Shown here: piece by piece, positions 1 through 47,630 of the stretch
How the letters are laid out: every line of letters begins with the position of its first letter
How positions within the stretch are numbered: the first letter of the stretch is position 1
Source of the DNA: Prevotella sp.
Lineage (GTDB): Bacteria > Bacteroidota > Bacteroidia > Bacteroidales > Bacteroidaceae
Length of the DNA stretch: 47,630 bases
Assembly: GCA_017556145.1 (NCBI GenBank)
Contig: JAFZCU010000011.1
Location: forward strand, 1-47,630
Direction of reading: 5' to 3'
Notes under the pieces: generated by a model
Told to the model about the DNA's origin: nothing
Database searches by the model: none
What the model saw: the letters and a program-made list of their open reading frames with translations, nothing else
Made by a program: the position numbers and the translations under genes

Positions 1-1101
1 CATGAATGCCCAGTGCATGTAAGTGCCAGCATAACCATCCTTGCCTTCGATAGCACCAGGAATTGGAATTGCTGTATGACACTGTGTGCCAGCCTTAGTA
101 GCCTTATCGGCCTTAACCTTCATGACAAGCTTACCCTTGGTACCCTTTGCCAATGGCTTAGGAAGACCGATCAGGAACTGAGTATCCCAGTCGTTTGTGA
201 GGACAGCATCAATCTGATTACCATTACCATCTGCCATCCAGTACTGATCGTTGTAGTTCTTGCCGGGCTCGAGGGCCTGAACAACGATAGCACCATCTTC
301 AGCTGTAGGAGCAACATAGTTCTTGAAGTACTTCACAGAAAGCTGATCCTCTTTTGCAACACCCCAGTTCCAGAATACAATCTGATAGCCATCGATCAGT
401 GTAGGCTCAGGGTCCGGAATATAACGCTGTACCTCAACGCGGATGTCATCGAAGAAGAATCTGTTGTGATTACCCGTTGCCAAGTTGAAAGCTACAGTAT
501 AACCGCCAATAACTGAACCCCAAGCGCCTGGAGAAGCTGTTTGCCAACCAGAGTCAAATTCCTCCCAGTCCTCAGTGAAATTAACATTGCCAATGGCCTG
601 CCAATGAAGATATTCACCAGGAGCTTTGTGCATCTGTGTTCCAATTCCATTCTGTGGTTCATCAGCCCTGACTCTCATGGTCACACGGAACTTGTCGCCT
701 TCGTTCAAAGCCTGGTCTGCACCAAACGTGATAAAGAACTGGCTGTCCCAAGGCATAAATTCATTGTTGTCATTAAGTGTGGCATTTCCTTCAGCACGAG
801 CCTCTTCCTCACTACGAACCACAACTACTGCACAATGGTTCTTCGGAGTAACCTCATCCCACTTCAGCTTGGCGGGACCACTGTACTGTACACCATCACG
901 CCACTCGTGAACAACGAAGCAGGAAGCATCAGTACCTTCGCAATTACCATTGACAACCAGACTACCCTCATCAAAATCATCGGGGCCCACAACAGGCTCT
1001 TCAGGAGCAATGATGCTGTCCTGGTTAGAACAGGAAGTGAAACTTGCGGCTGCTAACAGCATAGAGGCTGCTACCGCCCAAAAACAATTTTTCTGTTTCA
1101 T
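1..1101 (-). CDS. Lipoprotein with two jelly-roll (CBM-like) repeats, 3' end outside window
   Basis: The first 367 codons are present and the frame runs off the left edge. The start is ATG at 1101, followed by a short basic and hydrophobic segment ending in a lipobox TSC (Cys24), so this is probably a surface or periplasmic lipoprotein. After an acidic linker come two copies of one module of about 150 residues. Copy 1 has WDSQFFITFG, then RVTMRVRAD, GTQMH and YLHWQ, and ends with FFFDDIRVEV. Copy 2 has WDTQFLIGL, KLVMKVKAD, GTQCH and YMHWAF. This pattern resembles carbohydrate-binding jelly-roll domains (CBM4/9/22-like) found in Bacteroidetes glycan-binding lipoproteins and inserted in some GH10 xylanases. 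A catalytic domain beyond the edge cannot be excluded. The lipoprotein nature is clear from the sequence. Glycan binding is inferred from fold resemblance only. Confidence 0.75.
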   Translation of the reverse strand, partial: MKQKNCFWAVAASMLLAAASFTSCSNQDSIIAPEEPVVGPDDFDEGSLVVNGNCEGTDASCFVVHEWRDGVQYSGPAKLKWDEVTPKNHCAVVVVRSEEEARAEGNATLNDNNEFMPWDSQFFITFGADQALNEGDKFRVTMRVRADEPQNGIGTQMHKAPGEYLHWQAIGNVNFTEDWEEFDSGWQTASPGAWGSVIGGYTVAFNLATGNHNRFFFDDIRVEVQRYIPDPEPTLIDGYQIVFWNWGVAKEDQLSVKYFKNYVAPTAEDGAIVVQALEPGKNYNDQYWMADGNGNQIDAVLTNDWDTQFLIGLPKPLAKGTKGKLVMKVKADKATKAGTQCHTAIPIPGAIEGKDGYAGTYMHWAFM

Positions 1102-1180
1102 ACTTAAGATTTTAAATTGATAATAATATGATTTTTGTTACTTATTTACGCGTTCTTATATATTACATATATTCAGAGTG

Positions 1181-1208
1181 CAAAGATACGATTTGTTTCT
1201 CAAAGATA
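1181..1208 (-). promoter_or_regulatory. Candidate promoter -7 elements for the lipoprotein gene
   Basis: Two TATCTTTG octamers lie 20 bp apart on the minus strand (1188-1181 and 1208-1201). Each matches the Bacteroidetes -7 consensus TAnnTTTG. The lipoprotein ATG is about 80-100 bases downstream. I see no well-spaced TTTG -33 box for either, so which one is used is uncertain. Confidence 0.45.
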
Positions 1209-1335
1209 CTTTGTATTTTGTATCATGAACTTTGTAAATTATACTTTTTTGTGGGATTTTAAGAAATATTTACACCATTTTCGCAAAAAAATGTAAAATA
1301 AGAAAACGTTATGGCCTCAACTCTTCAGGTGTTCA

Positions 1336-4300
1336 CTACCTCGTTAATGAGAATTTCAACGAGAGTCCGAAGTCTCGGGTTGTGGTCGGATAGCTGCTGC
1401 TTGAGAGCAACGGAGTGTTCGTCTGCTGGTCATAATATGCCGAGAGAGTGAGCAGACGGCTGAGGGTGTAGTCAGCCATAAATGACAACTTGAAAGCAGA
1501 GTTACCATTTGAGGCCGAAGAAGTCCCGCTTGCAATGTCGCGTGTAATGGCTGCCTGTTGACGGAAAGAGATGTCGAGGCGCAGGTTCATATCGTGATTT
1601 ACACTACTAGAGCGTCCTTTGTTCTGGGATGTTTGAGTGTCTGTCTGCTGATTCTTCGACTTACTCCGACTTTGCGCTTTCTTCACCTTTCGATTGCCTC
1701 CTGCACCAAATAGGTTGAAATCGCGAATTTTATAGCCTGCACCAAGCACAATGTCGTTTGAACGGGCTTCATTGATTTGTACACTCGTCATCGATAGGTT
1801 CAATACGCGGGTAGTACGATACTCCAATTTCGCTGTCAAGTCGTTCTGGAGTGTGGCATCCACACCAATCAATGGCGAAAAGGCCTCGTTGATGCTCACC
1901 GTTGAGATATTATACATCGATGAGGGTTGCAGCATGCCTGTTGCTTGGTCGGTAATAAAGCCAAGATCACCCATATACTCGCACCATGCACTGTAAGAAG
2001 CGTAAGAACCGATACTGAATACCGATTTATAACTATGGTTGATATTAAACGACTTGAAGTGATTGCTAAACCAAGTGAGTTTCGAAAGACCGTTGTAGCG
2101 TATAGTCCAGTTTGGCAACATATGTGTCAGGGCGGGGAAGAGGTCGAGTGAACCACCGCTGGATGTGTAGGCCGATAGAAACGCAGGTATCATCACATCA
2201 GCGCTGTAGGGATTTACGCCGGTGATGGTAGAATTGGCATAGACCGTTCCTGCCTCAGGATATTGTCCTGCCACACGTGCGGTATATTCTGGGAGTAGGC
2301 TGCAGAATTTGTCAAAGGTGGATGAATGATAGCCATTGTTAGCATCGCCCATACCTTCTAATGCACCTTTCAGAGAGATGGTGGTCATGTTGAATGAGCC
2401 GCTATGCGTCGTGGGCTTTCCCTCATACATATATTGAATTCGTTGTGCACGAGTGTCTGTACGAGAAACATTCAGGTCTATCTTCAGGTCGCGTATGGGT
2501 TCTAACGTGGCCCTCAGTTGCAGGTCACTGCTGCTGTTAATGGTGGCTGGATTGGCCACGCTATCATTATGCATAAGCCAGTCGTTGGCGAGGGCTTTGT
2601 CCAGATAGCTGTCGCTAATGGTACCGAATGCAAAGTCAAGACCAGGCGAGAGTCCGCCGGACGACCGTTGTCCGAAGGCATCGCCGATATTTGGCATAAA
2701 GCCAGGCAGATTCATGCTGTATTGGTTTCGATACGAGATATTGATACTACGCACCATCATCAGTAGATGGGCCGCGCTTTGGGCAGGCTTATACCACCAT
2801 TTATTTTCTAATGACGGCTTTACCATTACAGAGAGTTTGATATTGATGGTATCCTTGCTCTTTATGAGGATCTTGTTCTCATCGATAATTTTGTATTTCA
2901 GATCATATGGCTTGCCATCCTTGGTCTTGGCGGTCACATACAGGCGCTTCGACTTCTTGTTATGGGCCACGGTGATGGTGGTATCGGGTTTCAGGGTAAT
3001 CTCCCTCTGGTAAGAGTTCTTGGATGAAGATTGGGTTTTTGTAGCTTTGTCTGATTTATCAGCGTTCTCTGACTTGTCAGGTTTCTTTAATTTTGAGGAT
3101 GTCGCAGATTGCTTGACGGGGGTTTTCTTTGGGATAGCTTTTTTGAACCGCTCGTTGGCCTTCTTCAGGAAGGGAAAGTGATTGTAGAGCGTCTCCATGT
3201 TCAGCGTTGCATTGATGTTCAGATTCCTACGGCTATTGACGATATTACCCAACGATGTGCCGTTTTCAAGTTCTGTTCCGCGAGTCCACGAGTAATTGGC
3301 ATTATATGAAGCGTCGCTGTTGAGCCAATCGAAAAGAGGCAATTTGTTCAGCGGTAATTGATAAGAGATTGTGGTCTGCTGCTGGTAATCGAGTGGGGTT
3401 CCCAGGTTCTTGATGCTCTGCCACACAGAGTCCTTCCACGCATAGTAACTGTCAGCGTAGAGATCCTTGTTTACGGGGGTATAGGGTTCCTCAATCTGAG
3501 CGTGGGTGGCTGACTGGAAGTTAAAGCGCAGGTTCTTCGTGAAGTCCCATCGCAGCGAGAAGTCGCGGTTCCATAGGAATTGTTCATCGAAAATTACTGG
3601 AAGTTTCTGTCCACTCAGATCCTCAAGGTCGCGCTCCTGTAATTCATAATACTCACGACTGATTGTCGAGTTGAAGCTGATGCTTTGTGGCAGGTAGTTC
3701 AGTCCGATGGCCTTGGGAAAATTGAGCCACTTGGATTTGCCCTTTAGTTTTCCGAAAGGCTCCCAGGTCTTATACACGGGCGAATAGTTATAATTGAGTG
3801 CCCCTCGCCATTCGTCACGCTTTTCATAAACTGTCGTTTCACCTGAAGTGTAATGGTGGGCGTGACTGTAGCTGAACGAGAAGTTGCTTGGATCATAGGG
3901 CATCGGATGACGTTTAGTCTTCAATCCCCAGCGCACGTTGCTGAGCGAGAAGTTCGTATTGGTAGTCTTCGTCACTGCCAATGACTCAATACTGTCTCGT
4001 TCATGTTGGTCTGCAGCATCGAGGGCATCCTTCAGACGCATGTCGGAGTCGAGGGGATTATATCTCGGGCGTACCTCATCCTTTGTGACAGAGTAATAGA
4101 GCGGTGCCGACACCTGGGCCTTCTCTGGGAACAGTTTACCCAGTTCCAGCGAGGTGGTTACAGAGTATTGTTTTTGGGTGTCTGTATTTCGCTGCATAAC
4201 GCTCTCTTCCAAACCACCGAAACCTTCGCCGATATAATGGCCTGTCAAATTTACAGATCCGAAATCTGAGAGTTGTATCTGCAGATTTCCAGAGGCAGCC

Positions 4301-7300
4301 CATCCGCCATCGTTGTTTGTCTCCATCAGCCGCAACTCGTTTACCCATACCTCACCCGATTTTATTTCGCCAGAGAGATTCCTTACACCAATCACCATCG
4401 TCTTCACTTCACCAAGTGTGGGATTGCCCATGATGCTCACCTTATTGTTAGGTCGTTTTTCATCATGTGCCGTAAACAGTTGATTATACGAGGCTACACC
4501 TTGAGCTTTCTGTATATTGCGCTCTTTTTTCACGGAGGTAAATATGCTAAGGTCGATGTCGAGCATATTGTCCTCTGGCCACACTTCCCTGCGGTCAGTT
4601 GTTGAGTAACGGCTATAGGTATTGCGGTCAGGTGTCAGTTTCAACGGTATCTCATATTCGTAGTAATTGCTCTTGTAGTCGCTACCCAGACGGATGAACA
4701 CGGCTAATTGGTTATCTTTCAGTGCTGACTGGTCGGGCACCAGGTGGTTGGCATGCACAAACATCTGCATACGCTTATACTGACGCAAGTCGTAGTTGGA
4801 GTTCTTGTAAACGGCTTTCGATTCCTGCGGACTCAAGTTCTCCACAACGATGTTCAGGGCCTGCTCATTGTTCTCCACCAGCTGAGGCTGCGAGGGATCT
4901 GTTACTCGGCTGATGCCTGGTGGTAACACGTAGTTCACTGGTTGTTTGTCGTTGTTTTCCTCGATATTCACGGCACTCACCTTCACTGTTCCCGTCTCCA
5001 CACTGCCTGAGAGGTTTTGCTTATAGATACGCCACTCACCACGAACCAAATCCAGACTGCCGAAACGTAGTACGATGGGGTTCTGGAAATTGGTTAAAAA
5101 CATACGCATGAAGCGGATGCTGGAAAAGTCGGTGATCGAGCCTTCCTTCCGCTCGTATTCGGTTATGGGGATACGGAATTGGAACCAGTTGACACTGGTG
5201 GTGTCGCCATTGCGAAGCTTCACGCCGCTGGTACGCATGTCGGTAATGAAAGAGCCTGGTACGGCATTGCCGTTGCGGTAGGCATCGAGGATATCCGGAC
5301 TGATATGCACACGATATTGGTAGTAACGCTCATACTCATTCAATGTGAAGTCCTGATTAATATCCTCAACATCGGGGCCCGTCTTATAACTGGTGTCATA
5401 CGATTCCGTACGGTCATCGGTATCAGGCGAGTTGCCTTGGGGATTATTAATACGCTTGTAGCGTTCAAGGATACTCTTCTCTTCTTCGTCGAAATCGGAA
5501 CCGCGATAGTAGTGGTAGTCATCGCCTGCTGGGTCGTTACGCCAGGCCTGGAGGATACTGTCATTGGTGACGATACCACCTGCCGCAATGGCATCGAGCC
5601 ATTCCTTATAGGCACCGAATTCGCGTTCCTGCTCATCGTTCAGACCATTAAGGCCCACATCCTGCAAGGCTCTTGAACCCGTAGTGGTGGCGAAAGCGTA
5701 AGTCTGTGTGGCTTGCTGAGGAATACGTCCCCACTGGGTTGTGGTAAAAGAATTGGTACCATCGACAGGCATACCGCTCTCGTAGAATTTCTTACCATCA
5801 CGGAGGATATCCTCACTCACCTCACCTAAGTTGAAGTAAAGGTCACCGCTATAATCTGAGGCATTGCCCTGCTCACGGATGTAAATATAGGGGTCGAGCA
5901 TCCAGAACTCGATATACTCGATATTAGCCTGTTCAAAATCGGTGGTCTCCAATTTGCGCATCATACCGCCCCATTTCGTTTCCGGCTGTCGCAGGGTTCC
6001 GTTGCTGTTCAGGTCGAGGGTTAGGTTGTAGGGGCCACGCTCCTCTGGATAATAGGCCAAATTGAGCACAGAGAGCGTCGAAGTAGCACCGCTATAGGTA
6101 GACTGCTGACGATTGGGGTAGAGCTCTTTTACATAGACCTCTCTTACATAGTGATTGGATAGTTGTTCCAGATCGCTTTTGATATGACTGGGGGTGAGGG
6201 TAGAGGAATGGCGTGTGAAGATGGGGTCTACGTAATACCACGCTAGTAGTGCACGATTGTAGCCGCTGGTTACACCAGTCTTGTCTGATGATTCTCTGAA
6301 CATTGTAGGTACACTGGATATGGTCCACATCTTCGGTTCACCCACAGGGATGTAGTTTTTAGTATTTTCAAAATCGTCGATGTATGAAGCGTTGTCCTGT
6401 GTGCCGCTGGCAGAGCCTGCTATCAGGTGGGCGAATTCGCCTGTAAAGGTGATGTGCGATGGCTCTTTCACATGCAAAAGCGGTATTTTGTTAAGCATGC
6501 TTGTCAGCCACTGGCTTTCTTGTTTCCAGTTCACGTTCAGGCCCCAGATGGTGTTCCGCAGTGGTTCCTCACCCATTGTGACCTTTGATATGAGTGCCTG
6601 TTCCGACAGGTGCATCAGCGTACCGCCAATCTGGAAATTCTTTGTAAACTCGTATTCCCAATTCAGTCCGAGCATTGTTTTCCGCTGCATACCATATTCT
6701 GTGTTCGATTCAAGAGACACGTTCACATTTGTGCCTGCGTCGATGATACTTTGGTTCAGAATGGTCACCTCACCTGCACTGTAGTCTACCGAGTAGTCAG
6801 AGCCTTCTTGTAACGTTACACCACCAGCTGTCACTACCACTGATCCTTGAGGCACATTATAGGCATCGAGCGAGATGACATTGGCATTGTGCCCTTTATA
6901 TTGGCCCGTCATCACGAACTTGTTTTTCTCGGCAATCTGTTTAGCGACGGTTTTGGTAGAGTCGTAGAGCTCGCTGAACACATATCTGTTGGCATCAGCA
7001 TCAGAAAGTCCCTTGGATATGAGCTGGTTGCGCAGATAGTCGCCGAATGGCTCCGCTGAGGGCAGAAATACGCGACCGTTGGTAATGGTGTAGCCCTCCA
7101 CGAAGTCAAAATAGCCGTTGGGATGATTTTTGTTGTTATTGTCCAAACGGTCGCAGCCCAGAATCCTCAACAATGTAAGTTCTTTCACACGCTGGTCGGG
7201 GATATAGGTCAGATATACGCCTGCGGTATCGCTTTGGTATTTGATGTCGAGACGGAACTTAGTGCGCTCCACTGTCGAGGCAAGATAATATACGTTCTTC

Positions 7301-8919
7301 ATCATTAGGTCCCAGTTGCCTTGTGAAGGATTATTCGACGTATTCTTCAGTGTCTTAACAAATAGGGCCTGGCCCGTCTGGGTGTTGTCGCTAGCAAACT
7401 CTCCCACTTGGTAAGTCTGTCCGCCTGCCGTAAACTCATAGGCCACAGCTAATACCTGATCGGTCTGCAGACTGGTTTTTAGTGAGATATAACCTAATGC
7501 TTTGTTCACGGTATATTCTGACGAGTTGAGAAGTTGTGCGCTTGCCAGTTTCTCATAATCTACACCGCCCTCGAAGTCTGGAATACCTGCCAATACGGTA
7601 CTTGCCTGATCGATATCGCGGGCATCGGCATATTGGCTCACCATCATCTGATATTCGGTATTGGCCTGATTGCAGGGCACCGTCTTACCTGTCAGTGTCC
7701 AATAAGGATTGCTCACCTTTGTGTTCTCACCCAAGTCTGTCAGGGCGATGATGTTTCGGGTATTCGAGGTTGTACCTGTTTTGTTAGTGATCCACACCTC
7801 CACGCGATTAATCTCAATACCTGTAGTCAGGTTGGGTAGTGTCGACATAGCTTGGTCGTAATGCTCGCGGAAAAATTGTGAGAGGAAAAAGTGACGATTC
7901 TCCTCATAGTCAGCTGCATTTAGCTCATAGGCCGTTGTCTGTGTCCCGCCTTTTGCAGAAACGCTCTTTGTGGAAGATTTCTTCTGCGAGACCACCGTCT
8001 GCAATTTCAGTTTGCCGAACTGCATATCGGTTCGGATACCGAACAGACTCGAGGCACCTTTCACCAGCGAGTTGTTCGAGGGGAAACTCACATTCCCACC
8101 TTCCACTAGTTTGATAATCTCGTCTTCCTTGCCATCATACTTCAGCTTTATATTCTGCGTGTCGAAATCGAAGGTGGCATCGGTGTTGTAGTTCAGGTTC
8201 ATGTTGACCTTGTCGCCCACCTTGCCGTTCACGTTCAGGTTGATCTTCTCGTCGAAGTCAAAGCTGGTGGTCTTGCGGTTACGGATGGGCAGCGAGGGAT
8301 TGTCGATATCTTTCATCGTGGTACCCAACTTCAATTCTGCCGTTCCCTGGGTTTTGATTCGCACACCACCTGGGCCGAAAATCTTCTCGGCAGGACCTAA
8401 GTCGAAATGCATGTCTGCAAACGAGAACTTATCCTTGCCCTCGGTGGTCACGTTCTGCACGTCTTTTTGGCGGAAGAAATCATAGAGGGCACGTTTCTCG
8501 CTCCATTTCTGGTATTCCTCTGGCGTCATCACGACTGGTGCGTTCAGATAGGTGTCGCCTATCTTTGAACCAATGTAGTAAAGGTTCAGCGAGTCATCGT
8601 ATTCTACCGTCTGGCGGATATTGTCGGGCATCTTCAGATCGAGAGCCGACGAGTCGAGATCCTCCACGAATACAGGAGCGGTCTTCTGGATTTTCCATCT
8701 GGGGTGGAGCAGTGAGTCGGGGATGTTTTCATCGTCTAAGGTCGATATTGGCTGTGCCTTGGGTCTGCTGACGGTGTCCGCAGGAAGAGAAGAGGTAAAA
8801 GTGAAGAGTGAGAAATCTGCTGCCGCCATGAGTAATGGTAGCATAAGTGGCATAGCAACAATCAGAACTACAACGATTTTGCGTATCCACCGAGCGGAAG
8901 CAAATTTATCACTTTTCAT
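1336..8919 (-). CDS. sprA: SprA/Sov, outer-membrane translocon of the type IX secretion system
   Basis: This 2,527-residue protein has the length and sequence character of SprA (Sov in Porphyromonas), the very large beta-barrel through which T9SS cargo crosses the outer membrane. It starts with a basic stretch and a hydrophobic segment (about residues 12-33). The family's N-terminal region follows (aspartate-rich, with a PEEYQKW segment), then long alternating beta-strand sequence to the end. Lysine/serine-rich low-complexity stretches occur near residues 1,920-1,960 and 2,410-2,430. The ATG at 8919 lies 14 bases after the ruvA stop, and a ruvA-sprA order is familiar in Bacteroidetes. The gap, start codon and codons 36-45 are made of 7-bp repeats that are complementary to each other, so the start could be hidden in a hairpin. 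No other T9SS core gene is in this window. Identity is firm. The start rests on the basic-plus-hydrophobic N-terminus. Confidence 0.93.
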   Translation of the reverse strand: MKSDKFASARWIRKIVVVLIVAMPLMLPLLMAAADFSLFTFTSSLPADTVSRPKAQPISTLDDENIPDSLLHPRWKIQKTAPVFVEDLDSSALDLKMPDNIRQTVEYDDSLNLYYIGSKIGDTYLNAPVVMTPEEYQKWSEKRALYDFFRQKDVQNVTTEGKDKFSFADMHFDLGPAEKIFGPGGVRIKTQGTAELKLGTTMKDIDNPSLPIRNRKTTSFDFDEKINLNVNGKVGDKVNMNLNYNTDATFDFDTQNIKLKYDGKEDEIIKLVEGGNVSFPSNNSLVKGASSLFGIRTDMQFGKLKLQTVVSQKKSSTKSVSAKGGTQTTAYELNAADYEENRHFFLSQFFREHYDQAMSTLPNLTTGIEINRVEVWITNKTGTTSNTRNIIALTDLGENTKVSNPYWTLTGKTVPCNQANTEYQMMVSQYADARDIDQASTVLAGIPDFEGGVDYEKLASAQLLNSSEYTVNKALGYISLKTSLQTDQVLAVAYEFTAGGQTYQVGEFASDNTQTGQALFVKTLKNTSNNPSQGNWDLMMKNVYYLASTVERTKFRLDIKYQSDTAGVYLTYIPDQRVKELTLLRILGCDRLDNNNKNHPNGYFDFVEGYTITNGRVFLPSAEPFGDYLRNQLISKGLSDADANRYVFSELYDSTKTVAKQIAEKNKFVMTGQYKGHNANVISLDAYNVPQGSVVVTAGGVTLQEGSDYSVDYSAGEVTILNQSIIDAGTNVNVSLESNTEYGMQRKTMLGLNWEYEFTKNFQIGGTLMHLSEQALISKVTMGEEPLRNTIWGLNVNWKQESQWLTSMLNKIPLLHVKEPSHITFTGEFAHLIAGSASGTQDNASYIDDFENTKNYIPVGEPKMWTISSVPTMFRESSDKTGVTSGYNRALLAWYYVDPIFTRHSSTLTPSHIKSDLEQLSNHYVREVYVKELYPNRQQSTYSGATSTLSVLNLAYYPEERGPYNLTLDLNSNGTLRQPETKWGGMMRKLETTDFEQANIEYIEFWMLDPYIYIREQGNASDYSGDLYFNLGEVSEDILRDGKKFYESGMPVDGTNSFTTTQWGRIPQQATQTYAFATTTGSRALQDVGLNGLNDEQEREFGAYKEWLDAIAAGGIVTNDSILQAWRNDPAGDDYHYYRGSDFDEEEKSILERYKRINNPQGNSPDTDDRTESYDTSYKTGPDVEDINQDFTLNEYERYYQYRVHISPDILDAYRNGNAVPGSFITDMRTSGVKLRNGDTTSVNWFQFRIPITEYERKEGSITDFSSIRFMRMFLTNFQNPIVLRFGSLDLVRGEWRIYKQNLSGSVETGTVKVSAVNIEENNDKQPVNYVLPPGISRVTDPSQPQLVENNEQALNIVVENLSPQESKAVYKNSNYDLRQYKRMQMFVHANHLVPDQSALKDNQLAVFIRLGSDYKSNYYEYEIPLKLTPDRNTYSRYSTTDRREVWPEDNMLDIDLSIFTSVKKERNIQKAQGVASYNQLFTAHDEKRPNNKVSIMGNPTLGEVKTMVIGVRNLSGEIKSGEVWVNELRLMETNNDGGWAASGNLQIQLSDFGSVNLTGHYIGEGFGGLEESVMQRNTDTQKQYSVTTSLELGKLFPEKAQVSAPLYYSVTKDEVRPRYNPLDSDMRLKDALDAADQHERDSIESLAVTKTTNTNFSLSNVRWGLKTKRHPMPYDPSNFSFSYSHAHHYTSGETTVYEKRDEWRGALNYNYSPVYKTWEPFGKLKGKSKWLNFPKAIGLNYLPQSISFNSTISREYYELQERDLEDLSGQKLPVIFDEQFLWNRDFSLRWDFTKNLRFNFQSATHAQIEEPYTPVNKDLYADSYYAWKDSVWQSIKNLGTPLDYQQQTTISYQLPLNKLPLFDWLNSDASYNANYSWTRGTELENGTSLGNIVNSRRNLNINATLNMETLYNHFPFLKKANERFKKAIPKKTPVKQSATSSKLKKPDKSENADKSDKATKTQSSSKNSYQREITLKPDTTITVAHNKKSKRLYVTAKTKDGKPYDLKYKIIDENKILIKSKDTINIKLSVMVKPSLENKWWYKPAQSAAHLLMMVRSINISYRNQYSMNLPGFMPNIGDAFGQRSSGGLSPGLDFAFGTISDSYLDKALANDWLMHNDSVANPATINSSSDLQLRATLEPIRDLKIDLNVSRTDTRAQRIQYMYEGKPTTHSGSFNMTTISLKGALEGMGDANNGYHSSTFDKFCSLLPEYTARVAGQYPEAGTVYANSTITGVNPYSADVMIPAFLSAYTSSGGSLDLFPALTHMLPNWTIRYNGLSKLTWFSNHFKSFNINHSYKSVFSIGSYASYSAWCEYMGDLGFITDQATGMLQPSSMYNISTVSINEAFSPLIGVDATLQNDLTAKLEYRTTRVLNLSMTSVQINEARSNDIVLGAGYKIRDFNLFGAGGNRKVKKAQSRSKSKNQQTDTQTSQNKGRSSSVNHDMNLRLDISFRQQAAITRDIASGTSSASNGNSAFKLSFMADYTLSRLLTLSAYYDQQTNTPLLSSSSYPTTTRDFGLSLKFSLTR
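8787..8814 (-). repeat. 7-bp repeat array inside the sprA signal region
   Basis: Four heptamers read on the plus strand as GAGAAGA, GGTAAAA, GTGAAGA and GTGAGAA. On the coding strand they are pyrimidine-rich and encode part of a FSLFTFTSSL stretch. The segment 8794-8814 matches the reverse complement of 8913-8933 at 18 of 21 positions. Confidence 0.7.
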
Positions 8920-8940
8920 TCTTCAGTTTTACCTTACTTA
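8906..8940 (-). repeat. 7-bp repeat array across the ruvA stop and sprA start
   Basis: Five degenerate heptamers can be laid end to end on the plus strand: TTATCAC, TTTTCAT, TCTTCAG, TTTTACC, TTACTTA. The array contains the ruvA stop (8934-8936), the whole intergenic gap and the sprA ATG (8917-8919). On the coding strand it is purine-rich and complementary to the array at 8787-8814. Confidence 0.6.
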
Positions 8941-9536
8941 ATCTGTTTCAGCGCCAACTTCACCACCTGTTCCACAGGCAGATCAGGCTGTTCCTGCAGA
9001 ATCTGCAGCACCACTTTCTGGGTGGGGGCAGGTGCGAAGCCCAGCATGGTCAGGGCTGATACGGCCTCATCCTTCACCTGATTGTTCACAGGGGCTATCA
9101 TCTGCCCGCCTGCGGGAATCTCATCGGCAATGCCAAGGGCCACAATCTTGTCCCTCAGGTCTACGATGATACGTTGGGCCGTCATCTTTCCGATACCTTT
9201 GATGCCTTGTATCAGTCGTGCGTTGCCAGTCGAGATGGCGTTGCACAACTCGCTTACGCTCATACCCGAGAGCATCATCCTCGCCGTATTGGCACCTACG
9301 CCGTTCACGGTAATGAGCAGTTCAAACATTTCGCGCTCTTTCTTGTTCACAAAGCCGAAAAGCACATGTGCATCCTCACGTATAGCCTCATGCACATAGA
9401 GCTTTACCTCCTTCTTGCCCTGTATAACACTGAAGGTGTTCAGCGAGATGTTCAGTCCGTAACCTACTCCAGCTGCCTCAACAGTTGCCAAAGCGGGGGT
9501 CAGTTCGGTCAACTCCCCCTTGATATATTCTATCAT
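8934..9536 (-). CDS. ruvA: Holliday junction branch migration protein RuvA
   Basis: This 200-residue protein has the usual RuvA length. RuvA tetramers bind the four-way DNA junction and load the RuvB motor during recombination and repair. The N-terminal OB-fold begins MIEYIKGEL and contains the VGYGLNI segment. Two helix-hairpin-helix motifs follow, including LITVNGVGANTARMML and LIQGIKGIGKMTAQRIIVDL. A C-terminal domain (VKDEAVSALTMLGF) contacts RuvB. I chose the ATG at 9536 rather than an in-frame one 17 codons upstream. The family starts at MIEYIKG, the sequence AAAAAAGGT sits just before it, and the upstream extension runs into a terminator hairpin. It is followed after 14 bases by sprA, so the two are probably co-transcribed. 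No ruvB or ruvC is present here. Confidence 0.96.
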   Translation of the reverse strand: MIEYIKGELTELTPALATVEAAGVGYGLNISLNTFSVIQGKKEVKLYVHEAIREDAHVLFGFVNKKEREMFELLITVNGVGANTARMMLSGMSVSELCNAISTGNARLIQGIKGIGKMTAQRIIVDLRDKIVALGIADEIPAGGQMIAPVNNQVKDEAVSALTMLGFAPAPTQKVVLQILQEQPDLPVEQVVKLALKQIK

Positions 9537-9570
9537 ACCTTTTTTAAATGTATATATACAACCATATAAA

Positions 9571-9613
9571 CGCAAACATCCCCGCATTTATTGTGTCTGC
9601 GGGGATGTTTGTG
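9571..9613 (-). terminator. Terminator of the esterase operon
   Basis: A 12-bp perfect stem (AAACATCCCCGC paired with GCGGGGATGTTT) with a 13-base loop can be extended outward by three more pairs including one G-U. It begins about 15 bases past the esterase stop and is followed on the minus strand by a T-rich but interrupted tail. It separates the carbohydrate operon from ruvA. Confidence 0.85.
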
Positions 9614-9628
9614 TTGCTTTCTGATGCT

Positions 9629-10903
9629 TTATTTCACGATTTTCCGACCGTTTTTGATGTAAATGCCTGGTGACAGGCTCCCCGTAGCCTTTCGGCCCTG
9701 CAGGTCATACACAGCATTTCGGCTGTCGTCGCTGTCTGTGGTGATGACGCTGATAGCCGAGGTACCTTTCGCCTGAAGGGTGATGACTATCTCGTGCTTC
9801 TCGCCTGTGAAATCAGTTATAGTAGTGGTCAACGTGCCAGAGGTGCCGGCATCGCCGAGCGTTACGATATTGCCGTTTCTGACTTCATAGTCTGTGCTGG
9901 TAAATACAGCATCCCTGATTTTCTCAGTATGCCCGTCGCTGTATGTGCAACTCAGGATGATTTGCTTGCTCTTGTTGGGATCGCCAACAATCGTCTGACC
10001 AACGCTCCTTAGTGTGAAGAATTTCTTCAGGCTAGCAGGCATGTCGTATTCAGGGTCCATCTGAGGTTCTTTGCCCATCACTTTAAGTGCCTCGAAAGCA
10101 TAGCGCTTGCCGAAGGTGCGATAGCCCGCAGCATTGAAATGCCAAGCGTCCTGACCGTTGCCAGGCACATCGATAGAACTGACGACATGGCCTGTGGGGA
10201 TGACATCAGGAATCTTTTTCACAACGTCATTGTGGGCATAGCAGCCGCCGCCCATATTCTGACGCAATGTCTCACCTGCGAAAATGGGCACATCTTCGGC
10301 CTTCAGATTCAGGTCGCTGAGGATGTTGTTATAGATTTTCTTCACATTATTGGGCCAGTTGGGGTCACCGTTATTCGAGCAGCCCTGATGTAATAGGATA
10401 CCCTTGATGACACCTACCTCCTGTGCCTTCTTGCCCATATCGACGAGTCGCTGGTAGGGATCGCTGCCATAGGCGCGGATACGTTCTGCCTGCCAACCAT
10501 CGGCCTTGGCCAGGATACCGGCAATCTTGTCGGGCATGAAGCCTTCGATGGCAATACCACCGATGGCCACGTCAACCACACCTACTCTGACTTCCTTGGG
10601 TAGGGCAGCCACCATCGTACGGCCGAAATAGTCGGCCATGCCCAGTCCACCCCAAGGGCTGACAATGGGCGGCGTTGCCTTATACCATTCGCCCAAATTA
10701 CGCTTTGGCGAGGAGAAATTACAGGTGGCAAGCATAAGAAAACGGTCATCCACATTCTGTTTGTCTACAGTTTCCGGTTGGGCATTACCCTCCATGTTCG
10801 ACTGTCCGAAACAGAGGTAGATGTAGAAGTTGGGATCCACCTCAGCGTGGGCTCCCAAAAGCCATCCGGCCAATAATACTGAACTCAAAATAAGTTTTTT
10901 CAT
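9629..10903 (-). CDS. Secreted CE6-type acetyl (xylan) esterase of the SGNH fold, with T9SS-like C-terminal tail
   Basis: A 424-residue protein with a signal peptide cleaved after AHA (residue 20). The catalytic domain has the SGNH/SASA signature FGQSNMEG with nucleophile Ser35, and the C-terminal pair Asp252 and His255 in DAWHF. This is typical of CE6 acetylxylan esterases and sialate O-acetylesterase-like enzymes, which remove acetyl groups from hemicellulose or other glycans. The block that usually reads QGE is HQGCSN here, with Cys175 in place of Glu, a departure worth noting. After the enzyme comes a beta-rich module (about 290-380), then a short tail VYDLQGRK...GIYIKNGRKIVK resembling type A T9SS sorting domains, consistent with sprA nearby. 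It is 26 bases downstream of the GH51 gene and last in its operon. The exact substrate is inferred from context. Confidence 0.83.
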   Translation of the reverse strand: MKKLILSSVLLAGWLLGAHAEVDPNFYIYLCFGQSNMEGNAQPETVDKQNVDDRFLMLATCNFSSPKRNLGEWYKATPPIVSPWGGLGMADYFGRTMVAALPKEVRVGVVDVAIGGIAIEGFMPDKIAGILAKADGWQAERIRAYGSDPYQRLVDMGKKAQEVGVIKGILLHQGCSNNGDPNWPNNVKKIYNNILSDLNLKAEDVPIFAGETLRQNMGGGCYAHNDVVKKIPDVIPTGHVVSSIDVPGNGQDAWHFNAAGYRTFGKRYAFEALKVMGKEPQMDPEYDMPASLKKFFTLRSVGQTIVGDPNKSKQIILSCTYSDGHTEKIRDAVFTSTDYEVRNGNIVTLGDAGTSGTLTTTITDFTGEKHEIVITLQAKGTSAISVITTDSDDSRNAVYDLQGRKATGSLSPGIYIKNGRKIVK

Positions 10904-10929
10904 GATGTAAATCTTTGATTATAGTAATT

Positions 10930-13113
10930 CTATTTCTTTTTCATTCGCAGGATACCGACGGCATTTTCCGGCATTGTGAAACTGAACGATTTTTTCACGT
11001 CACCAATTGTTCGTGTCTGAGGACGGATAGCCTCAGCATAACTGAACGTGCTTGGAACATCGGGATGACTCGAGTAGTAGTTGGCGTCGCCCTGATTTTT
11101 CACATTTGTGTCGTGAGCGGTCATGTATTCCATTTCAGCCGTATAGGTGTCGTCAGTATCGAGGCTGACGCTGATCTGCTTGTCTTTCGCCTCAGCATTC
11201 ACGAACTTCAGGTAGACAGTACCCGTCTTAGTGTCGATGGTGGGCGAAGTGTAGATCTTACCATCGGCCTCGTTGCCATTCATCACATCCTGATACTTCA
11301 GCGCCCGGTTGCCCCCCAGCGAGAAGAGCTGCTGGTAATAGTAATTAGTTGTGCGCCACAGACCGCGGTTGTCGAACCAGATGAGGTTTGAGTTCCACTT
11401 GTTGTATCCCTTTTTGCAGAACAGGGGGGCATAGGCGGCCATCACCACCATGTCGGAGTTGCGCTCGAGGCTTAGCCAATAGGCAGCCTCGGCCAGCGTG
11501 GAATGGTACGCGTTGTTGGAGCCATTGTTAGCAAACTCACCCACGAACACACGGGTTGGTTTCGAGCGGTCGTAGGTCAGCCCGTCTTTGCCACGCTTGG
11601 CACCAGGTGCATAGCGGTTGCCTTGACTGAAGAACCAGTCGTCGCCTTTGTAGTAGTGCTCGTCTACGTAGGTGTCGGGATACTTCGCATCGATTTCGGC
11701 ATAGTTATTATCAAATTCACGACCAGCATCGCGGGCACCTGCCGTAGAAACGATGATGATGTCAGGATACTTCGCCTTAATCGCTTTGTACATGATGTCG
11801 AAACGCTCCCAGAACTCCTTACCCTGGTTCTCGTTGCCGACACCAAGGTATTTCAAGTTAAACGGTGCGGGATGCCCCATCTCGGCACGCACCTTTCCCC
11901 AGGTGGAGGTGACGGGACCGTTGCAGAACTCGATCAGGTCGAGTGCGTCCTTCACGAAGATGTCGTGGAAACGCTGACGGTCAGTCTCTGTCTCCAGCGG
12001 AGCGATATACGAATGTCCTACAAACTGGCAGGTTACGCCGTTGTTGAGTACGGGCAGCGGACTGGCGCCAAGCGACTCGGCCATGAGGAAATACTCATAG
12101 AAGCCCACATACTGCGAGGTCCAGTAGCCCCAGTGGTTGCGGAAGCCGATGCGCTCCTCGGGCTTTCCGATGGAGTTCTTCCAGAACACCTGACCGAAAT
12201 AGTTGGGACCTTCCGAGGCACATCCGCCTGGGAAGCGCATGAACTTGGGATGCAGAGCGGCGAGGGCTTCCATCAGGTCCTTTCTGAATGGTCCGTCCTT
12301 GCCATCGTTCCACAGTTTTGAAGCCTCAGGCAGCAACGTCACGAAGTCGAGGTAGAAGGAGCCTGCCTTGTCGCCAGCAATCACCAGCCGGCTATCGGCT
12401 GTCCGCAGGGCCTTCAGACTGCCTGTATATTTCTTCCACGCGTCTTTCAGTTTCGGAAGTTTGATGACATTCGAATTCAAATTGCCCTCGATATCCTCCA
12501 GCCACACACTCACTTTGCCCTTATACCTCTCGCCTTGCAGATAGAGTCCCAGGTCGTAGCTCACACCTGCCTCTATGGCCAGCGAAGGGCGCTGTGTGTT
12601 GTTGCTGTAGATGGCGCCCCGCTCACGTGTGCTGGGTGTAATGCCGTAGCCATTGGCAGCAATACCAAAGCCTGCACCAGCCTTCTCGATGTCGAAGCGC
12701 ACGCAGTACTGCGCATAGCGCAACTCGTCATCGTATTTGTCGTTGGGGTCGTAGTCATACTTGCGTTCCAGCGTCACCAGCGGATGGTCGCTCACAGCGT
12801 GTGCCTTTCCAACAGCACCGTCTTTGCTCACCACCGTCCACCCGAAGAAGATGGTGTCGCTCTGCGAGAATTCATTCGCCGGACCGTCGGGTACGTTATA
12901 GGCCTGGAACGAGTTGTTCTGTATCATCTGTGCGCAGATGCCGCCGTCGAGCGACTGGTTGATGTCTTCGAAGAAGATACCGCTCAGCGTGGGACTGATC
13001 TCTATGCCCAGCGTCTTCGTGTCAATACGCAGTTGTCGTGTTTCCGTCTGTGCTGCACCCGGTGTCAGCATCGCAACCAGCAACACTGCGGTTACCATAA
13101 GATTCTGTTTCAT
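10930..13113 (-). CDS. Alpha-L-arabinofuranosidase, GH51
   Basis: A 727-residue exo-glycosidase that removes L-arabinofuranose from arabinan or arabinoxylan. It has a signal peptide (cleavage near residue 21-22, GAAQ), so it is periplasmic or surface-exposed. The GH51 opening motif GIFFEDIN is at residues 45-52, and a CBM4/9-like beta domain lies around residues 85-265. The (beta/alpha)8 domain has FMRFPGG (291-297), acid/base Glu428 in GVGNENQG, VDEHYY (483-488) and nucleophile Glu526 in VFVGEF. A C-terminal beta domain ends near IRPQTRT...MPENAVGILRMKKK. All key GH51 residues are intact. The start overlaps the stop of the upstream isomerase-family gene (ATGA), so the two are translationally coupled, and the esterase follows downstream. 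Together they suggest processing of acetylated arabinoxylan-type side chains. Confidence 0.95.
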   Translation of the reverse strand: MKQNLMVTAVLLVAMLTPGAAQTETRQLRIDTKTLGIEISPTLSGIFFEDINQSLDGGICAQMIQNNSFQAYNVPDGPANEFSQSDTIFFGWTVVSKDGAVGKAHAVSDHPLVTLERKYDYDPNDKYDDELRYAQYCVRFDIEKAGAGFGIAANGYGITPSTRERGAIYSNNTQRPSLAIEAGVSYDLGLYLQGERYKGKVSVWLEDIEGNLNSNVIKLPKLKDAWKKYTGSLKALRTADSRLVIAGDKAGSFYLDFVTLLPEASKLWNDGKDGPFRKDLMEALAALHPKFMRFPGGCASEGPNYFGQVFWKNSIGKPEERIGFRNHWGYWTSQYVGFYEYFLMAESLGASPLPVLNNGVTCQFVGHSYIAPLETETDRQRFHDIFVKDALDLIEFCNGPVTSTWGKVRAEMGHPAPFNLKYLGVGNENQGKEFWERFDIMYKAIKAKYPDIIIVSTAGARDAGREFDNNYAEIDAKYPDTYVDEHYYKGDDWFFSQGNRYAPGAKRGKDGLTYDRSKPTRVFVGEFANNGSNNAYHSTLAEAAYWLSLERNSDMVVMAAYAPLFCKKGYNKWNSNLIWFDNRGLWRTTNYYYQQLFSLGGNRALKYQDVMNGNEADGKIYTSPTIDTKTGTVYLKFVNAEAKDKQISVSLDTDDTYTAEMEYMTAHDTNVKNQGDANYYSSHPDVPSTFSYAEAIRPQTRTIGDVKKSFSFTMPENAVGILRMKKK

Positions 13114-14315
13114 TCTCTATTCTTTTTGATGGTTGATTCTTCTATTCCTAAGCTATTCAGCAAGCCCTCTATCAGCGTCTGCTGGTGTCCGGGCATAATG
13201 ATATGATGGTTGCCAATGGGATTGGTCAGGAAATAGGATGTCTGACGCTTGTCAGCGAGCGCAATCACCTGCTGGGTCCGACATAGATCGGGCTTGGCCT
13301 GATTGCGCACCAGCGTTCCCTCTGTCACGAAATAGCGCGAAAGGTCACCAGCCAATTTGAAGATGGTGACCGGCCCCTCCTTCATATAGCCTCTGATGCC
13401 CACACCGATGCCCGACTCGAAATGCGTGTCGTATTCATAGCGCTCCACCATGTCGAAAGGGATGGTACAGTGGGCAAAGAGCATCTCGCCTGTCTCTGGA
13501 TTGATGGTCGAGGGATTGGCCTGAAAACCGGAGATGCCCAGCAGCGAGCGGACAATCATCATCGACAGCATCGCCGGCACATCGCCCTCACAACCAGCCA
13601 CATAACCTTCGGCATTAAGCTTCGCCAAAGCCAGGCATCCCGTGTTTCTGACTGCTGAGAGCAGATCGAAGCACCGCAGCGTAAAGCCCGAAAGGCGATA
13701 GGCATTGACCATCTCCTTCAGCGCCTCATAGATGCGCTGGGCGCCTGCCATTGCCTGCTGGATTGTCAGACAGTCCGACACTTTGTCAAGCAGCGCCTGC
13801 ATGGGAATGTCAACGAGCGTGATACCTAAGCGTTCCATCACGGTCTGTTTGTCAGCATGACTGGAGATGAGCCAGTCCGACGGCTCGCCGATAATGCCGA
13901 GCCGCGTGCCCCGAAGCCGACTGCAGGCTTTTTCAATGGCCTCCAGGTGTCTGATGCGCTGGGCGATATACGCCGTGCTGCCATGAATAATCTCGCCCCT
14001 GATATCGTGCTGACGCAGATAAGAGAGTATCTCCATCGATGCTGCCAACGAATTGCTCTTGCCTGATGTCAGCAGATAGAAAGGCTGGCTGCTCTTGGCC
14101 TGCAATCCTGGAAGCAGCTGTTTGAAGAGCCCCTCTGTACCGCCTGTCCTCACATAAATCAGACTGAGACTACTCGTTCCGTAGTCGCTATAGTCGTTGC
14201 CTTTCAGAACGTATTCTATGCCGATACTCCCCAGGAATTCCTGTGTCACGGCACTCACTGCTTTCTCATCGTGCAACGCCGATGTGAGCGTATATATGGC
14301 TGTTGTCTGTTTCAT
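13110..14315 (-). CDS. L-fucose/L-arabinose isomerase-family protein (COG2407-like)
   Basis: A 401-residue cytoplasmic protein without signal peptide. It resembles the fucose-isomerase-like family, which interconverts aldose and ketose sugars. The N-terminal half has alternating strands and helices (SLIYVRTGGTEGLF, PFYLLTSGKSNSLAASMEI, RLGIIGEPSDWL). The metal-site-like motif GCEGDVPAML follows, and near the C-terminus comes GNHHIIMPGH, a recognisable feature of FucI-type C-terminal domains. It is the first gene of the operon with the GH51 and CE6 enzymes. A role in metabolising the released pentose is therefore plausible, but the substrate cannot be read from sequence. The ATG at 14315 is only about eight bases from a good -7 element, so the transcript is predicted to be leaderless or nearly so. 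No other Met lies within the first 90 residues or so. Confidence 0.8.
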   Translation of the reverse strand: MKQTTAIYTLTSALHDEKAVSAVTQEFLGSIGIEYVLKGNDYSDYGTSSLSLIYVRTGGTEGLFKQLLPGLQAKSSQPFYLLTSGKSNSLAASMEILSYLRQHDIRGEIIHGSTAYIAQRIRHLEAIEKACSRLRGTRLGIIGEPSDWLISSHADKQTVMERLGITLVDIPMQALLDKVSDCLTIQQAMAGAQRIYEALKEMVNAYRLSGFTLRCFDLLSAVRNTGCLALAKLNAEGYVAGCEGDVPAMLSMMIVRSLLGISGFQANPSTINPETGEMLFAHCTIPFDMVERYEYDTHFESGIGVGIRGYMKEGPVTIFKLAGDLSRYFVTEGTLVRNQAKPDLCRTQQVIALADKRQTSYFLTNPIGNHHIIMPGHQQTLIEGLLNSLGIEESTIKKNRE

Positions 14316-14322
14316 TGCGTGG

Positions 14323-14353
14323 CAAAGGTAGGCAAAATCAGCGATAAGACAAA
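14323..14353 (-). promoter_or_regulatory. Promoter of the isomerase-GH51-esterase operon
   Basis: On the minus strand a TTTG -33 box (14353-14350) is separated by 19 bases from TACCTTTG (14330-14323), an excellent match to the Bacteroidetes consensus. Transcription would begin around 14316-14318, essentially at the start codon at 14315. Confidence 0.75.
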
Positions 14354-14490
14354 ATAAAAACCGATTTATTTTTTCTTTCGTTCAAAAACTTGTTCTCGTC
14401 CGTCAGTTGTTGTGGTACTCAAAATAATGCGGGCTCGTAGTCCGTAAGGAGCGAACTCGTAGTCCGACGGGACGGACTAAATTGTTCAAA

Positions 14491-14530
14491 CAAGGGGTCG
14501 GAGAATATGATTATTATCTCCGACCCCTTG
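14491..14530. repeat. 14-bp perfect hairpin in the non-coding island
   Basis: CAAGGGGTCGGAGA (14491-14504) pairs perfectly with TCTCCGACCCCTTG (14517-14530) around a 12-base AT-rich loop. It looks like a terminator stem, but neither strand has a good T-run after it and no gene ends next to it. Confidence 0.7.
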
Positions 14531-14754
14531 AATCCTGGTGTTGCGTATGGCTTCTTACTTCTGCAGCATCTTCTTGCATAGTAAGCTTTTCGGGGGACAG
14601 TTAGAAAGTCCTCAGTCCTCATCCATCTTTCCTTCGGACTTGCATTGTACCAAGCTCGCCCAAAACGGGTTTTGAATGTACCAAGAGCGAATGAACAGTG
14701 ATAGAACAGCGAAATAAGTGGCTTTTCACTGTCCTGGAGTGCGTTTCATTTTGT

Positions 14755-14820
14755 GTCTAGGCGCACAGTTGTTTGCGTATAGGCGAACAATCGTTTGGGT
14801 ATAGCCGAACTATAGAGAGA
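14755..14820. repeat. Three degenerate 22-bp tandem repeats
   Basis: Units at 14755-14776, 14777-14798 and 14799-14820 share the pattern GTATAGGCGAACA followed by a TCGTTTGG-like end. Units 1 and 2 are closest and unit 3 has diverged. There are no spacers of constant length and no cas genes, so this is not CRISPR. Confidence 0.6.
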
Positions 14821-14986
14821 TATGCATTCTTCCCCTTTTCTTCCTAGTCCTTTCCCCTGCGAGCCTTAATCCTTGTACCCTAAAAGGCATTTAACCTATG
14901 GCAGGGTTAAGGCAAAAACCATTCAACTTTTTCTAGGGAAGTACAACTTGTTCCTTTTTGCCTCCGAATGTCTAGTCTGAATCGGT

Positions 14987-15008
14987 TATGGTTACAGCTG
15001 TAACCATA
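14987..15008. repeat. Perfect palindrome, copy 1
   Basis: The core GGTTACAGCTGTAACC (14990-15005) is a perfect 16-bp palindrome, and three more pairs extend it to 22 bp here. A partial half-site GGTTA precedes it at 14984. It could be an operator or a cruciform/RNA hairpin. The same core occurs again at 15112-15127. Confidence 0.75.
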
Positions 15009-15111
15009 TCTCCGCAGAGATGAAAAATGATAATCGATATGATTATAGAGTGTTGATTATCAATTACTTGTAAGTATTTTTAAGACGCAATCAAACTGGA
15101 AAAGGTTACAT

Positions 15112-15127
15112 GGTTACAGCTGTAACC
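15112..15127. repeat. Perfect palindrome, copy 2
   Basis: This is an identical copy of GGTTACAGCTGTAACC, with a half-site GGTTACA at 15104-15110 just before it, mirroring the arrangement at copy 1. It lies 122 bp from copy 1 and about 20 bases from the terminator of the LruC-type gene. Confidence 0.75.
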
Positions 15128-15145
15128 GAGACCATTTTCAAGGGT

Positions 15146-15180
15146 ATAAAAAAGGAGCGACTGCTCACGCAGGCGCTCCC
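15146..15180 (-). terminator. Rho-independent terminator of the LruC-type gene
   Basis: On the minus strand GGAGCG pairs with CGCTCC, enclosing an inner four-pair stem (CTGC/GCAG) with one mismatch between them and a four-base loop. A TTTTTT run follows directly. It begins about 40 bases past the stop at 15219. Confidence 0.92.
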
Positions 15181-15218
15181 TTCCCTTTTAGTTTTATTAA
15201 AAGTATTTGATGTATTTA

Positions 15219-17249
15219 TTAGTACCACCTAATCAGAGGATTAGAAATCCAATCCTTGAAGCGTTGATAGTTCTCATTGATGTTCTGCTGTTCTACACAA
15301 ATACGGAAGCCTTTCTTTACTGCCAGTTTCGCAGCAGGATCACCCTTTTCAGCTTTCAACTCAATCCAGTTTGGCTCGGCAACAGTACCCTTATTAACAT
15401 AAATCAAGATATCCTTACCATTTTCGCTCTTTACGAGGTCTGTAACTGTGAACTCAGGCTTTAAATCAATTGTTGTAGAAATACCACCTGTGTTAACCAT
15501 TGTGGTTGTTGGCACATGATAAAGTTCATGTACTTCAACCCAGTCATTCTCATCGAGGAGATTCGGATTACCATTCAAACCTTTCTTACCTATGCGGAGC
15601 GGCAGGGTTCCACCAGCAGCGAGAAGCGTACATTTTGCACTTGTGCCGGCAGGATCATACTTAACACCAAATACAACATCATTGAAATCCCAGTCGGTAT
15701 CGCCAGGTGTCAAGTCCTCACCAATAATACGGACATCAAATTCATCATCATCATCACCATTAAAGCCTGGGCAGCATGTTGTCTCCTGGATGGTGATACC
15801 AGGTTTACCTGGTCTGAAGCCTTGTGCATAAATATTCAGAGCTACTTTGAAACCATTCTCACCTTCATCTTCATAAATAAACGTGTCGCTTTCACTGCCT
15901 TTTGGAAAATGTGTCTCTGCACAAACGTACAAGTTTCCGCTATAGGTAACAGCACCTTGAGTGTTCTTAAGGTCTTCGTTTCTGACAACATTCTTAGCCT
16001 GGAATACAGCATAGTCACCACTTTCAGGACCAAAGAATCCCCATCCAGGGTTACCACCCTCAAGTGTAGCAGTTTCAGTAACCTTAAAGACTGCTGAATG
16101 ACCCATCACGATTTTATAGGGACCTGATTTAGAATTTGAATCACCATATTTCTTACCGCCATAAAAATTCCTTGTCAACACACCACCGCCTGTATCAATC
16201 TTAAATGAAGCTTCAGTATTCGATGATGATATGTTCATATCAAAATCATCTGTTACCTCAAGGAAACAATTGTTGATGACATTCTCGCTGCCAGCCGTAT
16301 AACCGTAATTCTTAGTCTGCCAGTAGCCATTGTTGACCCATCCGCCGTTTGTACAATTGACGATCGTGTATCCTGTTACGGTCCACTCTGCATTGTTTTG
16401 CAAAGCTCCGCTACCTTCCACATGAACAGATACAGATTCAATTTCACCATCATTGACGATTCTGCTCGTGCTGTTTGCAATATATACATCGCCTGTCGAT
16501 TTCAACTTACCTACATTATAAAGGAAGGCAGTATTGTTAACTTCAAATCTAGAGCATTCAATGGTTCCATGGTTATATACTTTTCCAGTATTATCCATCT
16601 TAAGCCCATTAGCACCATTTGCAATCAATGTTGATGTGCTTGCTATATATAAGGTGAATTTTGCTTCAGATGCTGCAGTGTTATTAAGGGTTAGAGTTAC
16701 TCCTGGAAGTAGGTATACTTCTGTTCCTTCAGCCAGATTAAATTCTGTATCTGAGAAATCATATGTACCAGCTTTTATGTAAAGCTTAGAACCTGAATTA
16801 GCACTTGTGATTTTAACTTTTTGAACACTGTCTATATATGCTACACCACTAGGAAATTCATCAGGTGTCCACCATTCTGAAGCATTAGGTGCATTTCTGC
16901 AACATTCGTCATAAGAAGGAATATTCTTGATATCAGGATCGAAATTGCTGGCAGCGCAATCCTCTGGGAAAGTAATGCCAGTAGGTGTCAAGTTGCCTTT
17001 CGAAGCATACTTCCCCTCAGCACGGGTAAAGGCACGCGCCGAAGCATTGACATTATCGAAGCCCCAATCCTGGTTGGATGCAGGTTGTCCGAACTTTGAA
17101 ATAAATGCCTTGTTGTAATTGTCAACAATTTGTTTAGCCTTTGCAGCATTTATCTCCTCCTGACTCGTTGGTTCAATTTCATGCGAACAGCTTGTGAATC
17201 CAATGCACAATGCCAGTGCAGCGATTCCAGTCATCAAATAATATTTCAT
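15219..17249 (-). CDS. LruC-type lipoprotein: beta-helix-like domain plus DUF4842
   Basis: A 676-residue protein. I start it at ATG 17249 because this gives a clean lipoprotein signal MKYYLMTGIAALALCIGFTSC (lipobox Cys21). The longer frame upstream adds 33 residues and reaches into the promoter. After the signal comes a segment often seen in this family (IVDNYNKAFISKFGQP..NQDWGF). Residues of about 130-380 carry repeated short beta motifs (TLYIASTSTL, GKVYNHGTIEC, RIVNDGEIES, GGWVNNGYWQ) suggesting a right-handed beta-helix. The last 180 residues match LruC-domain/DUF4842 proteins, with the acidic motif TDWDFNDVVFG near residue 515, probably a calcium site. Known family members are surface lipoproteins of unclear function. 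It is a single-gene unit with its own promoter and terminator. A surface adhesin or binding role is inference. Confidence 0.85.
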   Translation of the reverse strand: MKYYLMTGIAALALCIGFTSCSHEIEPTSQEEINAAKAKQIVDNYNKAFISKFGQPASNQDWGFDNVNASARAFTRAEGKYASKGNLTPTGITFPEDCAASNFDPDIKNIPSYDECCRNAPNASEWWTPDEFPSGVAYIDSVQKVKITSANSGSKLYIKAGTYDFSDTEFNLAEGTEVYLLPGVTLTLNNTAASEAKFTLYIASTSTLIANGANGLKMDNTGKVYNHGTIECSRFEVNNTAFLYNVGKLKSTGDVYIANSTSRIVNDGEIESVSVHVEGSGALQNNAEWTVTGYTIVNCTNGGWVNNGYWQTKNYGYTAGSENVINNCFLEVTDDFDMNISSSNTEASFKIDTGGGVLTRNFYGGKKYGDSNSKSGPYKIVMGHSAVFKVTETATLEGGNPGWGFFGPESGDYAVFQAKNVVRNEDLKNTQGAVTYSGNLYVCAETHFPKGSESDTFIYEDEGENGFKVALNIYAQGFRPGKPGITIQETTCCPGFNGDDDDEFDVRIIGEDLTPGDTDWDFNDVVFGVKYDPAGTSAKCTLLAAGGTLPLRIGKKGLNGNPNLLDENDWVEVHELYHVPTTTMVNTGGISTTIDLKPEFTVTDLVKSENGKDILIYVNKGTVAEPNWIELKAEKGDPAAKLAVKKGFRICVEQQNINENYQRFKDWISNPLIRWY

Positions 17250-17327
17250 TGTTACTACGGTTTGATTGTTACTATAATTATTCAAATTCTCAATTCTTAA
17301 GAAAAGATCCTCAATGGGAATCATTTG

Positions 17328-17359
17328 CAAAGATACATTATTTATCAATATAAAACAAA
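17328..17359 (-). promoter_or_regulatory. Promoter of the LruC-type gene
   Basis: On the minus strand TTTG (17359-17356), 20 bases, then TATCTTTG (17335-17328). The predicted 5' leader is about 70 bases. Confidence 0.75.
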
Positions 17360-17440
17360 CATTTAGCGGTTAATTAATGTTAAAGGCGAATAAAGGGATA
17401 AATGCTGAAGGATGACGGAAGATGGAGGATGTACGAAAGA

Positions 17441-17473
17441 AAAGGCTGGCACCCAACCAGATGTCAGCCTTTT
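17441..17473 (-). terminator. Terminator after the first Oar-type receptor
   Basis: An 11-pair stem (AAAGGCTGGCA with TGTCAGCCTTT, one G-U) and a 10-base loop begin about 22 bases past the stop at 17495. It is followed on the minus strand by CTTTTCTTTCG. Confidence 0.85.
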
Positions 17474-17494
17474 ATTATCGATTGCCATTCAACC

Positions 17495-20400
17495 TTAGTT
17501 GAAGAAGTATTTCACACCGACCTGGAGTTTCCAGCACTCGGAGTAGTTCTTGTAGGTCTCGTAGGTCTCAGTGGGATATTCGCCACCAACCTTAACCATC
17601 GAGAAGACGGGCTTCTTGTTGCTGTCGACACCCTCGTACTTCAGGATCTTGTTGTAATTGCTGTTACCTGTGGTGACGGAAACCTTCGAGATACCCCATG
17701 TGGAGTGGATCAGGTTGCCGATGTTCAGGAAGTCGAGACTCACCTGGAACTTATGCTCCTGCTTGCCAGTCTTAAAGCAGAAGTCCTCAGCGATACGGAG
17801 GTCAAAGCGGTGTACCCAAGGCGAACGGGCGGCATAAGCCTCAGCATATTCACCCTTGTGATTGCTCAGATAGCTGTCCTGATTGACGTAAGCCCAGAAG
17901 GCCTTGCGCATCTCAGCATTCTCCACAAACTGACCGTCCTTGAGCGAACCGATCTGAATCTCGCTGTCGTTGGCAGGGATATACATCAGGTCGTTGCCGA
18001 TACCGTCGCCATTCATATCGTTGGTGTAGGTATAGGTCAGACCGCTGGGCGAATAGCCTGAGTAGAAGAGGTTGATCTGCGTGCCACGTGTGAGGCCTTT
18101 ATGCGTGAAGGGGATGTAGTAGCCGACAGAGGCGATGAGCTTATCGGGCACCACATAGCCGGAACGCTGGACGGTGGCGAAGTTGGGACCGTCGATGGTG
18201 TTCAGGCCCTGCCAGGTGGAGATGGGGTCGCTACCAGGCAGACCGGATACTTCCTTCTGCTCAGTATGGGTATAGGCTGCCATCAGGTTGAGGTTCTCGA
18301 GGGGCTGTGCGTTCAACGTGATGTTGAAGGTGTAGCCGTGACCCTCAGAGGTATTTTTCAGGAGCACAGCATTCTGCTTGGCATTGCCGTTGACCGTATA
18401 GTCCTTCGGATAGATCAGGCGGTTGTCGGCACCATTGAAGCGCTCCCAGCCATCGCTGTTCTTGATGTTGATATTGTCGATGGTCACAGCATTGATGTTC
18501 TTGGTGTACATGAACTCAGCAGTAGCGGTGAAGGGGAACGATACGGGGATCTGATAGTCGACGGCAATCGACGATTTCCAGATCTGCGGCATCTTGAAGT
18601 CGCTGGCCACACCCGAGATCTTATTGCTGGCCGTATGGTTGCTCTCGTTGAGCTCCGTAGGCAAACCCAGCTTCGTGATCATCTCGTTGACATTGGTAAT
18701 CATACCACCCACGAACTTGTCGAGGTTCTCGTTATAGGCACCTGTAGGCACACCATTCTTATAGGTTGTGGTATAGGTGACGGAGTTCTGCACCATGTTG
18801 GCGTTGGTAGGCATGTTGGTGAAGAACACGAGGGGCAGACGGCCTGTGAATACGCCCGTACCACCACGCACCTTGAGCGACTTGTCGCCAAAGACATCGT
18901 AAGTGAAGCCCAGACGCGGTGAGATCTGCAGACGGCTATCAGGCCATGTGCCGGTATCCACGCGCTGACCATCGCGGAATTCGAGGTTGTAGATGGCATT
19001 GTTGCGGGCAAGGTCGGCATTGTCGAAAGCCAGGTTGTCGAAGCGGACACCATAGGTGAGCTTCAGCTTGTCGGTGGCATTCCACTCATCCTGCGCATAG
19101 AATCCCAGCTGGTTGAAGGTGACCTGTGCATTGGGGTCGCTCTTGCCATTGAAGCCATAAGTGACGGCGAACGACTCAGGACGGGCCTGATTCAGGAAGT
19201 CCTCCACGCTGTTGTAACGATAGTAACCCGTACCGTTACGCATATAGGCGTTGTTGGCCAACTGGTGCTCGAAGCTCAATCCGGCCGTAATCTTATGGGC
19301 AGCCAGATAGAGGGTGAAGTTGTCGGTGATGTTGGTGATCTTGTTCTTCACACCGTTGTTATAGGTGAAGAGCTCGTAACCCAGCGACATATAGGGCTCC
19401 ATGATCTGATTACCATTGGCATCCTTTCCGGCCATGATGTCGATGAAGGGGAACTCGCTGGAATCAGAACCACGCATATCCTCGATATTGGTATAGGTGA
19501 AGAGCAGCTGGTTAGACATCTTCTCGCCGAAACGGCTGTGGAGGTCGGCAGAGATTGACTGCACCTTGTTCTCCTGAGAATAGAGCGAATTGGAGAAGGC
19601 CATTGACTGCACACCAATACGATAAGTACCGTTCAGACGATAGCCTGTATCAGAGGAGTTACCATTGGTGGAATTCCACGCGATATTCTTCGTATTGTTA
19701 TAACGTACTGACAGGTGATGGGCATCGGTGATGTTCCAGTCGAGACGTGCCAGCAGACGGTGGTTGGACTCGTCGGCAGGATAATTGGTATAGGAACCGG
19801 GATCGTAGCCGAAGCGTGACTTCACGAAATCAGACACCTTCTGCATATCAGAAGCCTTGGTACGCGACACCAGACCGCCTGTATTGGTCTCACCGTTGAT
19901 ATCGTCAGTAACACTGTATTTAACCACCTGACCTGGCGTCTTCTCGCCCTCGTAGTTGACGAAGAAGAAGAGCTTGTCCTTGATGATCGGGCCGCCGAGC
20001 GTAAAACCGTAGGTGGTCTTCTTCTCATCGGGACGGGCACCAAGATCTGTGTGGTCGATGCGGTTACCACGCAGGTTCTGGTCGCGGTAGTAGACATAGG
20101 CCGTACCCTTGAAGGTGTTAGTACCCGACTTGGTGATGGCGTTGATACCACCACCGATGAAGTTGGTCTGGCGCACATCGAAGGGTGCCACAACCACCTG
20201 CACCTCCTCGATGGCATCGAGCGAGATGGGGTTACCGCCACCAGGCAGCTTGTCGGAGAGTCCGAAGTTGTTGTTGAAGTTCGCACCGTCGATGGTGAAG
20301 TTGGTAGAACGTCCGTCGCCACCAGCGAAGCTCATGCCGTTGGCATAAGGCGAGAGCTTGGCGATGTCGGAGATGCTACGGTTCACAGTAGGCATCTGCA

Positions 20401-20836
20401 TCATCTGCGAGTTGTTGATGCTGGTAGAAGCACCGGTCTTCTCAGCAGCAAACTTCGAAGCCTTTCCGCTGATCACGACCTCAGCCAGTTCGTTGGCATC
20501 TTCAGAGAGCCACACCTGCAGATCGTAAGTCTCACCCAGCTGGAGATAGATGTCTTTGAGCGTCTTGGGCTGGAATCCGATATAGGAGACGGTCACAGAG
20601 TAAGGGCCTCCCGTACGCATACCCTGAATCGTAAAGCGGCCTGTGACGTTGGTCACTGCGGCATAACGTGTGCCAGAGGGCTCGTGAACGGCCTGAATCG
20701 TAGCGCCTATCACTTCCTCGCCATTGGCGTCGTCAATGGTCACCTTACCTGCAAGACTGGATGTTGTTACCTGAGCGATGGCAGCTACCGACGTCATCAG
20801 CAGCACAACGGCCATCATAAGCAATCTTTTTTTCAT
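17495..20836 (-). CDS. Oar-type TonB-dependent outer-membrane receptor, copy 1
   Basis: A 1,113-residue protein. The start ATG at 20836 gives the signal peptide MKKRLLMMAVVLLMTSVAAIAQ. An earlier in-frame ATG 16 codons upstream lies at the promoter and is rejected. Next is a carboxypeptidase-regulatory-like beta-sandwich (about 23-105, ending VSYIGFQ and LSEDANELAEVVISG). The plug follows, with MPTVNRSI, NFTIDGANFNNNFG and GGGINAITKSGTN, then a long 22-strand-type barrel ending in LQVGVKYFFN. This layout fits Oar-like receptors that import ligands across the outer membrane using TonB energy. No SusD-like partner follows. Strong similarity to the gene at 22530-25844 shows they are duplicates. 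It has its own promoter and terminator, so it can be expressed separately. The ligand cannot be predicted. Confidence 0.92.
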   Translation of the reverse strand: MKKRLLMMAVVLLMTSVAAIAQVTTSSLAGKVTIDDANGEEVIGATIQAVHEPSGTRYAAVTNVTGRFTIQGMRTGGPYSVTVSYIGFQPKTLKDIYLQLGETYDLQVWLSEDANELAEVVISGKASKFAAEKTGASTSINNSQMMQMPTVNRSISDIAKLSPYANGMSFAGGDGRSTNFTIDGANFNNNFGLSDKLPGGGNPISLDAIEEVQVVVAPFDVRQTNFIGGGINAITKSGTNTFKGTAYVYYRDQNLRGNRIDHTDLGARPDEKKTTYGFTLGGPIIKDKLFFFVNYEGEKTPGQVVKYSVTDDINGETNTGGLVSRTKASDMQKVSDFVKSRFGYDPGSYTNYPADESNHRLLARLDWNITDAHHLSVRYNNTKNIAWNSTNGNSSDTGYRLNGTYRIGVQSMAFSNSLYSQENKVQSISADLHSRFGEKMSNQLLFTYTNIEDMRGSDSSEFPFIDIMAGKDANGNQIMEPYMSLGYELFTYNNGVKNKITNITDNFTLYLAAHKITAGLSFEHQLANNAYMRNGTGYYRYNSVEDFLNQARPESFAVTYGFNGKSDPNAQVTFNQLGFYAQDEWNATDKLKLTYGVRFDNLAFDNADLARNNAIYNLEFRDGQRVDTGTWPDSRLQISPRLGFTYDVFGDKSLKVRGGTGVFTGRLPLVFFTNMPTNANMVQNSVTYTTTYKNGVPTGAYNENLDKFVGGMITNVNEMITKLGLPTELNESNHTASNKISGVASDFKMPQIWKSSIAVDYQIPVSFPFTATAEFMYTKNINAVTIDNINIKNSDGWERFNGADNRLIYPKDYTVNGNAKQNAVLLKNTSEGHGYTFNITLNAQPLENLNLMAAYTHTEQKEVSGLPGSDPISTWQGLNTIDGPNFATVQRSGYVVPDKLIASVGYYIPFTHKGLTRGTQINLFYSGYSPSGLTYTYTNDMNGDGIGNDLMYIPANDSEIQIGSLKDGQFVENAEMRKAFWAYVNQDSYLSNHKGEYAEAYAARSPWVHRFDLRIAEDFCFKTGKQEHKFQVSLDFLNIGNLIHSTWGISKVSVTTGNSNYNKILKYEGVDSNKKPVFSMVKVGGEYPTETYETYKNYSECWKLQVGVKYFFN

Positions 20837-20871
20837 ACTATGGATTTTAATGATTAGTCTAATCTCGGTTG

Positions 20872-20901
20872 CAAAGTTACACATTAATTTCGAAACGCCA
20901 A
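20872..20901 (-). promoter_or_regulatory. Promoter of Oar-type receptor copy 1
   Basis: On the minus strand TTG (20901-20899), 19 bases, then TAACTTTG (20879-20872). The predicted leader is about 30 bases to the ATG at 20836. Confidence 0.7.
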
Positions 20902-20919
20902 CAAACTTTATGAAAAAAC

Positions 20920-20954
20920 AATCCCTGCACCATAAAAAAGATGATGCAGGGATT
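20920..20954 (-). terminator. Terminator after the BACON/OB lipoprotein
   Basis: A 10-pair stem (AATCCCTGCA with TGCAGGGATT) is followed on the minus strand by GTTTTTTC. It separates the receptor 2-lipoprotein unit from receptor 1. Confidence 0.9.
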
Positions 20955-20978
20955 TCTTAAAGGATGTGTCGATGAGGC

Positions 20979-22514
20979 TTACTCAGCCTTCTCGTGAGAG
21001 AGGTAAACACCAACAGCCTCAACCAAGCCCTTGTAAGAGGTCTTGTAGGCAATGATGGTCAGCTTGTCGCCCCAGGTCAAGCCAAGGTCACCGAACTGGC
21101 CTTTAGCTCCACCCCAGCCCTTGAGTACGCCATAAACATATACAGAGCCTGTCTCATCGGTCAGATTAAAGTTACCATACTGTGTCACATCATTCTTCGT
21201 ATTTGCCTCGGTTGCCTCGGTAATCGTACCGGAGATGAGATAATAAGCCTCCTTATTATCCTCCACGTTACGGAAGTCGGCAATACTGATTGTCTTTACA
21301 GCATAGTTGACAGCCTCGAAAGTACCCTCAACCATCTGCGGGGTATCCTTGTAAGCACCGCGCTTACCAACAACCGTCACGACGTCGCCCACCTTGGCAC
21401 CTGCCTCGATGAAGCCCTCGGCACGATAGATAAGCGTCTTTCCGGTATGGTCGGCAATATAGAAGCTCTTGCCCTGCTTGTCGCTGGTATAAAGCTCAGT
21501 GATGACACCTGTCAGACGGAACTGGGTATCGCCTACCTCTGCAGCGAGGAAGTCGGCTATCGGGACCTCGATAATGGCACCCTTCTGCATCAGCTCGGCC
21601 TGAGTGGAATACTCCTTCTTGCCATCGGTGGTCTTGAAGGTCAGAGTGGTCTTACGGTCACCACCGGTATTAGCGGCAGCACGGAACTTCACGATAGAGG
21701 TAGTACCCTTGCTCTGGATACCCAGAACCGACAACCACGACTGTGCATCAGCAGGAATATCAACGGTAATGCCATTACCCTTATTGGTCAGTCGGGCCTC
21801 AAAGTCGCCTCCCTCAAGCGGAAGTACATTTCCCTTCACGCCACCAACCATCAAAGAGTCGGTCTTGATAAGCGATTTCTCGATATTGATAACGGTGACG
21901 TTGACAAGCTCAACGGTTCCATTATAAGTGGTCTTGGGACCTTCAACGGTCAGGATGTCACCAACCTCGATACCCAGACTCAAGAAGTTCTTCTCAGCGC
22001 CCTTGGCATCGAGCGTACCATAGATGTAAACCTCCTCGGTACCATCATTCAGATACCAGTTGCCATAGGTGGTATTGGCAATGGCGGTACAAGCACCTTT
22101 CACGCGGTAGCTCTTGCCGTCTTCGCCAGCAACGACCTCAGCACAGGTGGAGATCGGGAGTTCTACCTTTTCGGTCATCTGAATCACATTGATCTCCTGT
22201 GTCTGACTCCCACATACAATCGTCACTGTTGCCTCATTTGTAGAAGAGGCCTGGCCTGCATTGAAAGTCAGGCTTGTAAGACCTGCAGAACCTGACTCTG
22301 GCGTAACAGTAAGCCAGGCTGGGACATTCTTCACAGTCCAGGAATCTGAAGCTGACAGATCAATTGAAACAGAGCCACCACCAGCAGGAAGTCCCACGTA
22401 GGACTGAGAGACACGAATTTCGCTAAGATATGAGGGATCATTATTCTCAGAGCACCCTGTGAACAAAGCAGCGACAACTGCTATAAAAGCCGGAATAATA
22501 TACTTGAATTTCAT
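20979..22514 (-). CDS. Lipoprotein with BACON and OB-fold-like domains
   Basis: A 511-residue lipoprotein with signal MKFKYIIPAFIAVVAALFTGC (Cys21). Residues 30-110 form a BACON domain (VGLPAGGGSVSIDLSASDSWTV, then PAWLTVTPESGSAG), an Ig-like fold often linked to carbohydrate or mucin binding. Around 115-210 an OB-fold-like module carries YRVKGACTAIANTTYGNWYLND, VYIYGT and GDILTVEGP. Around 220-310 is a second, more divergent BACON-like unit (LPLEGGDFEARL, WLSVLGIQSKG). Two more OB-like modules follow (315-400, 400-505) with RLTGVITELY, GKSFYIAD, GDVVTVVGKR and YYLISGTITE, VYVYGVLKGWGG, GDKLTIIAYKT. It lies 15 bases downstream of receptor copy 2 and is probably its surface partner, in the place a SusD would occupy. 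The partner role is inference. Confidence 0.82.
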   Translation of the reverse strand: MKFKYIIPAFIAVVAALFTGCSENNDPSYLSEIRVSQSYVGLPAGGGSVSIDLSASDSWTVKNVPAWLTVTPESGSAGLTSLTFNAGQASSTNEATVTIVCGSQTQEINVIQMTEKVELPISTCAEVVAGEDGKSYRVKGACTAIANTTYGNWYLNDGTEEVYIYGTLDAKGAEKNFLSLGIEVGDILTVEGPKTTYNGTVELVNVTVINIEKSLIKTDSLMVGGVKGNVLPLEGGDFEARLTNKGNGITVDIPADAQSWLSVLGIQSKGTTSIVKFRAAANTGGDRKTTLTFKTTDGKKEYSTQAELMQKGAIIEVPIADFLAAEVGDTQFRLTGVITELYTSDKQGKSFYIADHTGKTLIYRAEGFIEAGAKVGDVVTVVGKRGAYKDTPQMVEGTFEAVNYAVKTISIADFRNVEDNKEAYYLISGTITEATEANTKNDVTQYGNFNLTDETGSVYVYGVLKGWGGAKGQFGDLGLTWGDKLTIIAYKTSYKGLVEAVGVYLSHEKAE

Positions 22515-22529
22515 ATTTGTCTTGACTTT

Positions 22530-25500
22530 TTAGTTGAAAATATACTTAAAACCTATAGAAGCATACCAGCACTGGCCAATACCATGATTGTATGTCCAAG
22601 TCTTAGTATTTGCGTTAATAAGCTCTGGTGTAGAGAATGTTGCATAGCCCTCTTCGTCAACACCTGCATAATTAAGGATATATCCGTTTCCTCCGAAATC
22701 AGGATTCAGATACTTGCTGACGCCCCAAGTGGAATTGAAGAAGTTGAGTACATTCTTCATATCAAAGGTCAGCTGTAGGGTGTGCTTTGTCTTGCCGATA
22801 TTGAACTTGAAGTCATGTTTGTAGGCAAAGTCAATACGATGTACCCAAGGAGAATAAAGGCTATAAGCCTCAGCATACTCACCCTGATGGCTGCTCAGAT
22901 AGTCATTGTTATGAACATAGTCCATAAAGCGCCCGGCATCGTCGTTAGACACGAAACGGAACTCACGGTTTGCCACCTCTGCATCTGTGGGGATATAAAC
23001 AGGATCGTACTTATAACCGTCTCCGTTCATATCGTTTGCCATCAAGAATGAATAGTTGTATCCACCACGCCATGTCTCATAGATAAAGCTATAGTGGTTA
23101 CCGCTCTTATCATTAATCGTTGCACTGGCAACAATACGGTCTGGGGTGACATACTGGGAGTTGTGCAGTCTGGTGAAGTTAGGACCTTCAACAGAAGGAA
23201 CATAGGTAAATGCAGATGATGCATCTGAGCCAGGCATACCAGTCACCTCCTTAGCAACGCTGTGGGTATAGGCTGCCATCAGGGTCATCCATTCGAACGG
23301 CTGGGCATTCAGGGTAACGTTTGCCGACCATCCGTAACCCTTGCTGGTATTGGTCAATACAAAAGCATTAGGTATTGATTTGGTCTTACCATTGTCGTCA
23401 ACATAAGTGTATTTATAATCCTGATAGATAGCGCGGTTGTCTACACCATTGAAACGGGCATAACCACCAACATCCTTGATACTCCAGTCACGGATACATA
23501 CATCATTAATGGTCTTATTGAAGATTCCTTCCACAGTCACTGTGAATGGGAAGTTGACAGGAAGCTGATAGTCGACAGCCAGAGAAGTCTTCCATACCTG
23601 AGGCATCTTATAATCAGGATCAATCGCATTGATAGTAGATCCCGCAGTACCGTCTTCAGGTGTAATTGTGCCTGGAGCAAGGCCATTGTCAATGATAAAG
23701 TTCTTCAAGGCATCGATGGTTGGATAGCCATTGGCATCAACCTTCAGACCGCCTGCAAACATAGACATATCAGTCTTAGCGCCAGAGTTCTTGCCTGTAG
23801 CATTGAAGATAGCCTTCTTCTGGAACATGTCTGAGTTGGTTGGCATGTTTGTGAAGAACACCAAAGGAAGACGTCCTTCAAAGAGTCCTGTACCACCACG
23901 GATCTTCAGGCTCTTATCGCCAAACACATCATAAGTAAAGCCAACACGTGGAGAGAAAGACACCTTGGATGACGGCCACTTACCTGTGTCAATATTACGT
24001 CCGTTATAATCCAACTTCAGAATGGCATTATTCGTCATAATGTCATCATTATTAAAGAAAATACCATCAACACGCAAGCCGTAGGTCAGCTTGAACTTAT
24101 CTGTTACATTCCAATCGTCCTGTGCATATACACCTGCTCTGCTGAACTGAACACGAGCTGCAGGCTCCTGCTCACCATTGTATCCGTAGGTAAGGGCAAC
24201 AACCTCAGGAATGCCTCCATTCAGGAAATCAGAAAGTGTATCATAACGATAGTAACCTGTACCATTACGCATATAGTGATTGTCGGCCATCTGATACTCA
24301 TAGCTTAATCCGGCCATAATCTTGTGGTTTCCGGAATAATAAGTTACATCATCCTTTATATTAAAGGTATTGTTGTTGACGGCATTTGTCCAAGTGAACA
24401 ACTCGTAACCAAGAGCCAAATAGTTTCCACCATTACCGTCAAGGATATCGATGAACGGGAAAGTTGCAGATGGAGACTCACGAACAGGATCCTCAAGTTT
24501 TGAATACGTTGCCAAGAACTGATTTGACAGATTGTTTGTCAAACGGCTGTTCAAATCAACGGCGAATGTATTTACCTTATTATTATAAATATACATTGAG
24601 TTGGCATAAGACATCGACCATGCCGACATACGAGCGTAGGCCGAACGTACACCGCCATCCATAGAAGAAGCATTCGGCTCATTCCAGCTACGTGCCTTGG
24701 TGAAGTTGTATCTCAAAGCGAGATGATGCTTATCTGTGATATTCCAGTCAAGGCGTGCCAACAGTTTATAGGTACTATTGTCGGCAGGGAAGTTATCGTA
24801 AGAACCAGTATCGTAACCATACTTATCCATAACATAATCTGACACCAACTGAAGGTCAGAGAGTTTAGTACGGGAAACATAGTCATCTGGATTTGAAACG
24901 CCATTAACAGATCCTCTCCAACGGCTAGCGACCGTAGGCGTCTTCACCATTTCGCCACTAACGAAGAAGAAGAGTTTATCTTTGATAATCGGACCACCAA
25001 GCGTGACACCCCATGTAGTCTGCTGATCTTTTGCGCGAGAGCCTGTTATCTCTTGACGATCAATAGCATCACCTCGCATATTCTCGTTCTTATGATAAAC
25101 ATAAGCACTACCCTTGAAGGTGTTTGTACCTGACTTCGTGATGGCGTTCACACCACCACCGATGAAGTTAGTCTGACGTACATCGTATGGTGAAATCACC
25201 ACCTGTAACTCCTCGATAGCATCGATAGAAATGGGGTTACCGCCACCAGGAAGGTTACCACTAAGACCGAAGTTATTGTTAAAGTTAGCACCATCGACAG
25301 TGAAGTTTGCAGTACGAGGGTCACGACCTGCAAAAGTCATACCATTACCGCCATAAGGAGAGAGACGGGTCACTTCAGTGATGCTACGATTAACGGTAGG
25401 CATGTTCGTAATCTGTGAACTGGTGATGTTGGTGGCGGCACCAGTCTTCTCGGCAGCAAACTTCGAAGCTTTACCACTAATGACCACTTCGGCCAACTCG

Positions 25501-25844
25501 TTAGCATCCTCAGAGAGCCATACGGCGAGGTTATAGGTCTCTGCCAACTGGAGAGTGATACCTTTAATGGTCTTCGACTGGAAGCCAATGTAAGAAACTG
25601 TCACCTCATAAGGGCCGCCGGTACGCATACCGTTGATAGAGAAACGGCCAGTGGTGTTTGTCACTGCTGTGTAACGCGTTCCAGAAGGTTCGTGCACGGC
25701 TACGACAGTTGCGCCGATGACTTCCTCGCCGTTCTCATCGTCGAGAGTCACCTTTCCCGCCATACTTGACGTTGTGATTTGTGCCATAGCTGTCAACGAG
25801 AGCGTTAACAGCATAGCAACCAGAAAGAACAATCTTTTCTGCAT
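22530..25844 (-). CDS. Oar-type TonB-dependent outer-membrane receptor, copy 2
   Basis: A 1,104-residue paralogue of the receptor at 17495-20836, with the same order: signal peptide MQKRLFFLVAMLLTLSLTAMAQ, regulatory beta-sandwich (about 23-105), plug (MPTVNRSITEV, NFTVDGANFNNNFG, GGGVNAITKSGTN, GPIIKDKLFFFV) and barrel ending ASIGFKYIFN. The two are nearly identical over the plug and diverge most in barrel loops, which suggests different ligands. The gene is followed after 15 bases by the BACON/OB lipoprotein and together they form one unit ending at the terminator 20920-20954. Its DNA uses more A/T in wobble positions than copy 1, so the duplication is not recent. The TonB-receptor class is certain and the substrate is unknown. 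Confidence 0.92.
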   Translation of the reverse strand: MQKRLFFLVAMLLTLSLTAMAQITTSSMAGKVTLDDENGEEVIGATVVAVHEPSGTRYTAVTNTTGRFSINGMRTGGPYEVTVSYIGFQSKTIKGITLQLAETYNLAVWLSEDANELAEVVISGKASKFAAEKTGAATNITSSQITNMPTVNRSITEVTRLSPYGGNGMTFAGRDPRTANFTVDGANFNNNFGLSGNLPGGGNPISIDAIEELQVVISPYDVRQTNFIGGGVNAITKSGTNTFKGSAYVYHKNENMRGDAIDRQEITGSRAKDQQTTWGVTLGGPIIKDKLFFFVSGEMVKTPTVASRWRGSVNGVSNPDDYVSRTKLSDLQLVSDYVMDKYGYDTGSYDNFPADNSTYKLLARLDWNITDKHHLALRYNFTKARSWNEPNASSMDGGVRSAYARMSAWSMSYANSMYIYNNKVNTFAVDLNSRLTNNLSNQFLATYSKLEDPVRESPSATFPFIDILDGNGGNYLALGYELFTWTNAVNNNTFNIKDDVTYYSGNHKIMAGLSYEYQMADNHYMRNGTGYYRYDTLSDFLNGGIPEVVALTYGYNGEQEPAARVQFSRAGVYAQDDWNVTDKFKLTYGLRVDGIFFNNDDIMTNNAILKLDYNGRNIDTGKWPSSKVSFSPRVGFTYDVFGDKSLKIRGGTGLFEGRLPLVFFTNMPTNSDMFQKKAIFNATGKNSGAKTDMSMFAGGLKVDANGYPTIDALKNFIIDNGLAPGTITPEDGTAGSTINAIDPDYKMPQVWKTSLAVDYQLPVNFPFTVTVEGIFNKTINDVCIRDWSIKDVGGYARFNGVDNRAIYQDYKYTYVDDNGKTKSIPNAFVLTNTSKGYGWSANVTLNAQPFEWMTLMAAYTHSVAKEVTGMPGSDASSAFTYVPSVEGPNFTRLHNSQYVTPDRIVASATINDKSGNHYSFIYETWRGGYNYSFLMANDMNGDGYKYDPVYIPTDAEVANREFRFVSNDDAGRFMDYVHNNDYLSSHQGEYAEAYSLYSPWVHRIDFAYKHDFKFNIGKTKHTLQLTFDMKNVLNFFNSTWGVSKYLNPDFGGNGYILNYAGVDEEGYATFSTPELINANTKTWTYNHGIGQCWYASIGFKYIFN

Positions 25845-25890
25845 AATCTTTAAGTTGTTATTAATTAATTGATATAGTTATTTTCGGATG

Positions 25891-25898
25891 CAAAGATA
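25891..25898 (-). promoter_or_regulatory. -7 element of Oar-type receptor copy 2
   Basis: TATCTTTG on the minus strand, about 47 bases upstream of the ATG at 25844. No convincing TTTG -33 box stands at the usual distance. Confidence 0.55.
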
Positions 25899-25969
25899 AG
25901 AAAAATAATCGACTTAATATTATAAAAAGCCAACTATTTTTATTAAAAAATAAAAAATATAGAAGTACC

Positions 25970-27142
25970 TCAAGACTGGTCGTCTAGCTCTTCCTCGTAT
26001 TCGAAGTCATCGAGGTCCTCGATATCGTCGATATCGACATATTCGATGTCTTCGTCCTCACCCTCGTCGGCCATCTCCTCAGCAAAACGCATCATATCCT
26101 TGTCGCGATGCACAAGACGGTCCTCAGCCGTCAGCGCCGCGAGTTTGTTACTTTCGGCATTGAGCTCATTCCAAAGCACATCCTTCAGCTCTTCAAGGCC
26201 AAAACCTGTAACAGCAGAGATAAACACCACAGGCAGATCCTGAGGCAACGTCTCCTTGAGCATCTCGATGAGTTCCTCGTCGAGGAGATCACATTTGGTG
26301 ACCGCCAGCACACGATGTTTGTCGAGCATCTCAGGATTAAACTGTTTCAATTCATTCAGCAGGATCTCGTATTCACGTTTGATATCGTCAGTATCGCCAG
26401 GCACCATAAAGAGCAACAGCGAGTTGCGTTCGATATGTCGTAGGAAACGCAATCCAAGACCTTTTCCCTCAGACGCGCCCTCGATAATACCAGGAATATC
26501 AGCCATCACAAACGACTTGTTATCGCGATAGCCCACAATACCCAAAGAGGGTTCCATCGTCGTAAAGGGATAGTTGGCGATCTTCGGACGGGCATTCGAG
26601 AGTGCTGACACCAAAGTAGACTTGCCAGCATTGGGGAAGCCCACGAGACCCACATCAGCCAAGAGCTTCAGTTCGAGAATGATGGTCATTTCCTGCATAG
26701 GCTCACCAGGCTGGGCATAACGGGGGGCCTGATTCGTAGCTGTTCGGAACTGAAAATTACCCAAACCGCCACGTCCGCCTTTCAACAACAGCACCTCTTG
26801 TCCGTCGTAGGTCACATCGCAGACATATTTGCCGGTCTCGGCATTATAGACCACCGTTCCGCAGGGTACATCAATATAGATATCCTTGCCGTCTGTACCG
26901 TGACACTTATCCTTACCCCCATTGCCACCGTGTTCTGCAAAGATATGACGCTCGTATTTCAAATGGAGCAGCGTCCAGTAATTGTGGTTACCACGCAGAT
27001 AGACGCTTCCCCCCTTACCGCCGTCGCCACCATCGGGACCGCCATTGGGGTTGTACTTCACATGTTTCAGGTGCATGGAGCCCTTACCGCCCTTACCCGA
27101 GCGGCACATGATCTTTACATAGTCTACAAAATTAGATTCCAT
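25970..27142 (-). CDS. obgE: Obg-family GTPase (ribosome assembly)
   Basis: A 390-residue GTPase that helps assemble the 50S ribosomal subunit and links it to growth and stress signals. The N-terminal glycine-rich Obg fold (1-158) has repeated GG motifs ([30 protein letters not shown]). The G domain has P-loop GFPNAGKST (168-176), switch residues YPFTT, DIPG (215-218), TKCD (282-285) and a SAVTG G5 box. The C-terminus is a long acidic tail of Asp/Glu, common in Bacteroidetes Obg proteins. I start at ATG 27142 ([11 protein letters not shown]). A TTG one codon earlier is unlikely. The start overlaps the adk stop by 11 bases, so obgE is coupled to adk in an hpt-adk-obgE operon. Confidence 0.97.
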
Positions 27143-27704
27143 CAATCACTGCGCAGATGTCACCGAAGATACGATCGAGTTCTCCCAGACCGTCGATATG
27201 ATAGTGGATACCCTCCTTCTTATACCACTCGATGAGGGGCTGCGTCTGGGAGTGGTACACCACGAGGCGCTTCTTGATGGTTTCCTCGTTGTCGTCGGCA
27301 CGGCCACTCTGCTGTCCACGCAGAATCAGACGCTTCATCAGTTCATCCTCAGGCACATCCAGCTCAATCATCGCTGCCACACTATCGCCACGCTCGTTGA
27401 GCATCTGCTTCAAGGCCTCTGCCTGCGGAATGGTACGGGGGAAACCGTCGAATATCACACCCTTGTGCTCACGGCCGAAAGAATCATAGACGGAGGCGAG
27501 GATGCTTACCATCAGGTCGTCGGGAATCAGCTGGCCATTGTCGATGAAACCTTTGGCGGTCTTGCCTAATTCCGTACCCTTCTTGATCTCACTGCGAAGC
27601 ACGTCACCCGTAGAAATATGGTTCAGACCGTACTTCTCAATCATCTTATCACTCTGTGTGCCCTTGCCTGAGCCGGGAGCACCGAAAATTACAATATTCT
27701 TCAT
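27132..27704 (-). CDS. adk: Adenylate kinase, short form
   Basis: A 190-residue kinase that converts ATP plus AMP to two ADP. P-loop GAPGSGKGT is at residues 8-16 and the AMP-site segment is [10 protein letters not shown]. The GFPRT motif ([16 protein letters not shown]) is intact, and the LID is short ([20 protein letters not shown]) without the zinc-binding insertion of long-form enzymes. I start at ATG 27704 ([11 protein letters not shown]). An in-frame GTG three codons earlier lies inside a 7-bp repeat and is not needed. The middle gene of hpt-adk-obgE, it starts 20 bases after the hpt stop and its end overlaps the obgE start. Confidence 0.97.
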
Positions 27705-27706
27705 AT

Positions 27707-27736
27707 GATTCACTATTCACTTAACTATTCACTCAC
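27707..27736 (-). repeat. 7-bp repeat array in the hpt-adk gap
   Basis: Coding-strand units GTGA, GTGAATA, GTTAA, GTGAATA, GTGAATC run from the end of hpt to just before the adk ATG. The hpt stop codon lies inside the array. Same family as the arrays near sprA, fba, the DUF4831 gene and tolC. Confidence 0.7.
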
Positions 27737-28264
27737 AATTGTATATACATCTTTTAACTGGCGGCCTGCCTGGTCATAATCCAAGCCGTAGCCCAAGATA
27801 AAATCGTCAGGAATGCTGAAGGCCACATAATCAATATCTATCGGCTCCTCTAATTTTGTGGGCTTGACAAACAAAGAACAGATATGCAGCGATGCTGGAC
27901 GACGGGTACCTAACGACTCTATCATCTGTCGCATAGTGCGGCCTGTGTCTACAATATCCTCTACGATAATCACCGTCCGCCCTGTCAGATCCTCGTTCAG
28001 ACCAATCACCTCATGAACCTTTCCTGTTGAAGTGGTTCCCTGATAAGAGGCGAGTTTCACAAACGAAATCTCGCAAGGAATCGTCATCTCACGCATCAAG
28101 TCGGCAGCGAAAATAAACGATCCGTTCAACACACCCAGAAAGAGGGGATTCTTGCCTTCCATATCTTTGCTGATCTGAGCAGCCAAAGCCTTAATACGGG
28201 TTTTAATCTCTGCCTCCGGAATGGAAACTCTAAACTGTTTATCTTTGATTTTTACGACGCTCAT
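27725..28264 (-). CDS. hpt: Hypoxanthine phosphoribosyltransferase
   Basis: A 179-residue purine salvage enzyme that joins hypoxanthine (or guanine) to PRPP, giving IMP or GMP. The PRPP-binding loop VIIVEDIVDTGRT spans residues 98-110, with acidic pair Glu102-Asp103. The flexible-loop region contains KLASYQGTTSTGKV and the base-specificity region is YVAFSIPDDFILGYGLDYDQAGRQL, all typical of bacterial HPRT. It is the first gene of the hpt-adk-obgE operon, divergent from nnr with 90 bases between the start codons. A TAATTTTG -7 element stands at 28291-28298. Confidence 0.96.
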   Translation of the reverse strand: MSVVKIKDKQFRVSIPEAEIKTRIKALAAQISKDMEGKNPLFLGVLNGSFIFAADLMREMTIPCEISFVKLASYQGTTSTGKVHEVIGLNEDLTGRTVIIVEDIVDTGRTMRQMIESLGTRRPASLHICSLFVKPTKLEEPIDIDYVAFSIPDDFILGYGLDYDQAGRQLKDVYTIVSE

Positions 28265-28290
28265 AATGTACCAAAAGCTAAATTTTTCTG

Positions 28291-28298
28291 CAAAATTA
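28291..28298 (-). promoter_or_regulatory. -7 element of the hpt-adk-obgE operon
   Basis: TAATTTTG on the minus strand, about 27 bases before the hpt ATG. No clear -33 box is seen. Confidence 0.5.
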
Positions 28299-28315
28299 CA
28301 AAAAATCTGCTAAAC

Positions 28316-28349
28316 TTTGCTATTCATTAGCATATTTTTCGTATTTTTG
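28316..28349 (+). promoter_or_regulatory. Promoter of nnr
   Basis: TTTG at 28316-28319, 22 bases, then TATTTTTG at 28342-28349. The nnr ATG begins at 28355, only five bases after the -7 box, so a leaderless message is predicted. It overlaps the divergent hpt promoter region. Confidence 0.65.
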
Positions 28350-28354
28350 CAGCA

Positions 28355-29866
28355 ATGAAGATTTTCACAAGCGCTCAGATACATGAGCTGGACAAATATA
28401 CGATAGCGCACGAGCCCATCAGTTCCATTGATTTAATGGAGCGTGCGGCAAAAGCCCTGACGGTTGCCGTCATGGCAGAATGGAGCACTGCCACCCCTAT
28501 CGTGGTCTTCGCAGGTCCGGGTAATAATGGCGGCGACGCACTGGCAATGGCAAGAATGCTTCTGGAGCAAAGCTACAATGTGAAGGCTTACCTCTTTAAC
28601 ATCTCCGGTCGTCTGTCGGAAGACTGTGCCGCCAACAAAGCCCGTTTATTAGAGAAGAGAGCCAAAGCGCTCGTTGAGGTTAAAGAGGAATTCGAGCCTC
28701 CACGCCTCGATGAGAATACGCTCGTCATCGACGGACTATTTGGCTCGGGGCTCAACAAACCTCTTGGTGGCGGTTTTGCCTCATTGGCAAAGTACATCAA
28801 TGCCTCACCCTCGAAAGTGGTCAGTATTGACATCCCGTCAGGTCTGATGACGGATGACAACACTTATAATATCCGCGCGAACATTGTACGTGCAGACCTG
28901 ACACTGACGCTGCAGCAGAAAAAGCTATCCTTCCTTTTCCCTGAGAACCAGCAGTATATCGGACGGTTGAAGGTATTGGACATACGTCTCAGTCAAGAGG
29001 GTATAGAAAAAATCGAAGCGAACTATACACTTGTTGAAGAAAACGACATCCGCCCTTTACTCCTGAAGCGGAATCCATACGCACACAAGGGCAATATGGG
29101 AAATGCGCTCATCATTGCAGGAAGTTATGGCATGGGAGGTGCCTCTGTGCTGGCCACCAAAGCCTGTCTGAGAGCAGGCGCAGGAAAGGTGTCGGCTCAT
29201 ACTCCCAAGCAAAACAATGTGATTATGCAGGTGAGTGTACCTGAGGCTATCATACAATTGGATCGCGACGAGACCATCTTCTCCGAAGCAGTTGAGACGG
29301 AAGACTACAATGCTTTAGGCATCGGTCCTGGTCTGGGTACTAATGAGCAAACGGCCATTGCCGTGATTGCACAGATTAAGCGTTGTCAGTGTCCTGTCGT
29401 AGTCGACGCTGATGCCATCAATATCCTCGCCAACCATCGCGCATGGCTGCAACAGGTGCCGAAAGGTGTCATCCTCACGCCCCACCCCAAAGAACTGGAG
29501 CGACTTGAGGGCCATAGTACCGACAGTTACGAGCAGCTCACCAAGGCACGTAACCTTGCTGAACGACTTCAGGCTTTTGTCATACTGAAAGGTCACCATT
29601 CTGCTCTATGTCTGCCAGACGGTCATGTCATCTTCAACTCCACGGGAAATGCCGGTATGGCAACTGCGGGGAGTGGTGATGTACTGACGGGTATCATCAC
29701 AGGATTGCTGGCCAGGGGTTATAAACAGCAGGAGGCTTGTCTTATCGGCATGTATCTGCATGGTTTGGCAGGTGATATTGCCGCGCGTGAACTGGGAGAA
29801 GAAAGTCTGATAGCCAGCGACCTCATCCAGTATCTGCCACAGGCATTTAAGAAATTAAGAGACTAG
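28355..29866 (+). CDS. nnr: Bifunctional NAD(P)HX epimerase / ADP-dependent dehydratase
   Basis: A 503-residue repair enzyme that rescues hydrated NADH and NADPH. The N-terminal YjeF_N epimerase domain (about 1-215) has GPGNNGGDALAMARML (54-69) and Asp126 in VIDGLFGSGLNKPL. The C-terminal carbohydrate-kinase-like dehydratase (about 225-503) has KGNMGNALIIAGS, LGIGPGLGT and AGSGDVLTGIITGLL with catalytic Asp442. Both active sites look intact. The DUF4831 gene follows after 29 bases. Its predicted promoter leaves essentially no 5' leader. Confidence 0.96.
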   Translation: MKIFTSAQIHELDKYTIAHEPISSIDLMERAAKALTVAVMAEWSTATPIVVFAGPGNNGGDALAMARMLLEQSYNVKAYLFNISGRLSEDCAANKARLLEKRAKALVEVKEEFEPPRLDENTLVIDGLFGSGLNKPLGGGFASLAKYINASPSKVVSIDIPSGLMTDDNTYNIRANIVRADLTLTLQQKKLSFLFPENQQYIGRLKVLDIRLSQEGIEKIEANYTLVEENDIRPLLLKRNPYAHKGNMGNALIIAGSYGMGGASVLATKACLRAGAGKVSAHTPKQNNVIMQVSVPEAIIQLDRDETIFSEAVETEDYNALGIGPGLGTNEQTAIAVIAQIKRCQCPVVVDADAINILANHRAWLQQVPKGVILTPHPKELERLEGHSTDSYEQLTKARNLAERLQAFVILKGHHSALCLPDGHVIFNSTGNAGMATAGSGDVLTGIITGLLARGYKQQEACLIGMYLHGLAGDIAARELGEESLIASDLIQYLPQAFKKLRD

Positions 29867-29874
29867 GGAAAGGT

Positions 29875-29895
29875 AAAAAAGAAAAAAGAAAAAAT
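29875..29895 (+). repeat. A-rich 7-bp repeats before the DUF4831 start
   Basis: AAAAAAG, AAAAAAG, AAAAAAT run up to the ATG at 29896, preceded by AAAGGTA. The 11 bases 29869-29879 are exactly complementary to 29971-29981 inside the gene. Confidence 0.6.
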
Positions 29896-30996
29896 ATGAG
29901 AAAGAGATTATTGAGCAATTGGGCAAAAAGAGTAACGGTGGCGGGTGTTTTACCCTTTTACCTTTTTACCTTTTTACCTTTGCATGCGCAAACCAGCACA
30001 AGTTCCTATCAGCCAGGTGTCACTCCCGAAGGTATGGTCTATTTCCTGCCAAAGACCGCCGTTCGCATTGTCGTACAAGTAGAGAAGACCACCTACACCC
30101 CAGGAGAGTTCTGCAAATACGCCGACCGTTATCTGCGTCTGAAAGACGTCGCTTCTGAGTTGTCTGTCAACTATCGCATCATCAACCTTCGAGTCGAGCC
30201 TGTGGCGATGGCTGATACCACCAAAGGCTTCGCAGTGAAATTCGACCCCAAGAGTGTTGCTTCCAACATCGCCCTTTCCGATGACGGTATCCTGCTGGCC
30301 ATCAATGCCACACCCAAATCTGCTGAGCCGGCACCCGCTTTCAAAGCTGCCCCCAAGCCAACGATAATGAATCCCCGCCAATTGATGAGTGAGGAGATTC
30401 TTGCAGCAGGTAGTACAGCGAAAATGGCAGAATTGACGGCTCAGGATATCTATGAAATCCGTGAGAGCCGCAATCTACTCATCCGAGGCCAGGCAGACAA
30501 TATGCCTAAGGATGGCGAGCAACTGAAACTGATGCTCAATCAACTGGAGATGCAGGATCGCGTCCTGAGCAGCCTTTTTTCTGGACAGACCGTCAAGGAT
30601 ACGACCGAACAGGTGATGACCATCATGCCTGACAAGGAAATAGAGCGCGAACTGCTGTTCCGTTTCTCAAAGAAATTGGGGCTTGTTGACAAAGATGACC
30701 TCGCAGGCGAACCTTATTATATTAGGGTGGCCAATCTGCATACCGTACCGATGCCAGAGGCTAATGAGAAGAAGAAAAAACAAGAGCCTGGCCTCTATAT
30801 TAATGTGCCAGGCAAAATGAAAGTCACAATCTACGATGCCATTGAGCCTGTGAACGTCGTGGAGCTTCCTGCAGGACAGTTTGGTAATGTTGAATTGCTG
30901 AGTGGCGCACTGTTCAACAAACGCTATGCCACCCATATTTGGATGAATCCTATTTCCGGAGCTGTCGACAGGCTGGAGGCCGAACAACCGAAATAG
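29896..30996 (+). CDS. DUF4831 family secreted/periplasmic protein
   Basis: A 366-residue protein matching what I know of DUF4831 proteins of Bacteroidetes, whose function is unknown. The signal peptide (MRKRLLSNWAKRVTVAGVL.., cleavage near LHAQ) is partly encoded by a TTTTTACC repeat. After it come GMVYFLPKTAVRIVVQVEKTTYTPGEFCKYADRYL (a conserved opening), a YRIINLRVEPVAMADTTKGFAVKF segment, a central helical part (LTAQDIYEIRESRNLLIRGQADNMP) and a C-terminal beta-rich half (PYYIRVANLH, GLYINVPGKMKVTIYD, GALFNKRYATHIWMNPISGAV). It sits 29 bases after nnr and ends three bases from the end of the convergent coiled-coil gene. Export is supported by the signal, with no functional prediction. Confidence 0.85.
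   Translation: MRKRLLSNWAKRVTVAGVLPFYLFTFLPLHAQTSTSSYQPGVTPEGMVYFLPKTAVRIVVQVEKTTYTPGEFCKYADRYLRLKDVASELSVNYRIINLRVEPVAMADTTKGFAVKFDPKSVASNIALSDDGILLAINATPKSAEPAPAFKAAPKPTIMNPRQLMSEEILAAGSTAKMAELTAQDIYEIRESRNLLIRGQADNMPKDGEQLKLMLNQLEMQDRVLSSLFSGQTVKDTTEQVMTIMPDKEIERELLFRFSKKLGLVDKDDLAGEPYYIRVANLHTVPMPEANEKKKKQEPGLYINVPGKMKVTIYDAIEPVNVVELPAGQFGNVELLSGALFNKRYATHIWMNPISGAVDRLEAEQPK
29948..29981 (+). repeat. 7/8-bp repeat array within the DUF4831 signal peptide
   Basis: Units TTTTACCC, TTTTACC, TTTTTACC, TTTTTACC and a partial TTT encode the hydrophobic core LPFYLFTFLPL. Unit length is not a multiple of three, so gain or loss of one unit would shift the frame. Confidence 0.7.
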
Positions 30997-30999
30997 TAC

Positions 31000-31341
31000 T
31001 TATCCTTGCAAATTGTCAAACTTTGCAAGCAGGGCTTTCAAACGCTCTACGCTATCAGGATCTTTGTCGTTCTGAGTGATTAACTCAAGGTTATGACGGA
31101 TGTCTGCCATCTTATCAAACAATAACAGCGCCTGCTCATAGCCTTTACCGATATTCTCAAAATTTTTAGAAAGAGAATTATAATCTTCCAACAAGCGCTG
31201 CTGCTCATCAACACGTTTCTGATAGTCCTTGAGCAGTTGTTCTCTTTCCTCTGCCTTCGTCTTAGCAGCCTTAGCCTGAAGGAAAAGGGCTATAGCTAAA
31301 ACAATGACAACAATTACTAGTATAATAACTGCAATATCCAT
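31000..31341 (-). CDS. Small membrane-anchored coiled-coil protein
   Basis: A 113-residue protein with one N-terminal transmembrane segment (about 4-23, IAVIILVIVVIVLAIALFLQ). An amphipathic, charged coiled-coil follows (about 27-75, AKTKAEEREQLLKDYQKRVDEQQRLLEDY), then a short helical tail. I do not recognise a family. It follows the STAS gene by six bases, at the end of an anti-sigma kinase / antagonist / coiled-coil unit, and may anchor or organise that partner-switch module at the membrane, which is inference. It could also be an unrelated small membrane protein that happens to share the operon. Confidence 0.75.
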   Translation of the reverse strand: MDIAVIILVIVVIVLAIALFLQAKAAKTKAEEREQLLKDYQKRVDEQQRLLEDYNSLSKNFENIGKGYEQALLLFDKMADIRHNLELITQNDKDPDSVERLKALLAKFDNLQG

Positions 31342-31347
31342 AATACT

Positions 31348-31659
31348 TTATCCTTTCTTCTGTTCAACCTTCATAAACTTCGTAAAGCCAGTCATGGCAA
31401 GCACCTTGTAGATTTCAGGACTGACGTTTGTCATCTTGAACTGTCCGCGCTGCTGCATCACGGTACGCATGGTCTTCTGGATTATACGGAGACCTGAACT
31501 TGCCATATAGGTCAGTTCTGAACAATCCATCTCCAAGTCGACACCACCATCCTTCAAAGCAGGTTGGATATCAGCTTCAAACTGATTCGCATTCATCGTG
31601 TCAATACGACTGTCTGTTTTAATGATGGTCTTACCACCTTCTTTCAAAATCTGTGTCAT
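31348..31659 (-). CDS. STAS-domain anti-sigma factor antagonist
   Basis: A 103-residue single STAS domain like SpoIIAA/RsbV. Such proteins bind an anti-sigma kinase and are switched off by serine phosphorylation. The phosphorylation loop reads MDCSELTYMASSGLRII with candidate serines 54 and 55, followed by the helix IQKTMRTVMQQRG and the KMTNVSPEIYKVLAMTGF segment typical of the family. It lies 32 bases downstream of a matching anti-sigma kinase gene, so the two form a partner-switch pair. The target sigma factor or other output is not in the window. Confidence 0.92.
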   Translation of the reverse strand: MTQILKEGGKTIIKTDSRIDTMNANQFEADIQPALKDGGVDLEMDCSELTYMASSGLRIIQKTMRTVMQQRGQFKMTNVSPEIYKVLAMTGFTKFMKVEQKKG

Positions 31660-31691
31660 AGTCTTTCTTGTTATTATTTGTTAGTTCTTTT

Positions 31692-32102
31692 TTAATCTAT
31701 TCCCTTAGTCATCGTCAACAAGTTTTTACCTTCCAAACGCTGGTAAGACACCTTGTTCATAATGTTCTTGACGATAAAGATACCCATACCGCCAAGATCA
31801 CGGACTGCAGGATTGACATTCAAATCAGTTTCCTCCCGCATCGTTGGGTCAAACTCTCTGCCTTGATCGCTCAAAGTAAAAGTCAACTCCCTGCCATCGC
31901 TCTTAACCACTAGTTCAATTTCAGCTTCCACATCTTCAGGATAAGCATAGAAGATAACATTCGTAACCATCTCTTCCAATACGAGGTTCAGGTTCATCTG
32001 CAATTCCGTGCTCAGCCCAAGTTCTTCACCGATTTCCTCAATGAACTGGGCAACTTTCTGTAGTTCACTGATTTTATTAATGATGCGAATCTCCTTTCTC
32101 AT
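31692..32102 (-). CDS. RsbW/SpoIIAB-like anti-sigma serine kinase
   Basis: A 136-residue GHKL ATPase domain. It shows the N-box NLVLEEMVTNVIFYAY (Asn48), the G1 box LSDQGREFDP (Asp79), and the G2 glycine motif LGGMGIFIVKNIM (103-115), followed by a GKNLLTMTK strand. Enzymes of this kind hold a sigma factor inactive and phosphorylate the STAS antagonist encoded next to them. The gene is first in its operon with a good promoter. No PP2C phosphatase or sigma factor gene is nearby, so phosphatase input must come from elsewhere. Confidence 0.93.
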   Translation of the reverse strand: MRKEIRIINKISELQKVAQFIEEIGEELGLSTELQMNLNLVLEEMVTNVIFYAYPEDVEAEIELVVKSDGRELTFTLSDQGREFDPTMREETDLNVNPAVRDLGGMGIFIVKNIMNKVSYQRLEGKNLLTMTKGID

Positions 32103-32123
32103 AATGATTTATTTGCGATTGTG

Positions 32124-32154
32124 CAAAAATACAAATAGTTTTCGAAATTACCAA
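32124..32154 (-). promoter_or_regulatory. Promoter of the anti-sigma kinase operon
   Basis: On the minus strand TTG (32154-32152), 20 bases, then TATTTTTG (32131-32124). The leader to the ATG at 32102 is about 15-20 bases. Confidence 0.7.
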
Positions 32155-32232
32155 CTTTTTGGGCAAAAACTTCCCAAAAGTCGATTAATTTGATAAAAAT
32201 CGAAAGAAAGATGTAATAAAACTGGGAAAAAC

Positions 32233-32267
32233 AACAAAAAAAATGGGACCCTCGTAAGAGTCCCATT
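32233..32267 (-). terminator. Terminator of fba
   Basis: AATGGGAC (32242-32249) pairs with GTCCCATT (32260-32267) around a 10-base loop. On the minus strand a run of eight T follows. The stem starts 24 bases past the fba stop. Confidence 0.9.
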
Positions 32268-32291
32268 CATAAGTATGGTTGTTCAAAATAA

Positions 32292-33293
32292 TTAGCACTG
32301 TGCCAGTTTACCGTCAGAACCAAGCACGTTCACGATCTTGTGAATGTACATCTTCTTCATATTCTCACGAGCGGGCTTCAGATACTGACGAGGATCGAAG
32401 TCTCCAGGATGCTCAGCCAGGTGCTTGCGGATAGCAGCAGTCATAGCCAGACGAGAATCGGAGTCGATGTTGATCTTGCAGACAGCGCTCTTGGCTGCCT
32501 TACGCAGTTGCTCTTCGGGGATACCGATAGCAGCCTCGAGCTTACCACCAAACTCGTTGATGGTGTTCACCTCGTCCATAGGAACTGAAGATGAGCCATG
32601 AAGCACGATGGGGAATCCGGGAAGTTTCTTCTCAATCTCTGCAAGAATATCGAATGCCAATGGGGGCGGAACGAGCACGCCGTTCACGAGAGTGCACTGC
32701 TCAGGAGTGAACTTGTGAGCACCGTGAGAAGTACCGATAGAGATAGCCAGAGAGTCGCAACCTGTACGGGTAGCGAAGTCGATAACCTCCTCGGGCTTGG
32801 TGTAGTGAGACTCAGCAGCGCTGACCTCATCCTCGACACCTGCGAGCACACCCAACTCAGCCTCAACAGTCACATCGAACTGATGAGCGTAGTCAACCAC
32901 CTTCTTTGCCAGAGCAACGTTCTCCTCATAAGGCAGATGAGAACCGTCGATCATCACTGAAGAGAAGCCCATGTCGATACAATCTTTACAGAGCTCGAAG
33001 GTGTCACCATGGTCGAGGTGCAACACGATCTCAGGATGCTCACAGCCCAGTTCCTTTGCGTATGCAACAGCACCCTCAGCCATGTAGCGAAGGATGGTAG
33101 CGTTAGCATAGTTACGGGCACCCTTGGAAACCTGCATGATAACAGGAGACTTAGTCTCTACAGCAGCCATCACGATAGCCTGCATCTGCTCCATGGTGTT
33201 GAAGTTGAAAGCTGGGATAGCATAACCACCGGCAACTGCTCTCTTAAACATCTCGCGGGTATTCACGAGACCCAAATCCTTGTAATTTACCAT
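32292..33293 (-). CDS. fba: Class II fructose-1,6-bisphosphate aldolase
   Basis: A 333-residue zinc-dependent aldolase of glycolysis and gluconeogenesis that cleaves fructose-1,6-bisphosphate to two triose phosphates. Visible motifs are the opening AIPAFNFNTMEQMQAI, the catalytic/zinc block LHLDHGDTFE with Asp94 and His95, VEAELGVLAG (zinc-side Glu), SIGTSHGAHKF (zinc His), VLHGSSSVP with its zinc histidine, and NIDSD for phosphate binding. All expected residues appear present. It is monocistronic with its own promoter and terminator. The class is certain. A sedoheptulose-bisphosphate side activity is possible but not visible. Confidence 0.97.
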   Translation of the reverse strand: MVNYKDLGLVNTREMFKRAVAGGYAIPAFNFNTMEQMQAIVMAAVETKSPVIMQVSKGARNYANATILRYMAEGAVAYAKELGCEHPEIVLHLDHGDTFELCKDCIDMGFSSVMIDGSHLPYEENVALAKKVVDYAHQFDVTVEAELGVLAGVEDEVSAAESHYTKPEEVIDFATRTGCDSLAISIGTSHGAHKFTPEQCTLVNGVLVPPPLAFDILAEIEKKLPGFPIVLHGSSSVPMDEVNTINEFGGKLEAAIGIPEEQLRKAAKSAVCKINIDSDSRLAMTAAIRKHLAEHPGDFDPRQYLKPARENMKKMYIHKIVNVLGSDGKLAQC

Positions 33294-33346
33294 AACAATC
33301 TACAATTTAAATATATACGATTTACAAACTTTTTCTTAATCGTGTG

Positions 33347-33354
33347 CAAAGGTA
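33347..33354 (-). promoter_or_regulatory. -7 element of fba
   Basis: TACCTTTG on the minus strand with a leader of about 48 bases. The expected -33 region falls in the 7-bp repeat array at 33365-33391 and has no TTTG. Confidence 0.55.
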
Positions 33355-33364
33355 CGAATTAAAA

Positions 33365-33391
33365 GTGAATCGTGAATCGTGAATCGTGAAT
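33365..33391 (-). repeat. 7-bp repeat array upstream of fba
   Basis: Four perfect or near-perfect units GTGAATC on the plus strand, immediately upstream of the fba -7 element. Its left end AAAAGTGAAT (33361-33370) is exactly complementary to ATTCACTTTT at 33463-33472. Confidence 0.85.
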
Positions 33392-33462
33392 AATTTGCTA
33401 CCGACAAAGGAAATTTCATATTTATTTGCAATGACGATAGATAGAAAGACTGATTTTGCCAA

Positions 33463-33504
33463 ATTCACTTTTCACTTTTCACCATTCACTAATAACTATT
33501 CACT
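33463..33504 (-). repeat. 7-bp repeat array just after the response regulator
   Basis: Six units on the plus strand: ATTCACT, TTTCACT, TTTCACC, ATTCACT, AATAACT, ATTCACT. It begins four bases past the response regulator stop and faces the fba-side array in inverted orientation, so the RNA could fold into a hairpin that may help end the operon. Confidence 0.8.
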
Positions 33505-33508
33505 TCCG

Positions 33509-34219
33509 TCAAGACAGCGTGTGCGTATCGAGATACTGCTGCACCTCCTCTTTATAGTTATCGGAGATAGGGATAAACACATCACCAAATACGATACGGA
33601 AACGGTCAATAGAGCGCACCTCAGGCATGTGGACGATATAAGAGCGGTGAGTACGCAGGAACTCTGGGTGAGGCAGATAATCCTCCAGTTTCTTCATACT
33701 CATCAGCGACATGATCTTCTCGCCGTTTTTCAGACAGATACGCACATAATCTTTTAGACCTTCCACGTATAGGATATCGTCAAGGCAGACACGTAACAGT
33801 TTGTATTCGCTCTTGATGAACATGATACGATCATCGTTATAAGCCTCACGTTTCTGAAGGATATTATACCAATCCTGCGCTTTTTCCGTGGCACGAAGGA
33901 AATCCTCATAACTAATGGGTTTTAAAAGATAATCGAGGGCGTTCACCTTATAGCCTTCGAGGGCATATTGAGGGAAGGCTGTCGTAAAAATGATCTTGGT
34001 GTCTTTGGGTAAGATCTTTGCAAACTCCACACCACTAAGCTCTGGCATTTGAATGTCAAGAAACAATAGGGGCACCGGGTTGTCACGCAAATCACGCATG
34101 GCGGTAATCGCACTATTATAGGTACCCGTCAGATTCAGATAGGGCGTTTTTGCTACATAACTTTCCAGAAGACCTGCAGCCAATGGCTCGTCATCAATGA
34201 TGGCACAATTAATTGTCAT
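33509..34219 (-). CDS. LytTR-family response regulator
   Basis: A 236-residue transcription regulator. The receiver domain (1-120) has the acidic pair DDEP (9-12), phospho-acceptor Asp55 in LLFLDIQMP, Thr79/Thr80 in IIFTTAF and Lys100 in LLKP. A LytTR DNA-binding domain follows (about 130-233; FIKSEYKLLRVCLDDILYVEGLKDYVRI and FLRTHRSYIVHM). These proteins bind direct repeats upstream of targets. Its partner kinase gene starts upstream and the two are 23 bases apart. It is the last gene of the efflux operon and probably regulates the pump or a stress response. The signal is unknown. Confidence 0.95.
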   Translation of the reverse strand: MTINCAIIDDEPLAAGLLESYVAKTPYLNLTGTYNSAITAMRDLRDNPVPLLFLDIQMPELSGVEFAKILPKDTKIIFTTAFPQYALEGYKVNALDYLLKPISYEDFLRATEKAQDWYNILQKREAYNDDRIMFIKSEYKLLRVCLDDILYVEGLKDYVRICLKNGEKIMSLMSMKKLEDYLPHPEFLRTHRSYIVHMPEVRSIDRFRIVFGDVFIPISDNYKEEVQQYLDTHTLS

Positions 34220-34242
34220 AGTTCCAGTTCTTTTTAAAATGT

Positions 34243-35346
34243 TTATAATTTAATTGTAATTTTCGAATAATAAGTACGACCATCAGGACCCGTTCCCTTT
34301 TCCCATACATACTTGTCAGGGTACAGCAAGTCAAGACGTCGCTGCACTTGCTCCAAACCAATACCATGACCACTGCGATCCTGTTCCGGCTTTGGGAAGT
34401 ACGAATTCTCAATAGAACAAATCAGTTGTTTCTCACTACCGTCTTGTGGTATGACAGCCTTGATGAGAATGCGAATAAAACTGGGCTCCGTCATACTGAC
34501 GCCATGCTTAAAGGCGTTCTCAATCAAAGAAATGAAAATCAGAGGTGCAACCTTGATATCAGCATCTGGGACAATTTTCTTAAATGTCACATCTACCGAA
34601 TTAGGGAGTCTGATTTTCATCAAGTTCACATAATTCTCAAGGAATTGTATCTCATCATGTAAGTTGACCGATTCCTGCATATTATCGTACAACATGTGTC
34701 TCAGCATCTTCGACAGTTGCTGGATGGCATTTTGGGCCCGATAGGTATCCATCGCTGTCAACGCATAGATATTATTCAGCGTATTCAACAGGAAGTGCGG
34801 GTTAATCTGTGAACGAAGACTTTTCAACTCCGCTTCTGTACGATCTGCCTCTGCCCTGACACGTGCAGTTTCTGCATACTTACGGGCATTGTCGGCCCAA
34901 AACCACCGTTGTGCCAGTGCAATACAAGTAGCAGCGGTAGCAAAGATACCGAAGTTGATGAGGTCTCTCACATAGAAGAAGAACTCATCAATGGTATCGG
35001 GATTCCTGGGCATCAGCCCGCCTGGCTGGAACAGCACACGTGAATAGTCCATCCAATAGTGCAGCAGCACTGAGAAACTCACCGCCATCAGCACATTTAT
35101 CATCAAATAATAACGATGCTTACCTTGCACGAAATATCGAGGCGTCAGCCAAAAATAGTTTGCATAGAAGACCACCATCAGCAACAATGGCGACAAACAA
35201 TTCATCAGATATTGTAGCATGGACATGCCCGTACCACGCATATATTGCATCGGCGACAAGAACATGTAGGCCCAAAAGACAAAATGCATAAAATACTTCA
35301 GTCTTTTGTCCAACATCACCTTACCGATCATCTCTTTCTTACTCAT
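34243..35346 (-). CDS. LytS/YehU-type sensor histidine kinase
   Basis: A 367-residue membrane kinase with four predicted transmembrane segments (about 16-33, 43-64, 79-97, 126-148). A short coiled linker (VRAEADRTEAELKSL) leads into the His_kinase domain with phospho-acceptor His184 in SQINPHFLLNTLNNIYAL. The ATP-binding domain has Asn277 in SLIENAFKHG and the glycine box HGIGLEQVQRRL. It would phosphorylate the LytTR regulator downstream. Its ATG overlaps the permease stop by eight bases, tying the sensor to the efflux pump. There is no large periplasmic domain, so it may sense membrane state or the pump itself, which is inference. Confidence 0.94.
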   Translation of the reverse strand: MSKKEMIGKVMLDKRLKYFMHFVFWAYMFLSPMQYMRGTGMSMLQYLMNCLSPLLLMVVFYANYFWLTPRYFVQGKHRYYLMINVLMAVSFSVLLHYWMDYSRVLFQPGGLMPRNPDTIDEFFFYVRDLINFGIFATAATCIALAQRWFWADNARKYAETARVRAEADRTEAELKSLRSQINPHFLLNTLNNIYALTAMDTYRAQNAIQQLSKMLRHMLYDNMQESVNLHDEIQFLENYVNLMKIRLPNSVDVTFKKIVPDADIKVAPLIFISLIENAFKHGVSMTEPSFIRILIKAVIPQDGSEKQLICSIENSYFPKPEQDRSGHGIGLEQVQRRLDLLYPDKYVWEKGTGPDGRTYYSKITIKL

Positions 35347-36553
35347 GACGAATCGCTTCTATAGGATCCATATTTGCTGCCTTCTGTGCTGGGATATATC
35401 CGAAGAGCACACCGATAAACACACAGACAAGGAAAGATACGTAGATACTCCATGCTGGTACGCTGCTGGGCATACCGAAGGACGAGACGAATGTACTCGC
35501 CCCAACCCCGACAAGGACACCTATCAGTCCTCCCGTCACTGATATCAATACTGATTCGATAAGAAATTGCAAAGATATGACAGGCCCCGTGGCTCCCACA
35601 GCCATACGGAGTCCTATCTCTTTAGTACGCTCGGTCACAGAGACAAGCATGATATTCATGATACCGATACCCGCTACAAGTAGAGAGAAGGCTGCGGCTA
35701 CGACAAGGATGATGGTTACCGTATCCATCGTCGATGACATCGTCTCCATCATCTCGGCCTGAGAACGGATGGTGAAATCGTCAGCAGCCTCATCCTTCAG
35801 TTTATGATTGTCGCGCAGCATCTGTGTCAGTTCCTCTATGGCGGCATCAGACAATTCTTCCGTAATGGCGGAACAAACAATGCTGGAGAAATAGGTCTGG
35901 GCAGCAATACGCTTCATAACAGTTGTATAGGGAGCGATGATCACATTGTCCTGGTCCATACCCCATGAGTTGTAACCCTTGGACTTCAGCACACCAACGA
36001 TACGCATGGGGATCGACTTGAAGCGGATGGTCTTGCCGATGGGGTCGTGACCGTCGAAGAGTTCCTTGACGATGGTGGCTCCCACGAGACACACCTTCGC
36101 CGCCTTCTTGATATCCTCCTCGGTGAAGCAATCGCCTTCCTCAATCACCCACTGGCGGATGTCGAGATAGTCGGCCGACTCACCGTACATCGAGGCATTG
36201 GTATTGTTGTTACCATAGATGGCCTGTCCGCTGGCCGTCACCTCGGGCGACACCTTTGTCACGAACTTCTTCTCACGGACGATACGTTCGTAGTCGGCCA
36301 TCTTCAAGGTCTGCATGGCAGAGGGATCCTGACGCACACCGCCTCGCATGTCGGCACCCGGACGGATAGTCAGCAGGTTGGTACCCATTGTGGAGAGCTC
36401 CGCGCGGATACTCTCCTTCGAGCCCTGTCCGATACTCATCATAATGATGACGGCTGCCACACCGATGATGATACCCAGCATCGAGAGGAAGGAGCGCATC
36501 TTGTTATTGGCCACCGCCTTCAGACTTACTTTTATGAGATTCAGTATATTCAT
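35339..36553 (-). CDS. MacB-like ABC transporter permease
   Basis: A 404-residue permease with the MacB/FtsX layout: one transmembrane helix near the N-terminus (SFLSMLGIIIGVAAVIIMMS), a periplasmic MacB_PCD domain of about 220 residues, then three more helices (TVTIILVVAAAFSLLVAGIG, FLIESVLISVTGGLIGVLVG, YVSFLVCVFIGVLFGYIPAQ) and the family ending NMDPIEAIRHE. The conserved EIGLRMAVGA coupling segment is present. I start at ATG 36553 because the upstream in-frame TTG would overlap the ATPase gene. It works with the ATPase at 36556-37314 in a separate-subunit form rather than the fused MacB of E. coli. It is mechanotransmission-type and exports substrates from the periplasm through the TolC-like channel. 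Confidence 0.94.
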   Translation of the reverse strand: MNILNLIKVSLKAVANNKMRSFLSMLGIIIGVAAVIIMMSIGQGSKESIRAELSTMGTNLLTIRPGADMRGGVRQDPSAMQTLKMADYERIVREKKFVTKVSPEVTASGQAIYGNNNTNASMYGESADYLDIRQWVIEEGDCFTEEDIKKAAKVCLVGATIVKELFDGHDPIGKTIRFKSIPMRIVGVLKSKGYNSWGMDQDNVIIAPYTTVMKRIAAQTYFSSIVCSAITEELSDAAIEELTQMLRDNHKLKDEAADDFTIRSQAEMMETMSSTMDTVTIILVVAAAFSLLVAGIGIMNIMLVSVTERTKEIGLRMAVGATGPVISLQFLIESVLISVTGGLIGVLVGVGASTFVSSFGMPSSVPAWSIYVSFLVCVFIGVLFGYIPAQKAANMDPIEAIRHE

Positions 36554-36555
36554 AA

Positions 36556-37314
36556 TCAATCATCATTCTGTGTCGGCAGCTTGGCAAGGGCTTCGGCTGC
36601 AGATTTGATATTCGTATTAATGGTATCTTCGCGGATCTTACCATCTCGCAGGTTGATATTACGGCTGGCATATTCGGCAATCTCAGGGTTGTGAGTCACG
36701 AAGATGATCGTGTTACCCTGCTTGTAGAGTTCCTGGAAGAGCACGAGCATCTCAAACGAGGTGCGGGTGTCGAGGTTACCTGTTGCCTCATCAGCAAGAA
36801 GCACGGCGGGGTCGTTAACCAAGGCGCGGGCGATGGCAACGCGCTGCATCTGGCCACCCGACATCTGGTTCGACTTATGGTACATACGGTCTCCCAGTCC
36901 CACGGCCTGCAGGGCCTTGATAGCCTTCTCACGACGCTCTGAGGCAGAGATCTCGGAGTTGTACATTAGCGGCAGCTCCACATTTTCCAAAGCGGTGGTC
37001 TTCGGCAACAGATTATAACTCTGGAACACGAAGCCGATCTTACGGTTACGCAGACGGGCACGCTTGGTCTTCGACATCGTCCGTACGCTGATGCCATCGA
37101 GGAAGTACTCACCGCTGGTGGGCGTGTCAAGACAGCCCAACTGGTTGAGCAGCGTCGACTTGCCGGAGCCGGAAGTACCCTGAATGGTGACGAACTCGCC
37201 CTCGTAGATCTTGAACGAGACCCCACGCAGCGCCTTCACCGTCTCCTCTCCCACCTGGAAGTAGCGCTTCACATTCTGCAGCTCAATGACGACTTTTCTA
37301 TTATCTTCAGCCAT
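36556..37314 (-). CDS. ABC transporter ATPase (MacB/LolD type)
   Basis: A 252-residue ATPase powering the permease encoded two bases downstream. Walker A is GTSGSGKST (46-54), the Q-loop is VFQSYNLLP, the signature [15 protein letters not shown] begins at 151, Walker B is VLLADEAT (171-178) with Glu176, and the H-loop is VTHN with His208. The sequence around [26 protein letters not shown] is the MacB/LolD type. It starts three bases after the adaptor gene. A C-terminal extension ([17 protein letters not shown]) is short and unremarkable. Confidence 0.96.
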
Positions 37315-37317
37315 AGC

Positions 37318-38556
37318 TTATTGTCTTCTTGGTGCCTGTCCACCGGCGTTACCACTCTGTCCGCCCTGGGCACCGCCTCTGTTGTTGTTTCTGTTACCAC
37401 CCGGACGCGGCATGAACGGGTTCTGAGTCTGTCCGCCCTGCGGCATGGTCATTTCGCCACCCGTGATATTGAAATCGGTGAGTACCTCTGTACCCTCAGC
37501 GATGCCACCAGTGATTTCAGTCAGCACACCGTTGGTGGTTCCTGTCTCTACCTTATGGGCCTTGAACACGTTACCCTCCTTTGTCCACAGCTTGAACATG
37601 CCTTCGCAGTCCTCCACCTTCTCGTCTTTCTGCAACAGGGCTTCATTAGGAATGAAGCGCAGGGCCTTGGAGGGAACCACAAGCACGTTGTTCTTCTCTA
37701 GGGTGAAGATCGTCACATTCGCCGTCAGACCGGGTTTCAGCTTCAGGTCGTTGTTGGGCGCAGAGATCACCACCTCGTAAGTCACGACGTTACTCTCGGT
37801 CGTGGCCTGCTGGCGCACTTGTGTCACAGCACCCTCAAACTTGTCGTCGGGGAAAGCATCAACGGTGAAGCTCACGCGCTGACCCTCCTTCACGCCACCG
37901 ATGTCGGCCTCGTCAATATCGGCAATCACACGCATGTTCGTCAAGTCCTGGGCGATGGTGAACAGCTCAGGGGTATTGAACGAGGCTGCCACCGTCTGAC
38001 CTTCTTCCACTGCCTTCGACAACACAACACCATCGATGGGTGAAGTGATGGTAGCATAGCCAAGGTTCGTCTGGGCACGCTGCACACTCTCTCGTGACTG
38101 TGCCACCTGCTGCTTCGACTGCTCGTATTGCAGACGGGCACTCTCAAACTCGTCGGCACTCACCAGTCCCTTCTCATAGAGGGTCTTGTAACGCTCAAAG
38201 TTACTCTGCTGATAGTTCAGTGAACTCTGTGCAGAAGCAAGACTGGCCTTCTGGGCATTCAGCTCACTGATCAGGTTAGTACGGTCGAGTTCAGCTATCA
38301 CCTGACCCTTCCTGACCACACTGTTATAGTCAACATAGAGTTTGGATACAATACCTGACACCTGTGTACCTACTGTCACACTCGTTACAGGCTCGATAGT
38401 ACCCGTAGCAGTGATGGAGGTCTGGATATTCCCCATTTCTACCTTTGCCGTATCAAACGACACCTTTTCTTCTTTCTTTCCACCTGAGAGCAGGAAATAC
38501 AAAATTGCAATCACGGCAATCACACCGATGGCAATCCAAAGTTTCTTATTCTTCAT
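37318..38556 (-). CDS. MacA-like periplasmic adaptor (HlyD/RND membrane fusion family)
   Basis: A 412-residue membrane fusion protein bridging the inner-membrane ABC pump and the outer-membrane channel. It has an N-terminal membrane anchor (7-24), the lipoyl half-motif TGTIEPVTSVTVGTQVSGIV, a long helical hairpin (about 90-170, LNAQKASLASAQSSLNYQQS.. and QSRESVQRAQTNL) and the second lipoyl half ATITSPIDGVVL. Beta-barrel and membrane-proximal domains complete the order (VRVIADIDEADIGGVKEGQRVSF, LKPGLTANVTIF). The C-terminus is a glycine/asparagine/glutamine-rich tail (PRPGGNRNNNRGGAQGGQ) that looks disordered. It follows the TolC-like gene after 46 bases of 7-bp repeats. Confidence 0.95.
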   Translation of the reverse strand: MKNKKLWIAIGVIAVIAILYFLLSGGKKEEKVSFDTAKVEMGNIQTSITATGTIEPVTSVTVGTQVSGIVSKLYVDYNSVVRKGQVIAELDRTNLISELNAQKASLASAQSSLNYQQSNFERYKTLYEKGLVSADEFESARLQYEQSKQQVAQSRESVQRAQTNLGYATITSPIDGVVLSKAVEEGQTVAASFNTPELFTIAQDLTNMRVIADIDEADIGGVKEGQRVSFTVDAFPDDKFEGAVTQVRQQATTESNVVTYEVVISAPNNDLKLKPGLTANVTIFTLEKNNVLVVPSKALRFIPNEALLQKDEKVEDCEGMFKLWTKEGNVFKAHKVETGTTNGVLTEITGGIAEGTEVLTDFNITGGEMTMPQGGQTQNPFMPRPGGNRNNNRGGAQGGQSGNAGGQAPRRQ

Positions 38557-38573
38557 ATCTTTCGTTTTTATTT

Positions 38574-38608
38574 TCTTACCTCTTACTTCTTACCTCTTAC
38601 CTCTATTT
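38574..38608 (-). repeat. 7-bp repeat array between tolC-like and adaptor genes
   Basis: Plus-strand units TCTTACC, TCTTACT, TCTTACC, TCTTACC, TCTATTT. On the coding strand this reads as purine-rich GGTAAGA repeats directly after the TolC-like stop codon, which lies in the last unit. Confidence 0.8.
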
Positions 38609-39940
38609 AATCTCTCCCTCCGCATAGAGGTTCAGCATCTGCTTGTTGTAGATAGTCTGATACTTCGACTGCAACTGGTTCTGCTGGGCAGAGAGCAGAT
38701 TGTCCTTGCCCTGCATCAGCTCCACAATGTTTTTCAGACCTAAACGGAACTGCTCAGAAAGCAACTCATAACTCTGCTGAGCACTCTCCACACTGAGCGA
38801 AGCAGCCTTGTATTTCTCCTGATTGGTAGTAGCATTCACCCAGAACTGCTGGATATCGCTGTAGAGGGTCTTCTGCTGGTCCTGCAAGTCGAGCTGTGCC
38901 TGCAACTGCTGAATCTTGGCTTTATTGACAGCAGTCTTCGTAGACCGACCGTCTACGATAGGCACACTCACACCCAGGCCCAACGATGTATTCACATTGT
39001 TCTTCACCTGTGAACCCCAGCCGTTGCCGCTCAATGAGTTCGTCGAGGTGGTTACACCGCCATTCACACTGACATTAGGCATCCATCCGGCCTTGGCGAT
39101 GTTCAGACTCACATCGCTGCTCTTGATGGCGAGCTGCGAACGCTCTATCTCCGGACGACTCAGCAGCGCCCGCTCATAGATGCTATGCAACAAGGGGATG
39201 GGCGCAAGGATCTGCCCGTCGCTGATCTCAGGGATTGCCACATCGAATTCTGCCTCGTCGGTTATCTCCAGCAACTGCTTCAGCTGCAGTTTGTAGGTCA
39301 TCAGCTGACTCTTGGCCTCCACGATGTTGTATTCGTCGTTGGCACGCTGCGAGGTGAGTTGGGCAAGATCAGCCTTCGACATCTTACCAACATTCACCAT
39401 TTCCTGTCCACGCTCCTCGTTCTTCTTGGCAGTCTCAAGCGTCTGTTCACTCACCTTCACACTCTCATCGATATAGAGTATCTGGGTGAATATCTGGGCG
39501 ATGCGCTCCTGAATGGTGTTAGCCGTCTCACGGGCCTGAAGGTCTGCCTGCTGCTCCGCAATGGCGTCAAGTTTCACGGTGTTGGTATTACGACCACCAT
39601 TCCACACGGTCCACTGCCCGCTCACCGAGTAACTGCCATTATACGAAGTCTTGTTTACTTTTGTGTTCACCATACCGTTGGTTACCGTCGAGATACCTGT
39701 ATCCTTCCAGGGCTGGTAACCGAGGCTTTGGTTTGTCGATGCATTAAGTGTTGGTAACAATGCCGCTTTCGCACTCTTCAGATCTTCTGTAGCACTCTGT
39801 TTCTGCAGTTGCGATTTCTTCAGCGTGATATTATTCGCCATAGCGTAGTCGATACAATCCTGCAGCGTCCATTGCTTCTGAGCAAAAGAACTGGAGAGTG
39901 AAAGGATAAGCGCAAAAAGCAGCGCAAGTCTCTTTTTCAT
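38603..39940 (-). CDS. TolC-like outer-membrane efflux protein
   Basis: A 445-residue outer-membrane channel with signal peptide MKKRLALLFALILSLSSSFA (cleavage after 20), then QKQWTLQDCIDYAMANNITLKKSQLQKQ, the usual start of OEP repeat 1. Helical and strand repeats continue (TVWNGGRNTNTVKL, RANDEYNIVEAKSQLMTYKLQLKQLL), and the second repeat has IDGRSTKTAVNKAKIQQLQAQLDLQ and ESAQQSYELLSEQFRLGLKNIVELMQGKDNLLSAQQN. It forms the exit duct for the ABC/adaptor pump. It is the first gene of the six-gene efflux and two-component operon. Confidence 0.95.
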   Translation of the reverse strand: MKKRLALLFALILSLSSSFAQKQWTLQDCIDYAMANNITLKKSQLQKQSATEDLKSAKAALLPTLNASTNQSLGYQPWKDTGISTVTNGMVNTKVNKTSYNGSYSVSGQWTVWNGGRNTNTVKLDAIAEQQADLQARETANTIQERIAQIFTQILYIDESVKVSEQTLETAKKNEERGQEMVNVGKMSKADLAQLTSQRANDEYNIVEAKSQLMTYKLQLKQLLEITDEAEFDVAIPEISDGQILAPIPLLHSIYERALLSRPEIERSQLAIKSSDVSLNIAKAGWMPNVSVNGGVTTSTNSLSGNGWGSQVKNNVNTSLGLGVSVPIVDGRSTKTAVNKAKIQQLQAQLDLQDQQKTLYSDIQQFWVNATTNQEKYKAASLSVESAQQSYELLSEQFRLGLKNIVELMQGKDNLLSAQQNQLQSKYQTIYNKQMLNLYAEGEIK

Positions 39941-39987
39941 ATACCTATTTATATATTAATAATAACGTTTACACAATAACATGGGTG

Positions 39988-39995
39988 CAAAGGTA
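39988..39995 (-). promoter_or_regulatory. -7 element of the efflux/two-component operon
   Basis: TACCTTTG on the minus strand, about 50 bases before the ATG at 39940. The nearest TTTG upstream is at 16 bases, closer than usual, so the -33 box is unclear. Confidence 0.55.
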
Positions 39996-40035
39996 CTAAC
40001 AAACAACCAAACAAAAGAATGTTATAGACAAGAAA

Positions 40036-40061
40036 TGGCGGTTAATAGACTTTAACCGCCA
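40036..40061 (-). terminator. Terminator of the aquaporin-GH95 operon
   Basis: A 10-pair perfect stem (TGGCGGTTAA with TTAACCGCCA) with a six-base loop, followed on the minus strand by TTTCTTGTC. It lies 28 bases past the GH95 stop and just upstream of the efflux operon promoter. Confidence 0.85.
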
Positions 40062-40089
40062 ATTCTTCGATAAAACTCCCGATAGTTAA

Positions 40090-42537
40090 TCAATTTAACG
40101 GTTCGAGCGCCAGTATTTCGCCCTTTTGAGTCTTGACATCATATTCATAAACCTTCCGGATTTCGACGTCATGCTGCTCCTTTATTTCTTTTGAAACAAG
40201 AGGCGTCTTCACCTTAGCCCCAGACAGGAACGGGTTCGGGCAGTCACCCTTTGCCTGTTTCAGGCCCTTGCCCTTCAAAGGAATATAGGAACGGATTCTC
40301 AACATGCCACCCAGTTCTGATTGGATGCTGGCCGACTTCAACTGTCCGCCATCCCAAATCTCGTCGACGACAAAACCACCTCGCGCACGCAAACCCTTCA
40401 CTTCGCCCTTTGACCAGGCATCTGGCAAGGCGGGCAACAGATGAACGGCACCATCGTGACTTTGGAGCAGCATCTCTGCGATACCTGCAGCACAGCCGTA
40501 ATTGCCATCGATTTGGAAAGGCGGATGAGCGTCAAACAGGTTCGGATAAGTACGCCCATCGGGATACTGCCTTGCACTTCTGTCGTCCGGAAGCAGATGG
40601 AGCATGTTCGACAATATCTTCAGCGCATGATTACCATCGAGCATCCTCGCCCAGAAGTTCACCTTCCATCCCAGGCTCCATCCCGTCGCCATATCGCCAC
40701 GCTGCATCAGTGTCGTAGCTGCGGCAGAGAACAATTCGGGATGCTGGTAGGGAGAAATCTGATTCGAAGGATAGAGACCATAAAGATGTGACACGTGACG
40801 ATGCTCGTCCCGGGGGTTGTCGGCATCAATGAGCCACTCCTGCAACTGACCATACTTACCGATCTGCATCGGAGGAAGATCTGCTAAAGTAGCCGTCAGC
40901 CGCTTCTTCAGGCCATTATCTTTCACTCCCAGCACCTTCATGGCAGAAAGAACGTTGCTGAGCACATCAAAGACAATCTGGTTGTCCATCGTCGAGCCGG
41001 CTGTCACCGTCGTTCCCTTTCCTTCAGGACCATGCTCAGGCGATACGGTAGGAACCGTCATCAGCCAACCATACTGCGGATGGCGCTGGACATAATCGAG
41101 CAGGAACTCAGCCGCCCCACGCATCACGGGGAACTGTTTCTTCAGGAAGGTCTTGTCGCCTGTAAAGAGATAATGCTGCCAGATATGAGTGGTGAGCCAG
41201 GCACCGCCCGTCGGGAACATACCCCAGGTAGTACCGTCCACAGGTCCGGCAATACGCCACAGGTCTGTGTTATGATGAGCCACCCAACCGCCACAGCCAT
41301 ACATCTCCTTCGCCGTAATGGCACCGGTCTCGCTCAAATCATCAATCATCGAGAACAAAGGCTCTGCTGCCTCGCTCAGATTACCGACATCGGCAATCCA
41401 ATAGTTCATCTCAGTATTGATATTGATGGTATACTTCGAGTCCCAGGGGGCATTCATCTTATCATTCCACACACCCTGCAGATTAGCGGGCTGCCCTCCG
41501 GGCTGAGAAGCACAGATCAGCAGATAGCGGCCATACTGGAACATCAGGGCAGCCAGATCCATGTCGCTTCCGCCTGCAAAGGCAGCGAGACGTCTGTCTG
41601 TAGGAAGAGTCGAGCGGTTAGAGGTGGGCAGAGAGAGTGAAACGCGACCATATTGCGCCTGATACTTGGCGATATGAGCCGCCAGGATCTCCTGGAAGGT
41701 CCGACCTTGCAGACTTTTCCTCACCTGCTCATTTTTAGCAGAAGGATTACCACTGACATCATGATAATTGACGTAGTTGGTGGCTGCAGTGATATAGACT
41801 GTAGCCTGCGTGGCACCCTGCACAACCATACTCTGAGCCTCATCCTTCACCTTGCCGTCGGTATCCACCCAGATACGGCATTCGGCAGTCAGACCGGCAG
41901 CAATTCCCTCCTGGGCATCACCATTGACGGTAGCAATCAGGCAATGGTTCTCCACCCGCTGGGTATTCTGAAGTCCACACTCATAATAGAGGGAGAAATC
42001 AAGGGAGCCACCCTTGTCGGCTTCCATTCGGACGGCAATCACACGGTCGGCCATCGAGGCTATCGCAGTACGGCGGTAGTTCACACCAGCCACCTGATAC
42101 TTCACATTCGCTGTGGCATTCTCCAGATTGAGCTCACGCTCATATCCCGTCGGATTCCTCTGGTTCCAGAACTTCAGGAACAGGTCTCCCAACGGCAGGA
42201 ACCGCATGCCATGAGGGCCTTTGAAGAAATATTTGTCGAGCAGCTTATGCGCCTCACCTTCCTTACCTTCGAAAATCAGCTGGCGGATCTCCTGCAGATG
42301 GGCTTTCGCCTCCGGACTGTTGTTGTTATGCGGCGAACCCGACCAGAACGTTTCCTCATTCAACTGGATCTGCTCCGTATCGGCACCGCCATAGACCATC
42401 GCGCCCAGAGCGGAGTTGCCAATCGGCAAAGCCTCCAACCAATGAGAAGCCGCCTTGTCATACCAAAGGCGGCGACTCTCTGCCTGCACCTGACTGACCG
42501 TCAAGACAGACAAAAGGATAATAACCAGTCTTCTCAT
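40090..42537 (-). CDS. GH95 alpha-L-fucosidase (or alpha-L-galactosidase)
   Basis: An 815-residue glycosidase with a signal peptide ([19 protein letters not shown], 19 residues). The N-terminal beta domain has the family motif [14 protein letters not shown] (60-73). The (alpha/alpha)6 barrel has [24 protein letters not shown] (Asn372/Asn374), SPEHGP with Glu501, and FQIDGNYG with Asp677. These correspond to the asparagine, glutamate and aspartate catalytic sites known in bifidobacterial GH95. All are intact. Known family members release alpha-1,2-linked L-fucose from host or plant glycans, and some act on L-galactose in xylans, which would suit the arabinoxylan-type enzymes elsewhere in the window. 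Six bases separate it from the aquaporin gene upstream. The substrate is not resolved. Confidence 0.94.
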
Positions 42538-42543
42538 TGGGAA

Positions 42544-43221
42544 TTACTTCTCGCTGCTATCAATCATTTTCCAAATGCCGGCAGCGCAGGCAGCACCAAC
42601 GAACGGACCAACGATGAAGATCCAAAGGTTAGTCAGAGCCGTACCTCCCTGGAAGATGGCGGGAGCAATCGAACGGGCGGGGTTCACCGAAGTACCAGTA
42701 TAGCGGATACATACCAGGTGAACCAATACCAGCGACAGACCGATGGCCAGACCGGCAAAGTTGTTGGTAGCGCCGTTGGTCTTGGCAGTAGCACCGAGCA
42801 CCACAAGCACAAACACACATGTGAAGATGATCTCAGCCAACAGACCGCCGAGCATGCTCACGTTGGCCTGCAGGTCGTTAGCACCTGTTCCTTCGAGACC
42901 CGGCACATTCTCGGTGAGAATATACAGCAGGAAAGAGCCAATAAAGGCACCAATCACCTGGAAGAGCATATACATACCACAGTCCTTAGCATTCATCCGT
43001 CCGCTAAGATAGCAACCGAGCGTGATGGCCGGATTGATGTGGCAACCGGAGATGCCGCCGATGGTATAAGCCATTGCCACGACAGCCAGGCCAAAGGCCA
43101 GAGCCGTACCCACCACAGCGGGGATATTGTTTACAGGATCACAACCCAGGCTGACGGCAACACCGCAACCCATCAACACGAGCACCATCGTGCCCACCAT
43201 TTCTGCTAAATACTTTTTCAT
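42544..43221 (-). CDS. aqpZ: Aquaporin Z-type water channel
   Basis: A 225-residue MIP-family channel with six transmembrane helices. I start at ATG 43221 (MKKYLAEMVGT), as an extension of 35 residues upstream is not family-like. Both half-helix motifs are present: NPA at 63-65 (GGISGCHINPAITLG) and at 180-182 (GTSVNPARSIAP). The aromatic/arginine filter positions Phe43, His168, Thr177 and Arg183 match those of E. coli AqpZ, so it should be a water channel rather than a glycerol facilitator. It has its own promoter, and the GH95 gene follows after six bases, an unexpected operon partner. Confidence 0.96.
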   Translation of the reverse strand: MKKYLAEMVGTMVLVLMGCGVAVSLGCDPVNNIPAVVGTALAFGLAVVAMAYTIGGISGCHINPAITLGCYLSGRMNAKDCGMYMLFQVIGAFIGSFLLYILTENVPGLEGTGANDLQANVSMLGGLLAEIIFTCVFVLVVLGATAKTNGATNNFAGLAIGLSLVLVHLVCIRYTGTSVNPARSIAPAIFQGGTALTNLWIFIVGPFVGAACAAGIWKMIDSSEK

Positions 43222-43266
43222 AATGCTTATAGTTTTGATGATTAATGAAAATTCGTTTCTAGGGCA

Positions 43267-43298
43267 CAAAGATAAGAAAAATTTCCTTTGCCTCCAAA
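43267..43298 (-). promoter_or_regulatory. Promoter of the aquaporin-GH95 operon
   Basis: On the minus strand TTTG (43298-43295), 20 bases, then TATCTTTG (43274-43267). It begins directly after the stop of the upstream flavoprotein gene. Confidence 0.75.
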
Positions 43299-43300
43299 TA

Positions 43301-44488
43301 TTATGGCAAAAAAGTGTGAATAGCATGGGCTACGGTATAGGCAGTAGTCCATGCAGCCTGGAAATTGAAGCCTCCGGTGATGCCGTCAATATCAAGCACC
43401 TCGCCTGCGAAAAACAGCCGGGGCACGTGACGGCTCTCGAGCGTTGAAGGATGGACCGACGAGAGCGCAATACCGCCACATGTGACGAACTCGTCCTTAA
43501 ACGCAGCCCGCCCGGCTATCTGATAACTGTCGCCTCCGCTCAGCAGATTCGCCAGACGGTTCAGCTCCTTCTTGTTGAGACTCCCCCAACGGCCATTCGC
43601 CCGCTCGCCGAGGCACTTCTCCAGCAGATAGCCCCATAACCGCGAGGGAATGCCGCAGGGCGACACCGTCTTTATCTGTTTCTGGGGATTGCGGATGACC
43701 ATCTCGTCGAGTTGGGACAGAACCTCCGTATCACGAAGCTTCGTCCAGTTCACGGCAAGGGGACACTGATACTGTTTTTCCGCCAACAGCCGCGCGCCAT
43801 AGCTCGACAGCTTCAGAATAGCCGGCCCGCTCATGCCCCAATGGGTAATCAGCAGCGGCCCTTCCGCCCGCAGTTTCGTGCCAGGGATCATCGTCACCAC
43901 ATCCTCCACCACCGTTCCCATCAGCGCATGCAGCGCCTCGTCGGCAATCTGAAAGGTGAAGAGCGAGGGTACAGGCAGTTCTATTGCATGTCCCATGTCG
44001 CTGAGCCATCGCAAACCGTCGGCCTTGGGCGATCCGCCCGTGGTTACGGCGATGAAGTCATAGTCGTTGAGTAGCTCCAATGAATCAATCTTCGCCTCTG
44101 AACGGATCTCTATGCCGTGTCTTCGCGCCTCGGCAAGGAAACAATTGATAATCGTATGCGAATCCTGCGACAAGGGAAACACACATTGGTCGTCTTGCGT
44201 GGTCAGTCGTACCCCGTGACGCTCAAACCAGTCATAGGCATCCGCCTGCGAAAAGCCCTTCATCAGCCGTTTCATCAGACGGTGTCCGCGGGGATAGACG
44301 GCCGAGAGATCGCGCACATCAGCAAACGAATTAGTGCAGTTGCAGCGCCCGCCGCCCGAAATTTCCACCTTCGTCAGCACGCGCTTCGACTTCTCGAAGA
44401 TGGTCACCTCCATCTCGGGCCGCAGCTCCTTGAGATTGATGGCCAGGAAGAATCCCGCTGCCCCGCCGCCGATGATCGCTGTTTTCAT
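43301..44488 (-). CDS. HI0933/YhiN-family NAD(P)/FAD-dependent oxidoreductase
   Basis: A 395-residue cytoplasmic flavoprotein of the HI0933/YhiN family, whose members have no agreed substrate. The FAD-binding Rossmann motif AIIGGGAAGFFLAI sits at residues 4-17. The family hallmark ISGGGRCNCTN follows (43-53), then THWGMSGPAILKLS in the inserted domain and the C-terminal FAD-contact motif FFAGEVLDIDGITGGFNFQAAW. Length and motifs are normal. It lies 29 bases downstream of the hydrolase-fusion gene and is probably co-transcribed with it. Confidence 0.93.
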   Translation of the reverse strand: MKTAIIGGGAAGFFLAINLKELRPEMEVTIFEKSKRVLTKVEISGGGRCNCTNSFADVRDLSAVYPRGHRLMKRLMKGFSQADAYDWFERHGVRLTTQDDQCVFPLSQDSHTIINCFLAEARRHGIEIRSEAKIDSLELLNDYDFIAVTTGGSPKADGLRWLSDMGHAIELPVPSLFTFQIADEALHALMGTVVEDVVTMIPGTKLRAEGPLLITHWGMSGPAILKLSSYGARLLAEKQYQCPLAVNWTKLRDTEVLSQLDEMVIRNPQKQIKTVSPCGIPSRLWGYLLEKCLGERANGRWGSLNKKELNRLANLLSGGDSYQIAGRAAFKDEFVTCGGIALSSVHPSTLESRHVPRLFFAGEVLDIDGITGGFNFQAAWTTAYTVAHAIHTFLP

Positions 44489-44517
44489 CTGAGTATTCTG
44501 AGCATTCCGATTTCTTC

Positions 44518-45516
44518 CTACTGTCCCCCGAGTCTTTCGAAATATTCCGCGATATCATCCCACGTCTTGAAGGTGTCGCTACCGAACTCAATGTGCGTCG
44601 CCATGCCTGACCAACTATCCTCATCGCCGATAAAGTAATCGCCATACAAGAGGTCGCGCCGCAGCATAAAGACGGTATGATTCCATGCCGGTACGTTGAT
44701 ATACTCATAGAGCCACTGGTTGACGTCGGCATAATAGACCGTATCCACGGGCGCCGCTGCCACGAAGAACACCTGATAGTGCTCAATCAGCCAGCGCACC
44801 GTCTTCTGCACAGAACTCATCGGTGCCTCGTAGATGTCGGAAAGCGTCTCCATGCCGATATACACGATGGGGCGCTGGCGGTGCTCCTGCCGGTCGTCGA
44901 TCCAGCGCATCACAGGCACCACCGAGTGCATAAACGACTTGTCGTTCATCCTGTGCTCGCCGTGGAAGCGGATAGCGGTGGCATACTGGCTCCGGAACAG
45001 GTCGTAGGTGTCGACCGTGGTGTCCTCATCGCCGAAGAGCCCCCACACGCGGCCCCGTTCCTCGGGATTGACGCCCGAGAAGCACTGCTCCGTCATCTCC
45101 TTGTATTCCTTCACCAGGGCCTTCGTCACAATGAAGTCCTGCACCCCGTCCTGACGGGGATTCTGGAAGTGCTGGGCGCCCATCATACCGTGATCCTTCA
45201 TCGTGTCGCCCATACGCAGGGCGGGATTCACCAGTATGCGGTCGAAACCGTAGAGCATCTCCGCATACATGCCGCCCATCGATGTTCCCACGACGAGGTC
45301 TGGCTTTTCAGCATCACAGGTCTGCCGCAGCAGGTCCATCGCCTCCTGCGGATGGATAGGCAGGTCGGGTGCGATGACCGTCGCATTGGGGAAAACCTCG
45401 CGGATTCGTGTCACCGTCCCGCTCTGACCCGACGATGCGAAGCCGTGCACATAAAGTATCTTCTTTCCCTTGAACAATTCGGGAAACTGCTTGATGTAAG
45501 GATTTGTCTGTTCCAT
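44518..45516 (-). CDS. YqiA/UPF0227-type hydrolase fused to a degenerate 5'(3')-deoxyribonucleotidase-like HAD domain
   Basis: A 332-residue protein in two parts. Residues 18-205 look like the YqiA/UPF0227 alpha/beta hydrolases: HGFASSG (24-30), nucleophile elbow GTSMGG with Ser79, the acidic loop GLFGDEDT (159-166) and a candidate catalytic His188. E. coli YqiA is about 190 residues and is an esterase of unknown natural substrate. Residues 216-330 resemble NT5C-type 5'(3')-deoxyribonucleotidases: RPIVYIGMETL, WLIEHYQVFFVAAAP, PAWNHTVFMLRRDLLYGDYFIGDED and the ending THIEFGSDTFKTWDDIAEYF. The catalytic motif that should read DxDG is replaced by GME (221-223), so this half is probably inactive and may bind a ligand. 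It is the first gene of a pair with the HI0933 flavoprotein. Confidence 0.78.
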   Translation of the reverse strand: MEQTNPYIKQFPELFKGKKILYVHGFASSGQSGTVTRIREVFPNATVIAPDLPIHPQEAMDLLRQTCDAEKPDLVVGTSMGGMYAEMLYGFDRILVNPALRMGDTMKDHGMMGAQHFQNPRQDGVQDFIVTKALVKEYKEMTEQCFSGVNPEERGRVWGLFGDEDTTVDTYDLFRSQYATAIRFHGEHRMNDKSFMHSVVPVMRWIDDRQEHRQRPIVYIGMETLSDIYEAPMSSVQKTVRWLIEHYQVFFVAAAPVDTVYYADVNQWLYEYINVPAWNHTVFMLRRDLLYGDYFIGDEDSWSGMATHIEFGSDTFKTWDDIAEYFERLGGQ

Positions 45517-45543
45517 ATTCTAATCTTTGTATTTACTAGTGTG

Positions 45544-45575
45544 CAAAGATACGAATAAGTGAGCGAAATACCAAA
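45544..45575 (-). promoter_or_regulatory. Promoter of the hydrolase-flavoprotein operon
   Basis: On the minus strand TTTG (45575-45572), 20 bases, then TATCTTTG (45551-45544). The leader to the ATG at 45516 is about 22 bases. Confidence 0.75.
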
Positions 45576-45629
45576 TTTATTTGGGAATTTCCGAGCGTGA
45601 GTATCTTCGGTCGCAGCCCAAAGATACGA

Positions 45630-45665
45630 AAATCAGTCGAAAGAACCAAGACTTTCGACTGATTT
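45630..45665 (+). terminator. Terminator-like hairpin with nested promoter element
   Basis: A 14-pair stem (AAATCAGTCGAAAG with CTTTCGACTGATTT) and eight-base loop. On the plus strand it is followed by CTTTTTTC, which is a good terminator tail, yet no plus-strand gene ends here. On the minus strand it stands upstream of the hydrolase operon and overlaps a second promoter-like pair. Confidence 0.6.
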
Positions 45666-46083
45666 CTTTTTTCGGATCTTTTTCTGACAAGCCGTCTCGT
45701 GAGAATCGTGCATTACTCAACAATCGGTCATCAGGTCGCAAATACGCAAGTTTTGAGCATATTACCTAAGCGTCTGATATATTGCAAGTTATGATTTTGA
45801 TATTTTTATTGTCGTCGATAGGGGTCATCTATGGGTCGTCCAGATAGTACTTATCACTCGTTCGAATGGCACCTTCAACTCATTCGGATAATCCCTATCA
45901 GGGGAAAGGGATTATTTGAACAAGTCGTTCAGACTATCTGAACCACCGTTTTGCTACGTCTGAGCTGCCAGTTCCCTATCTCCAAACCGTCACTTCCCCG
46001 ATTTCAGCCGTTTCCGTCTCCTAGAACAAGTAACTACCCAAGCGCTTTTTTAGGCAATTTTTCCTGACATTGCAAAATAGGAG

Positions 46084-47630
46084 TTAATCACCGATTCGCT
46101 CGACGATGAAGTCGCAGGCTGAGAACCAGTTGCTGCCCTCGCCGTATTTCAGGGCGATGCTGCGATCGACGGTGACTCCATAGGTGAGGGCATGGTTAGG
46201 GATATCATCGGTAATGGTGATGTCGTCGAGGTAGATGCGGTTCCAACCGTAGCCCTGTCCACCATGGGCCGAAGCTTTGTTGAGGTCAAGAGCCAGGACG
46301 CCCTTGTGGGCATTAGCCATACGTGAGAAGCGGCTGAGGGCGGAGAACCACACGTTGCCACCCGTATCGCCATCGGCGGGGATCTCCTTGCGGACGGTAT
46401 GGTCTCCCACCTGCGCAAAGATGAGCATGGCAGAGTGGCCACTGTTGGTATCATCGGCACGTACGACGGCTGAAACGCGATAGCGGCCCGGGTGCAAATC
46501 CTTGAGGGTATGCTCGATGCGAAGGCCTTTGCTGTAATCCGCGCTATTCATGTGGATATAACCCGTCTGCTGGTCGGCGGTATAGTGTTCGCCACGGGCC
46601 GTAAAGGCATCAAGGCTGTTATATGTCATAGAGCCATGGATGACGGTCCAGTGGTTACGGTTCAAATAGTCCTGATCAGCTTCGCTCAGACTGTCGATGT
46701 CGGCAGTTTGGTTGCGCATGTTGAAGAGATAGAGCTGTACAAAGTCGACCTGCTTCTTCAGTTCCTCTGGCAAGTCTTTGGCGATGTCGTCGGTCATGCG
46801 TTTCAGTTCAAGCACCTGCTGGCCTGAGAGCAGGAAGGGATAGCTCTCCACCTCTTTTTGGAGTGTCTGGCAGATGGCCTTCTGCTCGGTGAGGGTGGCG
46901 GTACGGCTCAGCTCCGCCATACGCTGCACCTTTGCTTGAAGGGCCTCGTAGCTGGTCTTGAGGTTGAGCGTTCTGGGCTCGTCGTAGAGCTGCTGCGCCA
47001 TCGTGTTGTAATTATACTGGTACATTTCGACCAGCGTGTCGGTGTCGAGGGCCTTGGCGCGCTCGGGTTCCTTTTTGCGGATGTCATACAACAGGTTCTG
47101 CGCCACGCTGAGGGCCGTGTTGCTGCGGTCGAGGTATTCCTCGCCATTGTAGGATTTAATCTGCGGCGTAGACTTGAGCTTCGGGCAATGGAATTCGTAC
47201 ATGATGCCTGTTGTCATATAGTACTTGTGCTGGCTGTCGATGGGGGCATCCTCATCATAGCCACACCATGTAAGCAGATAGGTGGAACGGAAGCCGTCGT
47301 CGTCCTTGAAACCGATGATGCGAACGTTCATCGTGGGGTGTAGCTGAAGTGGGATAGTCTCGCCCTCCTCGCCCCATGCGATGCTGACACCGGGGAAGAC
47401 GGCCTGCTCGTCGCCTGCCACATATCTGTAGTAGCTGGAGGCATAGGGTGACTGCTGGTCGTAGGCATCGAGGATGTGCCGCAAGGGCAGGTTGGGATCG
47501 TCGGGCACATTGCGGAACTCGAAGCGCCAGCCATCGAGATAGAGCGGTCCTACGGCAGCACTGCTGTTCGAGAGCTTCACGACATGTATCTTGTTCTTGG
47601 GCACAAGACCCGCGCCGTCGAGGGCCGTCC
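46084..47630 (-). CDS. Unrecognised protein with C-terminal jelly-roll domain, 5' end outside window
   Basis: At least 515 residues are visible. The frame stays open to the right edge, so the GTG at 47604 is not a real start. I do not recognise the family. The first 170 visible residues are beta-rich with many Tyr and Trp (LYLDGWRFEFRNVPDDPNLPLRHILDAY, YYRYVAGDEQAVFPGVSIAWGEEG, STYLLTWCGYDEDAP). A helical middle part follows (LQAKVQRMAELSRTATL through KKQVDFVQLYL). The last 180 residues look like a galactose-binding-like or carbohydrate-binding jelly roll (WTVIHGSMTYNSLDAF, LHPGRYRVSAVVRADD, HSAMLIFAQVGDH, WNRIYLDDITIT). No T9SS-type tail is present at the end. A secreted glycan-related role is plausible from the last domain only. 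Confidence 0.7.
   Translation of the reverse strand, partial: TALDGAGLVPKNKIHVVKLSNSSAAVGPLYLDGWRFEFRNVPDDPNLPLRHILDAYDQQSPYASSYYRYVAGDEQAVFPGVSIAWGEEGETIPLQLHPTMNVRIIGFKDDDGFRSTYLLTWCGYDEDAPIDSQHKYYMTTGIMYEFHCPKLKSTPQIKSYNGEEYLDRSNTALSVAQNLLYDIRKKEPERAKALDTDTLVEMYQYNYNTMAQQLYDEPRTLNLKTSYEALQAKVQRMAELSRTATLTEQKAICQTLQKEVESYPFLLSGQQVLELKRMTDDIAKDLPEELKKQVDFVQLYLFNMRNQTADIDSLSEADQDYLNRNHWTVIHGSMTYNSLDAFTARGEHYTADQQTGYIHMNSADYSKGLRIEHTLKDLHPGRYRVSAVVRADDTNSGHSAMLIFAQVGDHTVRKEIPADGDTGGNVWFSALSRFSRMANAHKGVLALDLNKASAHGGQGYGWNRIYLDDITITDDIPNHALTYGVTVDRSIALKYGEGSNWFSACDFIVERIGD

Follow-up and report, generated by a model that had tools for sequence, protein, structure and literature searches.

Heptamer arrays in the window

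The window, a stretch of 47,630 nucleotides from a Prevotella genome, carries short tandem repeats around five gene junctions: ruvA/sprA, hpt/adk, nnr/DUF4831, response regulator/fba and tolC/hlyD. The gene names of the initial annotation agree with Pfam, which returns sprA, ruvA, adk, hpt (phosphoribosyltransferase), nnr, DUF4831, class-II fba, a LytTR response regulator, hlyD and OEP/tolC; the regulator lies 5' of fba and tolC 5' of hlyD. The closest named relatives of the genome are rumen MAGs. The heptamers described in that annotation are real. In Tandem Repeats Finder, 27708-27733, 29875-29894, 33365-33391, 33463-33504 and 38574-38604 come out with period 7, and a period-7 self-match scan of the window finds 4 segments against 0.0 in Markov simulations. 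The program returns no row for 8787-8814 or 8906-8940, where the units are read directly: GGTAAAA GTGAAGA GTGAGAA at 8794-8814 and, on the minus strand, GGTAAAA CTGAAGA ATGAAAA GTGATAA at 8933-8906. Rfam yields 0 matches on the window.

At ruvA/sprA, two copies of a polar element face each other. This element, termed family 1, usually consists of four GTGAANA heptamers followed by a 12-base tail, ATTTGCTNCCGC. The first copy (8787..8826, G strand plus) comprises a degenerate unit, GGTAAAA, GTGAAGA, GTGAGAA and the tail ATCTGCTGCCGC, lying antisense inside the sprA start, with a pattern match at 8808-8826 (2 mismatches). Its tail-inward partner (8894..8933, minus strand) is formed by four units and the tail ATTTGCTTCCGC over the sprA start, the pattern match at 8894-8912 containing 1 mismatch. 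A further family-1 element in the regulator/fba spacer (33365..33404, plus strand) has exactly four units and the tail ATTTGCTACCGA (pattern match at 33386-33404, 1 mismatch), positioned 5' of the fba promoter region and antisense to fba. Its inverted partner, an array of six GTGAANA units (33463..33504, minus strand), lies in sense orientation 3' of the regulator stop codon, with the canonical tail absent; the core of this pair folds with z -4.2, the whole spacer weakly (z -2.0). At nnr/DUF4831, a tail-less GAAAAAA array (29875..29895, plus strand) sits in sense orientation directly 5' of the ATG, and an array of TTTTACCT (29948..29981, G strand minus), for which Tandem Repeats Finder gives period 8 and not 7, lies within the DUF4831 coding start. 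The arrays are mutually inverted at these three junctions, the nnr/DUF4831 pair showing no significant folding (z -0.5).

Single arrays occupy the hpt/adk gap (interrupted GTGAATA units, 27707..27736) and the tolC/hlyD gap (about 4.4 GGTAAGA units, 38574..38604), both on the minus strand, sense, tail-less and unstructured (MFE -0.5 and 0.0, respectively). Many arrays lack a recognised tail, 5/8 of those in the window included. Two of the arrays originally described at gene junctions, 8787-8814 and 29948-29981, lie not in gaps but within coding sequence, at the starts of sprA and DUF4831, which are hydrophobic and signal-peptide-like.

Abundance, anatomy and spread of the elements

Period 7 dominates the short tandem repeats of this genome. 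In 1,005,104 bp, a sample in which many stretches were drawn from contigs with matches already known, 96 period-7 arrays are found, compared with 1 in a single order-2 Markov simulation. Of the 96, 63 fall between genes, the non-coding share of the DNA being 14% according to our own gene caller (binomial p 7e-31). Both the genome-wide excess and the preference for gaps over coding DNA, on which the initial annotation had staked its proposal, are borne out. Among 21 stretches picked regardless of matches (240,597 bp, window included), 17 of 19 arrays are intergenic. The predicted variation in array size between strains is also seen: among relatives compared at 95-97% Nnr identity, the hpt|adk array has about 2, 4 and 7 units in L034, L033 and L032 and is missing from L031 and L035. 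The description of the units as variants of one pattern survives in part, in that a loose consensus, A-R-T-K-D-A-N, is shared, but the units fall into several families, which can replace one another freely in sequence at the same orthologous junction. In the literature searched, with subscription papers and preprints outside its coverage, these heptamers are not reported from Prevotella.

An unlikely reading is that these are plain slippage repeats, surviving in gaps with no role, whose inverted copies arise by template switching on hairpins. It would explain the differing unit numbers of close relatives, the many families sharing little except their period, and arrays extending far beyond four units (L126 17743-17922). 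Against it stand a unit number with its mode at four and a unique, conserved tail. Exactly four units are present in 24/34 own copies of family 1 and in 30/45 copies in relatives; family 2, (GTTTANA)x4 followed by GATGATTACY, has four in 24/44 copies, and a control with shuffled upstream sequence gives one unit in 69/79 copies. Across 75 distinct copies, mean information is 0.94-1.35 bits in the three units that the search pattern left free, falling beyond the units to 0.47 in the next seven bases and then to about 0.07, and dropping 3' of the tail from 0.21 to 0.05. A whole typical copy of the two families spans about 38-42 bases. It is not palindromic, being built of direct heptamers and a tail, and only pairs form inverted repeats. 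The initial annotation was in this respect incomplete: the two families studied usually have four units and a unique tail, some arrays are inverted partners, and copies can sit in frame inside genes. The heptamer arrays are not just slippage repeats, and many are pieces of short dispersed elements.

The family-1 tail pattern occurs in 71/150 genomes of the genus, own included, against 0/150 for the reversed control. This count does not draw on another search, whose reversed pattern is also fitted by AGTGAAA arrays so that its control is contaminated, nor on a search with a similar pattern. The family-2 pattern is found in 25 genomes, 6 of them with at least 3 matches, against 6 reversed-control matches in 150 genomes, and the weaker positives may be chance. 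Chance may likewise account for one further pattern search, with 7 non-own genomes against 3 control matches.

Inside genes, CobT carries 13 extra residues absent in 15/15 relatives, a net gain of 39 bp in cobT. No close empty site could be resolved at base level, the cobT neighbours being too diverged. A clean in-frame insertion is not upheld for CobQ and GH3, where the copies lie in variable-length loops and look like replacement. In facing pairs, homologous loops are seen at three sites of a single contig that lie no more than 9 kb apart (L281-L283) and, for family 2, in own L366, L374 and L376 and in L398 of genome G118. Shuffling heptamers between copies gives equally many near-identical copies in 40/1000 trials, which makes whole-copy duplication inside the own genome a matter of modest evidence only.

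Strand placement, facing pairs and hairpins

Where a same-strand gap measures at most 90 bases, single arrays lie 46 sense to 3 antisense (p 7e-11). This bias is absent in longer gaps and gene interiors, as slippage would allow; unpaired arrays in long gaps are distributed 3:3, 9:6 and, in divergent gaps, 5:9, counted at an orientation margin of at least 3, with lower margins, arrays more than 150 bases from a gene and locus ends left out.

The copies occur alone or as tail-inward pairs. An inverted partner lies within 260 bp of 56/182 arrays, compared with 8/182 when the flanks are reversed. The G arm is on the left in 32/33 rows, corresponding to 29/30 distinct pairs after three double entries. 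Close pairs of family 1 are tails-inward in 14/14 cases among the matches listed, those of family 2 in 4/4. Such polarity is not predicted by strand-blind template switching, which again counts against slippage. An independent strand rule is excluded as its cause, since unpaired long-gap arrays are unbiased, and a general polarity of hairpins is excluded by the non-periodic intergenic hairpins, which split 11:10:3.

As modelled, facing pairs are able to form long hairpins in RNA. At the acpP|fabF junction, 25/30 loci have a stem of 14 pairs or more and z is -3 or lower in 24/25, the stable spacer stem ranging over these 25/30 loci from z -2.8 to -12.6. The sequence of this hairpin varies widely between species, its arms often being heptamers. 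The recurrence of hairpins with such different sequences, a further difficulty for slippage, suggests that the hairpin as such is under selection. Elsewhere, z of -3 or lower is found in 2/54 loci at hpt|adk, 3/55 at nnr|DUF4831 and 1/9 at tolC|hlyD, junctions that are shorter than the acpP|fabF spacers and not length-matched to them. At regulator|fba, 6/16 loci across relatives reach this level. Among own family-1 loci, a family-1 partner is found at only 2/30, with 28/30 lacking one, which leaves most own copies unexplained by a hairpin role.

Proposed roles and known repeats

We give a probability of about 0.6 to the reading that many arrays are dispersed elements of four units and a tail, with the following routes of spread and roles in RNA. 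A copying process would spread the elements, their unit number drifting through 7-base slippage. A single copy between operon genes may be tolerated or even useful if it places a C-poor, A-rich, unstructured strand in the mRNA, a strand that would suit initiation without Shine-Dalgarno pairing. A facing pair would form a long RNA hairpin 3' of the stop codon, where it would delay or terminate transcription or else shield the message upstream. For element function in cells, which we infer from the sequence, coupling, RNA decay or termination, as first suggested, would be the most likely area.

It is improbable that the arrays are binding sites for an RNA- or DNA-binding protein reading 7-base units. 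Strand-specific placement before start codons and the fixed four units would fit such sites, but the units at one and the same orthologous junction vary freely from family to family, and the two members of a pair are closer to one another than to a shared site. Less probable again is the movement of REP-type elements by a Y1 (RAYT-like) transposase of the same genomes. Using a class of roughly 250-310 aa, hand-sorted from a Y1_Tnp survey, the tail occurs in 21/27 genomes with the class against 50/123 without (Fisher p 5.5e-4, kinship ignored). At the 20 Y1 loci themselves, however, a tail element lies within 350 bases in 0/20, some flanks being cut by contig ends; several bear a different repeat with CCTGTCCCC, and the period-7 arrays near 2/20 (L339, L343) are tail-less. 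Genome G032, 97% complete, with 14 tail matches and no Y1 match, also counts against this transposase. RAYT mobilisation is not supported by the flanks of the 20 Y1 genes, and no mobilising enzyme was found. A G-quadruplex reading is excluded for both tail families, as the consensus units GTGAANA and GTTTANA contain no GG; GG does occur in GGTAANA first units and in minor families such as AGGAGAC, and GGG in a few copies. Most G-strand units contain a stop codon, but a three-frame stop cassette as a general role was dropped, since AGGAGAC and GTTTACG hold none.

REP/BIME and MITE-type repeats are dispersed and intergenic, often forming inverted pairs foldable in mRNA. REP elements that depend on a RAYT have palindromic units of 20-40 bases and flank the transposase gene, and MITEs have terminal inverted repeats enclosing a common interior. 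The Prevotella elements share this dispersal, intergenic location and foldable pairing, but their single unit is non-palindromic, has period 7 and is linked to no transposase. Rickettsia palindromic elements, which are longer palindromes, place in-frame copies inside conserved genes; the copy in CobT is comparable, except that it is polar and about 40 bases long. We know of no settled answer to why bacterial genomes favour 7-base tandem repeats, in fours; the published explanation for four is the formation of G-quadruplexes.

The closest precedent is provided by the GGGAATC repeats of Xanthomonas. Heptamers of Xanthomonas and Nostoc (GGGNATC / GGGGAYT) are over-represented between genes, prefer four units, and contain GGG runs tied to G-quadruplexes (Rehm et al. 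2015, PMC4692102), making the initial comparison with cyanobacteria a fair one. Prevotella shows the same intergenic period-7 excess (96 against 1, 63/96 intergenic) and preference for four units in its tail families (24/34, 30/45, 24/44). Convergent close pairs number 70 and 75 in two Xanthomonas genomes and only a few in Nostoc (PMC4692102); Prevotella pairs resemble those of Xanthomonas in being convergent (29/30 distinct, 14/14 among the matches listed, 4/4). In both reference genera the repeats lie mostly on the coding strand near stop codons and on the non-coding strand upstream of genes (PMC4692102), a placement matched by the paired arrays of Prevotella, whereas its single short-gap arrays precede start codons in sense rather than antisense orientation. 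Unlike these repeats, GTGAANA and GTTTANA lack runs of G and cannot form G-quadruplexes, and the part of the report available mentions no fixed, unique tail (PMC4692102). The same count and facing pairs, arising in Prevotella without a G run, mean that G-quadruplexes cannot be the general reason for four.

More speculatively, and on balance doubtfully, four heptamers and a tail may be a general architecture in unrelated phyla, produced by polar copying that writes four-unit runs and often writes them back as a tail-inward inverted copy; the count would then come from the machinery rather than from G-quadruplexes, and pairs would be recruited as exchangeable operon hairpins. The conserved tail can serve to locate copies, empty sites and a possible enzyme, and acpP|fabF, where the hairpin recurs while its sequence changes, is a natural series for testing selection on operon hairpins as structures.

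TAACTGA direct repeats are known from marine Beggiatoaceae, Cyanobacteria and five Bacteroidetes including Paludibacter, and protein-binding arrays have been proposed for those before start codons (MacGregor 2015, PMC4679880). That system, as far as the available part of the paper describes it, uses one exact unit, related units being rare, with one indirect repeat in the main genome and, unlike Prevotella, no tail or hairpin pairs (PMC4679880). The two systems share strand-specific heptamer direct repeats just 5' of start codons.

Heptamer arrays and their unit families

The heptamer arrays that the initial annotation placed at five gene junctions are present in the window sequence, with the exception that the run at 29948-29981 has a period of 8; those at 8787-8814 and 8906-8940 are readable by eye but too degenerate for Tandem Repeats Finder. 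Within the window, a period scan detects four period-7 segments where simulations give 0.0. In 80 orthologous Prevotella loci retrieved with the nnr of the window (1.457 Mb) it detects 118, with 1.0 expected, and the runners-up are period 14 (85), a multiple of 7, and period 9 (68). A genome-wide excess in gaps, the check proposed at the outset, is borne out in the source genome of the window, GCA_017556145.1. In 1,005,104 bp, including many stretches from contigs with known matches, 96 period-7 arrays stand against 1 in one order-2 simulation, and 63 of the 96 are intergenic, with 86% of the DNA coding (p 7e-31; calls from a home-made gene caller with approximate gene starts). In 21 stretches picked regardless of matches (240,597 bp), 17 of 19 arrays are intergenic. 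Period-9 arrays are also in excess in the 1.0 Mb (26 intergenic and 28 coding vs 0 simulated), and period-8 arrays number 20. The window further holds a long non-coding stretch at 14310-15220, with the palindrome GGTTACAGCTGTAACC twice and a 22-bp tandem repeat at 14750-14810.

When 182 arrays are aligned by expectation-maximisation, they have one register in common, A-R-T-K-D-A-N with one position free, on the G strand (that reading GTGAANA-type; its complement is the C strand). The units, previously taken as variants of one pattern, form several families, including GTGAANA, GTTTANA, AATTGAN, GTTGAGA, GGTAANA and AGGAGAC. One orthologous junction carries different families in different species: the nnr|DUF4831 spacer has GTGAGAA in locus L032, GTGAATA in L034, GTTTAAA in L047, a GTTTATA/GTTTACA mix in L050, and no array in L031 and L035. 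At hpt|adk the latter two have an unrelated spacer, and unit number differs among close relatives, as had been anticipated for array size between strains. In locus L126 (17743-17922), AGGAGAC units run over 180 bp as in-frame RRQETGD repeats, far above the usual four units.

A four-unit element with a tail

The bases 3' of GTGAA arrays are conserved, and AAT[TC]TGCTNCCG directly follows an array at 9 of 10 places in 2.1 Mb. The pattern GTGAANAATTTGCTNCCGC has 47 matches in the source genome at up to three mismatches (4 for the reversed pattern). At up to one mismatch it occurs in 71 of 150 genus genomes, the source included, with the reversed control at 0 in all 150. Across the order, 8 of 198 sampled genomes have it, the source included, against 3 control matches; the other seven have one match each, six of these with a mismatch. 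Arrays as such (AGTGAAN repeated) occur in 30 of the 198. The tail pattern is also exact in 79 stretches of IMG/VR contigs (L403-L481), DNA that may be viral or of the bacterial host.

Exactly four units precede this family-1 tail in 24 of 34 source-genome copies, and in 30 of 45 copies from relatives; with shuffled upstream sequence, 69 of the 79 show one unit. Four-unit copies lie in the window at 8894-8933 and 33365-33404. Across 75 distinct copies, the three units outside the search pattern average 0.94-1.35 bits, the next seven bases 0.47 and those further out about 0.07, and information beyond the tail drops from 0.21 to 0.05 bits. Family 2 (GTTTANA units, GATGATTACY tail) behaves like family 1. 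It has 24 matches in the source genome, with 25 of 150 genomes positive and only 6 having at least three matches (reversed control, 6 matches in total), and 24 of 44 copies in four genomes, chosen as match-rich or as the source, have exactly four units. Within genes, CobT of the source genome has a net gain of 13 residues (39 bp): it carries LSEKGKVNSEKFATATLP at a place with five residues in 15 of 15 relatives. Near-identical peptides occur in GH3 and CobQ, though there the loops vary in length, and in-frame copies of further families give NSQLSTLNSQL and the like.

Facing pairs, strand and the acpP|fabF hairpin

An inverted partner lies within 260 bp of 56 of the 182 arrays, against 8 with reversed flanks. 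Partner scores of at least 18 reach 18%, vs 2.6% for arrays matched to flanks of other arrays; paired arrays therefore share unit type. The G arm precedes the C arm in 29 of 30 distinct pairs (exception, Segatella copri L097), and the tails point inward in 14 of 14 family-1 pairs up to 200 bp apart, among matches listed in the genus search, and in 4 of 4 family-2 pairs. The complete arrangement, heptamers-tail-loop-tail-heptamers, is seen in pieces from relatives; one contig has a homologous loop, in both orientations, at three sites that lie within 9 kb (L281-L283). A family-2 loop is common to source-genome L366 and to L398 of genome G118. Family-2 pairs in L050, L054, L058 and source-genome L366, L374 and L376 form a MITE-like inverted-repeat element of ~100 bp with a partly conserved loop. 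Among 49 strong intergenic inverted repeats, 12 have period-7 arms (two of these orthologous), all with more G than C in the left arm, and 13 have arms that repeat every 8, 9 or 10 bases. The 24 non-periodic ones split 11:10:3, which rules out this polarity as a general trait of intergenic inverted repeats. Predicted folds in the window reach z -3.9 for the sprA pair, -0.5 for the nnr|DUF4831 pair, and -4.2 (core) or -2.0 (whole spacer) for regulator|fba.

Unpaired arrays in same-strand gaps of up to 90 bases read sense on the G strand in 46 cases vs 3 antisense (p 7e-11), and show no strand bias in longer gaps and gene interiors. Within the first 150 bases of genes, 16 of 21 are antisense (p 0.027), a position in which hydrophobic segments can be encoded by the C strand, sprA and DUF4831 being examples. 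Of the 30 family-1 loci of the source genome, 10 are flanked by divergent genes and 1 by convergent ones, 7 occupy short same-strand gaps (every one sense) and 6 longer ones (2 sense, 4 antisense), 4 are within genes (3 sense, 1 antisense) and 2 are not placed. Compatibility of single sense arrays with translation initiation is the favoured reading, because Bacteroidetes lack Shine-Dalgarno sequences and, in Flavobacterium, initiation is favoured by adenines and low structure 5' of the start codon (PMC6847099); in the window, both single arrays have predicted folding energies of -0.5 and 0.0 kcal/mol.

Two element pieces of different species (L286, L291) sit between acpP and fabF. A 60-genome search was positive for fabF in 56 genomes, with no match in the source genome. 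Of its 30 best-scoring loci, 25 have a spacer of at least 64 bases with a stem of 14 or more pairs, in 24 cases at z <=-3, and the other five spacers measure 18-20 bases and have no stem. The stems diverge widely between species, some related species having one in common. The arms include GTGAAGA (with or without tail), ATTGATA, GGATTAGTGATTA, GGAATTA and GTTATAA, beside a GGATTGAA arm of period 8, and some stems are ordinary; 9 of the 25 are flagged as period 7 by the scan. At comparison junctions, of lengths not matched to acpP|fabF, z <=-3 occurs in 2/54 (hpt|adk), 3/55 (nnr|DUF4831), 1/9 (tolC|hlyD) and 6/16 (regulator|fba). The pattern at acpP|fabF reads as selection for an intercistronic hairpin, with heptamer pairs one exchangeable source. 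From general physiology, such a hairpin might allow ACP to be produced in excess of FabF.

Spread, and relation to known heptamer repeats

A Y1 transposase (RAYT-like) class of roughly 250-310 aa, present in the genus (G000:C81:4618-4977 in L328, and L329-L346), would be an unlikely mover of the elements: the tail occurs in 21 of 27 genomes with the class vs 50 of 123 without, yet no tail element lies near the Y1 gene in the 20 loci read, two of which hold period-7 arrays lacking the tail. A different repeat, with CCTGTCCCC in it, borders several Y1 genes and is perhaps the class's own REP-type target. In L339, short TGATCCC, TGATCCA and TGATCCT runs, again of period 7 although their sequence context differs, lie just 3' of the Y1 gene beside the transposase's own repeat, and a GTGAAAA-type array lies upstream. 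A sequence-specific binding protein reading the units fits poorly with how freely the unit families exchange. Pure slippage leaves the tail, the four-unit mode and the polarity unaccounted for, though it likely alters unit number later.

The Prevotella elements are filed as a variant of known heptamer repeats. They most resemble the GGGNATC repeats of Xanthomonas and Nostoc (PMC4692102), intergenic heptamers preferring four units, with 70 and 75 convergent close pairs in Xanthomonas. The authors tie the preference to G-quadruplexes; GTGAANA and GTTTANA contain no G run, yet have the same four-unit count. The TAACTGA repeats (PMC4679880) are, like the Prevotella arrays, located 5' of start codons. 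As far as the passages of PMC4692102 and PMC4679880 show, neither describes a tail, tail-relative polarity, exchangeable families or recurrent hairpins.
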